From Sclerodactyla briareus (Eukaryota; Echinodermata; Holothuroidea; Dendrochirotida; Sclerodactylidae), in assembly GCA_026419785.1 (NCBI GenBank), contig JAODTK010002699.1:132646-196645 (forward strand): 64,000 nt of DNA, given 5' to 3'. The position numbers and the translations under genes were made by a program. The notes beneath the pieces were generated by a model. That model worked only from the letters and a program-made list of their open reading frames with translations. It was not told the origin of the DNA and did not search any database. Shown in pieces: positions 1 to 64,000 of the stretch (position 1 is its first letter; each line of letters begins with the position of its first letter).

Positions 1-3000
1 AAATGTTCCCGAATGTGCCTCAGATTGCACTGGAGAGCACTTTAGATCCTACAATTTTCCAGGTGCCACGAAGCATGTACGCCGCACGGCAATAGGGATT
101 GTCTATCGGCATTCATTCACAACACAAATTTATCAGCCCCTCTGTTGAAAAAACCTGTATCTGCGCCGGGGGTGGGAGTCAATTATATCCTGGGCATATG
201 CTGTTCAACCAAATCAGTGGACAGTGGAGGCGCGGGTACTGGTGGGGGCAGCCTGTGTAGATCACTCTCCTGCGTGCCAACGGACCGTCGCTGGACCGTC
301 ATCTTGCATCCTTTTTTGTTTTTTGCTTTAAGGAGTTCTGAATGTACCTGTAGTAATTAAGGTTTCGGCCTCCCTCATTGGCGTACATGTATATCTCTCC
401 GTGCCTTGGAGAAGTTTCTCTGCGCTGCACAGGAGCAAAATGATGAAAATCTTACTAAAACTATCTATATTCCCCCAGACCTCATTCTTCAATATGTAAA
501 GGAATTCTAGGGTTACATTTTAGATGGAAGTAAAAAATTGATCCAAAAAACTTTCCTGACTCCACTTAATCTATTCACCATATCATTGCAAAATACGGCC
601 AAATGTGCATTTTGAGATTGATACACCCCGAAGTGAAACCCGGAGTCCTGGACAATGCTCCAAAAGTTAGCCACAACAATGCAATACACTAACGTATGGT
701 TTGTCCTGAAATGATTCGGTTTATAAGAAGAGAAAAGCTGGAGTGGTTGTTAACTAATATATACTAATTATCAACACTCAACCAAAAATGATAGATAATC
801 AGGGATTTATCCTATAATACTATGTGGAATTTCCGGTAAGAGAGCCGGTCTCGAAGGTGCTGACAGATTCCAAGGCCACAAATAGTGTATTTGAGCAGAT
901 GCTGTGGAAATTGTCCACTAACAGACAAAACAGTACAGTTGCATAAAACTCCTTTTTTGTTGCAGGTAATCCAGTATTGAACTTGTATATTTGTATCGCC
1001 ATGATGTCCAAAAAGTTCTGCCAAGTGACAGTGTGCCAGTTGCCAGTGTTTATCGCATTAGGGTTGCGCGGTACTGATGATTTGCGGAACCGGTAGTACC
1101 GATGCCTGGGCACCGGTATCGGTGCTGGTACCAGTATTCACGAGTCTAGAAAAACATCAGGGATCTTATTGTTACTTGGTTATACTGTACAAATCAAGCT
1201 GTGTATCACGCAGTTCAATATAACTCAAGCTCCCTTGAAACCCCGCTCCTGCCTCTTCTGGCTTATAAAAAATATTCTGGCTGAAATCACTTTTTCAGTG
1301 TTCAAAGTTTCTTCATTTTACGTGTTCACAGAGCAGTGGAGTAAAATAGACTCTGTTTTACGCTACAGGCTAACAGCCCGACGCGACTACACTCTTATAT
1401 ACGCAATGCGATACCACGTGCTGCAGGTCGTATTAAAAAAGCTTCATTTGCGGGAACTGGTATAACTTCAATTTTTTGCTCAATTTAGAGGCATATTTGT
1501 CAATACAAACCCCCATATTATGGAAAGAATATAAAGACGAACCCAAAAATATAAACAAATGGTACCGGATGCAATATGTTGAGCCATATTCCCTAATGAA
1601 ATATGCAAAATTAAAGTCATGTGACATTTCACCAAATTACAAGTTTGATTCAATTTTTCTAATTATGAATATCTGTTTACACTGATAGCCATCGAAATCA
1701 TTCTGAAATAGTGTTTCCATGTATTATTTGGACAAAATTTGGTAATGACATGCCCGCTGCAATGCACGGCTTACCCTACACTAACAGTAAAGCAATGTAC
1801 ATAGGCTAGGCCTAATCAGGTCTAGTATAATGCTCCGTTCCATGTACCGCGGACCACGGTGTACACGACTTCAGACCGTTCCATTGCAAAAGTAGTGATT
1901 CACCAGTGGTGAAGTGGGAAAAATTTAATAGCAACTCGACTTCACGAATAGAAATATTGCATGTACAAATGAATGATTCAGGTCGATATTCTCGAAAATG
2001 ATTCGGAAAAAAACAATCACTGCAGTAGTGCGAACCAAATCCATAAATAGCGAAAGTTCGGACCCAAAAGGCTGTTCGTCTCCCGAACATCGGCAATCCG
2101 TGTTTTTCGCGCAACCAACACCCAGTGCAATAACGTTTATCAGTAAACTTCGATTTTCGAAATTGCCGTAAATGCTCGTATTCCAATATCACCCTTCGAT
2201 TCTGGTTGATATTGATTGAATATTCTAGACTAATGGAAAAGACTAGTATTTCAATAGTTGTACAATACGGAGTGTTTTTATTTTCGCTCATGTAGGCCGC
2301 AATCTTGTATTCCAATGTTCACGAAGTGTTTTACTGGGAACGCAATTACGATGGGGAAAGTCGTGATCACGGTATTCGCGAGGGGTAAATGGAAACAGCA
2401 TTAGTAGCCTTGGTGTTTGCAACGGTTCTTCAAAACCCCTTGAGCCCACCTCATCCACAGTTGACTGAATCACTGCTATGCGAGAAGAGATGTGGGCCTA
2501 CGCCTCTGTTCCACAATCTCCCAGTAGGCAGACAGCGCTTCTTCGTCGACAGTCGCCCGGATGCCATTGGATGTATGTTGATGTATGTTTTGCCAGAAAA
2601 TTCCCATGTGTGGGTGATAGAAAACACAGTTGTTTAGTTTGACTAAAATTTCGGAAAATATTACTGCAATTCAAATTGATATAGCGATCTCCTCAGGGAT
2701 GATGAGGGGAATTCACGGCAAGTTTTTTGTACCTTATCAATTTTCCCAGGGTTAATGTAAGAGGAATTTTATTTTCAGTTGATGAATCTTCTGTAATGAA
2801 AAAACAACCACGTAACTAACGTTGGTTAGTGGTCCTATGATACTTAAAATTAAGTATAAAGTATTAAGTATTTAGATAGTAGAAAATTATGTCTATGAAA
2901 AGACATTTGGTAATGGGTAATGGAATGCTGAAACCACGATGTGTGCGGCCGATAAAGTTGACACTTACTACAAGCACCAGTGATTTTAGCCAGTACGGTA

Positions 3001-3650
3001 ATTTTAGCCAGTACCGGTCAGAGTACATGTTGCATAAGGACGTCGTCTGCGATACCGGTGCCGGAGTAGGCCACTCGGACGAGACTACACAAGATTTGAC
3101 CGGACCACCGAAAAGGACAATCTGATTTTTGAAAGCCACTGATATATTTCTTCTTCCTCATGGTGATCCTCTGTACACTATTTTGTCACAGTATATAGTA
3201 ACTTGGCAGTTACATTATAACCGAATGAGTGTTATATAAATTCATAATAACCACGATATCTGTGTGATTTTTTAATTCTTCACTCGTACTCGGATTCCGA
3301 TCACTGTCCATGCTTCTGATTAACATGTGATTCGCCTGAATGTACATATTTCATTGATGGATACCTCTAAAGCCTTTATTCGATCGCCTACCAGGTCATA
3401 GCCTATTTGATTACCTGTACATGGAAGGTGTTTCTTGGAATGAGCGAGGAAGTTCTAAGCACTGTTCATATACAAGTTGAACCAAAACATGCCAGTCCCC
3501 CCAAATCACGTCCGTAAATTAACACAGTGATTGACTCAAGTGCCGACGACAAGTGCAGCCACCAAGTCTTGTCACTCGCATAGGAAAGGCGCAGCTCACA
3601 TTTCTCAGTCGTCTCCCGCTTACTCCGCCTGTCCAAGCTCCCAGCTAAAA
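1..3650. other. Unassigned AT-rich DNA
   Basis: No gene or repeat end is recognised here apart from a cluster of short GGTACC/ACCGGT-type motifs near 1060-1140 and 2990-3065 and the open frame listed separately at 1812-2315. The region has scattered stops in all frames. It could hold intron or intergenic DNA of a host gene, but I see no convincing exon chain. Confidence 0.4.
1812..2315 (-). other. Unrecognised 167-codon open frame
   Basis: This is one of the longest open frames in AT-rich surroundings. It opens at a TTG rather than an ATG, so it is better read as an open stretch than a gene. The frame just upstream on the same strand (2288-2473) overlaps it in another phase, as a frameshifted or spliced gene would. 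The middle contains several Cys residues and aromatic-rich stretches (RRTAFWVRTFAIYG), but I recognise no family, domain or splice-site pair. It could be a decayed transposase or an exon, or chance. No function is assigned. Confidence 0.15.
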
Positions 3651-3664
3651 TAGCATATATAGCC

Positions 3665-3925
3665 GACTGTTCCCAGAGCGGTGAGGTGACAGGACGGTAC
3701 GTTTTCTGCCTGTAATGCCTGGTTCAAACCCTGGTTTCGTCACAGCACGCACCTTCCACCCGCTCCTTTCTCGTGTAGGAAAGTGGCTGCGTGAGTGAAG
3801 CTACACTCCTCGTCTGGTCGATGGGGAACGTTAATGGCGATCCCGGGAGCATGAATTTTCAACCCCCTGCCTCGAAAAGGTACGGGCAGATTCGCTCGCC
3901 TGTGTCCTTCCACACCCAAACTGGG
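3665..3925 (+). repeat. Probable tRNA-related SINE fragment
   Basis: GGTTCAAACCC at 3721-3731 resembles a Pol III B box (GGTTCGANTCC). About 35-45 bases upstream is a degenerate A-box-like GGTGAGGTGACAGG. The body that follows, with GGGAACGTTAATGGCGATCCCGGG at about 3822-3845, resembles the conserved central domain of invertebrate SINEs with a GACGTTAA-type core; this is from memory of family style, not a search. It runs into a G24 tract. The alternative is a degenerate tRNA pseudogene plus unrelated sequence. Confidence 0.4.
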
Positions 3926-3946
3926 GGGGGGGGGGGGGGGGGGGGG
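3923..3946. repeat. Poly-G tract, G24
   Basis: Twenty-four consecutive G follow the SINE-like piece. Runs this long are rare and error-prone to sequence, so the exact length is uncertain. Confidence 0.9.
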
Positions 3947-3999
3947 AACCTCTACAATTTCCGACTAAGGATAAGGATTCCTAGTCGCTGGCTCACGAC

Positions 4000-5225
4000 T
4001 GAGTATGTTCTGTTTCCCTACAACCATCTCATGTAGTTAGTGTCACGTACCTGAATACACAGTTGCGAGTGCGCCTGGATTTCCTTAACTCCTTAGTCAG
4101 CAAGCAACCTTCGGGTGTAAGCATAGGCTATCACGAGGCGTAATGAGTAAGTAAAAACCTACTGTTCCTCAGTATACCGTTGCTTCTTTCAAAGATTTTT
4201 AGACATGCAGTATTAATTTCTGAATGTCTTTTTCAACTAGTTACACCAAATATACATTACAGTGAATAGCAGTGAAGCCTGTAGCTGCAAACTCAGTGCA
4301 GTGCACTGCAAGTGATTGACCCACCTGCCCATCAGTATCGCCGTGACCTCTGTGTCCCATTTTTAGACCATTCATGAGTTAACATTGTCCAGCTTCTCGC
4401 CTGAATTCCAATCCTTACTCCCCGGCTGTTCGACTTTTGCTCAGCTCGTCTAGGCTCCTTTCGTCAGGGCCAGTAATTTTCCGGCATTTGTTTTCGCTTG
4501 GCTTCCATTTTCGGCTGGACCGCACACTCTACACTGATGGCAGGTACGTAATCAGGAGTATTTGTTTGTTATTTATGTATCTCCATTATTATAAAAGCCG
4601 GAATGGATTTCGACAGATTAAGGTCACAAAAAAATTCACAACCCCCCCCCACCGTGAAAGGTATGTCATTTGGACATTTTCTAATCGAACCAAGACATAG
4701 GTTGCCTCACTAATTCTGATGACCATGAATCATGTTGAGAAAAATAAAGATCCGTGATCAGCTCATAAAAATCCTAACGCGGAGCAAGATCCGAATGAAA
4801 CTTTCTCTGCTAGGTGGAGAGAATCAGAGTAACCGCGTGTGATTCCGTATGTGGGCCATAATCCTGTCAGTATCGCAAGTTTGGAGGTTGTTAACCCATA
4901 ACCTATCATCGATTACAATGTTACTCTTTTTTTAATGGAAGGATGATTCCAGTGATAATTAGTTGCATAATTGGGTGTGCCTCATAAATCAAATCTCACG
5001 CGGGGGCTTGGCACCTCTGGTAGAAGTGAATTAATTTCGGGCGCCAAATTCATTTCTGACACTTCAGAGACACTTTTGTCCATGAAAACCGCATTGAATT
5101 GTGGCGAAAACTTGGGTTGTATGTATTCATTTTTGATGATGAACCAGAGCATACGGGAAAAATTGACATCCGTGGAGTTCATTTCGAATAGGAAGACAAA
5201 TGCTGAATGGAGTCTTCAAAATGCG
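4000..5225. other. Unassigned DNA
   Basis: Nothing is recognised. The short open frames here overlap on both strands and show no domain, and there are no terminal repeats. Confidence 0.4.
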
Positions 5226-5229
5226 AATT

Positions 5230-5835
5230 ACCCTTACAAAAAAACCTGTGGCAATTTGTTCCAAAAACACACAATTTCCCAGGTAAAACCTGTGACATGC
5301 CACAGGGTTTGGTTATTGCCCCACAGTGCCACAGTTTGCCCCTTCCCAACCGGAAAAACATGGTACCGCCAGAGACACAGGTTTTCGGGACAGACTGTGG
5401 CCTAAAGGGCCCAAGGCAAACACGGGCATTGCACACAATACATGGGGACAAACCTGTGGAAATCTGTGGGAGGCTCACATTCACTGGGGAATTAATGCTC
5501 TTTATTAAAGTTATCCCAAAGACGCATTAAGTAATGAACCAAAGGTTACCAACAGGTTTCGAACAGGTGAACGCATTTCCACACGTTGCCATGTATGCCA
5601 CGTATTCTCCTAAAACACGGTTTGCCCCAGTTTCCGTAGGGTTTGATAACCGTGGTCAAGACGAGCAATGGGGGGAAACCTGTTCTGGTAAAAAAACACA
5701 GGTTGACACAGAAACTTGCTCCAAAATAACAGGTTTTCCACATATTTTGCTCTAGTATTGTCTTTGAATTTTCCCAGCTTGTCACTGTCAAACACGTGTG
5801 TTTTCTGGCACAGGTTGCCACACGTTTTTTTTTGT
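5230..5835. repeat. CACAGGT/ACCTGTG-rich patch
   Basis: About ten to twelve copies of ACCTGTG, CACAGGT or near variants occur in 600 bases on both strands, for example near 5248, 5290, 5303, 5378, 5453, 5549, 5679, 5697, 5730 and 5811. Spacing is irregular and the motif is often flanked by AAAA and GCCA. The long overlapping open frames on both strands are by-products of this composition. It looks like a decayed minisatellite or mixed-orientation short repeat. Confidence 0.6.
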
Positions 5836-5839
5836 AGGG

Positions 5840-6392
5840 TAGTAACATTAGATGACCTTGGTGACCTCGTCTCTACTGTATAAAATTTATCGGGACTATG
5901 GATAAACCATCTCCACTGAGTGTCGTCAAAAATCCAAACAAGCTTTTGCATTTTTGAAAAAATCGCAGAAATTATTCAAAGTAGACTACTTAATTAGCTA
6001 TATATCATGCCAGATATCTAATTCACGTTAAGTGTTTGAGTAAGGTACTAGGAACAATGCATAGGTGTTATAAGTCTGGAACCTGCATCACCAATGCATC
6101 TACGATCAAGAGATATCTGTACACAAGCTTTTGAGCAAAATTTTCAAAATAGGCAACTTTATGCAAAAATGGTATGGTCTTGTGACGAAAGGGATCACAT
6201 CGAAAGCTTCTCACCGCCACCTCACAAAAGGTTCAGCATGACGGGTTTACGGTTCAGGATGAGATACTGAACCGCACATACAGACAAGACGAAACAGACG
6301 GACGGAACAACTGACGGGACACACGCAGACAAACACACAGCAAAGTGACCTATGTCTTTCCTTGAACGACAGTTCAGGCGAGACAAAAAAAT
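5840..6392 (+). mobile_element. Family D Helentron-like element, right part
   Basis: The body shares long blocks with 55.73-56.29 kb and 56.81-57.34 kb: ATAAACCATCTCCAC, then GACTACTTAATTAGC, then ATCAAGAGATATC, then a run of GACGGACRR-type short repeats. The right end is a hairpin (CCTTGAAC, 4-base loop, GTTCAGG) followed by CGAGACAAAAAA at about 6358-6390. The left terminus is not identified, and no coding capacity is seen. Confidence 0.5.
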
Positions 6393-6429
6393 GCATATGT
6401 AATCATATGGGGAACACACCTACCAAAGT

Positions 6430-6960
6430 ATGAGCTTCATTCATTCAGATGGAGGGAGTTTATCATTTTTCAAGCCAAAATCGGCCCCAATATATCAATT
6501 TTTCAGAAATGTTATATTCTCGACCAACATTCAAAACGGACCTGAACCAACAAGAATAGGGTTCCTGTACTCTCATAAGAAAGCTACACAACAAAATTTC
6601 AATCTGATCAAACCAAACCATCTGGACTTATCGTGTTTACAAGGTATTCGATGTTGACCTCTGGTGACCTCGATGACATACGACGTGACTCTGAAAAAAC
6701 AATAGGGTTTATGTACTATTCATGGGAAACACAAATACCAGTAGGAGCTTCTCCAGACAGGTGAGTTGAGAGTTATCGTGTTTACAAGCAAAAAATTGGC
6801 TGAAATATTGACTGTAACAAAAAACTGTCATTTTTCACCAACATTCACCCCCGACCTGAACCAAAAGAATAGGGTTCCTGTACTCCCCATAAGAAAGCGA
6901 TACACCAAAGTTCAACTTGATCCAACTAAATGTTCTGGACTACTGTATTCATCCCGCTAA
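6430..6960 (+). repeat. Family C internal units
   Basis: Two units match the family C core found at 35.4-36.5 kb. Landmarks are AATAGGGTTCCTGTACTC, AAGAAAGCTACAC, GACCTCTGGTGACCTC and TATGAGCTTCATTCAT. No terminal hairpin is attached, so this is an internal fragment. Confidence 0.5.
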
Positions 6961-8157
6961 GCCCCCAGGGCAGCTTGCAAAGTTTCAGGAGGGGCGATTA
7001 CAAGCGTATAACTTTTCAATGTTTTTTTCGTTTTGGGTGTATTTTTGCAGACTGACATGGTACGTAAACACACATTAAAATATCGCCACAGGTTGAGTAA
7101 ACGATGTCTTGATATGTACAAAAGCAGTGGTATCCGCCCCCGTCCCTAACCCGCCCTTTCCGATAAATAAACCTCACAAAAATGATTGTTCATTCAGCCA
7201 TAACATAACTAGTTTATATGCTATTCAAGTGCGCTATACATATAACAACTCAAATTACGAATGGGCCTATGGTAATACACGGACACATACTACATGCCAC
7301 CACCTAACCATGCCTCGATTTGGCATGGAAACCGAAGCAAGGACAGGCCGGAATGTGATTGGGAAAGTGCTAAAATCATTACTAAAACTAATTAATGTTG
7401 TATCCAGTGAAATTGTTGAATCACTCCATTCATTCATGGAGTTGAGTTCCATAGGTCTAAAGGCGCTCCCATATACACGCGGTGTGCCACAACGGATCGT
7501 TATGTGGAGCCTATGTGCTAGCGCGCCGGGATTCGGGTTTAATACCATGTTTGTGTATGGTGTATGGCTAGGCTGTATGCACTCGCAATGAATCGACCAA
7601 TAGTGCTGTTAAAACGTCTTCATAGCATAGCGGCGATATACCGTATTGTTGTCGAATTGCAATGAAGTCGTTTCTCATCATGACCTCATACGAAAAAGGC
7701 TGTCTCATGTTCACCAGTGCTACCGAACAGCAATGCCCATTAAACTTTGAAAGAAAAGCTCATTGCATAACTATGCACCTGTAGAACACGGACAGGTCTT
7801 TTGGCTAGTTTGACCTTGTAAATGAAATCAGGGATTCTAATGATAGCACCAACAGACAAAACATATGGTCCATAACTCATACCGTTCATGCGTAACCTTG
7901 CTAACGTACTGAAAATGAAATACATGTATTGAAATAGGTTGATTACCTACTGGACTTTAATGATGGTACTGTAATTTAATTCCAATGCTGATTCAGAGAT
8001 ATCCTAGCTGGATAATTCAGGCAGGAATATCATAATTTTTAGCTAAGGTCACATATACTGACTGACATGTACAACTGCTCAAATTCCTTACTTGGGCAAG
8101 GGATTGCAGTCGGTACTAAAGACACCTTTGTGTATGCAAACAGATCACATCATATTA
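6960..8157. other. Unassigned DNA with a 160-codon open frame
   Basis: An open frame at 7109-7591 (+) runs 160 codons without a recognised domain. The opposite strand is also open across 7267-7548, which weakens the coding case. No repeat ends are seen. Confidence 0.3.
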
Positions 8158-9503
8158 AACAAGGTGATCGCCCCCAGTGTCTTGCCTGGTTTAGTCTTGT
8201 GTTAAGATGATTATTAATTTTATTCTTCACTTGTTGAGTGAACGTTACATTATCTGGCTGCAATAAAAACTATGCACTTTGATTGACAACCACACTCTGT
8301 GAGTATAATCGTCTTGTCCAATTGTCTGGAGGTGCGTGCTCTATCAGTTCCGTGATTGGCTCCTTCCAATATTGGAAGCAACTTGTCTTATAAGAGGCCC
8401 GCTGGGGGCCCTGACAATCTGGACAAGACGTTGTTACGGTTGTTAAACACTGTAGTTACTGCGGGCGCACCTCAGAAATGTGGAAAAGGCTCACACAGAA
8501 AGGAAAGCGCATATTGGGCATGGTTGTCAACAACACAAGACTATGCCTGGTTGCGCGATCAGTGTTTTATTCTATTAGTCACCATGCAAACAATTATAAA
8601 GCATTCCATGTGTTGCTTTGAAATTTTTGTATTAGCATTTCACAGAAACAGCCTACAAATCAGTGACTAATTTCAAATTTCTAAGGACTGATTCTTGACA
8701 ATGTCTACTAAGGAGTATAAGTTTTGTGGAAATATGACTAAATTATGCAAATTAGACACAATAGTCAACTTCCATTGACCCATTTTCTCACTTCAAATAT
8801 CTCAAGATGGTGGACCACACTTAATACAGTTCATGGGAATCCAACAAACTTGAACATTCGAATGAATGGGGCAATTTATACTCACTGCATCACCCCCAGT
8901 GACTTGAGTCAATGTTAAAATTTTGGGGGACTAATGTAGCCATACCCATCAAGCTTCATGAAAATCAAACAAAATTTGAAATTGGGAATGAACCATGCAA
9001 AATAGACACCCTGAATGACCTCCAGTGTCTTCCAGTCTAAGTGGAAAATGTTGGAGAGTAAAGGTCAGCATATCTACCAGTTTCATGAAAATCCAGCAAA
9101 CTTTAAAATTATGTATAAATTATGCAAATAAGACAACTTAATTAGCATATTTTATGCTGAAAATCTAATCAGTTCATCCACCTTATATCCTGCATCCATG
9201 TGCCAAACCAAGTCACCATAGCACCTATGGTTTATCCGTAATCTTGCTAACGAGCCTAACAATAAATTACATAAAATAGGCTAATTACCTTACTTAATTA
9301 GTGAGCTTTTGTGCCCAAATCGTATCAGATCCTGTTCACCAAACTCCGATACTACATACAAAATTTCATCAAAATCGGTCTCACCTTTTCGAAGGAATCT
9401 TGCTAACGAGGAAGTGGGACACACATACACACACACATACATACACACACACAACAAAGTAATCACTAAGTCTCTTCCTGAACTTGATCAGACGAGACAA
9501 TAA
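8158..9503 (+). mobile_element. Family B Helentron-like element, interrupted
   Basis: The left end at 8160-8190 has the family stem-loop (GGTGATCGCC here, GGCGATCGCC in other copies), then CCAGT and GTCTTGCCTG. A 352-bp MITE interrupts it at 8192-8543, after which the body resumes with TGCCTGGTTGCGCGATCAGT. The middle is AT-rich with repeated AATTATGCAAATTAG and GACCTCCAGTG blocks. Towards the right end is a CA/TA microsatellite (9421-9452), then a hairpin with GTCTC and GAGAC arms at 9470-9498 and an A-rich tail. There is no coding capacity. This layout matches non-autonomous Helentron/Helitron2 elements. Confidence 0.65.
8192..8543. mobile_element. Foldback MITE with 12-bp TIRs and 9-bp TSD
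   Basis: The ends are perfect inverted repeats: TAGTCTTGTGTT at 8192-8203 and AACACAAGACTA at 8532-8543. A second inverted pair lies inside (CGTCTTGTCC near 8310 and GGACAAGACG near 8422). TGCCTGGTT flanks it on both sides (8183-8191 and 8544-8552), a clean 9-bp target duplication within family B sequence. A 9-bp duplication is typical of Mutator-like elements; the superfamily is an inference. It encodes nothing. Confidence 0.8.
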
Positions 9504-9504
9504 A

Positions 9505-10090
9505 ACTTAAATAGCTAGGCACATACTCCATAATACCAAAAAATTACTACTCACTGGTTCTGTTTGTCAATGAACCTCCTAGGAACACAAGACCATGAGC
9601 CACTGTTGCAAAAGACAAAACTCTCATCCAAGTCAAATTCTTCGGTCCGTAAAGGTTTTCCAAGTTCTCTAACCTTCGTTTTCTCTGCAGGCCGACTCAT
9701 GATTCTTGGAATCAGCCTCTGATGAACCTGAAAAATGTAACATTATTTTTATTATTTGTATTTGGCTGATGCCACAGATTGTATTCTGCATACATATTAC
9801 AACCCTACTTTTTTATATTAATTTCAACATATTTCAATATGAATTAGATATTGGGTTTTTTGTCACTCAGAGAAAGATGATAATACAATAATTATCCGTG
9901 ATTCTACCTGCACAGTGATTGATTGAGTGATTACAGTGTATCGAGTCAACTTTCAGATTTAACATGTACAGTTAGCAGCCAAACCAGGTCAAGCCAACAG
10001 ATGTCAATTCTTATGTCAAGTGAAGTAATCCTTGAGTCAAGTCAGGCATATTATTGCAGTCAAGCCAAAGCAGTTGCTGATTTATTAACC
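9505..10090. other. Unassigned DNA
   Basis: No recognisable gene or repeat boundary. The stretch 9930-10080 is rich in GTCAAG/AGTCAA short motifs. Confidence 0.4.
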
Positions 10091-10093
10091 AGG

Positions 10094-10490
10094 AAGCCAA
10101 GTGGCTTAGTGATTCCTTGAATGCCTCATGACTTTTCACTTAAAGTTTGTTAACCTCAGATGACTTTTGACCAACGGTAATAGGGATTGTGTACTCATTA
10201 TGGAGACACACACCAAGTATGAGCTACATCCACTCTGCAGGTCAGTATGGACTTCTTCATCATCCGGTGGGGTCGAGTTATCGTGAAATTGGTCAAAATA
10301 TCAATTTCAGATTTTCAGACCTTTGACCTACCCTAAAACAAAAGGGAACGTGTACTCATTATGGGAACCCATATACCAAGTATGAGCTTCATCAATCCAG
10401 TGGGGTTGAGTTATCGCTCTTCACAAGCCAGGGATCACACAAACAACAACCACAAACCAAACACACGCCTCAGTCACGAATCCAATAATA
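10094..10490 (+). mobile_element. Family C Helentron-like element, left end and body
   Basis: The left end has a stem-loop AAGCCA-AG-TGGCTT (10094-10107), then AGT and GATTCCTTGA. Two core units follow with TGTACTCATTATGG and ACCAAGTATGAGC landmarks and a CA-rich stretch. The right hairpin is lost: at about 10475-10500 only degraded CACGAATCC remains. Confidence 0.55.
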
Positions 10491-12050
10491 CTCTGTTCTA
10501 TCAAATCCGAAGAAATTTGGTGAATCTCAACCCCAGCTGGAGAATAAGAGGCAACAGAGGTTGAGGACATTAATCAAATTGACACTTGGGAGATCAAGAC
10601 ACTATACAATGTAGTCTCATGTATTGAGACCAGTAATTACATTACCTACCCCTTCAACACTTATAAATCCTTTCTTGCACTATGAAAATACTGATGAACA
10701 ACTGTTACAAAGAACGCATGTGATGCATTGCCTTGTCAACAATTGCGATTGATCAATCACCTATTACAAAGCACTCATTGACAACTAACAGGATGAGACT
10801 CTTATTGCATCCACAGCCAAGGCCATCTCCAAGGAAGCGATCAGGCCTGAGCATGGCCCCATGTTCCCCAACTCTCCCTGATGTACCATGATACCGATGA
10901 TCTGCTATCATCTGTATGAACCATGATGACTCAGCGATTGCGCTACATCGACCACCGGAATCTTGTGCATACAGGACATGGGAGCAGAGCCATCCATTAG
11001 AGCATATATACCAAGCATTTAAAGAACATGTACTCATAACGTGCAGCACAAAACAAAACAAGTGGGGTGAGCAGGTTACAGTTGCACAATCCATGCTGTT
11101 TTCAGAAGCAGACCTGTAACAGTGGTATTTACCAAGCTGGCTTCTTCAGAGAAAGTTGAACACACAATGGAAGAGCTGAGGCCTCCCAAGTTCATGACAT
11201 CGTAGGGCAGGACATTTCATGGCCCAGCGCAAGGAAAGCATGCCATTCCAGGCCCTAACCTCAAATCAGGGCCACAAGGGTTGCATGGAACAGCACAAAG
11301 CCGCCATGATTGATGAGCTCAATAAGGTTTTCTTCTCTCCCTGCATTGCACATCATATATATTCCAACAAACAGCCATGACAATAAATGAGGGTGCTGAC
11401 CTCCAAAGTCCTCTGAGTAGTTCTCCCAAGCTCTTCTACAAGCTCTACTGAATGTACTTTATGAGTGTTGCACCGTTGCGTAGTTGGCCATAAAACAGGA
11501 CAGCAGATTGATGTTCATTTTGGGTCGAGTAGATTTCACAGTTCTCACCCATCAATAGTAGTAGTTAGTCAATGTAATTGTATGATTTATACTTTCAAAT
11601 TGCTTAAATGATATCTATCAGCGTTTCTTGAATGAGCAAGCTTGCATCTGTCTACATGAGCTATGCAAAATGCAACAATTAGTAGTTTTATGTCAAGGCA
11701 TGACTATTAAAATTGATATTACTGACCAACAGAGCGTGATGGGTATCATGGATGGGCGGACAGGTTCTCTAACAGATGTCCCAGTGAGTGGCGATTGATA
11801 TTTCTGGAGTCCAACCCACCCTTCTTCATTTATATAGGAATATTGGGCCTCTCTTCATCTAGACGCAGTAGGCTAAAGCTAGATTTCCATAGATGCAGTT
11901 GCTGGATGCAACATGACACTTTAAAGCTGAATCAGCTGTAAATGGTTTGATTCATCACCCACCAAGTTTCAACTCCGGACTGAACGTAGGATGGGATCAG
12001 AAGTACGAATGAAGGACTTTATTGGGGTAACTTTAATTGGTGTAATTAAC
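10490..12050. other. Unassigned DNA
   Basis: No domain-bearing open frame and no repeat ends are recognised. Short open frames at 10753-11119 overlap on opposite strands and carry no motif. Confidence 0.4.
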
Positions 12051-12268
12051 ATTTAATCACACTATGAAACAAAAATGGAAAAATCAGCAAGCCATGGCCA
12101 TGCTTCACCACCCACCGAATTGCAACCTGATTGCAGTACAGTTCAGAAGTTTACGATTGAACGTGACAAACAGAACGGACGAACGAACAAACTAACAAAC
12201 AAACTAACGAACGGACGGAGAGACATGATGACTTGTAGAGCTGCTTAACCGCAGATAAAAAACAGGTG
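11880..12268 (+). mobile_element. Possible family E Helentron-like right end
   Basis: A GAACGGACGAACR-type short-repeat run (12175-12225) is followed by a hairpin CTGC-TTAACC-GCAG (about 12242-12255) and an ATAAAAAA tract. This is the same order as the right ends of families A-D, but with a different sequence. Left limit is unknown. Confidence 0.35.
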
Positions 12269-12315
12269 TGTACAGGTTTGATCGACAAACTTAGCCTAGC
12301 AACTACATTGCAACT

Positions 12316-12950
12316 GTGCAGCAACAGGTGTTAATAGAGACATGTACATGTGCATTCATTGGCTGTACACTTGCAATTCGCATCAATGTGGAGGGCAAGG
12401 GATTTGCTGTTTTTTCTTTAAAATGCCATTGCATGCTGCTTTGGGTATTATTTTTTAGTACACATCTTACAGAACTAATCAATCTAGAACTTGTTGGGAC
12501 CCTTATTTTGGAAAATTATGGGACCATTATTCTAAAAACAGCTAAATTTTCCAATATAGGCCCAGTGCAATTTTAAAAAACAATTTCCTAACTTTGCACC
12601 AACAGGTGTTGATTGAGAAAGGTTACATGTGCATTCATTGGCTGTACACTTGCAATTCGCATCAATGCAGTGTTGGCGCTAAGAGAGGGAAAGAGGGAGT
12701 TCTCCTGCCACTGCCTAAATCCCTCCGGAAAAATTATTTCAAGCGGGACATTCCTCCCCAAATTCTGGGTTTTGGAGTTTGTTGCTAGTTTTTCGAATTC
12801 CATTGCCCTGCTGCTTTGGGTATTATTTTTTAGTAACGTAATCTTACAGAACTCAATCAATCTAGAACTTGTTGGGACCCTTATTTTGAAAATTATTGGG
12901 ACCATTATTCTAAAAACAGCTAAATTTTCCAATATAGGCCCAGTGCATCT
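12316..12950. repeat. Two-copy tandem duplication
   Basis: The unit at 12316-12575 recurs at 12594-12950. Matching blocks are CAACAGGTGTT, ATTGGCTGTACACTTGC, CTTGTTGGGACCCTTATTTT and AATATAGGCCCAGTGCA. The second copy carries about 90 extra bases near 12668-12800. The overlapping open frames have no recognised product. Confidence 0.75.
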
Positions 12951-13182
12951 TTAAACATATATCCTAAATTCAGTTCTAAAGGTTTGATAGAGAATTTTAT
13001 TCTCTCTCCAATTATGGTCATTGGAGTGGCAGGGTACTAAGCTATACAGGGAGACCACACTCCACACTTTCTACCTGGGCAGGGCATGGAAAATATGAGA
13101 TATTTATGTCATTGTAAATCGACCAAAAGTTCCATTCAGACTTTAAAATATTCGAGAAAATAAGCATCAATGATATTGAAAC

Positions 13183-14121
13183 AAGGCGATCGCCCAGTGT
13201 CTCGGCTGGTTGGGCGATCAGTGTTACTTCTATTAGTCACCATGCAAACATTCACAAGGCATTCCATGTGTCGCTTGAAAGATTTCAGTATTAGTATTCA
13301 ACAGGAACGCCTACAAAACAGTGACCAATTTCAATTTGAAAAAAAATATTGACAATGTCTATTACAGGAGAGTGAAAGTTTTGAGGAAGTTTGACTGAAA
13401 TACCTAATTATGCCAATTTGGCAACTGACCCAAGTTTCACGAAAATATGGCAAACTTTGAAATGATGCATAATTATTGCAAAATAGACCTGTTTTGAATG
13501 ACCTCCAGTGACCCTGAATCCATGATAAAATATGTTAGAACTCAAGGTAAACCATACCCACAAAGGTTCATGAAAATCCAAGCAACTAAGTTTTGGCAAT
13601 AAACTATGCAAATTAGGTATGTTGAAGCCCTCCATTGACCCCAAATCTTTGTTTTAAAAAGTTTTGCGGGACTGGAGGTAGACCAGATTCACCAAGTTTC
13701 GAGAAAATCTGACAAACTTTTAATTTCGCTAAATTATGCAAAATTAGACGACCTAATTACCATATTTGACGCGCTTTTGAAAACCTAATCAGTACCACCT
13801 ACCTAGTTATCCCGATCTATGTGCCAAACCAAGTCCCCATAGCACCTAACGGTTCATCTGTATCTGCTAACGAGAGCATGAAAAATAGTAACATAAAATA
13901 GGCTAATAACCTTACTATTAGTGACTTGGTGCCCAAAATCTAATCAGATCGTGATTATCCAACCCCGATGTTACCCTGAGAATTTTGTCACAATTGCACT
14001 TGCCGTCCGAAAGATATCATGCTCACGAGGAAAGGGTGACACACATACACACAAGCACACACCATACACGCCATAGTGACCACTAAGTCTCCTCTGAATT
14101 TCATTCAGGAGAGAGACAAAA
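13183..14121 (+). mobile_element. Family B Helentron-like element, intact ends
   Basis: This is the most complete B copy in the window. It has a GGCGATCGCC stem-loop at 13185-13194, then CCAGT and GTCTCGGCTGGTTG. The 0.8-kb AT-rich body is collinear with the 8.55-9.5 kb copy. Next come a CA-rich tract (14040-14065), a right hairpin with GTCTCCTCTGAAT and ATTCAGGAGAGAGAC arms (14087-14117), and AAAAA. It carries no open frame of note and is probably non-autonomous. Confidence 0.65.
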
Positions 14122-14271
14122 AGATACCGATATCGACGGATACCTCTCTACAAGAAGAATTCAGTCAAAATACAGCACTCAAACCATTTCTATTCTTGAG
14201 AAAATGCTGATTTTCAGTTCGAAAAAAAAAAAAATTAAAAAGCTGGCCGGCCCACAACGAATGTATACAAG

Positions 14272-14470
14272 AGCATTAATGGTGCTGTAGCTCAACTGCA
14301 CATATATGCACAACCAAGACAATTCATAATATGTGTCATTATGTTGAGATTATGAAGTCAAGAAGGCAGTTTCTAAAACAATTGCATATTGTGCCCCTGC
14401 AACCGCATTTGACCTTGATCTTAATAGGGCCACAGCTGTCTTAGAGTCAATAAACATGCTACTTCGTCGG
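14272..14470 (+). mobile_element. Family A Helentron-like left end fragment
   Basis: The stem-loop AGCATTAATGGTGCT (14272-14286) is followed by GT and AGCTCAACTGC. The next 150 bases parallel 63.62-63.77 kb and 58.71-58.82 kb (ATTGTGCCCCTG, TTTGACCTTGATCTT). The element stops before any tandem units or right hairpin. Confidence 0.5.
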
Positions 14471-14508
14471 TCTCAACATCCAGCGGAGAAATAACTAATT
14501 GAGCGAGA

Positions 14509-14960
14509 ACAAGGCGTGGTGATCTGTCCGAGTGTCCCAAGTGTCTCGCCCGCTTGTGCAATCAGTGGTTATTACATTAGAATGAAGCACAATTAGCAAT
14601 TGACTAGCTAACCATACATGTCGAGTTGAAGATGTAGTTTTTAAAACTTGAGAGAGGAAATTGCCACCCATTGATATGCCAATGTAAAATTTGTAAACAC
14701 CAGGTCACCTAATTAGCTATTTTATGCTGAAAATAGATCAGTCATGAAACATGCCAACTTGATTATATGTCAAAGTCAAACCACATCATTATAGTTCGTT
14801 TAGGCCATTGCATAATTGCTTAAGGGGTAAACTAAAATTCTATGGAATAGGCAAAGTACTCATTAATTATGGTGATTGGTGCCTAACTTCTGATTAGATC
14901 ACCTACCCCTAACTTTTTGTTGCCATTAATGTGTCATCAGCTATAGCTAAACCACACGCA
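14509..14960 (+). mobile_element. Family B fragment, left end
   Basis: AAGGCGTGGTGATCTGTCC, then AGTGTCTCGCCCGCTTGTGCAATCAGTG, resembles the B left end. A shortened body with CTAATTAGCTATTTTATGC follows. No right hairpin. Confidence 0.45.
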
Positions 14961-15835
14961 AAACATGCCCAGCTTGTCATTTGGCTGCTTTCCTGGTTCT
15001 GCTAAATTGCGCATGTGCAGTGGACCTGTAAGTACTGTCCTGGGAAATGGTTCACAATAGTCTTGGCATTCGGCTGTAAACAGTCAATGGAGCATGAATC
15101 CTTTGCGTCTCATCTGAGAAAGTGGTCGATCCGGGATTCACTGATTTCTGTTTGATGGAACGGAACATGGTGGTCCTGGGAAAGGTACACCCCTGCCTTG
15201 ATATCACTTTGACCACTTCTTGGAAGAGTAAAGGTGAGTTATCCAGTCAAAATCACCAGGATTCCTAGAGAGGCTTGAATGCTTCCTGAATGTTGTTGAA
15301 AAAGCTGTAATCATCAAGTAAGATCAGAAGAAGCCTACTGGGCAGAGAAATTATATTATGGGTGAAATTGTGTGACACACTGATGGCTTCTTGACCAGTG
15401 TCTTTTGTGTAAGGTACTGAGATCATACTGATTAATATCGAGGACAAATCAGCTATTTTACGATGGAATTATCTGCAGTTTAGCTTCAAATTTATCATTG
15501 TAGTTTCTGTGTTTTTCCAGCTATATTCGCCTCCTCATCCCCAATAGATGTGGCTGTTGTGTCCAATAGCCCCAGTTTGGATTTACAGTGGTGGAGGCTG
15601 CACTCGGCAATGGGTGAGCAGTATGCAAGAGGTGACCGGAATCCTTGAAGCCCTGAATGCCATGGCCATCGGCTTTTTGGCAATGGCCTCTAGCCCCAAA
15701 ATTGACTTCTTTTCAAAGCCAGCTCTGAGTGGAGAAAACACTAGGTTAGTGTTGCAACTGTACTTATATATATGGCATTTTTCTACAGCATGGGTCTGTG
15801 GCTACTTTGCACAGATTGTATTATAATGAAGGCTA
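14960..15835. other. Unassigned DNA
   Basis: No gene or repeat boundary is recognised. The open frame at 15548-15826 (+) is mirrored by an open frame on the other strand and has no motif. Confidence 0.35.
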
Positions 15836-15839
15836 CCGC

Positions 15840-16215
15840 ACACTTGCCTATCCCATCCTCAGATGGGGAGAGGGTATTTTTGTCAGGGTATTTTTGTCTA
15901 TTGTACTTGATCCACCATTATCAGAATGGAGTTTAACTTTCTCACTTCATACAGCCTTAAAACCCAATACCCTGCATGGTAGGGGAGTGGGTTGGCAAGA
16001 TTTTTCGTGGGAAGGGGTCCAACTCATCTCAGCCTATCCCAACCTCAGATGGGGAGAGGGCGATTGTTGTCAGGTATGTTTTCTACGTTGATCAACTTTT
16101 CAGAAGGGAGGGTAAAACTTGTCTCATATTCATCACCCACGCATTAACACACAATACTTTTGGGTAGGGAATTGGGTTTGCAAGATTTTTCGGGGGAAGA
16201 AGTCCACTCATATCA
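15840..16215. repeat. Tandem duplication of about 180 bp
   Basis: TCAGATGGGGAGAGGG occurs at about 15859 and 16044, and the paired GGTTGGCAAGATTTTTCG / GGTTTGCAAGATTTTTCG at about 15989 and 16168, giving a unit near 180-185 bp. Confidence 0.65.
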
Positions 16216-16224
16216 TATTGAAGC

Positions 16225-16905
16225 ATTGTTCTATATTAATGGGCCCCCAGGGCTACACTGGGCTTGGGACCTATCCCTGGGCACTCTAAAGATATGGCTA
16301 TTGACTCACTATTACTACTGAACATCAGCACTGTACAACAAAATTTGTATGAGATACAAATTTTTGGTATTAGCATATAATGGGCCCCTTGGCCCACAGT
16401 GGGTCTGACCCAAATGTCCTGAACACCCGGTAGCCCTCTACCCAAGGGGAAGACCATTCATGTAACCTAGCAAACATCAGATGAACCGTGTGGGAGAGAT
16501 GCAGTTCAAAAGTACTATGTGTGAACTTGTCATAAAATGCCCTTGGGCCCAAGTCGGACGTTGGACCAAAAAATCCTGAACCATAACCCCGAGGTACGGC
16601 TGTTGGACCATCATAATGACCGAACATCAACACCGACTCGTGCATCAAAATTTGTAAGGAGGAATACATTTGAAATTTTACACATAATGGCCTCTTTGCC
16701 AATGCCCTTTAAGGGCTTTGACCTGACCTTCACAGGTCAAACATGTCCAAGGGTCAATGAACATTGTGTCCAAGTTGGTCGACATCCTCACAGAATGACT
16801 GTTTGGGAGCAAAAAGGCAATGTTAACCCACCGGGAAGGTATATAGACAGAGAGAGTGACATGCAGATTCCATCCTCAACCCAGCCTAGCTGGTTTGAGC
16901 TAATA
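16225..16905 (+). mobile_element. Family A Helentron-like element, right part
   Basis: Diverged 140-155 bp units begin at about 16238, 16378 and 16528, each with a GGCCC-rich start, CCTGAAC, GACCATCATAATGACC and CATCAAAATTTGT. A unique module then matches 58.85-58.97 kb (GACCTTCACAGGTC, ATGTCCAAGGGTCAA). After a short GACAGAGAGAG tract comes the terminal hairpin CTCAACCCAGC-CTA-GCTGGTTTGAG (16875-16898) and CTAATAAAA. The left end is not found. Confidence 0.55.
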
Positions 16906-16979
16906 AAAATTTCAGAACTTCGTTTGAAATCCGAACTGAAATGACGCGTTTTTTTATCTTCAAACACAGCCTCCCATGA

Positions 16980-17215
16980 ATTAACAGAGAAGGCTATGCT
17001 TCCATGGAACGCTTAATATATTGAGCCAAAAACCAAAATGATTGCTTGATTTGTTTGGAAAAAATCAGAATTTCTGCAATTTTTATGTGAAAGTAAATAA
17101 CAAGAACAAAATATCAGAATGGGGTGGCGAGTAACCCACAACGGTGAAAATATCATGATTTCTGGCTTGCTTCCATTGACCGATAACAAACAGTCCCTAT
17201 GGAAGATGAGTTGCG
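16980..17215. repeat. Relative of the 21.2-kb foldback element
   Basis: GGTGGCGAGTAACCCACAA, TCTGGCTTGCTTCCATTGACC and AAACAGTCCCTATGGAAGA match the right arm of the 21.19-21.66 kb foldback (GGTGGCGTTACACCCACAAA and following). Only one arm is evident here. Confidence 0.45.
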
Positions 17216-17349
17216 CTACGTTGCCTATACATTATGTAATTATGACAGGTTCAAGATGGGGTTAGGCTCAGTGAGGGTTAGGTTAGGTTTTGGGGGTGAC
17301 GATAAGATTTGAGATTAGTGGTAGAAGTCTGAATGGCTAAGGTCAGCTT

Positions 17350-18245
17350 GGTTGTTGTCCAAGGTACAGTTCTTTGGACCCTTTCTTTTCCCACTGTATA
17401 TAAATGACTTCCAACATAACTTAGTTCAGGATAATCCTCTTACATCTGATGAGTGCATCATTACCCGGGAGTTAGGAGTGAAGGTGACTCCATTTTACTC
17501 CAGAAGCGATCTTAATGCTCACATGACTGTACTACTAATTGGCAGAATGAAATTCACCTACATACCGTGTTTCATTACGAGAATGTCACATGCCCGCTCT
17601 CTTACACTATTCTCCTATAACACTGGTGGTAATACACTCTCTGTGTGAAACATATCCCTTATTTGGGATTACCATTTCTGATAACTTGAAGTGGAATTAC
17701 TCACATTGATTCCATCGGAGTAAAGCCAACAGAACTCTTGGTTTTAATAAGAGAAAATTACATCTTGGATCAATCACCAAAGCTTGAGGCTTACAAAAAA
17801 CCCGGTCAGACCCCACATTGAACTATGCATCAGGCGGATGGGAACACATACCAAAGAATGCTGACCAGCTTAGAAAAATCCAAAAACGAAGCAGCGTGTC
17901 ATTGTACACGATTGCTATTCCAGAACGCCCGGCTGCGTTACGCAAATGAGGTCGCCCTCTGGCCTTGATCCTCTTGACATCAGACGGAAGTCCAGGAGCG
18001 TATATGGATCTTAAGCAGGCAAAATCGTGGCACTTGTGCCTGCACATTGATGATCTCTTACAGCGGTTGTGGTCAATTCACAGCAACAAAACACCCAGAC
18101 TCGTATACTCTGTTCCTGCAACTAAGGATTGTTACAAATACTTGTTTGTCCATAGGGACAATAAGGGACTGGATTACACTTCCCCCCACATGTCGTGATA
18201 ATCCAGAATATATTTCCGGAAGGCAGTTAGTAACACCTAAGTGGC
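17350..18245 (+). pseudogene. Decayed non-LTR reverse transcriptase, C-terminal half
   Basis: Translation in shifting frames gives the conserved order of a CR1/Jockey-type reverse transcriptase. FFGPFLFPLYINDF stands for the usual VLGPLLFLLYINDL near 17365-17410. A thumb-region stretch follows near 17650-17790 (TISDNLKWN, then KANRTLGF in other frames, then LEAYK). Last comes a C-terminal block at about 18110-18190 resembling the CRTDYRKYSFFPRTIRDWNSLP segment of this group. The YADD block is lost between 17410 and 17640. Several frameshifts and stops mean it cannot encode an active enzyme. Clade within CR1/Jockey is unresolved. Confidence 0.7.
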
Positions 18246-18318
18246 ACTTTCATAGACGGGCCTAACAGTGTTTCGTTGGCTGCCAAACCCATATCCTGGT
18301 CCTCTAGCTCTGATCAGA

Positions 18319-18340
18319 TTCAAGGTTCAAGGTTCAAGTT
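18319..18340 (-). repeat. TTGAACC tandem tail of non-LTR element
   Basis: On the minus strand, about three copies of the 7-mer CTTGAAC sit directly beyond the degraded 3' region of the minus-strand reverse transcriptase. Short tandem tails are typical 3' ends of CR1/L2-type elements. They could instead belong to the plus-strand copy that ends on the other side. Confidence 0.55.
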
Positions 18341-18344
18341 AATC

Positions 18345-20235
18345 GGTGAATGGAATGCCGACCCTAACGATACCCCAACACTGAAACAGTAACACTAAAC
18401 AAATGGGCATACATTGATTTACCTTGATAGTGTAGCCAGGACAGCGGTGGGCAATTGGTTATTGGGCCGGAAGCCACGTCTTGGTTATATAAAGCCCACC
18501 CTGCTGTTTCATGATGGGATCATTGCCTTTTTTTAATGCAACGAGTTTCTGCCAGAAACACCTCTTCAGGAAGACTGTTCTACTGTTCTATAACTCTCTG
18601 ACTGAAGAAAAATTTCCTTATGTTCACTCCTGAGTGTTCCTTGTACAATTTTAAGCTGTGTCCTCTTGTATGAACCATGGCTGTGTGCCCCTTACTTCGC
18701 TGCTTAACTCAAACAAATCACCATGAAGAATTTCATCCAGTCTCTTCATTATTTTGAACACTTCAATAAGATCATCCCTTACACGTCTCCTTTCCAGTGT
18801 TAGTAAACCTGTTCCCCTACAAACCGTTCTTCATATGACAAGAGTCCTAAATCCAGAAATCATTTTCAGTGCTCTGCACTGTACCTTCTCTATTGTTAAT
18901 ATCTTTCTGCAGGACGGGTCTCCATGCCTGAATACAGTACTCTTGATGCGGTCTCACTAATAATTGTACAGGATGCACATGTAATCTTTAGACTTGTTAG
19001 TCATATTTTTTCTGATAATTCCCAGAGCTTCATTTGCAGCCTTCATTGCCCGGGCCACCTGATGACCCACACCCAGGTCCTCCTGAATAATTACAGCCAA
19101 GTCTCTTTCAAAATGTCCTCCTCCATACTGTACTCATACCTTGGATTGTTCCTCCTGACATGTAATGTCTGCATTTCATTTTGCTAATCATCTTCATCTG
19201 CCAATCAGCTGACCATAGCATTAAAACATCCAAATCTGCTTGCAGTGCTACACAGTCACCTTTTGTCTGAATCCCTCTGTACAGCTTAGTATCATCTGCA
19301 AATTTCAACATTTCACTTGAAATTCCAATGTCGATATCAATAATATATAAGAGAAATAATGTTGGTCTGAAACTGAACTGACCCCTGTGGTACACCACTT
19401 GTCATGTCCTGACCAAGGTGACTGTTCTCCATTGATCACAACTCTCTGTTTTCTGTTACTGGGCCAATTACTGATCCAATTTAGCACTTCCCCAGTGATG
19501 CCATAAGCTTCAACTTTTCTAACGCGCCTTGCGTGTGGTACCTTATCAAAAGCTTTGCTGAAGTCTAAATACAAGACATCAACAGAATGGCCCATGTCTG
19601 TACTCTTGGTTACGTCTTCCAGAGAAAGCAGCAGGTTTGTAAGGCAAGACTTTCCTGCACAAAGCCATTCTGTGAGCTATTTAATAGTCCATGTTGACAC
19701 AGGATACATGTTCAATGATTTCCCTTGAGACAGATTCCAATAGTTTGCGACATGTGATGTCAAAACTCACTGGTATATAGTTCTCAGCGAGAAATCAAGG
19801 TCCAGACTTATGTATTGGAGTAATAATTGCACAGCGCCAATCATCAGGTAATCACAGATGCAGACTTTTCTGGACCAGACGAATAGGCAGCTCAGCGAGG
19901 TAAACAGCAAGTCTCTTTAGGATGTTGGGATGAATGTTGTCCCAACCAGGTGCTTTCTCTGACTTTAGTTGCTCCAACTTCTTCTCCACTTCTTCTGGTC
20001 CAATTTGTACAGTCTCCCAACACCATCGTCAAATAAATTGAGGCATGATTTCATTCAAATTTTTATGTGTTACAAACACAGTTGTAAAATAATTGTTTAA
20101 AATCTCTGCCATCCTAGCCTGGTCTAGCCACGTATCAGAAGAAATTTTACTGTAGCACACTCCCAGTGAGGTGACGAAATCAGTCACAACATGCCTCCAA
20201 CTTCTCCCTCCGATTACACAGCCCTCTATAACCTT
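18345..20235 (-). pseudogene. CR1/L2-type non-LTR retrotransposon, reverse transcriptase remnant
   Basis: Reading the minus strand from about 20235 down, the reverse transcriptase order is clear despite frameshifts. It starts with an N-terminal block with EKAPGWDNIHPNILKRLA (about 19990-19910), then a palm block with LPDDWRCAIITPIHKSG. The motif A region is VDVLYLDFSKAFDKVPHAR near 19590-19525. Motif C is KFADDTKLYRGIQTK near 19310-19255. A primer-grip block with WSADWQMK follows, then an RPHLEY-like thumb (LYSGMETRPA, 18925-18900) and a C-terminal TRGHSLKLYK ... KFFFSQRVI block near 18680-18590. No intact frame remains. No upstream endonuclease domain is seen, as expected for a 5'-truncated copy. 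Confidence 0.85.
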
Positions 20236-20254
20236 CAAAACATCATTATAATAA

Positions 20255-20485
20255 TAATAATAATAATAATAATAGACATTTAGAACGCAGTTCACAGAAG
20301 CATCACAGCGTGGACAAAAGCAAAATCAATACAGATGGGGTTTTTGAGCAACCTCTTAAAAATTGACAGTGATGCCGCGGAACGCACATCACGAGGAAGC
20401 TTATTCCACTCGTTGACAGAGTAGTAGTTAAATTCAAGAACATTCAAGAAACATTCCATTCCCACTACAAGGTTAAAATTCATCC
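20255..20485 (-). pseudogene. C-terminal tail of a second non-LTR element with (TTA)n end
   Basis: The minus-strand frame gives NYYSVNEWNKLPRDVRSAAS then LSIFKRLLKN, which is the standard WNxLPxxV...S..FKxxL ending of non-LTR reverse transcriptases. It stops in frame and is followed by a TTA/TAA run (20255-20274 on the plus strand). That run looks like its 3' microsatellite tail. The next minus-strand element begins immediately after, so the two are abutted or nested. Confidence 0.65.
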
Positions 20486-20489
20486 GGCT

Positions 20490-21185
20490 AAGTTGATACT
20501 TACAAGCCTAATGATGGGATTCGGTATGGCGTCACAGGAGCGATCGTGATGAAACCAAAAAGGACCTTACAGGGAAATACAGACGGACTTTATGAGAATG
20601 ACATAAATTATTTCATTATGTCAGGTGATGTATTTGAAGATTTGAACTTGTAGAAGTGCCAAACCTATGAATCTTCGGAAGGGCAAATTAAATTATTTTA
20701 ATTTACACTAAGTCGAATGGACCAATCAAATTCTACCCTATCTATGTAGGGAGAAAATGAAGCGTCTACTCCGTCTAGCATGCATGAATGTACTGTACAG
20801 AAAAACTGTACAAAACGTGCGACAAGTGCAGTGTAACGTACACCACTCTCTACTTGCTTGAACTTGCCCGCAGCAGCAGGTTCAACGGCTCGTAACTCAT
20901 TATTTTCGGCCTGTTGAGGGGTGAGGTTCTTACTTATACTTCATGTTCTCACAACTTTTAAATATTCCCCGCTAGACTAATAAACCAAGGTCAGAAATGG
21001 TAGACTGGTGTTTCTCGCGTTCACCATAAGTCTTCCACATGAGTGTGCATCCTGGTGTTTGTTTTTCTTCTTGTACCTGTGCTATCAGTCCATTTTGACT
21101 GTAATAATTGATGGAACACCACAGCCTCCACGGTCTGTTTTTTCCCATCCTGTCTTGTTTTGGCCACAGTGTGCATCATGCAAAA
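20490..21185. other. Unassigned DNA
   Basis: No gene or repeat boundary is recognised. A small inverted motif pair (ACTGTACAG and ACTGTACA) lies near 20790-20812. Confidence 0.35.
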
Positions 21186-21187
21186 CC

Positions 21188-21655
21188 CTTCCTTTCATAG
21201 GGGCACTTAGTTTTAGCAATCAATGGAAAAGTCAGAAAAATCACAATATTTTATATGTGTGGGTGTATCGCCACCAAATCCTGAGGTTTGTTCTTGTTAT
21301 TCTACCTTCATCATGAAAATTGCAGAAATTCTGATGAAATCACAATTTTTCCAACTCCAAAAACCTAGCAAAGCAGTTATTTAGGTTTTTGGCCCAATAT
21401 GCCGTTCCTGAGGCCTACCCTCACTGTTTCATCATGGTAGTCTGCAATCACGAAGATCGAAAAACAGCTTCATTTGAGTTGGAAAAATCCCGTTTTTCAT
21501 CATGAATTTCGCATATTCTGTGAAGTATAAACGCCAAAACAAAATATCGATTTGGTGGCGTTACACCCACAAATGAGTGAAATTCGTGATTTTTTTTTTC
21601 TGCTGGCTTGCCTCAATTGACTGCTAACACAAAGTGCCCTATGAAGAGTTTTTCG
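21188..21655. mobile_element. Long-arm foldback element
   Basis: The left arm (about 21188-21365) and right arm (about 21470-21655) are imperfect reverse complements over about 170-180 bases. Paired blocks are TTCATAGGGGCACTTAGT with AAGTGCCCTATGAAGA, GGTGTATCGCCACCAAATC with GATTTGGTGGCGTTACACC, and TTTTTCCAACTC with GAGTTGGAAAAA. The centre is about 100 bases. There is no coding capacity. It is probably a MITE of foldback type; target duplications are not evident. Confidence 0.7.
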
Positions 21656-21659
21656 CACT

Positions 21660-22930
21660 TGCTTATAGAAAATCTGTCATGAAATCATTATATCGTGCGA
21701 GTGGCACCTGGTAATACACAATGACACGTGTGAATCAATTAGGCAGTTATGGAGATTCCGGACTGATTCCGGGTAAATTTCTCACCATTCTCACCTGCGA
21801 TACCAATGTTGGGGAATGGAGAGTTTCTAAACCTTCTCTTAACAACAATAAATTGGGGTCTTTTGGGTATATATTATGAATCGAGATGCAACTTGTCCCG
21901 AAACTGAAGTTGAAGAGCACAGGCTACCTGGATAAGCCCTTACCAGTCATTCTATATCATTTGGCGGACAGCAGCGAACAATGACCACAAACATAGCTTT
22001 CGTAGCAAGCAATAAGGGTCTGCGCATTTGCACCCCGGAAGTCGGCTGTAAAAATTTTGGACTTTTTTCACGGTGTACATAAGTCCGTGATAATGTCCAA
22101 GGATGTTTGTGAATCGCGAGGGGTGAGAAAATATCAGTGTTGTAGTCGAGACCAGCACATCCGAGACAATACCGAGCCCATAGGGTGTCGAGACCGTGAT
22201 ATAAGCCCAAGTTCTAGACCGAGAACAGCAAGGGTCCCAGACAAGATCGAGGCAGAGACCGAGGTATATAATGTATAGGGCAACAATTCTAAAGTCCGAA
22301 CTGTATTGTAGGCCCATTTAAACCCACATGCTCTATTTTCACATGATAGACAACCTCTGCTCTTGATTACATTTGCTTCTTCTACAATCTGCACCAACAT
22401 TCACATCTTCTTCTTCGCGGTCATTCTCCACAACCGACAAGGAATAGGTTAACCACTTGAGCGAAATAAGGGTGTGCTCATGTGAGCATGCATGCCCCCA
22501 ACCATCTCCCCATCACTCCCCCGCCCCAGTTCACCAAATTGTCGGTTAAGCCATTAACCAAAATATACCCCCCATCATCACATTGAACAAGTGGGTTCCC
22601 GAACCGCTAGTCTTGCCTATTTCGGGATCAGAGATTTTTTTTTCATTTTCACGCAGGTATTTATTAAGTTTCGACTTTAATTCTGATGGGTTTTACTATC
22701 AGGGGATTTTGTTGTTGGCAGCTAATAACATCATCATTCAAAACCATTGATGGCATGCATGGAGGGGGTTTTGGACTTTTGGTGGTCAGATCTCTCCAGA
22801 CCAGTTACCAATGCATAATACAATCTTTATTGCGCTGCTTCATGAAAATCGCGGTACAGTGAAACCAATTGGTGTATTGTTCATGTGTGTGATATATATT
22901 GAAGGGAAGAGAGTCATGTGTATTTAAAAT
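21660..22930. other. Unassigned DNA with GAGACCG-rich patch
   Basis: GAGACC/CCGAG-type short repeats occur at about 22140-22265 (CGAGACCAG, CCGAGACAA, CGAGACCGTG, GACCGAGAAC, GAGACCGAGG). The rest is unassigned. Confidence 0.4.
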
Positions 22931-22939
22931 TCTTCGAAA

Positions 22940-23545
22940 CAAAGAGTGAAATCCACAAATTATTAGACTGAATGTTGATCACAAACCCCTGTGAAAATAT
23001 GACTAAATGTTAATTAGCATAAATTATGACACAGTATCTGACCTCTAAGGCACCCAAATTCCCCCTGGAAATATCTCAGAAACAATATAGTGTATCACAT
23101 ACCCAAGTTTCATGAAATTCAACTAATTCCAACAATATGCATAAATAAGCAAAGTAGGACACCTGAAATGACCCCTTCCTTGACCTTACCCTACCTTCAA
23201 ATTTTGTGGAACCAAAACTGGCTAGCACATCCACAACGTTTCATGAAAAACTATCAGACTTGAAAAAAAATGCTAAATATGCAAATTAGAACCTAAAATG
23301 AAATCTGATGACCTCCACTCTTGCATAAATGTATGGGAATAAAAGGTTAGACCATGTCCACCAAGTTTCGTTGAAAATCAACAAACTTTGCAATTTGACA
23401 AATTATGCACATCTAGGGGTACTTAATAGCATGATTTGGCGAAATCTAATCAGTTCATCTACTGCTATCCTGACTATATGCCAAGCCCATCGCCGTAGGT
23501 CCTACCGTTTGTGCGCAATCTTGCTAACGAGCACAAACAATAAAT
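22940..23545 (+). repeat. Family B internal fragment
   Basis: This is collinear with the B body at 8.70-9.27 kb (TAATTAGCATAAATTATG, ACCAAGTTTC, AATCTAATCAGTTCATC, TCTTGCTAACGAGC). Both termini are missing. Confidence 0.55.
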
Positions 23546-23932
23546 AAAACATGGTGAAATGGGCTGATCAATATACTCAAGGCCAAATAAAAAAAAAACC
23601 ATGGTTAGCGTCCCCACTTTTTCGAAAATGAGGAGGCAGACCCTTTGTTATTGTTGGTTTTAGGGGAGGGGGGTGGGCCGACCCGACCATTGCTTACAAG
23701 ATGTTATATATCAAGCTGGGTTGTGTACCGCATGGAGCTCGACACTAATACTATAGCCATTCATAACCAAAAATTGCATAATTACCATTTCTAAATAAAA
23801 TGCAACCAGACTTAGACAGGTGTGAAAAGAGGAAAAAGAAGCGGGTCGAACGCAGGGTTTTGCCACTTGACCTATCTCAGAGGAGGCGGCCTTCTTTTTC
23901 CTTTATTTTATGGTCGACAGGGTTGTTACGTA

Positions 23933-24287
23933 CAGTGGTGGCACTAGGATATATTGGGGGGCGAAATCACCTTCAAGAAAAATGGTGGGGGGGATCTGAC
24001 AAAAGTGGGGGGAATTTCGAGAATTGTGAGTGGGCTGTCAGCTCCCATAATGCAATGGACGTCGCATTTTGCAATTTATATTTTTCAGCAGGGTATCACC
24101 ACACACAAGCCCGGTTTGATGAACAATGTATGCATGTTTGGTTTTTTTTTCTTCAGAATATTAAACAACAGCACTACAGCAGGAAGCATTGTATGTGTGT
24201 TAGAAGAAAACGTCTTAGATATGAGTATAACTTTCAATCCTACCCGCTCCCCTTAAAAAAAAAATCAGCCCCTCTAGCACCCCCACT
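23933..24287 (+). mobile_element. Possible hAT-like MITE
   Basis: The left end CAGTGGTGGCACTAG (23933-23947), then a G-rich tract, and the right end CTAGCACCCCCACT (24274-24287) are near inverted matches, with G/C homopolymers just inside, as in many hAT-type miniature elements. No 8-bp target duplication is visible at these boundaries, so the limits are uncertain. The 166-codon frame 23800-24300 across it has no recognised domain. Confidence 0.4.
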
Positions 24288-24299
24288 CATCCCACTCTA

Positions 24300-25375
24300 A
24301 CACCCTCGGTGGACGGATCATTTGCCAACTGACCCAAACAGATTTAGGCCCTATGGCCGCGCTGTTCATCCACTTATCTCGAGCGATGAGCCAATCTCCC
24401 AAAAACCAGCCAAACCTGTCCCCACCAAGAATGTATCTGCTCCCCAAGCAAGTATAGCATGAATCCCATCAGATGTAAAATTAGTTTGAATACTTTTAGA
24501 TTTACGCTGGGCCTGTTGCAAATGTAACAATCCAACAAAACTAACTACACATTGTGGCCTTCCCTCGGATAGGTCTGCAGTGTAGTCAAAAACTATAGCC
24601 TAGTATAACCTATGCACATATGATTGATTGGAAGGCTGAGATCGTGGGAATGACAAAAAACATTGGGTAAATACTCTGTAAATCGTACACTTAGCTTGAA
24701 GGTAGGGCTAGTAAAATAGGAATATGTGAAGTATTTTCTATTTTGACCTCGATCCAATTATGTCTGCGATACGCAGAACCTTGCAGGAAGTAACGTTAGC
24801 CTAATCATACAGCAGTGATTTATTAGGGGCTAATCTATGTGCATATGCGCTGTACCTATCTTACCCATAGAAAATTACAACGTAGAAACTAGAAGCACTA
24901 TTGAGTTGTTACTTGCAGCAAATTGGGTTGCGTTGTTGTTTGTAGTGCTGAGCTGTTGTGCATGACTCCGAGGCGGATGAGGCGTCATCATGTATAAGAA
25001 GGCTCTTCTCCGTTAGGCAATGACTCAGTTGCACAATATTATGAATGAATGGTTAGATTTTTTTTAGTGCCATAATAAGTACTGGGGCTTATCTGTGTGT
25101 TTTGTTTGGGGTAGTGCCAATCTCCATCGCAAAAACAGGAGGGCCGGAAATTTCCCGCTACGACCCATTTCTAGCGGGAATCATGAGGGGACGTGTGCGC
25201 GAATCCCGCAATAGCCGCACCTTAGCGGGGACCACACTGGGTGTTCTATAAAAACATGCTTCCATTGGTACGGGATGGGGACGCTAAACATGAAAAGTTT
25301 TATTTGCCTAATTACAAAAGTATTGTCCAAAAATCTGAATTAGATGAATACAGCCAACACGATGCTACCCTGGAA
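24300..25375. other. Unassigned DNA
   Basis: Nothing recognised. AGCGGG/CCCGCT short motifs cluster at 25155-25225. Confidence 0.35.
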
Positions 25376-25380
25376 ATGTG

Positions 25381-25505
25381 TGCAATTGACTTACCGTTCA
25401 AAAAAATGCTGCTAACAAGAATGTGTGACACACGCACACGCTACCCACATACAAACACACACACGCCATTAGTGACCAAAGAGTCTCTCTGTGAAAGACT
25501 AAATA
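25381..25505 (+). repeat. Family B right-end fragment
   Basis: TGCTAACAAGAATGTGTGACACAC, a CA-rich tract and AGTGACCAAAGAGTCTCTCTGTGAA parallel the B right end, but the hairpin arm GGCGAGAC is lost. Confidence 0.4.
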
Positions 25506-25509
25506 AGAT

Positions 25510-27255
25510 TGGAAGACCCCTGCCGGATTACAGACGACTCTATCATTGAACAGTAATGAATATGGTACCGATACACAGCAGTAACAATTCAGACAATTGC
25601 GGACTGCAGGAGACCCCCCCTCCCCTTTTCACTTGGTCTACCTCTTCTCTTGGCCTAGGCAGGCTTTCTCTACATCCTTCATGCACGCATTCAGAATAAC
25701 AAGATTCCTAAACCTGGAAATTATTGATCATTCTCTCTCGTCTGTTATTCCAAAGTAGGTTAGGTCTAACCCCCCCCCCCCCCCACAGGACACCCGCTTT
25801 CCTGATGTGGCAGTGGGTGGTGCTATTGTGCCTCCATCCATAGCCATCCCTGGATTCCCAAATCATACCACTAACTTGACCCCTTCAAAAGTATTACAAT
25901 TAGCTTTTGTTCCTATGGATTGGCTGACCAATTTACCATGTATCGTGGGGTACCCGTTAAATGCGCATACCCGTCGACTGCCACACCTTGAATTATGATA
26001 GTATCACTTAAAAAAAAAACGCTAAGAATCAGCAAATAAATCGTAATGCTTCGTTGACAAAAAATAATCTGCAGAAAAGGATTATTAATTTAATCTTAGT
26101 TGGTTTTCCTTGGATGCGGAACCAAAATCGTTTAAAAATCACACTACGACGCGGTTAACAATTTGCAATGAACACAAACAAGTACAGTGGCGCACTGACG
26201 GGTACATTGACCAAATGGAGTTTCAGCAAACAGTTTATCGGAAATAGGCTGTAACCTTTCACATTGACGTACAGATCATAGAAGCAAGGACATATAAAGG
26301 TTAAAACATTGCCTAATTCACATAATCAGCTCCTGAAAATTCATGCGACGGCTATAAAAAAACTTACAGTGTTGACTAAGGCTCAAGTGCGCAGTCGACG
26401 GTACGGACCCATTCATACTGTAACGTGCCTAACTGGAGCTAGTCAAGGACAAGGTTAAGTTATGCCAAACTGTGATAAAACAAATGCAAAAGTGCGCGTT
26501 CAATGGCTTACCGAGGCCCAGATTCCTAATCGTGGACCTTTTCACAAATACAGAAACTTTAAGGTGGTCAACGTTTTCAAATAAGTAACAGCTAGCAAAA
26601 CCCCCATGGAAAAACCAATGCCACCAATGAGGCTAGGCCTAACTACTACTAGCTAGGCCTAGTAGTTAGTGGCCACCCCTGAATTGCTATAAAGTTCTTA
26701 AAGATACTTGATTGACTGACATAGGAATAACTACTTCATGACAAAGTAGCCAATTAAAGCATTTAAAGGTACAGGTAAATAAGTGTAATGAGAAAAAACA
26801 ATTCTCCTCAGGACTGTGCAGCAATGTCAGATAAACTTTCGCGAAACCGGTACCACGTCATAAAAAGTCCAACCCATCTGGAAAAAAACGATAAAACACA
26901 ATTCATCGTTCACGGTTCTAAGGATTCTTGTGATAGTCGTTTTAAACTACTGCAGTAACTAGCATATTACCTAATTACCAATTACTGACCCTACCTCCCA
27001 CGTAAATTAGTAATTAAAATCACTTAATATTCAACTCTCTAGTCTTCTGCCTTCTATCATTGGCGGACGCAGCGAACATTAAGCAGCGAATAATAAAGGT
27101 TAGCTTATTGCAATCCGGAACGGCTTAGACTGTGAATTTCCGTGATAAACGGATAAGTACCGAGGATGGTTGCAAAGCGCTAGGAGTGAGAAAAGAAAAT
27201 ATGTGCGCAAACGTAAATATGGCGGAAAGCGTCCGAATTAGTGGGGACTCAGTCA
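25510..27255. other. Unassigned DNA with a C15 run and a short hairpin
   Basis: A C15 run lies at 25770-25784. Near 26639-26670 a perfect 10-bp stem, CTAACTACTA and TAGTAGTTAG, encloses an 11-base loop. No exons are recognised. Confidence 0.4.
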
Positions 27256-27259
27256 GAAA

Positions 27260-27530
27260 ACTTCCTACCCTGGGGCAAAAGTGTCACAGCGGGCTCCATG
27301 GGCCCGGGTAAGTAGACCCGCGTCACCAGACCGTGACTGAACGGGGATTATTCGGCGATAAAATCGCCGGATCCGGTCGGGGGAAAATGGGGTATTTTCA
27401 AGGGCATAGGGAGCACATTTCGAAACTGTGATCGACCATGATGGGGGTGTTCGGTTGGGGAGATGGCCCTCTACCACACACCTTTCGATACCCTGGGGCG
27501 GAAGAGTGTCACAGCGAGTATGTACCATAA
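27260..27530. repeat. 225-bp tandem repeat family, cluster 1
   Basis: TACCCTGGGGCAAAAGTGTC (27266) recurs as TACCCTGGGGCGGAAGAGTG (27489), 223 bases apart. Between them lie GGTCGGGGGAAAATGGGG and TTTCGAAACTGTGATCGACC, shared with cluster 2 at 28.66-29.0 kb. Confidence 0.65.
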
Positions 27531-27824
27531 GCAGGGCGTAAATACGGGGGGGGGGGAGGCAGGGGCCGTAAATAAGGGGGGGGGGGCCTGTACGGGGGGC
27601 GATGTGACCCCCTGTGAAAATCAGAAGTCGTTCTGGGCCGACAAAAAAAAATTCGGTCTTCGCTCGAGTTAGGTGGAAATTATTTGATTTTAGCCATCAT
27701 GACCTAGTATTTTCTAACTAAGATGTGCCTCTGCCTGAAAATTGAACTCGTTCACCTCACATTGATCATATTACGATCGATTCGTCCCCACCTGAAACTA
27801 CATTAGAAATATCGACGTACAATA

Positions 27825-28642
27825 CAGGGGCGGCGCCAGGGGAGCAGGCCCCCCCCCCACGCCCCTCGTGCCCCCCCCCCCCTCTTGTCGGGAGCCAAAG
27901 CGGAGAAAAGACGGAGAAGAGAGGAAACGTCAGGCGATGACGAAAAATAGGTGCGCTGACGCACGGCCGGGGAGTGCAGCAAATTGATTTAACTAGATGG
28001 ACATGTGTGCCAGTTTCAAGCCCATGGACAATATTAAATATTCGGTAGGCCCTATCAGCTCTGGCTAGAAAGACCATGATGTGGATGCTAATGCTCCTCA
28101 GTCTTCCATGATACCAGTCATCATTATGTGGAGTAGGTTCAAGCACTTGAAAAATCACGTGTCATAACTCAGTCAAGCGTTACAGCAATCTAGTCTTAAT
28201 CTGATAACCAAATATGACCTGAACAGGTTATTCATGTTAGCTAGGTTACTTACAGACCGTTTTGAAAAACATTATCTTAACACACAGTTACACGTAGTCG
28301 GGGAAAAAAAAAATATGTTGGCAGAAAAATGAAATTTTTAATAGGTAATTCATGCTAGAGATGTACTAGGATAGCACCATTGTGAGGTGTATGAGGGGTT
28401 TCAGGTTTGCAAACATTCCGAAGTGGAGGGGGCCCTACCTTCCTGTAGACCACTCCCACAGTCAGTCATAACACGAGATCACAACGAGAAGATTGGCCAC
28501 CCAGTAGGGGACCCAGAGCACCCTCACGACCGCATGGCGCCACCTCTGGAAATACCGATAATAAGAATCGGTCTCACAAAAGTGTCGGTCTCAAAATGAT
28601 TTCACACCCCCCCCCCCTGGAATTGTCGTATATACGCCCCTG
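27825..28642. mobile_element. Possible hAT-like element bounded by CAGGGGCG ends
   Basis: The left end CAGGGGCGGCGCCAGG is followed by C-rich tracts. The right end, read on the minus strand, is CAGGGGCGTATATACGAC preceded by a C13 run. CAGGGGCG starts are common in hAT-type miniature elements. The flanks GTACAATA and ACAATTAA share ACAAT but are out of register, so a target duplication is not shown. The interior may be composite. Confidence 0.35.
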
Positions 28643-28659
28643 ACAATTAAGCCCCGAAA

Positions 28660-29000
28660 GCTATACGAGAAGTGCCTATATGACGCGGATATAGGCGGAT
28701 TTAAAATCGCAATCGAGTCGCGAAAAAACCGGATATTTCCAAAGGGCGTTTTGGTAAACATTTCGAAACTGGATCGACCATGATGGGGTGTTTCGGGTAG
28801 GGGAGAAGTCCCTACCATCACATTCCAGCTTACCCTGGGGGAAAAATGCCCTAGCGGGGCTATGTGCCAGGGATAGTAGGCCCCGACGTGACGTAAACGT
28901 GGTATTATAGGCGAAAATAGAGATCGGTCGGAGGGAAAAGGGTATTTCAAAGGGCAGCAGTTTTGGGAAACATTCGAAACTGTGATCGACCAAAATGTCA
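28660..29000. repeat. 225-bp tandem repeat family, cluster 2
   Basis: Two diverged units share TTTCGAAACTGGATCGACC, TTACCCTGGGGGAAAAATG and CGGTCGGAGGGAAAAGGG with cluster 1. Confidence 0.65.
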
Positions 29001-29045
29001 AGAACCCCCTGTTATGGCAAGTTATAAGCGATTCTTTACCTTGTC
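29001..29045 (+). repeat. Left half of a 3-kb-spaced inverted repeat pair
   Basis: AGAACCCCCTGTTATGGCAA and TTATAAGCGAT at about 29001-29036 match the reverse complement of 31968-32015 with only a few differences. The pair faces inward across about 3.0 kb, like terminal inverted repeats. Confidence 0.6.
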
Positions 29046-31965
29046 CCACTGACCTCTACAGTACGCTATTCCGTTTAGTGAAGGAGTTTAGCGAGGAGAA
29101 GTGAAGCGGAGAGGATGTGATATGCAAGGAAGGAAGAGAGGTGAGAACGTGGTGTGTGAGAGCAGGGTAAGTGTGTGTAAACTATGGTGATTTCACCCAC
29201 ATTGGAAATGGAATCTACTGACAGCTGCGTTGAGCTGAGAACACCTCTGTTTTGGCGTTCTTTTCGGATGACAAGAGCTGACCAAACATAATGATCACCC
29301 CTAAAACACCAGTACACAGGGTCAGAGCCCTAGGTGTCAAATATTTGTTGACGTATACTGGTGAACATTTTGTACATGAACAGTAAATGCGTTGACAAAA
29401 GATCAAATTCGAGACAGGCGACGAAACACCACAATGGTAATCTTGCTGGTTAGTTGAAGAGATGACTGTGAACCAGGCTGGCCAAGTCATTGGGAATATT
29501 AACCGCTGTTCGTTCTCTGGTCCAGCCTAGAACCATGACTGAATCGATTAACACTGGCCAAACTTGATTTATCGTCCACTCGTCTGGTTGACAAATGGAT
29601 GATGAACCAGGACTGAGATGGCAACCTTGTCAAAATTCTGTATTTTTGTTGTGCCTGGTTAAATATGAGGCAAATAGACCAGGCTTAGCGTCGGCGATAT
29701 CCGTCCCAAAAGAATGGAACGGGTCTGGACGTAGCTAGGGTCATATGATTGGGGGTGGGGGGGGGGTTAAGAAGTCAAAACTTCCAACTGGCTAGATTCT
29801 TTTTTCCAACTCACCCTACTCCTGTACTGAAAGGTGCATTTTTTTGCGTTCCCTTTTTCGTCCATCTCGGGGCCCCGCCTTTTTTTTTTTTTAAGAGGTT
29901 CTCGTCAACTTTGTGAAAAGTATCAATGAGACCTGAGATTCACAGAAGGAGTTCAGATGAAGTGATTCGATTGAGGCCCATCTCATCGAAAACTGTTTTT
30001 CCGGGATGGACTATGGACATTCGCCTTATGTACGGAAGATGGCGCTAGACACAAAGCTTCGAGTAAGATACCAAGTAACACAACGCGATATAACTGTATA
30101 GGCCTCCTCTCTATACCAAGTGCTATTATAGTGCATTCAGACTGGCCTTAGTGTCACTCTCGGTATTTGGAAGGGTAGTGGCCGCTGGTCGCCACAAGCT
30201 CACGACGTACCACACAGCACTGACAGGCAGTGCCGAATCTTCTAACAATCAGTGCGTAAGAACAGTATTTTTAAGCGGGATGCTGAATCTGATAATGTAT
30301 CTCGGTGAGGGTGGGAAGGGGAGGGGTGAAGGGGAGGGGTGCCCTCCCCTCCCCCTTCAATTTGGTGAATCCGCACTCCCAAAACGCTTCACTTCATTCC
30401 AGAAATAATTTCGCATTTTCCCATGTCTTAAACTAGATGCTATTTGTTTTTCTCTGCAAAACGAATCGAGGGCAGCAACTAGATTAATTACAATTTAGAT
30501 CCACTTTTCAGAGGACCGCCGATGCCCCCCTCCCTCCCATCAGGTGGCCTTAGATGCAATCTGATGCTTACTACACGCCTACCTTCACATCGTTCCAAAA
30601 TAATTTTGCATTTTCACGTCCTCAGATGCGACTTGCTACTCCAGGGGATCTTGTGATTTTTTTGGCCAAATTGTACTGAGCCTCCAATGGCATGTACTTA
30701 GGGTTCTTCTTTTGGGGTTTTTTTTGGTGCAATTCTTACCTGACAGCGGACCGCCACATAGTGTCATACGTGTAGTCCCGTACCGGCCCCCATTTTTGGC
30801 GGTTTTTCCGGCCCTTCTATCATAATTTTTGCCAGTCCAGCGTGGCGTCGCTGAACTTTTCATACTGGGGGCACAATGGGGGCACAGACATTTTCAGGGG
30901 TGCAAAAGAATAGTATCTAAGCGGATCGCCACAATTGGTTGGCGAGGAGCGTCCATGCCATTTTTTGGTTGCGCAAGCCCCCAGATGGTCGGAAATTAAC
31001 TCTCCCGGGCGTTTTGTGGGCTGCCAAACCTGGGAATTTTGTGATCAAAATTTTGTAATCAGTGGAAAAATTAGAACATTTGTCAGACTCGATCTTAATT
31101 GCTGCCCCGACTTAAATTAATGTTCACAGTTGTGCTCCTAACAAGTGGCAAGCGAAAGTGCGGCATTTGTTTTGTTTTTTTAACCGGGGGGGGGGGGGTT
31201 CCCCCGGCACATCTGGAAAAACAGGGATCTCGTTGTACACGCCTTCAGCTGACATCCAGGACGCTATTTTCTATTTTAAACCCATGCAGAATGCGAAATT
31301 GCACTAGCCTAATGTAAAATTATGCTTGTGGGTCAATTCGTAGATTTTTACAAGCTTCCCGTATTGGTTGTACGCGAATCTAATCCCTGCCCTAATCTCT
31401 AATCATTATAATAAACGCAATTGATTGTCATACAATTACCGAAAGCCATCACGGCGGTCGTTGTAACAGCGTGTTAATTGAAAGAGGAAGTTTTGTGATT
31501 GCGCGCGAGCGCGCAAAATGTTTTGCAATATCTGTAAAAATTACAATTCTTGTTTTGATTGGACTTCACGTTTTTACATGAATAAGAAGTATTCCTTTTG
31601 GTCGAGTTGAAAAATTTATAAAGTTGACGGGCTCGGACCTCAGTCGTAAGATAGACTCTGGCGATCTGTCATAAATTCCAACTGGATATTCGAAAATTCC
31701 AACTGCAAGGGCGCTCTGTGACCATTTGGGGGGGGGGGTTGAGACACCCCTACCCCCCCCCCCCCGACCCCCGCTCGCGACGTCCCTGGGAGATGATTAA
31801 TGGACAAGAAAAGGTATTTCGACAAATTGCCATAGCAACATCGACTTGCATGACAAACTAGGGTTGGGGTCGTATGACACTTGTCACTGGCCAAGACTCA
31901 TGGTTCTGAATGGAACTCAGTCCGCGGACGAATGGAGTTCCAAAACGAGTGGGGCAGGCGAGGGG
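29046..31965. other. Region between the inverted pair; hAT-like ends, unassigned interior
   Basis: GGACGTAGCTAGGGTC with a G-rich tract at 29724-29768 and, on the minus strand, CAGGGACGTCGCGAGCGGGG ending near 31788 both look like hAT-type element ends. The interior has GC-rich and homopolymer tracts (30300-30355, 31187-31199, 31729-31768). No transposase motif is recognised. Confidence 0.3.
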
Positions 31966-31967
31966 TT

Positions 31968-32015
31968 GTAAGTGATCGCTTATAAATTGCCATAACAGGG
32001 GGTTCTGGACAAATT
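31968..32015 (-). repeat. Right half of a 3-kb-spaced inverted repeat pair
   Basis: The minus strand reads AGAACCCCCTGTTATGGCAA then TTTATAAGCGATCACTTAC, matching 29001-29045. A minus-strand open frame of 80 codons (31898-32140) covers it without a known domain. Confidence 0.6.
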
Positions 32016-32154
32016 ATTGCGCAGATTGCACTTAACCTTTTACCACGCGACCTCTGCAGACGTAACACAGCGGCTACAAAGGCGGTGGGTTTGGAACTCT
32101 CAGTGAGAAGGTCGGTGTAGATAGCTTGACCGGCCAACAAGCCAGCACGGAGAG

Positions 32155-33690
32155 GAGAGTACTCACAATGTGATTTTGGGAGAGCTGGCTGGGTCTGAGA
32201 AATGGGATTGGATGACTAACAAAAAAAATAGGCCCCTAAGATTTATTCCATAATAAAAAAAAATGTAGCCCCTAAGATTAATAGAGGATCCTTTGCTACG
32301 AGAGCATTCTTTTGGCCAGTGGGTAGGGTCTGATGTATGCCTATCTTATTCGGGGATATAGAGAGTACTCACACAGTGATTTGGGAGCAGCTGGCTGGGT
32401 TTTGAAAAATTTCGAAATTGTTATTCTTTTTTGCGTATGAACTCCTTGACCAATTACACGGATTTTCTACCGAATGTCGATTTTAAGGGGGGAAATAGCG
32501 CCCACAGAGTCATCACTGCTGCGATCCAACCGAGGACACAACACTGCCGTATCTCAACAATGTGATAGTATCAACATTATTGAACCGTAATGGAACAGGG
32601 AGGGGTGGAGGTGATCTCCTACCTGTAGTACGCCTCGAGATCGTATGTCTCGTGCCATAACGTCGTCACTGTTCGATCTTCTGTTGCCACGGCCATATCA
32701 CCTGAATATACCGGTTCTCGTCAGATCACCTAAGTCAAGCAACGTCGAGCCCATTCGGACTGGAGGGGTGACCCGCATGGGAATACTGGGTGTCGTAGGT
32801 TTTATTCTTTCCGATTTTTTTTTATTATCATGTGTCTGGCTGCATGATCGCATAGCAATGATGCGCCGCAGTTGAGAGCAATAAAGAGAGGGGAAAAAAA
32901 AAAAAAACGATGATTGAACGGTTAAATGTCAAACTAGGTGAAATTCTACCTGGATTCCCAACAAACTCAAACCATTAGTTACTTTGCAAATATGCCCTTT
33001 CCTTTCAGCAAAACAAAACCCATCAGATATGATTAAGTAACAGAGAAATGGGTTTCAGGGAAGGTTTTGAGGCCACTATGATTGGTAGGGTAGCGAAACC
33101 TCTGTGTAGGAACGTCGCTAATGGGCGTCCACTACCTAAAGGACCGTCACGGCAGACCTTGGCGATATTCATTGTAGGCTGCTAGCTAGGTGTGGAGCGA
33201 GGTAAAAATTGCATCAGTAACACCGCCGAAGAGATCAGTATCAATCTTGGGCGCGCTTACTTTCTTCTCCAGAATCAGCAGCCGGCTTGTCGGGTATTGC
33301 GGAAAGTGTTTCAACAATTTTGACCAAGATTGCAATTACAACGACCAGGGAGGGGTCGACCGCACACCTCTTTACGTCTCGTGTGCCTCGCGACCTTTGA
33401 CATGAAATGTTGAGTGCAACCAAATGAAGTCACTTTCTCACGGAGAATGGCGAGCAATAGACATGATAGATTCACCTCGCACAGTGGGCTGAGAAAAAGG
33501 ATTTGACACATATAAAATATAGGCTCCCTAAGAATTCTATCGAGCGATCCTATAGGTTAAATGAGCTATTGTTTGCCCCGAGTGAGTCTGGTGCACTGCC
33601 TATCTTATCAGTTTACGGAGAGTACTCACACTGTGATGTGGGAGAGCTGGCTGGGTCTGAGAAAATGGAATTAACAGATCACAAAAAACG
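32155..33690. repeat. Segment S1, uninterrupted copy of a duplicated 1.5-kb segment
   Basis: This is collinear with 40722-41376 plus 43162-43915. Shared landmarks are TAGGCCCCTAAGATTTA, GAGAGTACTCACA, GAGCTGGCTGGGT, CGTCATCACTGCT, GATCTTCTGTTGCCA, TACCTGGATTCCC, CCTTTCCTTTCAG, TCTTCTCCAGAATCAGC and GAATGGCGAGCAA. The two ends carry a related block of about 150 bp (32225-32400 and 33510-33665), so it may be a unit of a larger tandem or a small terminal-repeat element. No gene is recognised. Confidence 0.75.
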
Positions 33691-33694
33691 ACCA

Positions 33695-34095
33695 GGCCAT
33701 TCTGGACTTATCGTGTTAACAAGGTTTTAAAACCTCGACCTCTCTTGACCTTGGACGTCGTAACCCAAAAACAATAGGGATCATGTACTCATTATGGGGA
33801 CCCATATACCAAGTATACTTGATATCCTCGAAGGGGGTCGAGTTATCGTTTTTAAACGCAGCTAAAATTGGCCAAATTATCACTTTCCCAATTTTTTTTT
33901 TTCCGATCTGACCCAAGATTTCACCAAAAACAATAGGGTCCCAGTACTCCTCACGAGAAAGCTGCATACCGAACTTTCAACCTGATCGGACAGGCATCTT
34001 GAACTTTCATGTTTCACAAGATTTTTCAACACTATGACATATCTCGACCTCAGATGACCTTTGGACCCAGCCCAAAAAAAAAATCATGTACTTTA
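33695..34095 (+). repeat. Family C internal units
   Basis: CCATTCTGGACTTATCGTG, CTCATTATGGGGACCC and GGTCGAGTTATCG identify family C core sequence. It begins directly at the S1 end without a left stem-loop. Confidence 0.5.
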
Positions 34096-34104
34096 ATGGG
34101 AATC

Positions 34105-34365
34105 CATATGTTTGGTCTGATCAGGTTCAAATTTGGTGTGTAGCTTACACCCTTAGGGGGATACAGAACCCTTTCGTTTTTGGTATAGGTCGGGTGAATT
34201 TTGGTCAACATAGAATTTGTGAAGTAAAATTTGGCCATTTTGGCTTGTAACACACTACCTCGACCCCACCTGTATGGTGAAGTTCCTACGTGGTTGTGTG
34301 TGTCCGCATGATAGTACATAACGCCATCGTTTTGGGTCAGGTCAGAGATCATACAGAGTCTACAG
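34105..34365 (-). repeat. Family C unit in inverted orientation
   Basis: The minus strand reads ACCCAAAACGATGG, TACTATCATGCGG, ACCTGACC and GAACCTGATCAG in the order of the C unit, opposite to the neighbouring plus-strand units. Confidence 0.55.
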
Positions 34366-34399
34366 CGGTTACAATCTCCCACTTGATTTTGGTATAGCC

Positions 34400-35100
34400 T
34401 TACACCCTATAATCAGTGATCAATTTTAAATTCGTAAGGGCTGATTATTGACAATGTTCTACTTGGAGAGTGAAGAGTATCTTTTTGGTGAAAATGGGAC
34501 TAAGAATTGCCCTAAATTATGCAAATTTAGACACAATAGCACTTCTATTGACCCATTTGCTCATTTCACAATCTCAGGACCACACTTAATCCTTTCATTG
34601 CACACCAAACTTGAACATTTCATGAAGAACATTTATACACACTGCATCACCCCCAGTGACTCGAGTCCATGTTATGTAACATTTTGGGGGACTAACAGTA
34701 AACCATACCAATCAGCTTCAGGAAAATCAACCACTTTGAAATTGGAAACACCATGCGATAGACACCCTGAATGACCTCCATGTCTCCACCCTAGTGAATA
34801 ATTACAATTTTATGACCAGTGAATATCACAAGAGTGCTCTATTAACAGAAATAGTGTAATTTTGCATAAATTATGCAAAGTAGACGACTCACTTACTATA
34901 TTGGCGCGAAATCGATCATTACATCTACGTCATATCCCGCATCTATGGTGCCCCCAAGTCACATATCAGCCTACGTTCATCGTATCTTGCTACAAGACGG
35001 AACAATAGAATTACTAAAATAGTCTAATTACTTACTTATTATGACTTTTGGTTCCCCACATCTATCAAGCAGATCGTGTTCACACTAATCCCGATGCCCC
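34400..35100 (+). repeat. Family B internal fragment
   Basis: This is collinear with the B body at 8.66-9.35 kb (AAATTATGCAAATTTAGACAC, CATCACCCCCAGTGACT, GTGTTCACACTAATCCCGATG). Neither terminus is present. Many single-base indels separate it from the 8.7-kb copy. Confidence 0.6.
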
Positions 35101-35380
35101 CTAAATTGACCTCTTCTATCTTTTACACACAGAGGTCACTGGGGTCAAATATGGTCCATTTCGATCAGAAGGTCCCTTGAGGGTCCGAAAATGGGCTAAA
35201 AATTTTATTCGGGCCCAAAACATAGTAAGGTTCAATTTGAGGTTCAAAGGTCACGATGGGGTCACCGAGTGATCACAATGGCCACTCCCCACCGCATCAG
35301 ACTCTGGTTTCCATTGTTATGCGAAAAACTATTTTTGACCTTTATACCTTGGATGATGGGGACCCTTTTTATTAACATAA

Positions 35381-36557
35381 AGCCAAAAGGCGTATTGATT
35401 CCGTGACTCTTTCTGACAACCATAGCCAGACACAAGGACAAGTGGAGAGTGTACGCTGTATGAACCTCTGTATGATTCTGCCTGACCCAAAACGATAGGG
35501 TTTTATGTACTCATCATGAGGAACCACACATCCAGTCTGAACTGTTCATCCATCCAGGTGGGGTCGAGTTATTGTGTTCACAAGCCCAAATTGGCCAAAT
35601 TCTTTACTTTTCAAAAATTTCCTTTTCTGACCAAAATTCACCCCGACATATACAAAACGACAGGGTTCCTGTACTCCCCATAGAAGCTACACACCAAATT
35701 TGAACCTGATCAGAACCAACCATTCTGGACTTTCCCGTGTTCACAAGGTTTTCAACTTTGGACCTCTGGTGACCTCATATGACCTCTGACCTACCCCAAA
35801 CAAGAAGGTTCATGTACTCACATGGTGAACCACTACCGTATGAGCTTCAATCATCTAGGTGGGGTCAGTTATCTGGTTCGCCAAGCCAAAATTGGCCAAA
35901 ATGTATTTACTTTTCCCAAATTGCCTTTTTGAGGAACAAATTCCCCCCGACCTATAACCAAAACACTGGGGTTCCTGTACTCCACAAGAAAGCTATACAC
36001 CCAATTTGAACCTGATCAGACCACCCATTCGTACTTATCGTGTTCACCAGGTTTGCAGACTTTGACCTCTGGTGACCTCAATGGACCTCTGACCTGACCC
36101 CAACGATAGGGTGCAGGTACTCATCATGGGACACACTCCAGTATGAGCTTCATCCATCCAAGAGGTGCGAGTATCGTTCACAATCCCAAAATTCCAATTA
36201 TTGCTTTTCACAAATTGGTCTATTTTTTGACCAAAATTCACGCCTTACCATCCAAAAACATAGGGTTCCTGTAACTCCCATAAGAGCTACACACCAAATT
36301 TGAACCCGATCATACCAACCTTCTGGTTTCGTGTTCACAAGGTTTTCCAGACTTTGACCTCTGTGCCGCTGACCTGACCCCAAAACAATAGGGATCATGT
36401 ACTCTCATGGGGAACACACATACAACCAAGTTGACTTCTCATCCAGGCGGGTCGAGTTATTATGTTCCGCCCAGCCAGGGCATCACACATACTACATACA
36501 TACACACAACAACACACTGCATACTGCATAATTCCTCCGACTCGTCAAGGAATCAAA
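35381..36557 (+). mobile_element. Family C Helentron-like element with both ends
   Basis: The left end is AGCC-AAAA-GGC with GTATTGATTCCGTGACTC (35390-35410). Four to five tandem units of about 245 bp follow (landmarks near 35510, 35755, 36050 and 36345: GACCTCTGGTGACCTC, ATGTACTCATCATG, GTGGGGTCGAGTTAT, TACACACCAAATTTGAACC). A CA/TA tract (36485-36515) leads to the hairpin ATTCCTCCGAC-TC-GTCAAGGAAT (36531-36553) and CAAAAG. It splits a 953-bp array unit whose unbroken form is present at 37505 and 38460. No coding capacity. Confidence 0.75.
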
Positions 36558-37874
36558 AGGTTACCCAAGATGAGTTACACCATGTCTTGAATATAAACCA
36601 CATCAGCCGAAATGTCACTGAAGTTGCTGCGGAGCACCTAACTATTTTGGCAGTTTTATGCCCATAAGTGACTTTAAATGACCTATGATGACATTACGGT
36701 TTTTTAATGAGAAATGTTCTCCACCATGCTGTACCCCCTGTCCTGAAATTTCAACATTGCCACATGTCACTGTAAGTTGCCCAAAAAATATAGTTTTTTG
36801 TCCATATTCCCTTCGATGACCTTTGACGACTGTCAGTTTTTATGAAAAATGTTACTCTCGATGAGATGCCCAAGTCCTACAAGCCCATCATTCATCCCAA
36901 AGAATTCTGCCGATGCTTTGCGAAAAAGGTATCAAACCCACCTTTGACCCCTGTAACTTGAGGACTGGTGCCGATTGAAGTGGGGATTTGCTTCGCGATT
37001 CACCACACAGACTCTGTCACATATCCAAAATTTGGACATTTTATTACTTTTCGCCCTTTAACTCTAACAGATAGGCACATCCAGTTCGACAGTTTGAACC
37101 GTTTGACCTCATTATAGGGAAGTTGAACTGCTGGTTTCTAAAATCACTCCACCTGACCAATCATATTAACTCCTAACTTACTGAACCTATTCAAATGAAA
37201 AACTTCGATCGACCCTTTCGCTATCTTCACACACAAGGTCCATGGTCAATTATGGTCCTTTCGAATCAGAAGGTAACCTTGAGATCGAAAATGGCACGAA
37301 AATTTTGATTCGACTCAAGATATGGTACAGTTCAAATTGAGGTCAAAGTTCAATGAGGTCAAAGTCACACAGATGGATGTCACCGAGTGGATCACAATAG
37401 TGCACCTCCCAGCCTCGGCAGGCATTTGGTTACCATGTTATGGCAAAAAAAGTTTTTACCTCACTTGACCTTCAATGACTTTGGATGGACGTGACCGTTT
37501 TTATTAACAATGTAACCCTGTATGGGTTACCCTGTCCCGTAATTAACCACATCAGGACAGGTCACTGGATTTTTTGCAGGACCATCTTGGGCAGTTTTAT
37601 GCCCAGAAGTTGACCTTAATTGACCTTTGATTACATGATTTTTAATGAAATAATATTCTCACTACCATGCGTACACTCTTCCCTGAAATTTCACAACATT
37701 GCCAAGCAATGTCACCGAACGTTGTCCCAAAAAATATTATTTTTTGTCCATAAATGACCTTGATGACCTTTGACCAGGTCAGTTTTATGAAAAAGGGTTT
37801 ACTCTCGATGGATGCACGCAGTCCTACAAGCATCATTTACCCATCATTTAGCACAAACATTTTAGTGGCCCAAA

Positions 37875-37990
37875 AAAAGCAAAGTTTCAGCTGGCATAAT
37901 AAGGAGGATAGATCGTAGATAGATAGATGATAGATAGAATGACATGGGCATGGCAATAGCTCAACCAGCAATAGCTGGTTTGAGCTAAAA
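37875..37990 (+). mobile_element. Family A right end, truncated
   Basis: A GATA tract (37907-37937), GACATGGGCATGGCAATA and the hairpin GCTCAACCAGC-AATA-GCTGGTTTGAGC (37959-37985) with CTAAAA lie inside a 953-bp array unit, replacing part of it. The left end is absent. Confidence 0.65.
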
Positions 37991-38298
37991 CTTGACGTTT
38001 TAAATTATCTTCCCCTTTAACTCTACAATAGCACATCCATTCGTACATTTGACCTAATTTTCAGGGGTAGTTTGACCTGCGATTCTAAAAATCCCCCATG
38101 ACAAATCCTATGAATAACATCCTAATGGCACTGTTCAAAGGAAAATTGACGATCTGATCTTTTCACACACAAAGGTCACTGGGGTCAAATTATGGTCCAT
38201 TTTTTCGATCAGAAGGTACTTTGAGATCCGAAAATGGCAACGAAAATTTGATCCGACTCAGATATGGTGAAGGTCAAATTGAGGTCACCGGTCAATTG

Positions 38299-38311
38299 AG
38301 GTCAAAGGTCA
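38299..38311 (+). promoter_or_regulatory. Perfect DR1 nuclear-receptor motif in repeat
   Basis: AGGTCAAAGGTCA is the direct-repeat-1 consensus bound by RXR-type heterodimers and HNF4. Whether it is used is unknown; it recurs because it sits in a repeat unit. Confidence 0.5.
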
Positions 38312-40178
38312 CAACCGATGGAGGTCAACGATGGATCCCAATGGAGCACCTCCCAACCTCGGCAGGCATTAGTTCTCAATGTTTTATGGCCAACAAAACA
38401 GTTTTGTTTGACCACAAATTTGACCTTTACTGACCATTGGCTACAAATGACCGTTTTATCAAAATGTAACCCTAGATTGGTTACACCCTGTCCTGCAATA
38501 TAAACCACTCAGGAAGGTCACTGGAATTGGTTGCAGGAACACATACTATTTGGCAGTTATATGCCCATATTGACCTGATGACCTTTGATGACATGATGGC
38601 TTTTTATGTAAAATGTTCTCCACCATGACGGACACCCTTCCTAATTTCAGCAGTGCCCAAAGCACTGTCATCTATTTGTCTCCAAAAATATTAGTTTTTT
38701 GTCCATAAATTCGACCTTATTGAACCTTTTAGACTGTCATTTTTAATGAAAATGTTAGCTCGATGAGATGCCCGCAGTCCTACGAGCATTAGGTATCACG
38801 AGTATACTGCCCCGGAAAAATTCGATTGCCAAAAGGTACAAAACCAACCTTTGACCCAGGTAACTTGAGAAACGCATGCCCGATTGGGAGCGGGAGTTTG
38901 TTTCGTCTTTCATCACACAGAGCTCTGTCCATATCCCAAATTTGACAAAAATTGCAATTTGCCAAAAATTGACAAAAATTTTTCAACTTTTTTTTGCTCT
39001 ATAACTCTAAAAATAAAGCACATTCATTCGACATTTACCTTTGACCTCTTTTCAGGGGTAGTTTGAACCGCGGGATTCTAAAATCACCATGACAAAGCAC
39101 TTGAAACATTCTACCTGTCACTTACTTCAAATGAAAACTATGCCCTGATACTCACACCACAGTGCTGGGGTCTAATTATGGTCCATTTCGATCCGAACAC
39201 ACAGAGCTCCGTCACATATCCAAATTTTACAAAAATGACAGTTTCAATGTTTTTGCCCTAAACCTCGGAAAATAACACATCATTCAACATTTGACCTTTG
39301 ATCTCATTATCATGGGTAGTTTGACACCCTGATCTGAAAATCCCATGACAAATCCCTATGAACATCCTACTGCACCTTTATTTCGATGAAAAACTTTGAC
39401 CTCCTATATCTTCACACACAAAAGGTCACATGGAGTCAAAGTATATGGTCTTTCGATCAGAAGTACCCTTTGATATCCGAAATGGCAACGAAAATTTGAT
39501 CCGACTCAAAATATGGTAAAGTTCAAATTGAGGTCAAAGTTCAAATTGAGGTCAAAGGTCCACAGATGGCGGGTCACGAGTGTTCCCAATGGCGCACCTC
39601 CCACCTCGGCAGACATTTGGTTCCCCTGTTATGGCCAAAAAACTATTTTTTCCCTCAAATTGACCTTCAATGACCTGGATGCCGTGACCGTTTTTATAAC
39701 AAATGTAACCCCTGGTGGGTTACCCCTGTCCCGAATATAAACACATCAGGACAGGTCCCTGGAAGGTGTTTGCGGACACATAGCTATTGTGCAATTTTAT
39801 GCCCCTAAGTGAACCTGGATGAACCTTTGATGACATGATGATTTAATGAAAATTTCTCCACCATGACATACACGCTGTCCTGAAATTTCAAAATTGCCAA
39901 GCAATGTCAGCGTTAGTTGTCCCACAAAAATATAGTTTTTGTCCATAAGTTGAACCTTGATGACCTTTTGCGACATTCAGGTTTTTATGAAAACTTTACT
40001 CCTCGATGAGATGCACGCCCGTCCTAAAGCATCATTTATCCCAAAAATACTGCCGATGCGATTGCGAAAAAGGTACACACCCCTTTGACCCCTTGTAACT
40101 TGAGGACCGAGGGCCGCTATTGAAGTGGAGTTTGCTTCGTTATTCGCACACAAGCTCTGTCACATATGCCAACCCGAA

Positions 40179-40385
40179 AGCAAGAGGCTTAGTGATTCCT
40201 TGACTCTTTCAGTTGGTGGCCACGAACTTGATTCGGCCAAAACATTGTACAGGCCAAATTGAGGTCAAAGGTCACAAGATGGAGGTCAACGATGGATTCA
40301 CAATGGTGCACCTCCCTACCTCGGCAGACTTCGTTTTCCATGTTATGGCCGATAAACTAGTTTTGACCCGAATTGACCTTTGACA
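40179..40385 (+). mobile_element. Family C left end fused to array sequence
   Basis: AAGCAAGAGGCTT, AGT and GATTCCTTGACTC form a family C left end. ATTCCTTGAC (40195-40204) is the exact reverse complement of the right hairpin arm at 36544-36553. About 40 bases on, the sequence turns into 953-bp array DNA (AGGTCAAAGGTCA at 40262-40274). Confidence 0.5.
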
Positions 40386-40389
40386 CCGG

Positions 40390-40722
40390 TAGTTTACGCT
40401 GAAAATCTATTCAGTTCATTACCTTAATCCCGCACTATGTGCCAAACAAGTCATCTAGCTCCTACGTTCATCCGTAATCTTGCTAATGTGCCTAAACAAT
40501 AAATTCCATAAAAATAGGGCTAATTACCTCACTTATTGTGCTTGTTTGCCCAAAATGCTAATCAGATCGTGTTCACCCACCCCGAAGCTACCCTGAAAAG
40601 TTTGTCACAATTGCACTTGCCGTTCGAAAGATATCCTCCTCGCCGAGAAAGTGGGACACACACACATCACACACGCCAAGGACCACTACGTCTCCTCCTG
40701 ATTCCATTCAGGCGAGACAAAA
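40390..40722 (+). mobile_element. Family B right half
   Basis: The B body from GCTGAAAATCTATTCAGTTCA leads to a CA tract (40656-40674) and the hairpin GTCTCCTCCTGAT...ATTCAGGCGAGAC (40690-40718) with AAAAA. It abuts segment S2 exactly as the 45.69-kb copy abuts S3. Confidence 0.6.
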
Positions 40723-41376
40723 ATCGGCCCTGATTTTATACCCTAATTAAGATCGGCCCTAGATTTAATCGAGGATTACTGCCGAAAAAATCGCTCTTTG
40801 CCCTGTGTAGAGTCTGATGTACTGGCCTATCATATCGGGTAAACTGAGGAGTACTCACACTGCGATGTTGGGGAGCTGGCTGGGTTTTTGAACAATTTCG
40901 AAATTGTTATTCGCGTATGAACTTCTGACCCTTACCAACAGTTTTCTGCCGAATGTCGATTTTAGAAATGGCGCCCCAAAGCGTCATCACTGCTGGATAG
41001 GAGACCCCAACACTGCCGTATTTCAACATGTTGGTAGTACTACCACATTGTTTTGGGGGAGGGGGGGGGGTGATCTCCTACATGTAGTACCCTCGAGTCG
41101 TTGTCTATGCCATAACGTCGGTCAATATTCGATCTTCTGTTGCCATCAGGCCATATCACCTTGGATTACCGGTTCTCGCGTCAGATCACCAAGTCAAGCA
41201 GCGTCAGGCCCATCGGTACTCCGGATGGGTACCGCTGGGTGCGTGTTGCGTAGGCTTTTCATCTCTTCCCTTTTTTATCCATTTTTTTTTTATCCAATTC
41301 ACTGTGTCCGGGTTAGTCGCCATAGCATGATTGGCGCGCAGATTTTGAGAGCAATAAATGAGAGTGGAAACAGAAC
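40722..41376. repeat. Segment S2, left part
   Basis: Collinear with S1 32220-32905. The open frame 40904-41392 has no counterpart of equal length in S1, so it is unlikely to be a conserved gene. Confidence 0.7.
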
Positions 41377-43161
41377 GCCACTGGCACAGTAGCTCACCCG
41401 CCAATATAGCATACTGATAGTATGTATTACAAGGAATTTGTGTTTTGATTGATCAGTCCAATGTGATTTTGTATTGACATGTCATACTCTCTTGAATCAT
41501 AATAGTGTTTAAAAAAATCCTAATAGAGGAACTTTCTTTTGGTCCCCCCACCTTTGTATCGTTATGTAGAAGAAAATTGGTCTTGCAAAACCTGGTGAAT
41601 ATGGACGGATCCGTTTGCAAGAGGGCCTCTTTCGCAAAATTCACCCCTAGATTACCATTGACCTCAAAATCCTGAACACCCCGTATGTACCTTGGTCATA
41701 GTAATACTGACCAGTTTTCATGAACATCCGCTTTAACTGTCGGAAGAGAAACATTTTGCAGTTTGTCACAAAAATGGCCAAAATTGACCCCTAGATGAAG
41801 TTTGACATTAACTTCCTGAACCCCCTTATGTATCTTGGTCAATGATAAAGATATCACCTCATGATCATGCCAATTCAGTCTGCGGGAGAAGCAGCGGTGT
41901 TTTGACTGTTTGAACACCAAAATGACCTGTTAGGCCAAAATGACCCTATGTGACTTTGACTAATTCCTAACCACTCATAAGTACCACTGGTCACTGATCA
42001 TACTGACCATTTTTTATGATCGTCCATCTACCCATAGAGGAGAAGCGCAGCTTGAAACCGTCTGACAAAATGCAAAATTGACACCCTAGATACCTTTACC
42101 CTCTCAATTCCTGAACACTCCTGTAGAAACAATTGGACCATAATAATATTGACCAACTATCATGTCCGCTCCACTCAATTTTCTGTGAGAGAACATTTTG
42201 TTTTGTTCGACCCAAAAAAATAGCTTTTTGGCCAAAATACCCCTAGATACCGTTTACCGGCAAATTCCTGAAACTCCCGTATGGCAATTTATGTCCCGAT
42301 AATACTGACCAAGTGTTATGATCATCCGAGTTGCACTGTAGGAGGAGAACCGCTGACACTTTTGACCGAAAGACCAAAATTGACCCCGAGATTACCTTTG
42401 ATCCAATTTCTGAACAACCCCGATGTACCATTGGTCAATGATACTACTGCCAACATCATGTCATCTAATTCAATCTCTGGAGGAGAACTTTTGTTTGGTG
42501 ACCCAAAAATTCGCTTTTGGCCAAAATTACCCCTATATGACCTCAAATTCCTGAACATCCCCCGTATGTAATAACTATTAGTCACCGATAATACTGACCA
42601 AGTTTCCTGAGCATCCCTGATTGAACTGGAGGAAGGAACCGTGAACCGTTTGAACTAAATACCAATGCCCCTATATGACCTTTTGATCCCAAATTCCTGA
42701 ACACCCTTTAGTCCCATTGCAATGTTAATAACGACCAACTATCACGATCATCCAATTCCATCTGTGGGAAAAGAATCATTTTGTTTGTTCCACCACAACA
42801 TTGCTTTTTCAGCCACAACGAGCCCTAGATGGACCTTTGACCTCAATTCCTACATCCCGGAGGAAACATTGGTCACCGGATACTGACCAATGTTCATGAA
42901 CATTCCGCTTTGAATCTGTAGAAGAAGTATTGTGCAGTTTTTGTGGCAAAAGGGCAGACATTGACCCCTAGATGACCTTTGCCATCGCCTTCCTTAACAA
43001 GCCCAGATTCCCCTTCACAGTGTCATTGTGACATTTCAATCATGATCCCCAGTACACCGTATGATTACTATTTGATCAATTGTTGACGGACAACAACAGA
43101 TAGATAGATAAGACATGCAGAATCACACTAAGCTCACCCGCACATGCTGGGTGAGCTAAAA
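41377..43161 (+). mobile_element. Family A Helentron-like element with both ends, inserted in S2
   Basis: The left stem-loop GCCACTGGC (41377-41385), ACAGT and AGCTCACCCG (41391-41400) begin the element. AGCTCACCCG recurs exactly as the first arm of the right hairpin (43131-43140; full hairpin to 43157), followed by AAAA. The interior holds eight to nine diverged units of about 145-150 bp (TGACCCCTAGAT, CCTGAACACCCCGTATGTACC, CATCATGATCATCC). A GATA tract lies at 43099-43111. No protein is encoded. It interrupts S2 relative to S1. Confidence 0.75.
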
Positions 43162-43915
43162 CTATGAATTGCCACGGTAAATGTCAATTATTGACATCTA
43201 CCTGGATTCCCCTCAAACTCCAACCATTGGTACTTTTCACTATGCCCCTTTCCTTTCAGGCAAAGACAACCCACGCGATATTGATAGGTTACCATCGGAA
43301 ATTTTGTTTCAAAACGATTTAGGCACTATTTTTTAGGGTTAGGAAAAAACCATGAGGAACTCGCTAATGGCGTCCGCTACCCTGAAGGACCGGCACTGTA
43401 GACCTTGCCGTTATTCATTTGTCTAGCTAGGTGTGGACGGAGGTGAAATTCATTCAGTTACACCGCCAACGAGATTCGTAATCAATCTTTGTGCCCATCT
43501 CCTTTCTTCTCCAGAATCAGCTGCGGTCTATGTGGGTATTGCGGAAAGTTTTCAGACAATTTTGACCAAGATTGCAGTTACAAACACCATTGAGGCTCGA
43601 CGCCGCCTCTTTGACCGTCTCGTGGGCTTCGCGACCATTGACATAACTGTTGAGTGCAACCAAATGAATCCTTTACAACGGAGAATGGCGAGCAAATAGT
43701 TTTACCCTCGGCACAGGTGGCGATAATAGGATTAATACACTAATAAAGATAGGCGCCCATAGATTCTATCAAGGATCCTAGTAAATGAGCTTTTTTTTTC
43801 CCTGAGTTGAGTCTGAATTGCACTGCCTATCTATTCAAAGGTAATAACCCCTGGGGGAGATACTCACACTGTGATGGTGGGGAGCTGGCGGTCTGAGAAA
43901 TGGTATTAATGACAT
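43162..43915. repeat. Segment S2, right part
   Basis: Collinear with S1 32910-33690. An open frame at 43433-43699 (+), beginning at GTG, reads through SVTPPTRFVINLCAHLL and RRRLFDRLVGFATIDITVE. The S1 counterpart is frameshifted. A polypyrimidine-CAG (CCCCTTTCCTTTCAG, about 43245-43259) precedes it in both copies and could be a splice acceptor. No family is recognised. Confidence 0.6.
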
Positions 43916-43917
43916 AA

Positions 43918-43980
43918 CAGCAAGACGAATCGCCAAAAAGTGAATCGCCTGGTTGCGCGATGCTGGTTGGTATTATTCCT
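43918..43980 (+). mobile_element. Degraded family B left end
   Basis: CAAGACGAATCGCCAAAAAGTG then AATCGCCTGGTTGCGCGATGC resembles the B left end, placed where S2 ends. Confidence 0.35.
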
Positions 43981-43984
43981 ACAC

Positions 43985-45115
43985 AACAACCAACTATTTC
44001 CGCAGACCATCGTCTTGGCCAAACGAACCCCATATTTTCACATATACCACATAAAAATTCCTAAATAACTGACCCCATAAGTTTTCCTCTTAATACAAGT
44101 CCCTGTTTCTCTTCATCCCCCTTTCCACTCTTCTATCCATAAAACCCAAATTTTAATAAGTTTTATCGCTCAGTCCAACCACTTCTTTGACCCAAATCCA
44201 ACTTGGAATGCTCTAAATCCCTTAGCAGCCACCCGGGCTTCTTTGCCTTTTAAATCAAATTTCTTCATTATCATTGCCTTTTATTTTCCAAGCCCAGGAC
44301 ATGCATCCACCCCCCACCCCCGCCAGCACAAACAAACACTCAGGGTTGGAGTCGAGTCAGCAAACCGAGTCCGACCGAGTCCTCAACCATCAATCCGAGA
44401 CAGTCCTCAACATCCGAGTCAATTCCCAGTCCTTGTCCCGAGTTCGAGTCCCGAGTCCCCGATTACAACTCGGCATTTTTTTCAGCCAAATATATGGTAT
44501 TAGTTTGAAAGAGCAAGGTATTGCAGTTGTTGTTGCATCATGCCCTCAAACAGAAGCATCTATTTGTATTTGCATATGCATCCAATGCCAAATTCCAATG
44601 TTTTCTGTACTGACCTGTTTTTTAGAGTTGAGACATCATCAAGGCATTCCTAACATAGCAGTGTGGATGCAATTGCAACTGTGGCGTGTCAAACAATACA
44701 TGAATTCCCTATCATGAGATTCGCCGCCTCCTGAACGCATTTCGCAAGTGCTGACAAGCATTTTGAAAAACAATTAGCATACAGTAGTACATTGCATCTA
44801 AATTTTCAAGTCCATGTAAAAATATCTGCAGCATTTCTCGCACCTTTCGTTTTAGGATTTTCTGTGTCGTCCAAGAGGTCCCAACAGCCGAGTCCCGAGT
44901 CTGAGTCCCAGTAAGAAGACAGGAAAGAATAATGCCAAGTATTTTGTAGGTCTAGGTTCAACCTAATCACATTGGTTGGGTGTGGGGAGGTTTTCTTGTG
45001 GGCGCTTTAACGCATAAATTGTTACAGTAGCTATGGTTTACCTCGTTCCTCCGTGCTTTTCTCACCGTACTATTATATGACGTAATTCAATCAAATTCAA
45101 GAAATCACACACTCA
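43985..45115. other. Mostly unassigned; GAGTCC hexamer cluster
   Basis: GAGTCC/CGAGTC motifs cluster at 44345-44465 and 44885-44915 (GAGTCGAGTC, CCGAGTCCG, GTTCGAGTCCCGAGTCCC). The rest shows no gene or repeat end. Confidence 0.5.
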
Positions 45116-45129
45116 TAGCCTAGAAAATG

Positions 45130-45692
45130 TTAACAGACCATACCTACTGGAGTTTTGGGCAAAACTTTTACCAAGTTGGAATTGGGAATAATTTATCAAA
45201 TTGAACACATACAATGACCTCTACTGACCCCAGCTGTACCGTTAAAATGATCATGATCAAGGTGGTCACATCTACCAGTTTTCGTGAATCCACACCTCCG
45301 AAAATTCCATCAATTATGCAATAGACCATCCTTAATTAGCATATTTGGGCTGAAAATGTACTCAGTTTTCTAATCAGTCCTACCTGTTTCCCCATCCGTC
45401 TACATGTCAACTACATCACTGACACATACGTTCCTGCGTTATCTTGCTAACTCCTTAAACAATGAACTACATAAATAGCGGTCACCCAACTTAATTAATA
45501 ACTTGCTGCCCAAAATCTAATCAGATTGTGTACATCCAACCCCGGTGCTACATACTATTTCGTCATAATCGCCTCACGGTTTGTGAAATCCTGATCCTGC
45601 TACCAATAAAGTGTGCCATACACACACAGCACACATACACAACCCAAGTGAACCACTAAGTTCTCTTCCTGAATTTCACACACTCAGCGAGA
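45130..45692 (+). mobile_element. Family B right half
   Basis: This copy is collinear with B from ACCAAGTTGGAATTGGG to a CA tract (45617-45640) and a degraded hairpin (TTCTCTTCCTGAAT ... CAGCGAGAC) near 45660-45692. Confidence 0.55.
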
Positions 45693-45775
45693 CAGAAATA
45701 GGCCCCTAAGATTTTTACCCTAATAAAGATAGGCTTCCCAAGATTTAATCGAGGATCCTGCCTAAAAGAGCTCTC
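45693..45775. repeat. Segment S3, partial
   Basis: ATAGGCCCCTAAGATTTTTACCC and TTTAATCGAGGATCCTGCC match the left part of S1 and S2. It is cut off by the GC-rich insertion. Confidence 0.6.
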
Positions 45776-46618
45776 TTGAGGGACCCAAGACTGCTCCAAA
45801 AACGGTTTTCAGACTTCCAGAAACTGGGTCTTGCGGGAGGTGTTTGGACGACCGTAAACACTCTCGCGCCGGTCCGTCAAACTTTCCGCTCCAGTGCTTG
45901 GATGAAAGTCAGAGACGGGGCCTGCCGAATCTCCTTCCTCCAAGGGCTCTGCGAAAGAGTCATACCTCGACTCCTCACCGAGTGGCGAGCAGGTCCTGCC
46001 TTACCCCCTCAGCCAACCCGCCCGTACTGTCTGGACCGCCTACGCACACCCTGCTCTGGCTGCCGGTCCTCCACGTCCCGGCTCTCCTCGGCATCCAATC
46101 AAGCCCTCCTACCACCTTGGGTCTGGACCATCCGGGCCACCCAGAGTGCTCGGATCTGCCCGTTAAATCCATCCTTGGCTCTCTCTTTGCCCCACCAACT
46201 ACTGACCTAAACCGGCCTCCCTACAACCCTCTCTGGGCTGCTGGTCTTTCCCCAGCCCGTCGTCTCCCTGCGCCAGCCCCAACCGAGCCGTCGACCCTGC
46301 TTGGAGTTTTGACCTCGTGTCCTTCCCACCGGTCATTTGGGCCGGTCGAAGCCGACCGGGCACCTCACTGGCGCCCTAACCAAGCCAATAGTCCCGTCGA
46401 ACCCTCCCGGAGTCTGGACCTCAGTGCCGACCCACCGGAGCCCCCGCTCCCGGTGGACGATTCGGCGGGCTGAAGCCGGCCGTGCGCCCGCCGGCGCCCG
46501 AGGATGCGACCGTCCCTAGGAGGAGCCACCCGAGAGTGACCGTCGGTTCGGGCGGCCGGCCACGCCGCCTGGAGCTTCTTCATCTCGCCTGGGATTCGGT
46601 GGCGCCTGCCCCGCCGGT
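45776..46618 (+). other. GC-rich insertion with open frames, probably internal retrotransposon DNA
   Basis: Base composition jumps from AT-rich to strongly GC-rich at about 45776. Frames 45776-46210 (144 codons, opening at TTG) and 45844-46473 (209 codons, also TTG) are open and very rich in Pro, Ser and Arg. Frames are also open on the other strand, so openness alone is weak evidence. No protease, reverse transcriptase or integrase motif is seen. Its position against a probable LTR suggests an internal 3' part of a Gypsy-type element, but a different insert is possible. Confidence 0.35.
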
Positions 46619-47048
46619 TGTGACGATCCCAGGTTCCTTCCCCCGAGGGGGTGAACTCAGCAACAGCCTGGTCGATCCGACCCGGGTCACCCCCTGACCC
46701 GCCCGGAGGGAACTAGTCCCCCCGCGGTCTTGAACCTGCTTACCTTTGGCTCCCCTGGTTTTGTTCCTTTCTTCAGCAGCTTCCCGACGGCCGGGTTCCG
46801 CTGATCCCGGCACAAGTCGCTCTTGCACGGCGCTCTGCTGTTACTATCTTCCCACGGAAGGCACTCCACTCAGCGGTTGTCCGCCGCATACCGATGGCAT
46901 CTCGATACTCCTCCCGGGATGTGAACAGCCGACTAAAAACCAAAACCACAATCTGCTCACATGTAAAAACATCACTACTTATCTCTCCATCTTCCCCCTG
47001 CGGGCTGGGGTTTGTAGAATAGGCCTGCGGTGTTCCCCGCCTGTCACA
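46619..47048 (+). mobile_element. Probable Gypsy-type LTR, 430 bp
   Basis: The segment starts TGTGACGATCC and ends CCTGTCACA, giving a 6-bp terminal inverted pair TGTGAC / GTCACA with TG...CA ends. It is followed at once by AATGGCGACTGAAGGGG, which resembles a TGGCGAC-type primer-binding site after an LTR. The flanks CCGGT and AATGG do not match, so it is not a solo LTR with intact target duplication. GC-rich sequence on the left and a PBS-like start on the right leave open which side is internal. Confidence 0.45.
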
Positions 47049-49090
47049 AATGGCGACTGAAGGGGAGGACGGTTGAAGGAGATAGAATGCAGTGCTGTAG
47101 CGAGTCCACTCGGGGTGAGTCCGAGTCCGAGTCCATGTGTAATCAATTGTGGATCATGTCAATGTTAACTGCCCTGTAATGAAAACTTCAGAGGAACATT
47201 CATCTAGTTCTGATCCGTGTTGTATCGGAGACTGGCAAATCCAACACCAACACCAGTACGCTCTCAACACCGACAACAACAACCCGACACCGGTATCGAA
47301 ATAACAGGTTTAGGATAAAAACTTTTTGCCTCCCTTCTGAAAAACGTTCAAATGCTGAACACAGTGCTGAATGCTAAACCTAATGTGTGGTTTATTTCAA
47401 AATGATTTCATGGTAAACGGATGCATACCCATAAAATTTAGCACTTTCTGCAATTATCAAAGTTGACAACCAATACCACTTTCATAACAGATTACATGCA
47501 CCCTAGGGCCTGGGCTAACCCCTGAGTTACCGCCTATTAGCTCTGAACCATGCCCCTAACCCCCTGGTCCCACTCCAATGCCCTGCTGTGTTTGTACCAG
47601 GCCTTCTTTAACCTATGCTATGAACCCGACAGCGCCTTTCTTCCTATGGGAAGAGTAAGATATTCTAATGAATGTGATTCCGCAATTTCAAAATTTACAG
47701 TTGTGCTTCCGTTCTAGTTTCAAGTTAATAGCTTCATCTAGTCTCATTTTTCACTGTAAGACGCAATCACATTCTTTTGTTACTGATATAACCATATGGT
47801 TTCTTTCTCCATATTCGCCGTACTACCGGGACAATGACTGAGATATTGTTGACTTTACACGTTCGGTAACACTGTCTGCAGTTGTTTTCCAACTGTCGGC
47901 ACAATTAGGCCAGCCTATACTATATGACACACCTCACGGCGGAGGATCCTGTCCATGTGTACCATCAGTATAGGATACGGTGGGTTGGGGCCGCTCGCTG
48001 TCACCCCATCTCTCAGGGTATGGACAGGTACCCCAGGGAAGTGTGGTGTGAATATGTGGAGCCAGTAAGCGATATAGCATTGTGGTCTGTGCCTGCATAA
48101 TCGCGTTCACACAATTTGACACACCGGGTTCATAAAACACTTCTTTCTATGGGGACATTACACATGCTGAGAGTTTTGTTCACTAACAGTCCATAAATTG
48201 CCACCATACAACACAGGCTCATGACCTTTCCTGTTATTCTAATACTAGCTCCATTCCCTGGTACCATCCAACCCTGACTCATCTGAATGGGCCCCTGGCT
48301 CTTACCTCGAAGGTACTCTGCTAACGATACTTACCCACCCTTATCATTAACAATAACCCTCACCACAAAAGTGCCACAGGGAGATTATCTACTTGATTTG
48401 CACAAATGGTTCCAGTCTTTACTTAGGGTGTTACGTTAATCGTTATAGACAAATGTGTTTACCAGTTGTGCGAAATTTTAGCTTACAGTTTAGGTGTAGC
48501 CCATTCATCCGGCGGATTCCGGCCACACTCGAGTCTCCTTGGGCAATGTACGTAACTCATATCTAGCCTAATCTGGGTCAAGAGAACAACGATTGCAGTT
48601 AACTTAGGCTAGGGTAAGACTAATTAGCCGTACAGTACCTATCAAATCAGTGGCTTGTTTAATATCGCGCAACATGTACCACAACACCACCATAGGACAA
48701 GAGTTCTCGCCACGGAGTTTCACTTCAGAAAACAGCTTTCCTCCTAAAAAAAAAACTCTCCCCCTAAAAATTGCTATGTGTATTGATAACTGTTGCACTG
48801 ATTGCGAATTGAGTGTGAGGACAGGACAAATCGGTTATGGAAATCGTGCAGACTGATCAGTGAGTGTGAACATTGTGGTGGTGGGAGTATGATCTATTTT
48901 TCGTACTCCTCTGCCTTGTGGAGCATCAACTTTCAGTTCATTATATGGGGCGCCGTCCGATGGACTATGCTGAGAGCCTGTATAAAAATCAATGACTGAA
49001 TAGGCTGCAATAGAGAAATTTCACAATTCCTACAGTTCTATTTCCTTTGAATTTACAAAAATGAAGAAAATATTGAAGGACTCATCACTG
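47049..49090. other. Unassigned DNA after the LTR
   Basis: PBS-like sequence runs only to about 47090, then GAGTCCGAGTCCGAGTCC (47122-47135 region) and CAACACC/CGACAACAA short repeats (47240-47300). From 47.35 to 49.0 kb nothing is recognised. Confidence 0.4.
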
Positions 49091-49099
49091 GACTCATGC

Positions 49100-49260
49100 T
49101 GAAAAGCCTGAGTCCTGAGTCCGGACAGGTGAGTCCGAGTCCTGAGTCCGAGTCCTTGAGGGTGAGTCCGAGTCCATTGAGTCTGAGTCACGAGTCCGGA
49201 GTCATGAGTCTTGAGTCCGGACTTGAGTCCGAGTCCGGACTTGAGTACTACAGCAACTTG
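49100..49260 (+). repeat. GAGTCC hexamer-rich tract
   Basis: About fifteen GAGTCC or GAGTCx copies in 160 bases, in mixed spacing with TCCGGACTTGAGTCC variants. The same motif clusters at 44.35-44.46, 44.89 and 47.12 kb. Confidence 0.8.
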
Positions 49261-49261
49261 A

Positions 49262-49729
49262 GTACTACAGCACTGAGAATGAGGATGAGAGTTGGGAAAG
49301 TACAAAGGTGCAGGGAACAAGCTATAAACGAGTTCCCTGAGTATCCTGAGTTCTGACCATATTATTTCTCGGTCTCCTCACTAGGCACCACCAGCTGTCA
49401 TTGGTTGTGCATGCAGGTGGTGGGGCTGCTAGGAGTTGATTGGAGTCCCTGTGTGTGGGAGGCATTTTCAAGGCCACCTTCCGCAGGCAAGTCCACTCAT
49501 CATGTCCTCCTGGTAGCTCTGCTAGCTTGTATTGTATTGACCTTCGGCGCGTTTTATGGTTTGGAGTTTTCCCAGTCAAGAAAACCAAACCTAAACTTTT
49601 TGTAATTGTCAATTCTTGGATGGCAAACCAAAATGCTGAAAAAAGGGAGCAAGTCGGCGCCAGTTGGGCTGCAATACCCGAATCTCCACACCCCAAAAAA
49701 AAAAACAACAGAGGATTACATGTGCCACC
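49262..49729. other. Unassigned DNA with a minus-strand open frame
   Basis: A minus frame at 49322-49708 (128 codons) reads through ELPGGHDEWTCLRKVALKMP. The opposite strand is also open over 49405-49739. No family is recognised and no splice pair is convincing. Confidence 0.25.
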
Positions 49730-50050
49730 GAAATCTTAATCTGATGTTAAAGGTCCTCATGGGACATTGTAATCTCAGAAAGGAGAAGGGAGATAGTCGG
49801 CCCACAGATACTTAAAACAGGAGATTTCATATGCCACCTGATCAATTCAATAAATTTAAATCTTGGGTGTAAACCAATGTCCGCTGGACATTGTTTCTAG
49901 AAACAAGAAACATGGGACGAGCACGGAAAATCAACCTGCTCGGAAATATGGGGACTAACCATCTCTGTATGGCAGAAAGTCAATTGCAATCTGGTGTTAA
50001 AGGTCCTTTAGGACCTAATCTTCAGAGACACTGTTAAACCATGGGTTCGA
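49730..50050. repeat. Three diverged units of about 125 bp
   Basis: AATCTGATGTTAAAGGTCC (49738), AATCTTGGGTGTAAACCAATGTCC (49858) and AATCTGGTGTTAAAGGTCC (49988) start similar blocks. Each continues into a short inverted pair: AAGGTCC/GGGACATT, AATGTCC/GGACATT, AAGGTCC/GGACCTAA. Confidence 0.5.
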
Positions 50051-50054
50051 GGCG

Positions 50055-51600
50055 AGGACATCAACTTGCCCGAAATGTGGAATGAAGAGGACACCCCTGA
50101 CCTCTATGTGCAGGGTGTCTTCAATTCAGGCTATTCTAAACGGAAGTCTGAATGTTACAACTACCACGATGTGGTAGAGCTATATCTAATAAATCAACTG
50201 GCTTTGTACGTGCGCAGACAGGACGTCTCACAGGGTATGATGACTTGTAAGAGCTGGTATCTTCAAAGGTGTCATTGTAAGTGGGCCCCATTTTGTGGCC
50301 TGCGCTATGTGTCAGATATGGTTGAATGTCTGATTCCCCACCTTCCCTAATAATCTCTCCACTTCTCTCCATCGCCGCCGCTACGCAAAAAAAATTCCCA
50401 CCAACCAAACACCACCACCGTGCCCGGGACGGGGACCCCGGGACGGGACTGGAAGGTAGGGATCCGGGGGAAGGGGGATGGTAGGGGGAAGGGGTGAGGT
50501 AGGGGGAGGAGGGAACCGGTACTGACCAACCTACGGACTCAAACACCCCCAAAAACAACGACAAAGCCCAACAAGCGAATCTCTGCAGAGGTGAGAGACA
50601 CGTCCAAATGGTGTAACCCACAAGTGATTGTTAGGCAACGGGAGGTACACACACTCCCTACGTTAGGCGCAGGCGCGCAGCCTAGGCTGTTAGGAACGTA
50701 TTACGCGAGATGGCGACAAAAGAGAGAGAGAACAAAAAATTGACCAAAAAATGCAAAAACCGAATGCGACAAATTCCGAAAATGCTCCTCCGCGACAGAT
50801 ATAGATTTGGTCTCCCAAGACGGTTAAACAAAGTAACAATTCCTTGGTCAAACTTTTTGAACTTTTGACGGCCGAACCGACGAAACAAAACATCGGTGCA
50901 GACGAATAGTCTGGCAAAAAGAGAATGGCGACTCAATCTATGTTAAAGTTATTTTGGAATTGGTATTACAAAGGCTAACCAACCAATAATCAATGCTTCA
51001 TGAAAATGTAAGAAACTTTGGAATAATGATGCAACATTATACACCCTGAATTGCCCTCCATTGTCCTCGACAATAATACCAGCACCTGACAATGGTAGGA
51101 TATCTGAGATTGCAACTGCTCCTTTTAACCAATTACTGTCTATGTAACGCAGCATGGGGGGGGGGGGGGGGGGGCGCCACAGAGCAGCTTATTGCCTTCT
51201 TGCAGTTCTGAGTGTATCGTCAACCCCATAGCCCCAAACAGATATTATCCAGCTGTCCTTCGCCATCATGAAGACACCGTTTCTTCTGTTATGAACTCTT
51301 CAGACTATCCACTCAGAGAAGTGTCTACCAGGTCTGGGGCGCTTATGTAAACAAATCTTCTGACTTGATAATTTATTGTCAGAAGGGACCAAAAGAAAGG
51401 TTGACAGACCAGACACGTTGAAAGTTCCTCTAGGCCTCAAGGTGCGGGATAGAGAATCTTAGAATCATTAATGGAGTTAAGAAACATCTGATAATTAGCC
51501 TTAAACTACTTTTATGACGTAACAATGTTTTGATGAAAATAATTCCAATCGATAATGAGCACCATCCCTCAACATATCAGCCATATCGCACACAGTTTTT
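50055..51600. other. Unassigned DNA; GC-skewed tract and G19 run
   Basis: Frames 50066-50350 (+) and 50136-50621 (-) overlap on opposite strands and carry no domain. The plus strand is strongly G-rich at 50450-50520. A G19 run lies at 51156-51174. Confidence 0.4.
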
Positions 51601-51639
51601 TGAAGGTGTTGCAGATAATGCTATGATTTGGCATTTTTT

Positions 51640-51970
51640 TGTCTATAGTGACTGAATGACCTTTCTGGCATGACGGTTTCTACGAAAAAATGTTACCCTT
51701 GATGTTATGCATTATGTCCCAAATATCAGCCATATCGCAACAGTCATAATTAGTTGTTGCAGAACTGCTATTATTTTGCAGTTTTTCTTTGTAGTACCTT
51801 GATGACCTTTGATGACATAACGGTTTTTGATGACAATTTTACTGTTGATGATATGTATTCTGTCCCAAAATTTCATCCATATCGCATACATTCCCTGAAT
51901 TTTTGGCAAAAAATGTTATTTTTGGCAGTTTTTTTTACCTTGAATGACCTTTGATGACATAACGGTTTTT
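51640..51970 (+). repeat. TGACCTTTGATGACAT repeat, about 155-bp units
   Basis: TGACATAACGGTTTTT, TGTCCCAAAATTTCATCC and ATATCGCA blocks recur at about 51665, 51815 and 51960. They are related to the 36-40 kb and 52.86-53.1 kb repeats. Confidence 0.55.
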
Positions 51971-51975
51971 ATGAC

Positions 51976-52110
51976 AAGGCGATCGCCCCGAGTGCCGCCT
52001 GTTGTCTCGATTCAGTCGATTCTTCTTTTAGTCCCCATGTAAACAATTACAGAGCATTCCATATGTTGGCTTTTAAATACCCCAATACCTCTTAAATATT
52101 TCACATTCAT
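51976..52110 (+). mobile_element. Family B left end
   Basis: GGCGATCGCC stem-loop (51978-51987), CCGAGTGCCGCCTG and ATTACAGAGCATTCCATATGTT match the first 130 bases of B. It is then lost. Confidence 0.6.
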
Positions 52111-52114
52111 GCCA

Positions 52115-52855
52115 TCTTGACTACACCCCTTGATCTACCTACTGTACCCTCTCCCATTATAAACCAATACTTAATAGTTAATAGTTCCTTCGATTACTGT
52201 ATTGCCAAACAATGTAAATGGACCCTAAATCTATAACGTTTATCCCTATATATCATCAAAGAGTATGCCCCTTTATACATCTATCTATCTACTACTTCCA
52301 TCAACTCTCTAGGGAGTTCACACCCACCCCTCTCCCATCCCCTGCCAAGTGGAATAAGTCCAGGCTAATTAGGCTTCCCTGGCAGGAGTCATACAGGCCC
52401 TACTGGGCGAAGCTATGACTATATATGATACCGGGATTTACCCCTCTCCTCCCCCCCCCCCCCACCTCGCACACCAGAGCTACGGCAGGTGGACACCTGA
52501 CACCATTCATTCTTGAATAGGTGCCTGGGAGTAAGTAAACAAATGACAAAGTATTTACACTTTATATGGTCCAGTGTAAGGGGCCCAGAAGAGGTTATGA
52601 CAGGCGGATGTGAACCTCAAGGTAAAAATGCAGGTTTTGACAATTAATGAAATCTCTGTCTGTCACATGGAATCTAGTTATGATGAATGGAAATACATCT
52701 GGAGGGTTTGAAATGAGTAAAACATTTTGTTATGATAGCCTGCTAATAAAAATAGTGATGTCAGCATCCATGCTGGTCAGCTAGGGTGCCGCCAAGACTA
52801 AACATTCCGAAAAAGGTTAGCGTACAGTCTCTGGAACTTGTTGCAGTAAATGTTA
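52115..52855. other. Unassigned DNA
   Basis: No gene or repeat end is recognised. There is a C14 run near 52450-52463. Confidence 0.4.
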
Positions 52856-52859
52856 ATAT

Positions 52860-53575
52860 TGACCCAGTTTTTGGTCTCATAAGGTGAACCTTGAATACCT
52901 TTGATGACATATGACGGTTTTTATGAAAATGTTTCCCCTTGATCATTGCAGCATGTCCCAAATTCGTTATATAACACACAGTCACTAAATAATTGGCAGA
53001 AATTTTAATCTTTGGCAGTTTCTTGACCTCGAAATTACCTTGATGCCATGACGGTTTTTTATGAAAATGCTTGCCTAATGTGATGCATCAAGCCCCAAAA
53101 GCATTATGTCATCAGGTACACACACCCTATGCTATCGCCCAAAAGGTATCAAATCAACCTTGGCCCTTGTAACTTTAAGACCCAGGTGGTCAGATTGAAG
53201 GCGGGAGTTGGTTTCGTCTAATGTAGCAGATATAGAACTACCACCTATCCAAAATCGACAGTTTTTATTTCCTTTGCCTGTAACTCCTAAAATAAGCACC
53301 TTTTCTTGAAACTTGACCTTTGACCTTTTGACCTGTCTTAGATGTTGTTTGATTACTGAACCCAAAAATTACCAGACAAATCCTAACGACACGCCTATCT
53401 GGGCATCATTCCAATTGTTCCTGGTCCATTTACAAAATTCAAAAAATTGTGTAATTTCATCAAATTATTCCACATTAAATGACCTTAAGTGACCTTTCAC
53501 ACTGTTGTTACTTTATCATGATCAAGGTGTACCATCCTCCACCAAGTTCATGAGGATTCACAATGAACACGCCTA
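52860..53575 (+). repeat. TGACC-rich repeat block
   Basis: ATGACGGTTTTTTATGAAAATG and GTAACTTTAAGACCCAGGTGG show kinship with the 953-bp array and with 56.29-56.6 kb. TGACCTTTGACCT, a perfect DR1 on the minus strand, lies at 53314-53326. Confidence 0.5.
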
Positions 53576-53579
53576 ATGT

Positions 53580-55735
53580 TATTGCGAAAAAAGCTATTAA
53601 ATTAAACGTTGAACCTCTTGTAACTACCAAAGTTGGTCTCGATCGAAGTCGGTGAGTTGGTTTCCTCGCTCCTGAAGCACACAAGGTCTATCATCATATC
53701 CAAAAACAACGTTTTTTTTGGGGGGGGAGGGCCACGTAACTCCTTAAATAGTCACATTTATCTATTCAGACTCACCCCTTAACCACATGACCACCCGGAC
53801 AGAGGTCATTGAGGTCACAGGTCACACACATGCAGTCAACAATTATATCACATGGTGAACCTTCAGCCTTCACAGAATTCCATTCTCCGACTATGGCCAT
53901 AAAACAGTTTTTGGCCCCCCTAATGACCTTGAATGAACATGGCATTTTACTGAATCTTGTTACTCTCCATGTGAATACATCCACTCCTAGGAGCACTTTT
54001 TGACATTTCGATGAACATGCCCAGTGCTTTGCCAAAATCTATAATCAGTTTGTTTTTTTACCCCTACGTGGACCTTTGATGACCTTCAATGACAGACGGT
54101 GTGGTTTATAAAAATTGTTACTCTCCATGTGATGCATCCACCCTAGAAGCATAGTGCATTTCCAATGACCACGCCTAATGTTATTGCGAAAAGCTTATCA
54201 AATGAAACTGTGACCCTTGTAACTACCAAAAGTATGCGTCCGACGAAGCGGGAGTTGGTTTCCTCTTCCTCCATGAAGCACACAAAGGTCCTATCACATA
54301 TCCAAAAATAAAACCAGTTTCATTTTTTTTTTGGGCCCTTAACTCCTTAATTATCACATTTACTCAGACCACCTTAATTATAACCACATGACCACATGCA
54401 ACCACAGAGTTCAAATTGAGTCAGAGGTCACCCACATGCAGGTCAACAATTATATGACAATAGTGACCAAACATTCCACCTCACAAATGTCAATTCCTCG
54501 ATTATGGCCAGAAAAAACATTTTTGACCTTAAGTGACTGAATGACCTTTAATGACATGGCAGGTTTTAGGAAATTGGTAACTCTCGCATGTGGATACATC
54601 GCACTCCTAGGAGCATTTTGCATTTGATGAACATGCCCAGTCTATTGCCAAAAAGTACTAATCAGTTTTTGACACCCTAAGTGACCTTGATGACCTTCAT
54701 ATGACAGTGGCGGTTTTTATAAAAATTGTTACTCTCATGTGAATGCATCACTCCTAGAAGCTATTGCATTCCAATGAACAACGGCAATGATATTGCGAAG
54801 AAGCTATTAAATTAAACGTTGACTCCTTGTAACTACAAGTATGCGTCCGAACACACATCGAAGTCGGTAGTTGGTCTGCTCTCCATAAAGCACACAAAGG
54901 TCTAATCACATTCCAAAAATACCAGTTTCTATTTTTTGTGTGCCTGTAACCTCCTTAAACTAAGCACATTTATTCAAGACTCCAACGTTAAACCACATGA
55001 CCACCCGAAAGAGGTCAAATTGAGGTCAGAGGGCACCCACATTGCAGGTCAACAATATATGACAATAGTGAACCTCCCGCCTTCACAGATATCAAATTCT
55101 CCGATTTATGCCAGAAAACAGTTTTTGACCTTAAGTGGACCTGAATGACCTTTAATGAATGGCAGTTCTTATGAAAATTGTAACTCTCCATGTGATACAT
55201 CCACTCCTAGAGCAATTTGCATGCTGATGAACATGCCCGGCTATGCCAAAAGTTACTAATTCAGTTTTTGACCCTAAGTGACCTTGATGACCTTCAATGA
55301 CCATGGCAGGTTTTTATAAAAATTGTTACCTCCATGGATGGCATCCACTTAGAAGCATATTGCTTCAATGAAACACGCCCATGTTATTGCCGAAAAAAAA
55401 AAAAAGTTTAACTTAAACTTGACCCATTGTAAATCCAAAGTATGCGTCCGATCGAAGCGGGAGTGAGTCTTCTCCATAAAGCCACACAAGAGTCTAATCA
55501 ATATCCAAAAAATAACCAGTTTATTTTTTGTGCCTGTACATCCTAAATAGCCACATTTATTCAAGACTCAACCTTTAACACATGACCACCCGACAGAGGT
55601 CAAATTAGGTCAGAGGTCACACCATGTCAGGTCAACAATTCTATCACAATGGTGACGCCTTCTTCCATCCACCTTCACAGACATCATTCTCCGTTTATGC
55701 CAGAACCAGTTTTTGACCGCTAATGACCTTGATGA
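53580..55735 (+). repeat. Array of about 600-bp tandem units
   Basis: CCACATGACCACCCG-type landmarks recur at about 53782, 54377, 54995 and 55575, giving spacings near 595, 618 and 580. Each unit carries AATGACCTTTAATGACATGG, CTCTCCATGTGATGCATCC, GTTATTGCGAAAAAGCTATTAA, TATGCGTCCGA and TTTATTCAAGACTCAACC. Copies differ by many one-base indels. No coding potential is seen. Confidence 0.75.
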
Positions 55736-55737
55736 CA

Positions 55738-56288
55738 AGATTAGTAAAAATAAATGACCTCTGGGGCCCTCGTCCCTACTGTAAAATTCATTGGGACTAT
55801 AATAAACCATCTCCACAAGTTTTGTCAAATCCAACAAACTTTCAAAACCTATCGCCAGAAATTATGCAATTAGACTACTTAATTAGCATATACAATGCCA
55901 GGAATCTGATCGATTCGTTTACCTCTTCATAGTTGTTATATACCCCGAACGCCTCACCAATGTCTCTACTGATCAAGAGAATATCTTGTACACAAGCCGT
56001 CCAGGCCAATTTATCATTAAACATGCAAATTTATGCAAATGATCATTGTCCTTTCAGGATAAAAAAAGACACAAGAGAAAAGAATGATGCACATCGGCAC
56101 CTCTTCACGCGCACCTCACAAAAAGGTCCCAGCATGGTGGCTTCCACGGTGCATGAGATATCTAACCGCACATACGGACAACAGACGGACAGCCAGCAGA
56201 CAACAGACAGACCAGACGGACAGACAGACAACCACACAACAATGTGACCACTATGTCCCTCCGTAACAAAGTTCAGGCGATACAAAAT
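55738..56288 (+). mobile_element. Family D Helentron-like element
   Basis: The body matches 5.84-6.39 kb (CCCTACTGTAAAATTCATTGGGAC, TAATTAGCATATACAATGCC, CCGCACATACGGAC). A GACAGAC/CAGACGG tract (56185-56235) precedes the right end CCGTAACAAAGTTCAGGCGATACAAAA (56261-56287). The window's TGACC array continues on the right. Confidence 0.55.
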
Positions 56289-56289
56289 G

Positions 56290-56810
56290 CTTGCCTCAAT
56301 GTGATGCAACCAAGGCCTAAAGCATTATGTAAATCAGATACACACGCCTATGCTATCACCCAAAAGGTAATCAAAATCGACCTTTGCCTCTTGTAACTTG
56401 AAGACCAGGTGTCAGATCGAAGTCGGGACGTTGCTTTCTTCTATTAGCACCACAGATTTTATTTCTTTGCCCGTAACTTCTATGTAAAATAAGCACATTT
56501 TTGACCTTTTGAACCTTTTGGACCATCGTCTTTCGACCGTTGTTTGATTGATTCACTAAACCCCAAAATTACCAGACAAATATCTCTACGAGGCACCCAA
56601 CTGCCCGCATTTCAATCTTTATTGGACTTTTAACAAGACTCAGGAAAATTGCATAAGTGCAATTTGCAAATAATTTCAAATTTGCAAATATTGCAAATTA
56701 TTAACATTATGACTTCAGTGACTTGCCACTGGTCAAATTATGGGATTGACGTTCATGGGATTTCAACCAACTTTGAAATCTTCATAAATTATGCAAATTG
56801 TGACTAGTTA
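56290..56810 (+). repeat. TGACC-rich repeat block
   Basis: GATGCAACCAAGGCCTAAAGCATTATG and TTGTAACTTGAAGACCAGGTG parallel 53.08-53.40 kb. ATAATTTCAAATTTGCAAAT-type repeats follow. Confidence 0.5.
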
Positions 56811-56811
56811 A

Positions 56812-57338
56812 ATGCGAATTATAACACTAGAAGACATTTGGTGACCTTGTCTCTACTGTAAAATTTATCGGACTATAGATAAACCATCTCCACCTCCACC
56901 GCGTTTCTGTCAAAATCCAACGAAGTACTTTTAAAAATTGCAGAAATTATGGCAGTAGACTACTTAATTAGCAATATCTGCCAATTATCCAATCAGTTTG
57001 TGAACACTACATAGTTGTTGTATATCTGAACTGCATCACCATGCTCTACAGATCAAGAGATATCTTGTACCACAGACGCTTTTGGGCCAATTTTTTCATT
57101 AAATCTGGCACTTTATGGCAAATTATAGGGTCTTTGGAACGAGAGGTGGCTGCACATCGACAACTCTTCACCGACCCTCCCACAAAAATGTTTCACTCAT
57201 CATGGAGGCTTTCAGGTTTCGGGAAAGTATTGAACCGCATCATACGGACAGACAGATAGACTGATGGACAGACAGCACCCACACAGAGTAATCACTATTC
57301 TCTCCTTGAACAAAGCTAAGCTCAGGCAAGACCAAAAT
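56812..57338 (+). mobile_element. Family D Helentron-like element
   Basis: This is collinear with the 55.74-kb copy: TCTCTACTGTAAAATTTATCGG, GACTACTTAATTAGCAAT, CGCATCATACGGACAGAC. The right end CCTTGAACAAAGCTAAGCTCAGGCAAGACCAAAA is partly degraded. Confidence 0.55.
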
Positions 57339-57654
57339 GGTTAAATGCATCAATATCCCTGTTTACTTCTTTTTGACATAAAACGTGGGCTCGCGTTTAT
57401 TTTCTTCTAAAATAACAACCGGTGGGACTCTTAGTACGCCTGCAAAACTATTATCTTCATTTGCATTCATTCAGGCAGGTAATGTCAAGTGAGAATATAC
57501 TTGGGTAAAATAATGAAACTGGAGCACCAATGTTGGCCTCAAACCACACAATGTACCAAGACTGTCGATACTGTGTCCCCAGGAACTTTTGAAAACAAAC
57601 TGTATACCTCTTGTGTTTCTGAACAGTTTCTGTGTTGGGTGATGATTTTCTTTT

Positions 57655-58610
57655 TCTTTGACAGGGAGGCAGCAGTAGTTGTGAGTGGCACAAAGTCATC
57701 TCCTGCTAAGGTTACCTCCAGCGTCCCACAGGGATCTGTCCTGGGGCCCATCCTTTCCTGCATCTATTAATGATATATTTTTTTTATGTTTGGATTTGCT
57801 GATATATGGACTGTGTGTGTTATCGGGTTAATGAGAACACTGGTCATTGCAACCAACTTCAAGCTGATATCACAAATTTGGGACGATGGGCGGACAGATG
57901 GGGCATGAGATTCCAGCCTGTCAAGTGTAATATTATGTCTATCTCCAGGAAACGGAATCCCACTCGTTTTAACTATTTTCTGAATGAAGTTCAAATTACT
58001 AGAGTCGATTGCATTAAATATTTGGGTGTCTTGATCACTCATGATCTGAACTGGGGAAGACATATTCAGGGTGTCTGCAATAAGGGAAACAAAATTATGG
58101 TTGTCTCTACCAAGAATCTATCTTTCTGTCCTAGGGAAGTGAAGCTCGCTGCATACAAAGGTCTTCTTAGACCTGTGTTGGAATATGCAAGCACTGTTTG
58201 GGACCCACACCAAATATATTTGAAAGATATAGTCTGAGGCGATTCAGAGGAGAGCAGCAAGGTTTGTTGCGTCAGACTATTCTAGAGAGCCTGGCACCGT
58301 CACATCTTTGCTTAATGACTCTGATCTAGTCCCGCTTGTTGACAGGCGAAAACAAAATAGGACTCATTCTCTTTGCCAAGGGTATTTATGGCCAGGCAGA
58401 TATCCAGTTAATCGTCTCCGACTCCCGGTGCGTAGAAGTCGGCATATGCATGACATGCACTACTGTCAGTTGTATGCTAGGACAAACTTTTATAAGTATA
58501 GTTTCTTGCCGAATACTATTCATGAACTGGAATAGTCTTCCTTCTTCTGTCATATCTGCAACTGGTGTATCAGTTGAGCCTATTGCTTATCTTAGTAAGG
58601 AAAAATAATT
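57655..58610 (+). pseudogene. Decayed CR1/Jockey-type reverse transcriptase, C-terminal half
   Basis: Frames shift but the order is standard. SSVPQGSVLGPILSCIY (57715-57770) is the motif B region. A degraded FADD stands at 57795-57805. LQADITNLGRWADRWGMRF then KCNIMSISRKRNPT covers 57862-57965. IKYLGVLITHDLNW, then AAYKGLLRPVLEYASTVWDPH, gives the thumb (58012-58210). C-terminal LVPLVDRRKQNRT and YKYSFLPNTIHELE close it (58330-58535). The longest open piece is 143 codons (57806-58237). Motif C lacks the catalytic Asp pair, so it is inactive. It is 5'-truncated, with no endonuclease. Confidence 0.8.
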
Positions 58611-58699
58611 TTTTTAGGGCCTAATTTTGTATCTCGACGCGTGCGTAGTGAAAGAATGTCCTGCTTTTGGATGTGTCACTGTATCAAGAAAGAAGAAGA

Positions 58700-59030
58700 G
58701 AAGACGAAGGTACAATATGTGATATAAATGTTCCGGATCATGAGTGCAAGAAGTCAGTTTCAAACAATAGCCTATTGTGCCCCTCTAACTACTTTTGGCC
58801 TAATTATTTTATGGCCTAAGATGTCTTGGCAGCCAATAATGGCCTACATCACCTTCAATGATCTTGACCTTCACAAAGTCAAAAATGTCCCATGGGTCAA
58901 CAACTTTGTGTGCAAGTTTAGTTGATAACCATCACAGAATCTGTTTGGGACAAGAAGGCACTTGTTGAACTACTAGAGTCCACAGGCAGATTACAATAGC
59001 TCAACCAGCATTAACTGGTTTGAGCTAAAA
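58700..59030 (+). mobile_element. Family A Helentron-like element without tandem units
   Basis: Body TTATGTGCCCCT-type block, CTAAGATGTCTTGG, CTTGACCTTCACAAAGTC and ATGTCCCATGGGTCAA join left- and right-module sequence seen in other A copies with no 140-bp units between. The right hairpin GCTCAACCAG...CTGGTTTGAGC (58999-59025) and CTAAAAA are intact. The left stem-loop is missing. Confidence 0.6.
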
Positions 59031-59124
59031 ATCAACTGAGAGGTAAAGGTGGAATCATACTGCCAATGCTTACTGTTGGCAACTCCTGAAAGAACCGGCT
59101 GGTGTAACAGTTTTCCATGTCAGT

Positions 59125-59336
59125 CCTGACCAGTCAGATTCTGGCGAAATATTTCCTGTCCTTCGTTACGACTGAATGAGGCACAAATGCATCAATGCCA
59201 ATGAATGTCTTTTTGTCTCTTTTCAGATATACTAAATGATACGCTTCAATAATGTTGGCTAGTATGAAACTGGCAAGGAAGTTTGAATTTGAGAAGGACA
59301 GATAAGACCACAAAACATACATCCCTTTGGAGAAAA
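59125..59336 (-). CDS. Possible exon, unrecognised minus-strand gene
   Basis: A minus frame reads FSKGMYVLWSYLSFSNSNFL through a mid stretch AYHLVYLKRDKKTFIGIDAF to RKYFARI and a stop. Composition is protein-like and unlike the repeat-derived frames: balanced, with a hydrophobic stretch followed by a Lys/Asp-rich one. TTTGAG just upstream could be a weak acceptor. No family is recognised. It may be the last exon of a gene that includes 59957-60112, or a decayed pseudogene. Confidence 0.25.
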
Positions 59337-59956
59337 CTCAAATATGTGTACTATGCTGCGATGACATCAAGAAAAGTGCTTAAAACAACTAAAATAAATA
59401 CAGTCAAACCATTAGATAGTTGCCTTGGCCATCATTCTACAAAGGGCTAGACGGTCACCTGAAGGCAAAGTGTTTTCCATATCAAAGTGGTGAAGAAGAT
59501 CTCTCTAGCAAATGTAGGCTCAGAAGTGACTGGGTCACAGCATAAGGGCTATGACAAAACAATGGCACAGTAGCTCTTGTTCTATGACTTAGTGAACTGT
59601 GGTCTTTTATAAGCTTTTGTTAACATCACTGCTGAGCTCAATATCTTTTGCAGGAAAGAATTTTCCCAGTCATAATATAAGATGAATGTCCCCTGTATTG
59701 TTGGAGAAGTATAATGATGTATGCGCATTTCATGTCATTGAATTGACACCCCCCCCCCCACACCTTTCCCCCCTACTTTCACTCAGTCACATTGGCACTG
59801 TAAATCCAGTTCAGCTGCACTCCGCTCAGTCAACCCTTTTAGTTCTATTGTTCCATTATTGCTGACCTCGGTTCACTGACTATAGTGTCCTACCACATAA
59901 CATTTTGACTGTCAACCCTTGTATAGTTGTAAACCACTATCAACTTGTTCGTTCGG

Positions 59957-60112
59957 TTATGGAAGACATCTATCATAACATTCAATCTTAATCAAGGAAG
60001 ACAGCAATGTTCTGTAGAGAGAGGTGAATTCTCCTGGATCTTCTGGAACAAACAGACTGGACAACCTTCTCTTTTCATCATTTCTTTCCAGATTTCTTGA
60101 TTCCACCTCCAG
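59957..60112 (-). CDS. Possible exon, unrecognised minus-strand gene
   Basis: On the minus strand TTTGTTAATTTCAG is a good acceptor ending at 60113. The next 51 codons are open and read ESRNLERNDEKRRLSSLFVP then EDPGEFTSLYRTLLSSLIK, a charged, soluble-looking stretch, ending at TAA (59957-59959). A possible donor within the last codons would remove the stop. No family is recognised. The intervening 59340-59950 holds a third protein-like minus stretch near 59420-59530 (DMENTLPSGDRLALCRMMAK). Confidence 0.25.
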   Translation of the reverse strand: MEVESRNLERNDEKRRLSSLFVPEDPGEFTSLYRTLLSSLIKIECYDRCLP

Positions 60113-60322
60113 CTGAAATTAACAAATAGAAAACTATGTTGGCTTTGGCACAAAAATTGTATTATTCCACTCAAAGTATTCTGGAGATAGTGTTCATTCT
60201 AGAACTGCACTACAACAACAGCATTGATAGGACCAGAAAATATAGTATATGTACATAGATAGGCAAGTAGATCAAATTTAATGACACCAATACATTTGTG
60301 GAGGATATTTAGGGCATAAAGA

Positions 60323-60565
60323 ATGTGGAAGGGCAAGGAATATAGGGCATCTGTTGTTGTTCATAACGAAGAAGTGGAAAAATACCTGAACATAAAATTC
60401 ATGAGAAGGGTGGAGAACACCAACCGATTATTTACTAATGCAGCCCCTCGTGTCTGGAATGACTTGCCGCTTTGGCTGACAACTGCATTTCTGAACAAAC
60501 CTTCAAAGCCAAGTTAACAAGACACAAAACTGTGTCGCGATTCATTGCCATAGCTGACAGGCTAG
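60323..60565 (+). pseudogene. C-terminal tail of a non-LTR reverse transcriptase
   Basis: Two frames together give RLFTNAAPRVWNDLPLWLTT then SEQTFKAKLTRHK, the AAPRLWNxLPxxL...S...FKxxLKTHL ending of many non-LTR reverse transcriptases. One frameshift at about 60485 separates them. There is no palm domain upstream, so this is a short 3' remnant. Confidence 0.6.
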
Positions 60566-61025
60566 TGGCTACTAAGGCCAAACCAGAAAACTTGTATTAC
60601 CCCCTTATTAGATATTGTCTGTTTACTCAAAATACCTTTCTATATAATCACCCACTTGGAATTTAAAATATTATTCTTTCCTTTCTTCTTGCCCTTCCAC
60701 TTCCTTCTACCACTTTTGGAAAAACAAATGACCTCCCGATTCACCTAATATTATTCAATTCTGAGGAAGTTTGGGAAATCACAAAAAGTATGCAAAATTT
60801 ACATCCGGTGGTGACTTCAAAATGCCTCTGACTTTCATCAGGAACAACTGCTGAAGTCCCCATCCGGCAACTTTCGTTCACATAGGACAAGGCTTCTTTG
60901 CCTAATTAGCAAAAGTAGTGGGCGGTAGCAGCACATACAAAAGTCAATTGTGCCAAATCAGCAGATCCTATATTAATTGCTGCGTTTTTCTTTCTCTTTT
61001 TTTTTTTTGAAGTCGTGACTTGGAA
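60566..61025. other. Unassigned DNA
   Basis: Nothing recognised. Confidence 0.4.
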
Positions 61026-61030
61026 CAAGA

Positions 61031-62726
61031 GTGCCAATGGCAACGTAGCTCCCCCTGTACTTGTATATCATTAGGCCTACTGGCTTTTTTCTATCAGGAA
61101 TAAAAATGTGAGAATGATTGAAATGTGTAGATGATACATGTACATGTTATAACAAATGAGCAAGAGGATGTAGTGGGCTAGTTCCAATAGTGACTATCCA
61201 GGTATTATTATAAACCACTATCAACACTATGCAACAACACTGCAGAAAAAGATACATTTTTTGCATGATTTATTAATGTACCCTAGGGTCCACACTGGCC
61301 AAAAATTCAAAAGCACCCCAAATAGCCCATTACATAAGGACCACTGCTCCCAAATTTAAAGAAAATCAACTGAAGCTTGTAAGAGGAGATGCATTTCAAG
61401 CACCATTGTGTGTAATTCATAAAATCGGCCCTAGGGCCCAAATAGCACCTGGGACCAAAAACTCCTGAACACCCCGAAGGTACGACTATTAGAGCATCGT
61501 TATGACCGAACATCAGTACTGTGCACCAAAATTTGTAGGAGAAGCATTTTGTGTGATTTCACATGATGGGCCCTAGGGCCTAAGTGGGACCTTGGACCAA
61601 AATTCCTGAACACCCTGAAGGTACGGCTATTAGACCATCATTATGACCGAACATCAGTACTGTGCACCAAAATTTGTAGGAGAAGCATTTTGTGTGATTT
61701 CACATGATGGGCCCTAGGGCCTAAGTGGGAACGTGGACCAAAATTCCTGAACACCCCGAAGGTACGGCTATTAGACCATCATTATGACCGAACATCAGCA
61801 CTGTGCATCAAAATTTGTAGGAGAAGCATTTTGTGTGATTTCACATGATGGCTCTAGGGCCTAAGTGGGACCTTGGACCAAAATTCCTGAACACCCCGAA
61901 GGTACGGCTATGAGACCATCATTATGACCGAACATCAGTACTGTGCACCAAAATTTGTAGGAGAAGCATTTTGTGTGATTTCACATGATGGGCCCTAGGG
62001 CCCAAATGGGAATGTGGACCAAAATTTTCTGAACACCCCGAAGGTACGGCTATTAGACCATCATTATGACCGAACATCAGCGCTGTGCATCAAAATTTGT
62101 AGGGGAGCATTTTGCGTATTTCACATGATGGGCCCTAGGGCCTAAGTGGGACCTTGGACCAAAATTTCCTGAACACCCCGAAGGTACGGCTATTAGACCA
62201 TCATCAAAATTCGTAGAAGCATTTTGCGTGATTCACATGATGGGCCACAGGGCCCAAGTGGGACCTTGGACCAAAATTTCCTGAACACCCCGAAGGTACG
62301 GCTATGAGACCATCATTATGACCGAACATCAGCGCTGTGCATCAAAATTTGTAGGAGAAGCATTTTGTGTGATTTCACATGATGGGCCTAGGGCCCAAGT
62401 GGGACCTTGGACCAAAATTTCCTGAACACCCCGAAGGTACGGCTATTAGACCATCATTATGACCGAACATCAGCACTGTGCATCAAAATTTGAAGAAGCA
62501 TTTTGCGTGATTCACATGATGGGCCCTGGGATCACAATGGGCCTTGGGCCCAAATTCCTGAACACCCCAGATGCCCCTCACTTGGCCATCATTGTGACCA
62601 AGTTTCACTATGATCCCATCAAACACTGTAGGAGGAGTAGCAATTTGAATCAAATGTTAACAGATAGATAGATTAGACATGCAGGATCACAATAGCTCAC
62701 CCAGCACATGCTGGGGTGAGCTAAAA
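61031..62726 (+). mobile_element. Family A Helentron-like element with eight 140-bp units
   Basis: The left stem-loop TGCCAATGGCA (61032-61042) is followed by ACGT and AGCTCCCCCTG. After about 230 bases a tandem array begins. The landmark GGTACGRCTATTAGA lies at 61479, 61620, 61761, 61901, 62043, 62183, 62295 and 62434, so the period is 139-142 bp with one 112-bp unit. A GATA tract (62662-62675) and GACATGCAGGATCACAATA lead to the hairpin AGCTCACCCAGCA...TGCTGGGGTGAGCT (62694-62722), then AAAA. There is no coding capacity. Confidence 0.75.
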
Positions 62727-62729
62727 TAC

Positions 62730-63325
62730 CAGGTAGAGTGAACCCAAATCGTATTCGTCTTCAACGGTTTAGATCACACAGACCACACCACCCCCTTGGT
62801 TTTTGTCCGCTCCACCTGGTATATACGAGGTTTGAAAAGAATGCACCATGTATAATGCAAGGGGAACAGATCCGAGAGCATGGTATCACATGGAAGACCT
62901 GGGTCGATATACAATGACTTATGTCTAGATGAAGAATCATTTGGAGAACAATAAGAGCCGTACTAACAACTCAGGCCTAGCCCTCACCCACATGAAAACA
63001 CAGGCTGAGCTTGAGTGTATAATCCATATCAGTCTAGGTCTGGGCTAGGCTTAACGTTAGGCCTATGCATGACTACACCAAACATATGCCTACTGCCTAG
63101 GCTAGCACAATTACAATTTGGTTGGATGGATTGTATTCACTCAAGTCCTATGAGTTTGCAATCTGCGGGAATCGCAAGCTGTCTCGCGACCCGCGACCAA
63201 AAAAAAAACACGAATCTCCTGCATGAATAGACCTATGGGAATAACACAGGAGCGAAAAAAAACGTGTCTGTTTGCCTATTCGAGCATTTGCATGCCTAGT
63301 CTAAGCAGCTTAAGGGAGCAACATA
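62730..63325. other. Unassigned DNA
   Basis: No gene or repeat end is recognised. Confidence 0.4.
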
Positions 63326-63329
63326 CAAA

Positions 63330-63605
63330 ATTGCAACTTGGTCGGACCGAGCATTCTGTACTTTTCGTGTTAACAACATTTTTCAGACTCTGACCTCTCT
63401 TGACCTTTGACATGGCCCCAAGACAATAGAGACCATGTACTTATTATGGGGAACCCACATACCAAGTATGAGCTTATCCATCCAAGTGGGATCAAGTTAT
63501 GTTGTTAACAAGGCTTGGCAATCACATACACCCATAACAACCCCCACCTGCAACTCAACCCACACCTCATGACTGCATAGATTCCTCTGACTTCGTCAAG
63601 GAACT
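63330..63605 (+). mobile_element. Family C right end
   Basis: One C unit (CATTCTGTACTTTTCGTG, ATGTACTTATTATGGGG, ACCAAGTATGAGCTT) leads to an AC-rich tract and the hairpin ATTCCT...GTCAAGGAAC (63581-63604). The left end is absent. Confidence 0.6.
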
Positions 63606-63607
63606 AG

Positions 63608-64000
63608 AGCACCAATGGTGCTGTAGCTCAAACCGCATAAATGCACCAAGATGATGTACACTATGTGATAAATGTTCGACATCATGAGGCAGTTTCAAAC
63701 ATTGGCCTAATTTGCCCCTGTAACAACTTTTGACCTTGATCTTCATACGTGCCAAGATGTCTTTAACAAATAATTCCACATGATTGGTCCCAGGGCCCAC
63801 ACTCGACTGAGACTGGGACTGAGTCCCAAATACATGGGCACCCTGATGTACGTCTTTCAGCCATCATTATTTGGTAGAATTTGTAGAGATCCAAAGTTTG
63901 CAGTATTTCATATGATTGTCTCTAGGCCAACATACCAGACCCCCAATGGCCCTCATACCCAAAGACCAATACATATACCTTAATTCAATCAATTGAAGTT
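63608..64000 (+). mobile_element. Family A left end, cut by the window edge
   Basis: The stem-loop AGCACCAATGGTGCT (63608-63622), GT and AGCTCAAACCGC start immediately after the family C hairpin. The left module (TTTGCCCCTGTAAC, TTTTGACCTTGATCTTC) then runs into GGGCCC-type units near 63790 onwards. The right end would lie beyond the window. Confidence 0.6.

Follow-up and report, generated by a model that had tools for sequence, protein, structure and literature searches.

Non-autonomous Helitron2/Helentron elements of several families with different inverted repeats, and the co-orientation of neighbouring copies

The ends of Helitron2 transposons have been described as a 5′ ATIR near the terminus, which forms a hairpin with the bases downstream, and a 3′ ATIR directly upstream of the 3′ hairpin (PMC3627910). 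The Helentron/HINE elements of a mite, Culex and Drosophila are reported with palindromic subTIRs, strings of T at the boundary and a 3′ palindrome, and the mite genome is listed with 7 families and 21 subfamilies (Thomas et al. 2014, PMC4067079). For the Pacific oyster, 11 Cg_HINE elements are given for one genome (PMC7492417), and in the fungus Fusarium oxysporum the FoHeli elements are described as several subgroups in one species complex (PMC5148889).

The repeats of the 64-kb stretch of DNA analysed here (the window) are read as non-autonomous Helitron2/Helentron elements (HINEs), old and decayed, belonging to at least four families (A1, A2, B and C) that differ in their inverted repeats, and we put the probability of this reading at about 95%. 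An earlier note on this DNA had proposed that several families share one end design of Helentron/Helitron2 type. Both proposals were borne out, as the ends score above shuffles in at least four families, and the assignment to type is supported by the structure given in Bao and Jurka 2013 and Thomas et al. 2014, by empty insertion sites and by GSPHxH-containing Rep fragments. The shared design is the known end structure of Helitron2/Helentron viewed on the opposite strand: the elements lie on the minus strand of the window, and what had been called the "right" end is the element's own 5′ end. The parts of the "left" and "right" ends were thus correctly recognised and their direction was not, since the element runs the other way. 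The present analysis adds families for which ends were checked and insertion sites and copy numbers obtained, together with the strand correction; the end design itself was already known. A single decayed copy constitutes no evidence; the case rests on the families, the empty sites and the genome counts.

The elements share with Helitron2 the 5′ ATIR hairpin, the placement of the 3′ ATIR and insertion after TTTT, and compensatory changes like those shown by related Helitron2 elements occur here as well (PMC3627910). About 17-20 nt separate the 3′ ATIR from the element's 3′ end, compared with about 20-30 bp in Helitron2 (PMC3627910) and 38-60 nt for the 3′ subTIR of the mite HINEs (PMC4067079). 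Target duplications are reported in one Helitron2 group (PMC3627910), whereas none was seen here; the autonomous members of Helitron2 are described without an endonuclease. Microsatellites, tandem repeats, an unmodified target and the serine of the Rep motif GSPH are common to these elements and the HINEs of Thomas et al. 2014, and in both cases the families are defined by subTIR identity; the present ones differ in being new families in another genome, with old copies and no intact autonomous partner seen (PMC4067079). Going by its description, Cg_HINE is alike in its 5′ subTIR with complementary inverted repeat, microsatellite, satellite array, 3′ subTIR and palindrome (PMC7492417). FoHeli resembles the present elements in its asymmetric inverted repeats, in hairpins at both ends in two subgroups, in a repeat inside the 3′ end and in its several subgroups, but it is found in a fungus, has autonomous copies and goes into sites between TNAT and A or T (PMC5148889).

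Read in its own direction, an element starts after a target TTTT with the 5′ ATIR, which is predicted to form an imperfect hairpin with neighbouring bases. Next come a microsatellite and, in several copies, satellite repeats, and then the repeated ATIR, the small 3′ stem-loop and a few closing bases. The copies recognised in the window are collected in Table 1.

Table 1. Elements, element ends and the rRNA match in the window (positions are those of the whole stretch)
Feature	Positions	Strand	Remarks
A1 element, both ends	41371..43157	-	3′ side: end at 41371, stem-loop 41377-41385, spacer ACAGT, 3′ ATIR AGCTCACCC 41391-41399; then satellite array, GATA microsatellite, 5′ ATIR hairpin 43131-43157, target AAAA 43158-43161; in unit paralogous to the 5S-rRNA-match unit, empty site 32790-33010
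A1 element, both ends	61026..62722	-	141-bp satellite array
A2 element (ATIR AGCTCAAACC family), both ends	14268..16901	-	contains weak B left end (about 14510)
A2 element, both ends	57519..59026	-	left end decayed, recognised by eye; split by LINE reverse-transcriptase fragment
A2 left (3′) end, approximate start	63605..64000	-	abuts C right end; element continues off contig
A2 5′ hairpin	37958..37986	-	left end not found; adjacent host satellite partly missing
B element, both ends	8160..9498	-	
B element, both ends	13182..14117	-	source of the B left end of the earlier note
B element, both ends	43921..45693	-	left flank in 5S-type unit; no clean empty site
B element, both ends	51975..56283	-	4.3 kb including other satellite; host is satellite; empty site 52970-53190
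B 5′ hairpin, truncated copy	40690..40718	-	letters quoted in the earlier note as B right end
B-subfamily 5′ hairpin, approximate start	6354..6384	-	right flank in C-family internal repeats
B-subfamily 5′ hairpin, approximate start	57298..57332	-	
C element, both ends (left end to within a few bases)	35377..36554	-	303-bp satellite array; right hairpin about 36531-36554; host satellite about 950 bp; three paralogous units compared for empty site
C left (3′) end and internal part	10089..10470	-	C left end of the earlier note; right end not found
C left (3′) end, truncated	40174..40213	-	
C 5′ hairpin	63580..63604	-	
5S rRNA match	32685..32801	+	sole Rfam match at gathering score; its unit is the empty site for the A1 element

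The 5′ inverted repeat was found at or near the terminus and within a hairpin whose predicted fold is strong in A1 and A2 (-11.0 to -12.4 kcal/mol, z -5.9 to -6.4), moderate in B (z -3.5 and -2.4) and weak in C (z -1.6). The other copy of the repeat sits just inside the 3′ stem-loop, which gives the pair its asymmetric arrangement. These 3′ stem-loops are short and were not significant singly in predicted folds (z -0.15 to -1.6), and in a B example the predicted fold differs from the quoted stem-loop. Outside the B stem-loop the next four bases are ACAA in 5 of the 8 genomic B copies inspected (8 of 17 matches), and nothing further is evidently shared beyond them in the eight copies. When the 12-mer internal to the stem-loop was compared with the reverse complement of the 3′ arm of the right hairpin, the mean score within families was 7.15 out of 12, above that between families. 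A match of this size was reached by 0 of 20,000 label permutations, in a test that is not fully independent, as single-ended fragments had been assigned to families by their ends and the two-ended elements form its cleaner part.

Ends were further located by glocal scans of both strands, with the best of 6 Markov shuffles as threshold; minus-strand matches overlying a plus-strand match (palindromes) were left out of the counts. Left ends scored 30, 27, 20 and 15 for B (shuffles 11), 27, 22 and 17 for C (12) and 23 and 15 for A (11), and right ends 37 to 19 in six copies for B (13) and 32 and 19 for C (11). A fifth B left-end match, at 14521, only equalled the shuffles, and a fourth for C (score 13, at 6338) was dropped as it sits inside a B right end. 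Profile models built from the window ends gave two more A2-like left ends, one at about 63600 and a weak one (E 0.5) at 14267; the rebuilt A2 model recovered both, which were among its training ends. A strict scan for the whole architecture in single copies was rejected as a test, having missed the real elements: it returned two matches, neither a real element, where 60 shuffles gave a mean of 0.5 (maximum 2) per strand. The motifs quoted in the earlier note for A (41377), B (about 13185) and C (10094) are present in the sequence. Its right ends D and E came without coordinates, and the additional family A2 and divergent B subfamily found here may or may not correspond to them. The AGT spacer, which it took to be conserved, is not invariant, being TGT in A2 and decayed in some copies.

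When an A1, a B and a C copy were each compared with paralogous sites, empty sites appeared in which the junction lies beside AAAA and no target duplication is seen; in these three copies insertion was thus at a T-run and without target duplication. A fourth comparison, of the B element at 43921-45693, gave no clean empty site. The junctions place the end about 3-6 nt outside the left stem-loop, which had been taken for the terminus, and assign to the target the A-tract that had been counted as part of the end design. The absence of duplication in the three copies also argues against TIR DNA transposons or MITEs mobilised by a DDE transposase, the reading on which the earlier note would have given up its own. 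Such a reading, in which the 10-mers are terminal inverted repeats, draws on the ATIRs being inverted repeats of each other and on the former annotation of DINE-like elements as MITEs (PMC4067079). Nevertheless, the repeats are asymmetric, one being terminal and the other internal to a stem-loop, and with neither symmetric terminal repeats nor target-site duplication found we regard it as highly improbable. Canonical Helitrons (Helitron1), which are likewise elements of rolling-circle type with a 3′ stem-loop and could account for the Helitron_like_N domain in the genome, are equally improbable, as the 5′ TC, the 3′ CTRR, a hairpin at the 3′ end only and insertion between A and T are replaced here by other ends, a hairpin also at the 5′ end and a T-run target, and the Rep motif reads GSPH rather than GLPH.

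Exact right-end motifs are frequent in the genome for B (934), C (471) and A2 (463) and number 14 for A1, while reversed-pattern controls gave 0, 0, 1 and 0, respectively. A genome search for Helitron_like_N returned three matches at two loci, all over the cut-off and none on the window's own contig. Both loci contain GSPHxH, with the serine diagnostic of Helentrons, and both are broken. On one contig (C2413) an A2 5′ end at 99109 is followed on the same strand by a Rep frame from 102597, with A-type satellite matches between them at 99301-100803 and 101828-102378; the 3′ end of this copy was not found, and the Rep may be an independent fragment rather than part of the A2 copy. One helicase (PIF1) match, with stops, was seen away from the Rep loci. 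The search for autonomous copies with the same ends, suggested in the earlier note, thus yielded broken Rep pieces, one of them after an A2 5′ end, and no intact autonomous element. Within the window, a Pfam scan of 20 of the 296 frames of at least 60 aa found neither Rep nor helicase, and its two reverse-transcriptase matches and two others were all below the cut-off. A short zinc-finger match over the Pfam cut-off lies at 1815-2318 on the minus strand. A scan of viral contigs with the B left end found nothing.

Movement of these elements would most likely be driven by rolling-circle transposition with a Helentron-type Rep-helicase. After a nick at the junction of T-run and 5′ ATIR, one strand would be displaced until termination at the 3′ stem-loop, and the single strand would insert at a T-run without target duplication; pairing between the two ATIRs, in competition with the 5′ hairpin, would set the end point as proposed by Bao and Jurka. 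That the families differ in their ATIR is probably due to the need for both copies and the hairpin partner to change in concert, as A1 and A2 illustrate. The coexistence of several repeat specificities in one genome, suggested in the earlier note, holds and has already been published; recognition of each repeat by a Rep of its own is presumed.

All 28 end matches in the window, partial ones included, have one orientation, as scored with models trained on window ends; the same contig upstream has 18 plus and 8 minus matches, which makes the window an extreme and not a typical case. Orientation was compared between adjacent exact right-end motifs, taken in contig order from 100 of 934 places for B with 89 of 89 for a variant, 100 of 463 for A2, and 100 of 471 for C with 100 of 117 for a variant, the A1 list (14) being left out. 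Neighbours closer than 3 kb were collapsed, which removed 14 of 489 before the final count. In this sampled part of the genome, 55 adjacent pairs 3-50 kb apart had the same orientation and 15 the opposite (p 8e-7), a range chosen after the B and A2 lists had been viewed by eye; the later-list motifs came after that choice, and the rule for collapsing neighbours and the distance bins beyond 50 kb were fixed after the first of the later lists. Among the listed places the excess was seen across families (33 to 7) as well as within them (22 to 8), when a single pair per contig was counted (34 to 8; 22 to 4 across families), and in pairs involving the later lists (16 to 1, where one member may come from the first lists). 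Conversely, adjacent pairs at 100-200 kb leaned the other way (12 same, 19 opposite; cross-family 3 to 11), and beyond 200 kb all pairs of an earlier set, adjacent or not and thus not independent, gave 57 same and 76 opposite. As a control, LINE pairs among the listed LINE places gave 2 same and 4 opposite, a small number. A LINE and its nearest Helentron gave 11 to 8, not significantly different from the Helentron figure (p 0.08); an initial run of this comparison used 45 positions chosen by eye, and a repeat with the 351 listed places lying on the contigs in question returned the same counts. The first LINE motif had 20 matches and the second 428, of which 100 were listed. K-mer searches for an abundant non-Helentron repeat as a further orientation control gave none that was usable. 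We found no published report of co-orientation between neighbouring Helentron copies, and it could matter more than the end design, which is known already.

Orientation biases arising from selection or transcription are known for other transposons. Such causes (intron strand, R-loops, unistrand piRNA clusters), or local duplication, have a little under an even chance of setting the orientation here, and 8 of the 9 adjacent pairs under 3 kb are co-oriented, 6 of them of the same family, as tandem copies would be. The signal nevertheless persists across families whose ends differ and when each contig contributes one pair, which is not expected from simple duplication of one element. Somewhat less probable, and tentative, is that the insertion strand follows replication-fork polarity through the use of single-stranded target DNA, for which IS200/IS605 are described as a bacterial precedent. 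The excess at 3-50 kb, across families and in the later lists, and its absence among LINE pairs are in line with this; transcription, gene-strand selection or segmental duplication could yield the same pattern, however, the LINE control is small and its comparison with the nearest Helentron not significant, and the opposite lean at 100-200 kb is not predicted. A strand bias common to families whose ends differ suggests that the target, not the transposon, is responsible. It is conceivable, though on balance doubtful, that one chromosomal property, coherent across tens of kilobases and shared by all families, determines the insertion strand; the simplest candidate is fork direction with a single-stranded lagging-strand template, as for bacterial IS200/IS605. 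The orientation of the elements would in that case preserve, like a fossil, the direction of the forks in the germ line. Target composition was rejected as a cause, because the excess of A-runs over T-runs outside the elements of the window (301 to 234) is too small to give one orientation throughout. A uniform orientation, over few ends, was also seen on C2413 and on a further contig, C2926.

The end design ascribed to several families in the earlier note, a left stem-loop followed by AGT and a 10-mer together with a right hairpin built from that 10-mer and followed by an A-tract, was borne out. The quoted strings are present in the window, and in each family of these non-autonomous elements (at least four: A1, A2, B and C) the majority of ends was separated from chance, as determined by a glocal scan of both strands against six Markov shuffles. 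Profile models built from the scanned ends recover those ends and bring in further left ends of A2 type, one of which scores weakly. When the complete design is demanded of each single copy, a strict scan fails to pick up the real elements and yields hits at about the rate in shuffles, because the copies have decayed; the evidence for the design therefore lies with the families as groups. Comparison of the inner 12-mer with the reverse-complemented 3′ arm of the right hairpin gave an in-family mean match of 7.15 (A1, A2, B, C), better than across families, and 0 of 20,000 permutations attained this value, in a test that is not fully independent since one-ended fragments were placed in families by that very end.

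Paralogous empty sites are present within the window itself. The A1 element at 41371–43157 sits in a unit matching, on both flanks, a unit with an Rfam 5S rRNA match (32685–32801), and the empty counterpart carries a poly-A run at the insertion position. The paralogous units span 32270–33688, 40757–43909 and about 45707–45777, with A1 and B elements in or beside them; those other than the first are without a 5S match at gathering score. The C element at 35377–36554 and the B element at 51975–56283 lie inside satellites, with three units and one unit, respectively, available for comparison. In one copy each of A1, B and C, the right junction falls directly before AAAA and the left junction ~3–6 nt outside the stem-loop (in C exact to a few bases only), and no target duplication was seen. 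A fourth comparison (B, 43921–45693) gave no clean empty site. Of 8 genomic B copies, 5 have ACAA as the tetranucleotide just beyond the stem-loop (8 of 17 matches), and past it no further similarity between copies is evident. At 63580–64000 an A2 left end begins right at a C right end, as though A2 had entered the A-tract of the C element.

Read on the minus strand, the elements run from TTTT through a hairpin holding the asymmetric terminal inverted repeat (ATIR) and a microsatellite, followed in several copies by a satellite array, to the second ATIR, a spacer, ACT or similar, a small stem-loop, a few bases and a T-run. This order is the Helitron2 layout of Bao and Jurka, and the Helentron/Helitron2 assignment previously proposed was correct in kind; it is also close to the Helentron/HINE layout of Thomas et al., where the distance from the 3′ subTIR to the end is 38–60 nt in mite, compared with about 17–20 nt here. 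The 5′ hairpin folds well in A1 and A2, moderately in B and weakly in C; the 3′ stem-loops are not significant singly, and the fold predicted for the B example is a different one. By-eye comparison of representative copies shows the hairpin partner arm offset from the ATIR by one base, in B with an additional mismatch, whereas the two ATIRs of a copy agree, which fits a proposal that ATIR–ATIR pairing could displace the 5′ hairpin. A1 and A2 have in common satellite sequence and bases adjoining the hairpin; their ATIRs, AGCTCACCC versus AGCTCAAACC, differ at either end of the element, and the hairpin partner differs along with them. At 33691–34385, C-family internal sequence is duplicated in inverted orientation, plus on the left and minus on the right; no other minus-orientation sequence of these families occurs among 7 minus-strand self-matches.

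Satellite-like arrays and reverse transcriptase fragments in the window
Feature	Position	Strand	Remark
Satellite-like tandem array	61399–62637		unit 141 bp
Satellite-like tandem array	35551–36363		unit 303 bp
Satellite-like tandem array	51570–51977		unit 147 bp
Satellite-like tandem array	53556–55736		unit about 600 bp
Non-LTR retrotransposon reverse transcriptase fragment	19308–19676	-	Pfam RVT_1, below curated cut-off
Non-LTR retrotransposon reverse transcriptase fragment	57803–58234	+	Pfam RVT_1, below curated cut-off

Several of the four arrays lie inside elements, as do those of the oyster HINEs, of which 11 are described, carrying microsatellites as well as satellite arrays. The published classification is founded on the presence of multiple subTIR families within a single genome (in a mite, 7 families and 21 subfamilies; Thomas et al.). 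Consequently, the window families are further examples of an already published element type, and the end-design finding is right as to type and brings little that is new. What it led to, the pattern of orientations, deserves a proper test.

All 28 profile hits in the window, partial ones included, share one orientation, and upstream on the same contig 18 hits have that orientation and 8 the opposite (two-sided p 0.08). Orientation was therefore tested across the genome (319 Mb, 3171 contigs, with the window forming the end of C2102). Exact right-end motifs number 934 (B), 463 (A2), 471 (C) and 14 (A1), against 0, 1, 0 and 0 for the reversed motifs. The input consisted of listed places of B, A2 and C motifs (300, the first set) and of two variant motifs (189, the later lists), and collapsing neighbours closer than 3 kb left 475 right ends. 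Adjacent listed ends were same/opposite in 23/4 pairs at 3–15 kb, 32/11 at 15–50 kb, 27/14 at 50–100 kb, 12/19 at 100–200 kb and 9/11 beyond. At 3–50 kb, a range chosen after inspection of the first two motif lists, the ratio was 55/15 (one-sided binomial p 8e-7), with 40/14 (p 3e-4) for the first list set alone and 16/1 (p 1e-4) for pairs involving later lists. It held for cross-family pairs (33/7, p 2e-5), for a single pair per contig (34/8, p 3e-5) and for a single cross-family pair per contig (22/4, p 3e-4). Among the listed ends, Helentron-type neighbours of differing families mostly point the same way, which does not hold beyond 100 kb; cross-family listed pairs at 100–200 kb lean opposite (3/11). 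Co-orientation across families was seen in the window, on contigs C2102, C2413 and C2926 and at listed genome places.

A control of limited force came from a LINE motif with 428 places in all, 100 of them listed: among those listed, LINE pairs at 3–50 kb were 2/4 same/opposite, and LINEs relative to the nearest listed Helentron 11/8 (Fisher versus 55/15: p 0.03 and 0.08, respectively; pooled p 0.02). Across the whole genome the strand split is even for B (465 to 469) and A2 (246 to 217) and uneven for C (195 to 276, p 2e-4), which could come from clustering.

As to the cause, transcription or selection on the gene strand is, on the evidence so far, at least as likely as replication-fork polarity setting the strand of insertion. 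The latter is attractive by analogy, since bacterial single-strand transposons are reported to follow fork polarity. Simple duplication would also align neighbours; the cross-family result speaks against it, and close neighbours (<3 kb) had already been collapsed. Target composition was rejected, being too even. In the largely open-access literature covered for Helitrons and Helentrons (PMC5371812 included) no report of co-orientation was found.

Among protein domains, PIF1 gave one broken match, away from the loci of the Helentron-type replication protein (Rep), and this family also matches in 3 of 14 control genomes. Helitron_like_N gave three matches at two loci, all above cut-off, with none in the 14 control genomes, and GSPHxH, the Helentron signature of Thomas et al., was read at both loci. 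The 3′ end of the A2 copy on contig C2413 was not found; its 5′ end at 99109 is followed by A-type satellite (99301–100803 and 101828–102378) and then, on the same strand, by the Rep frame from 102597.
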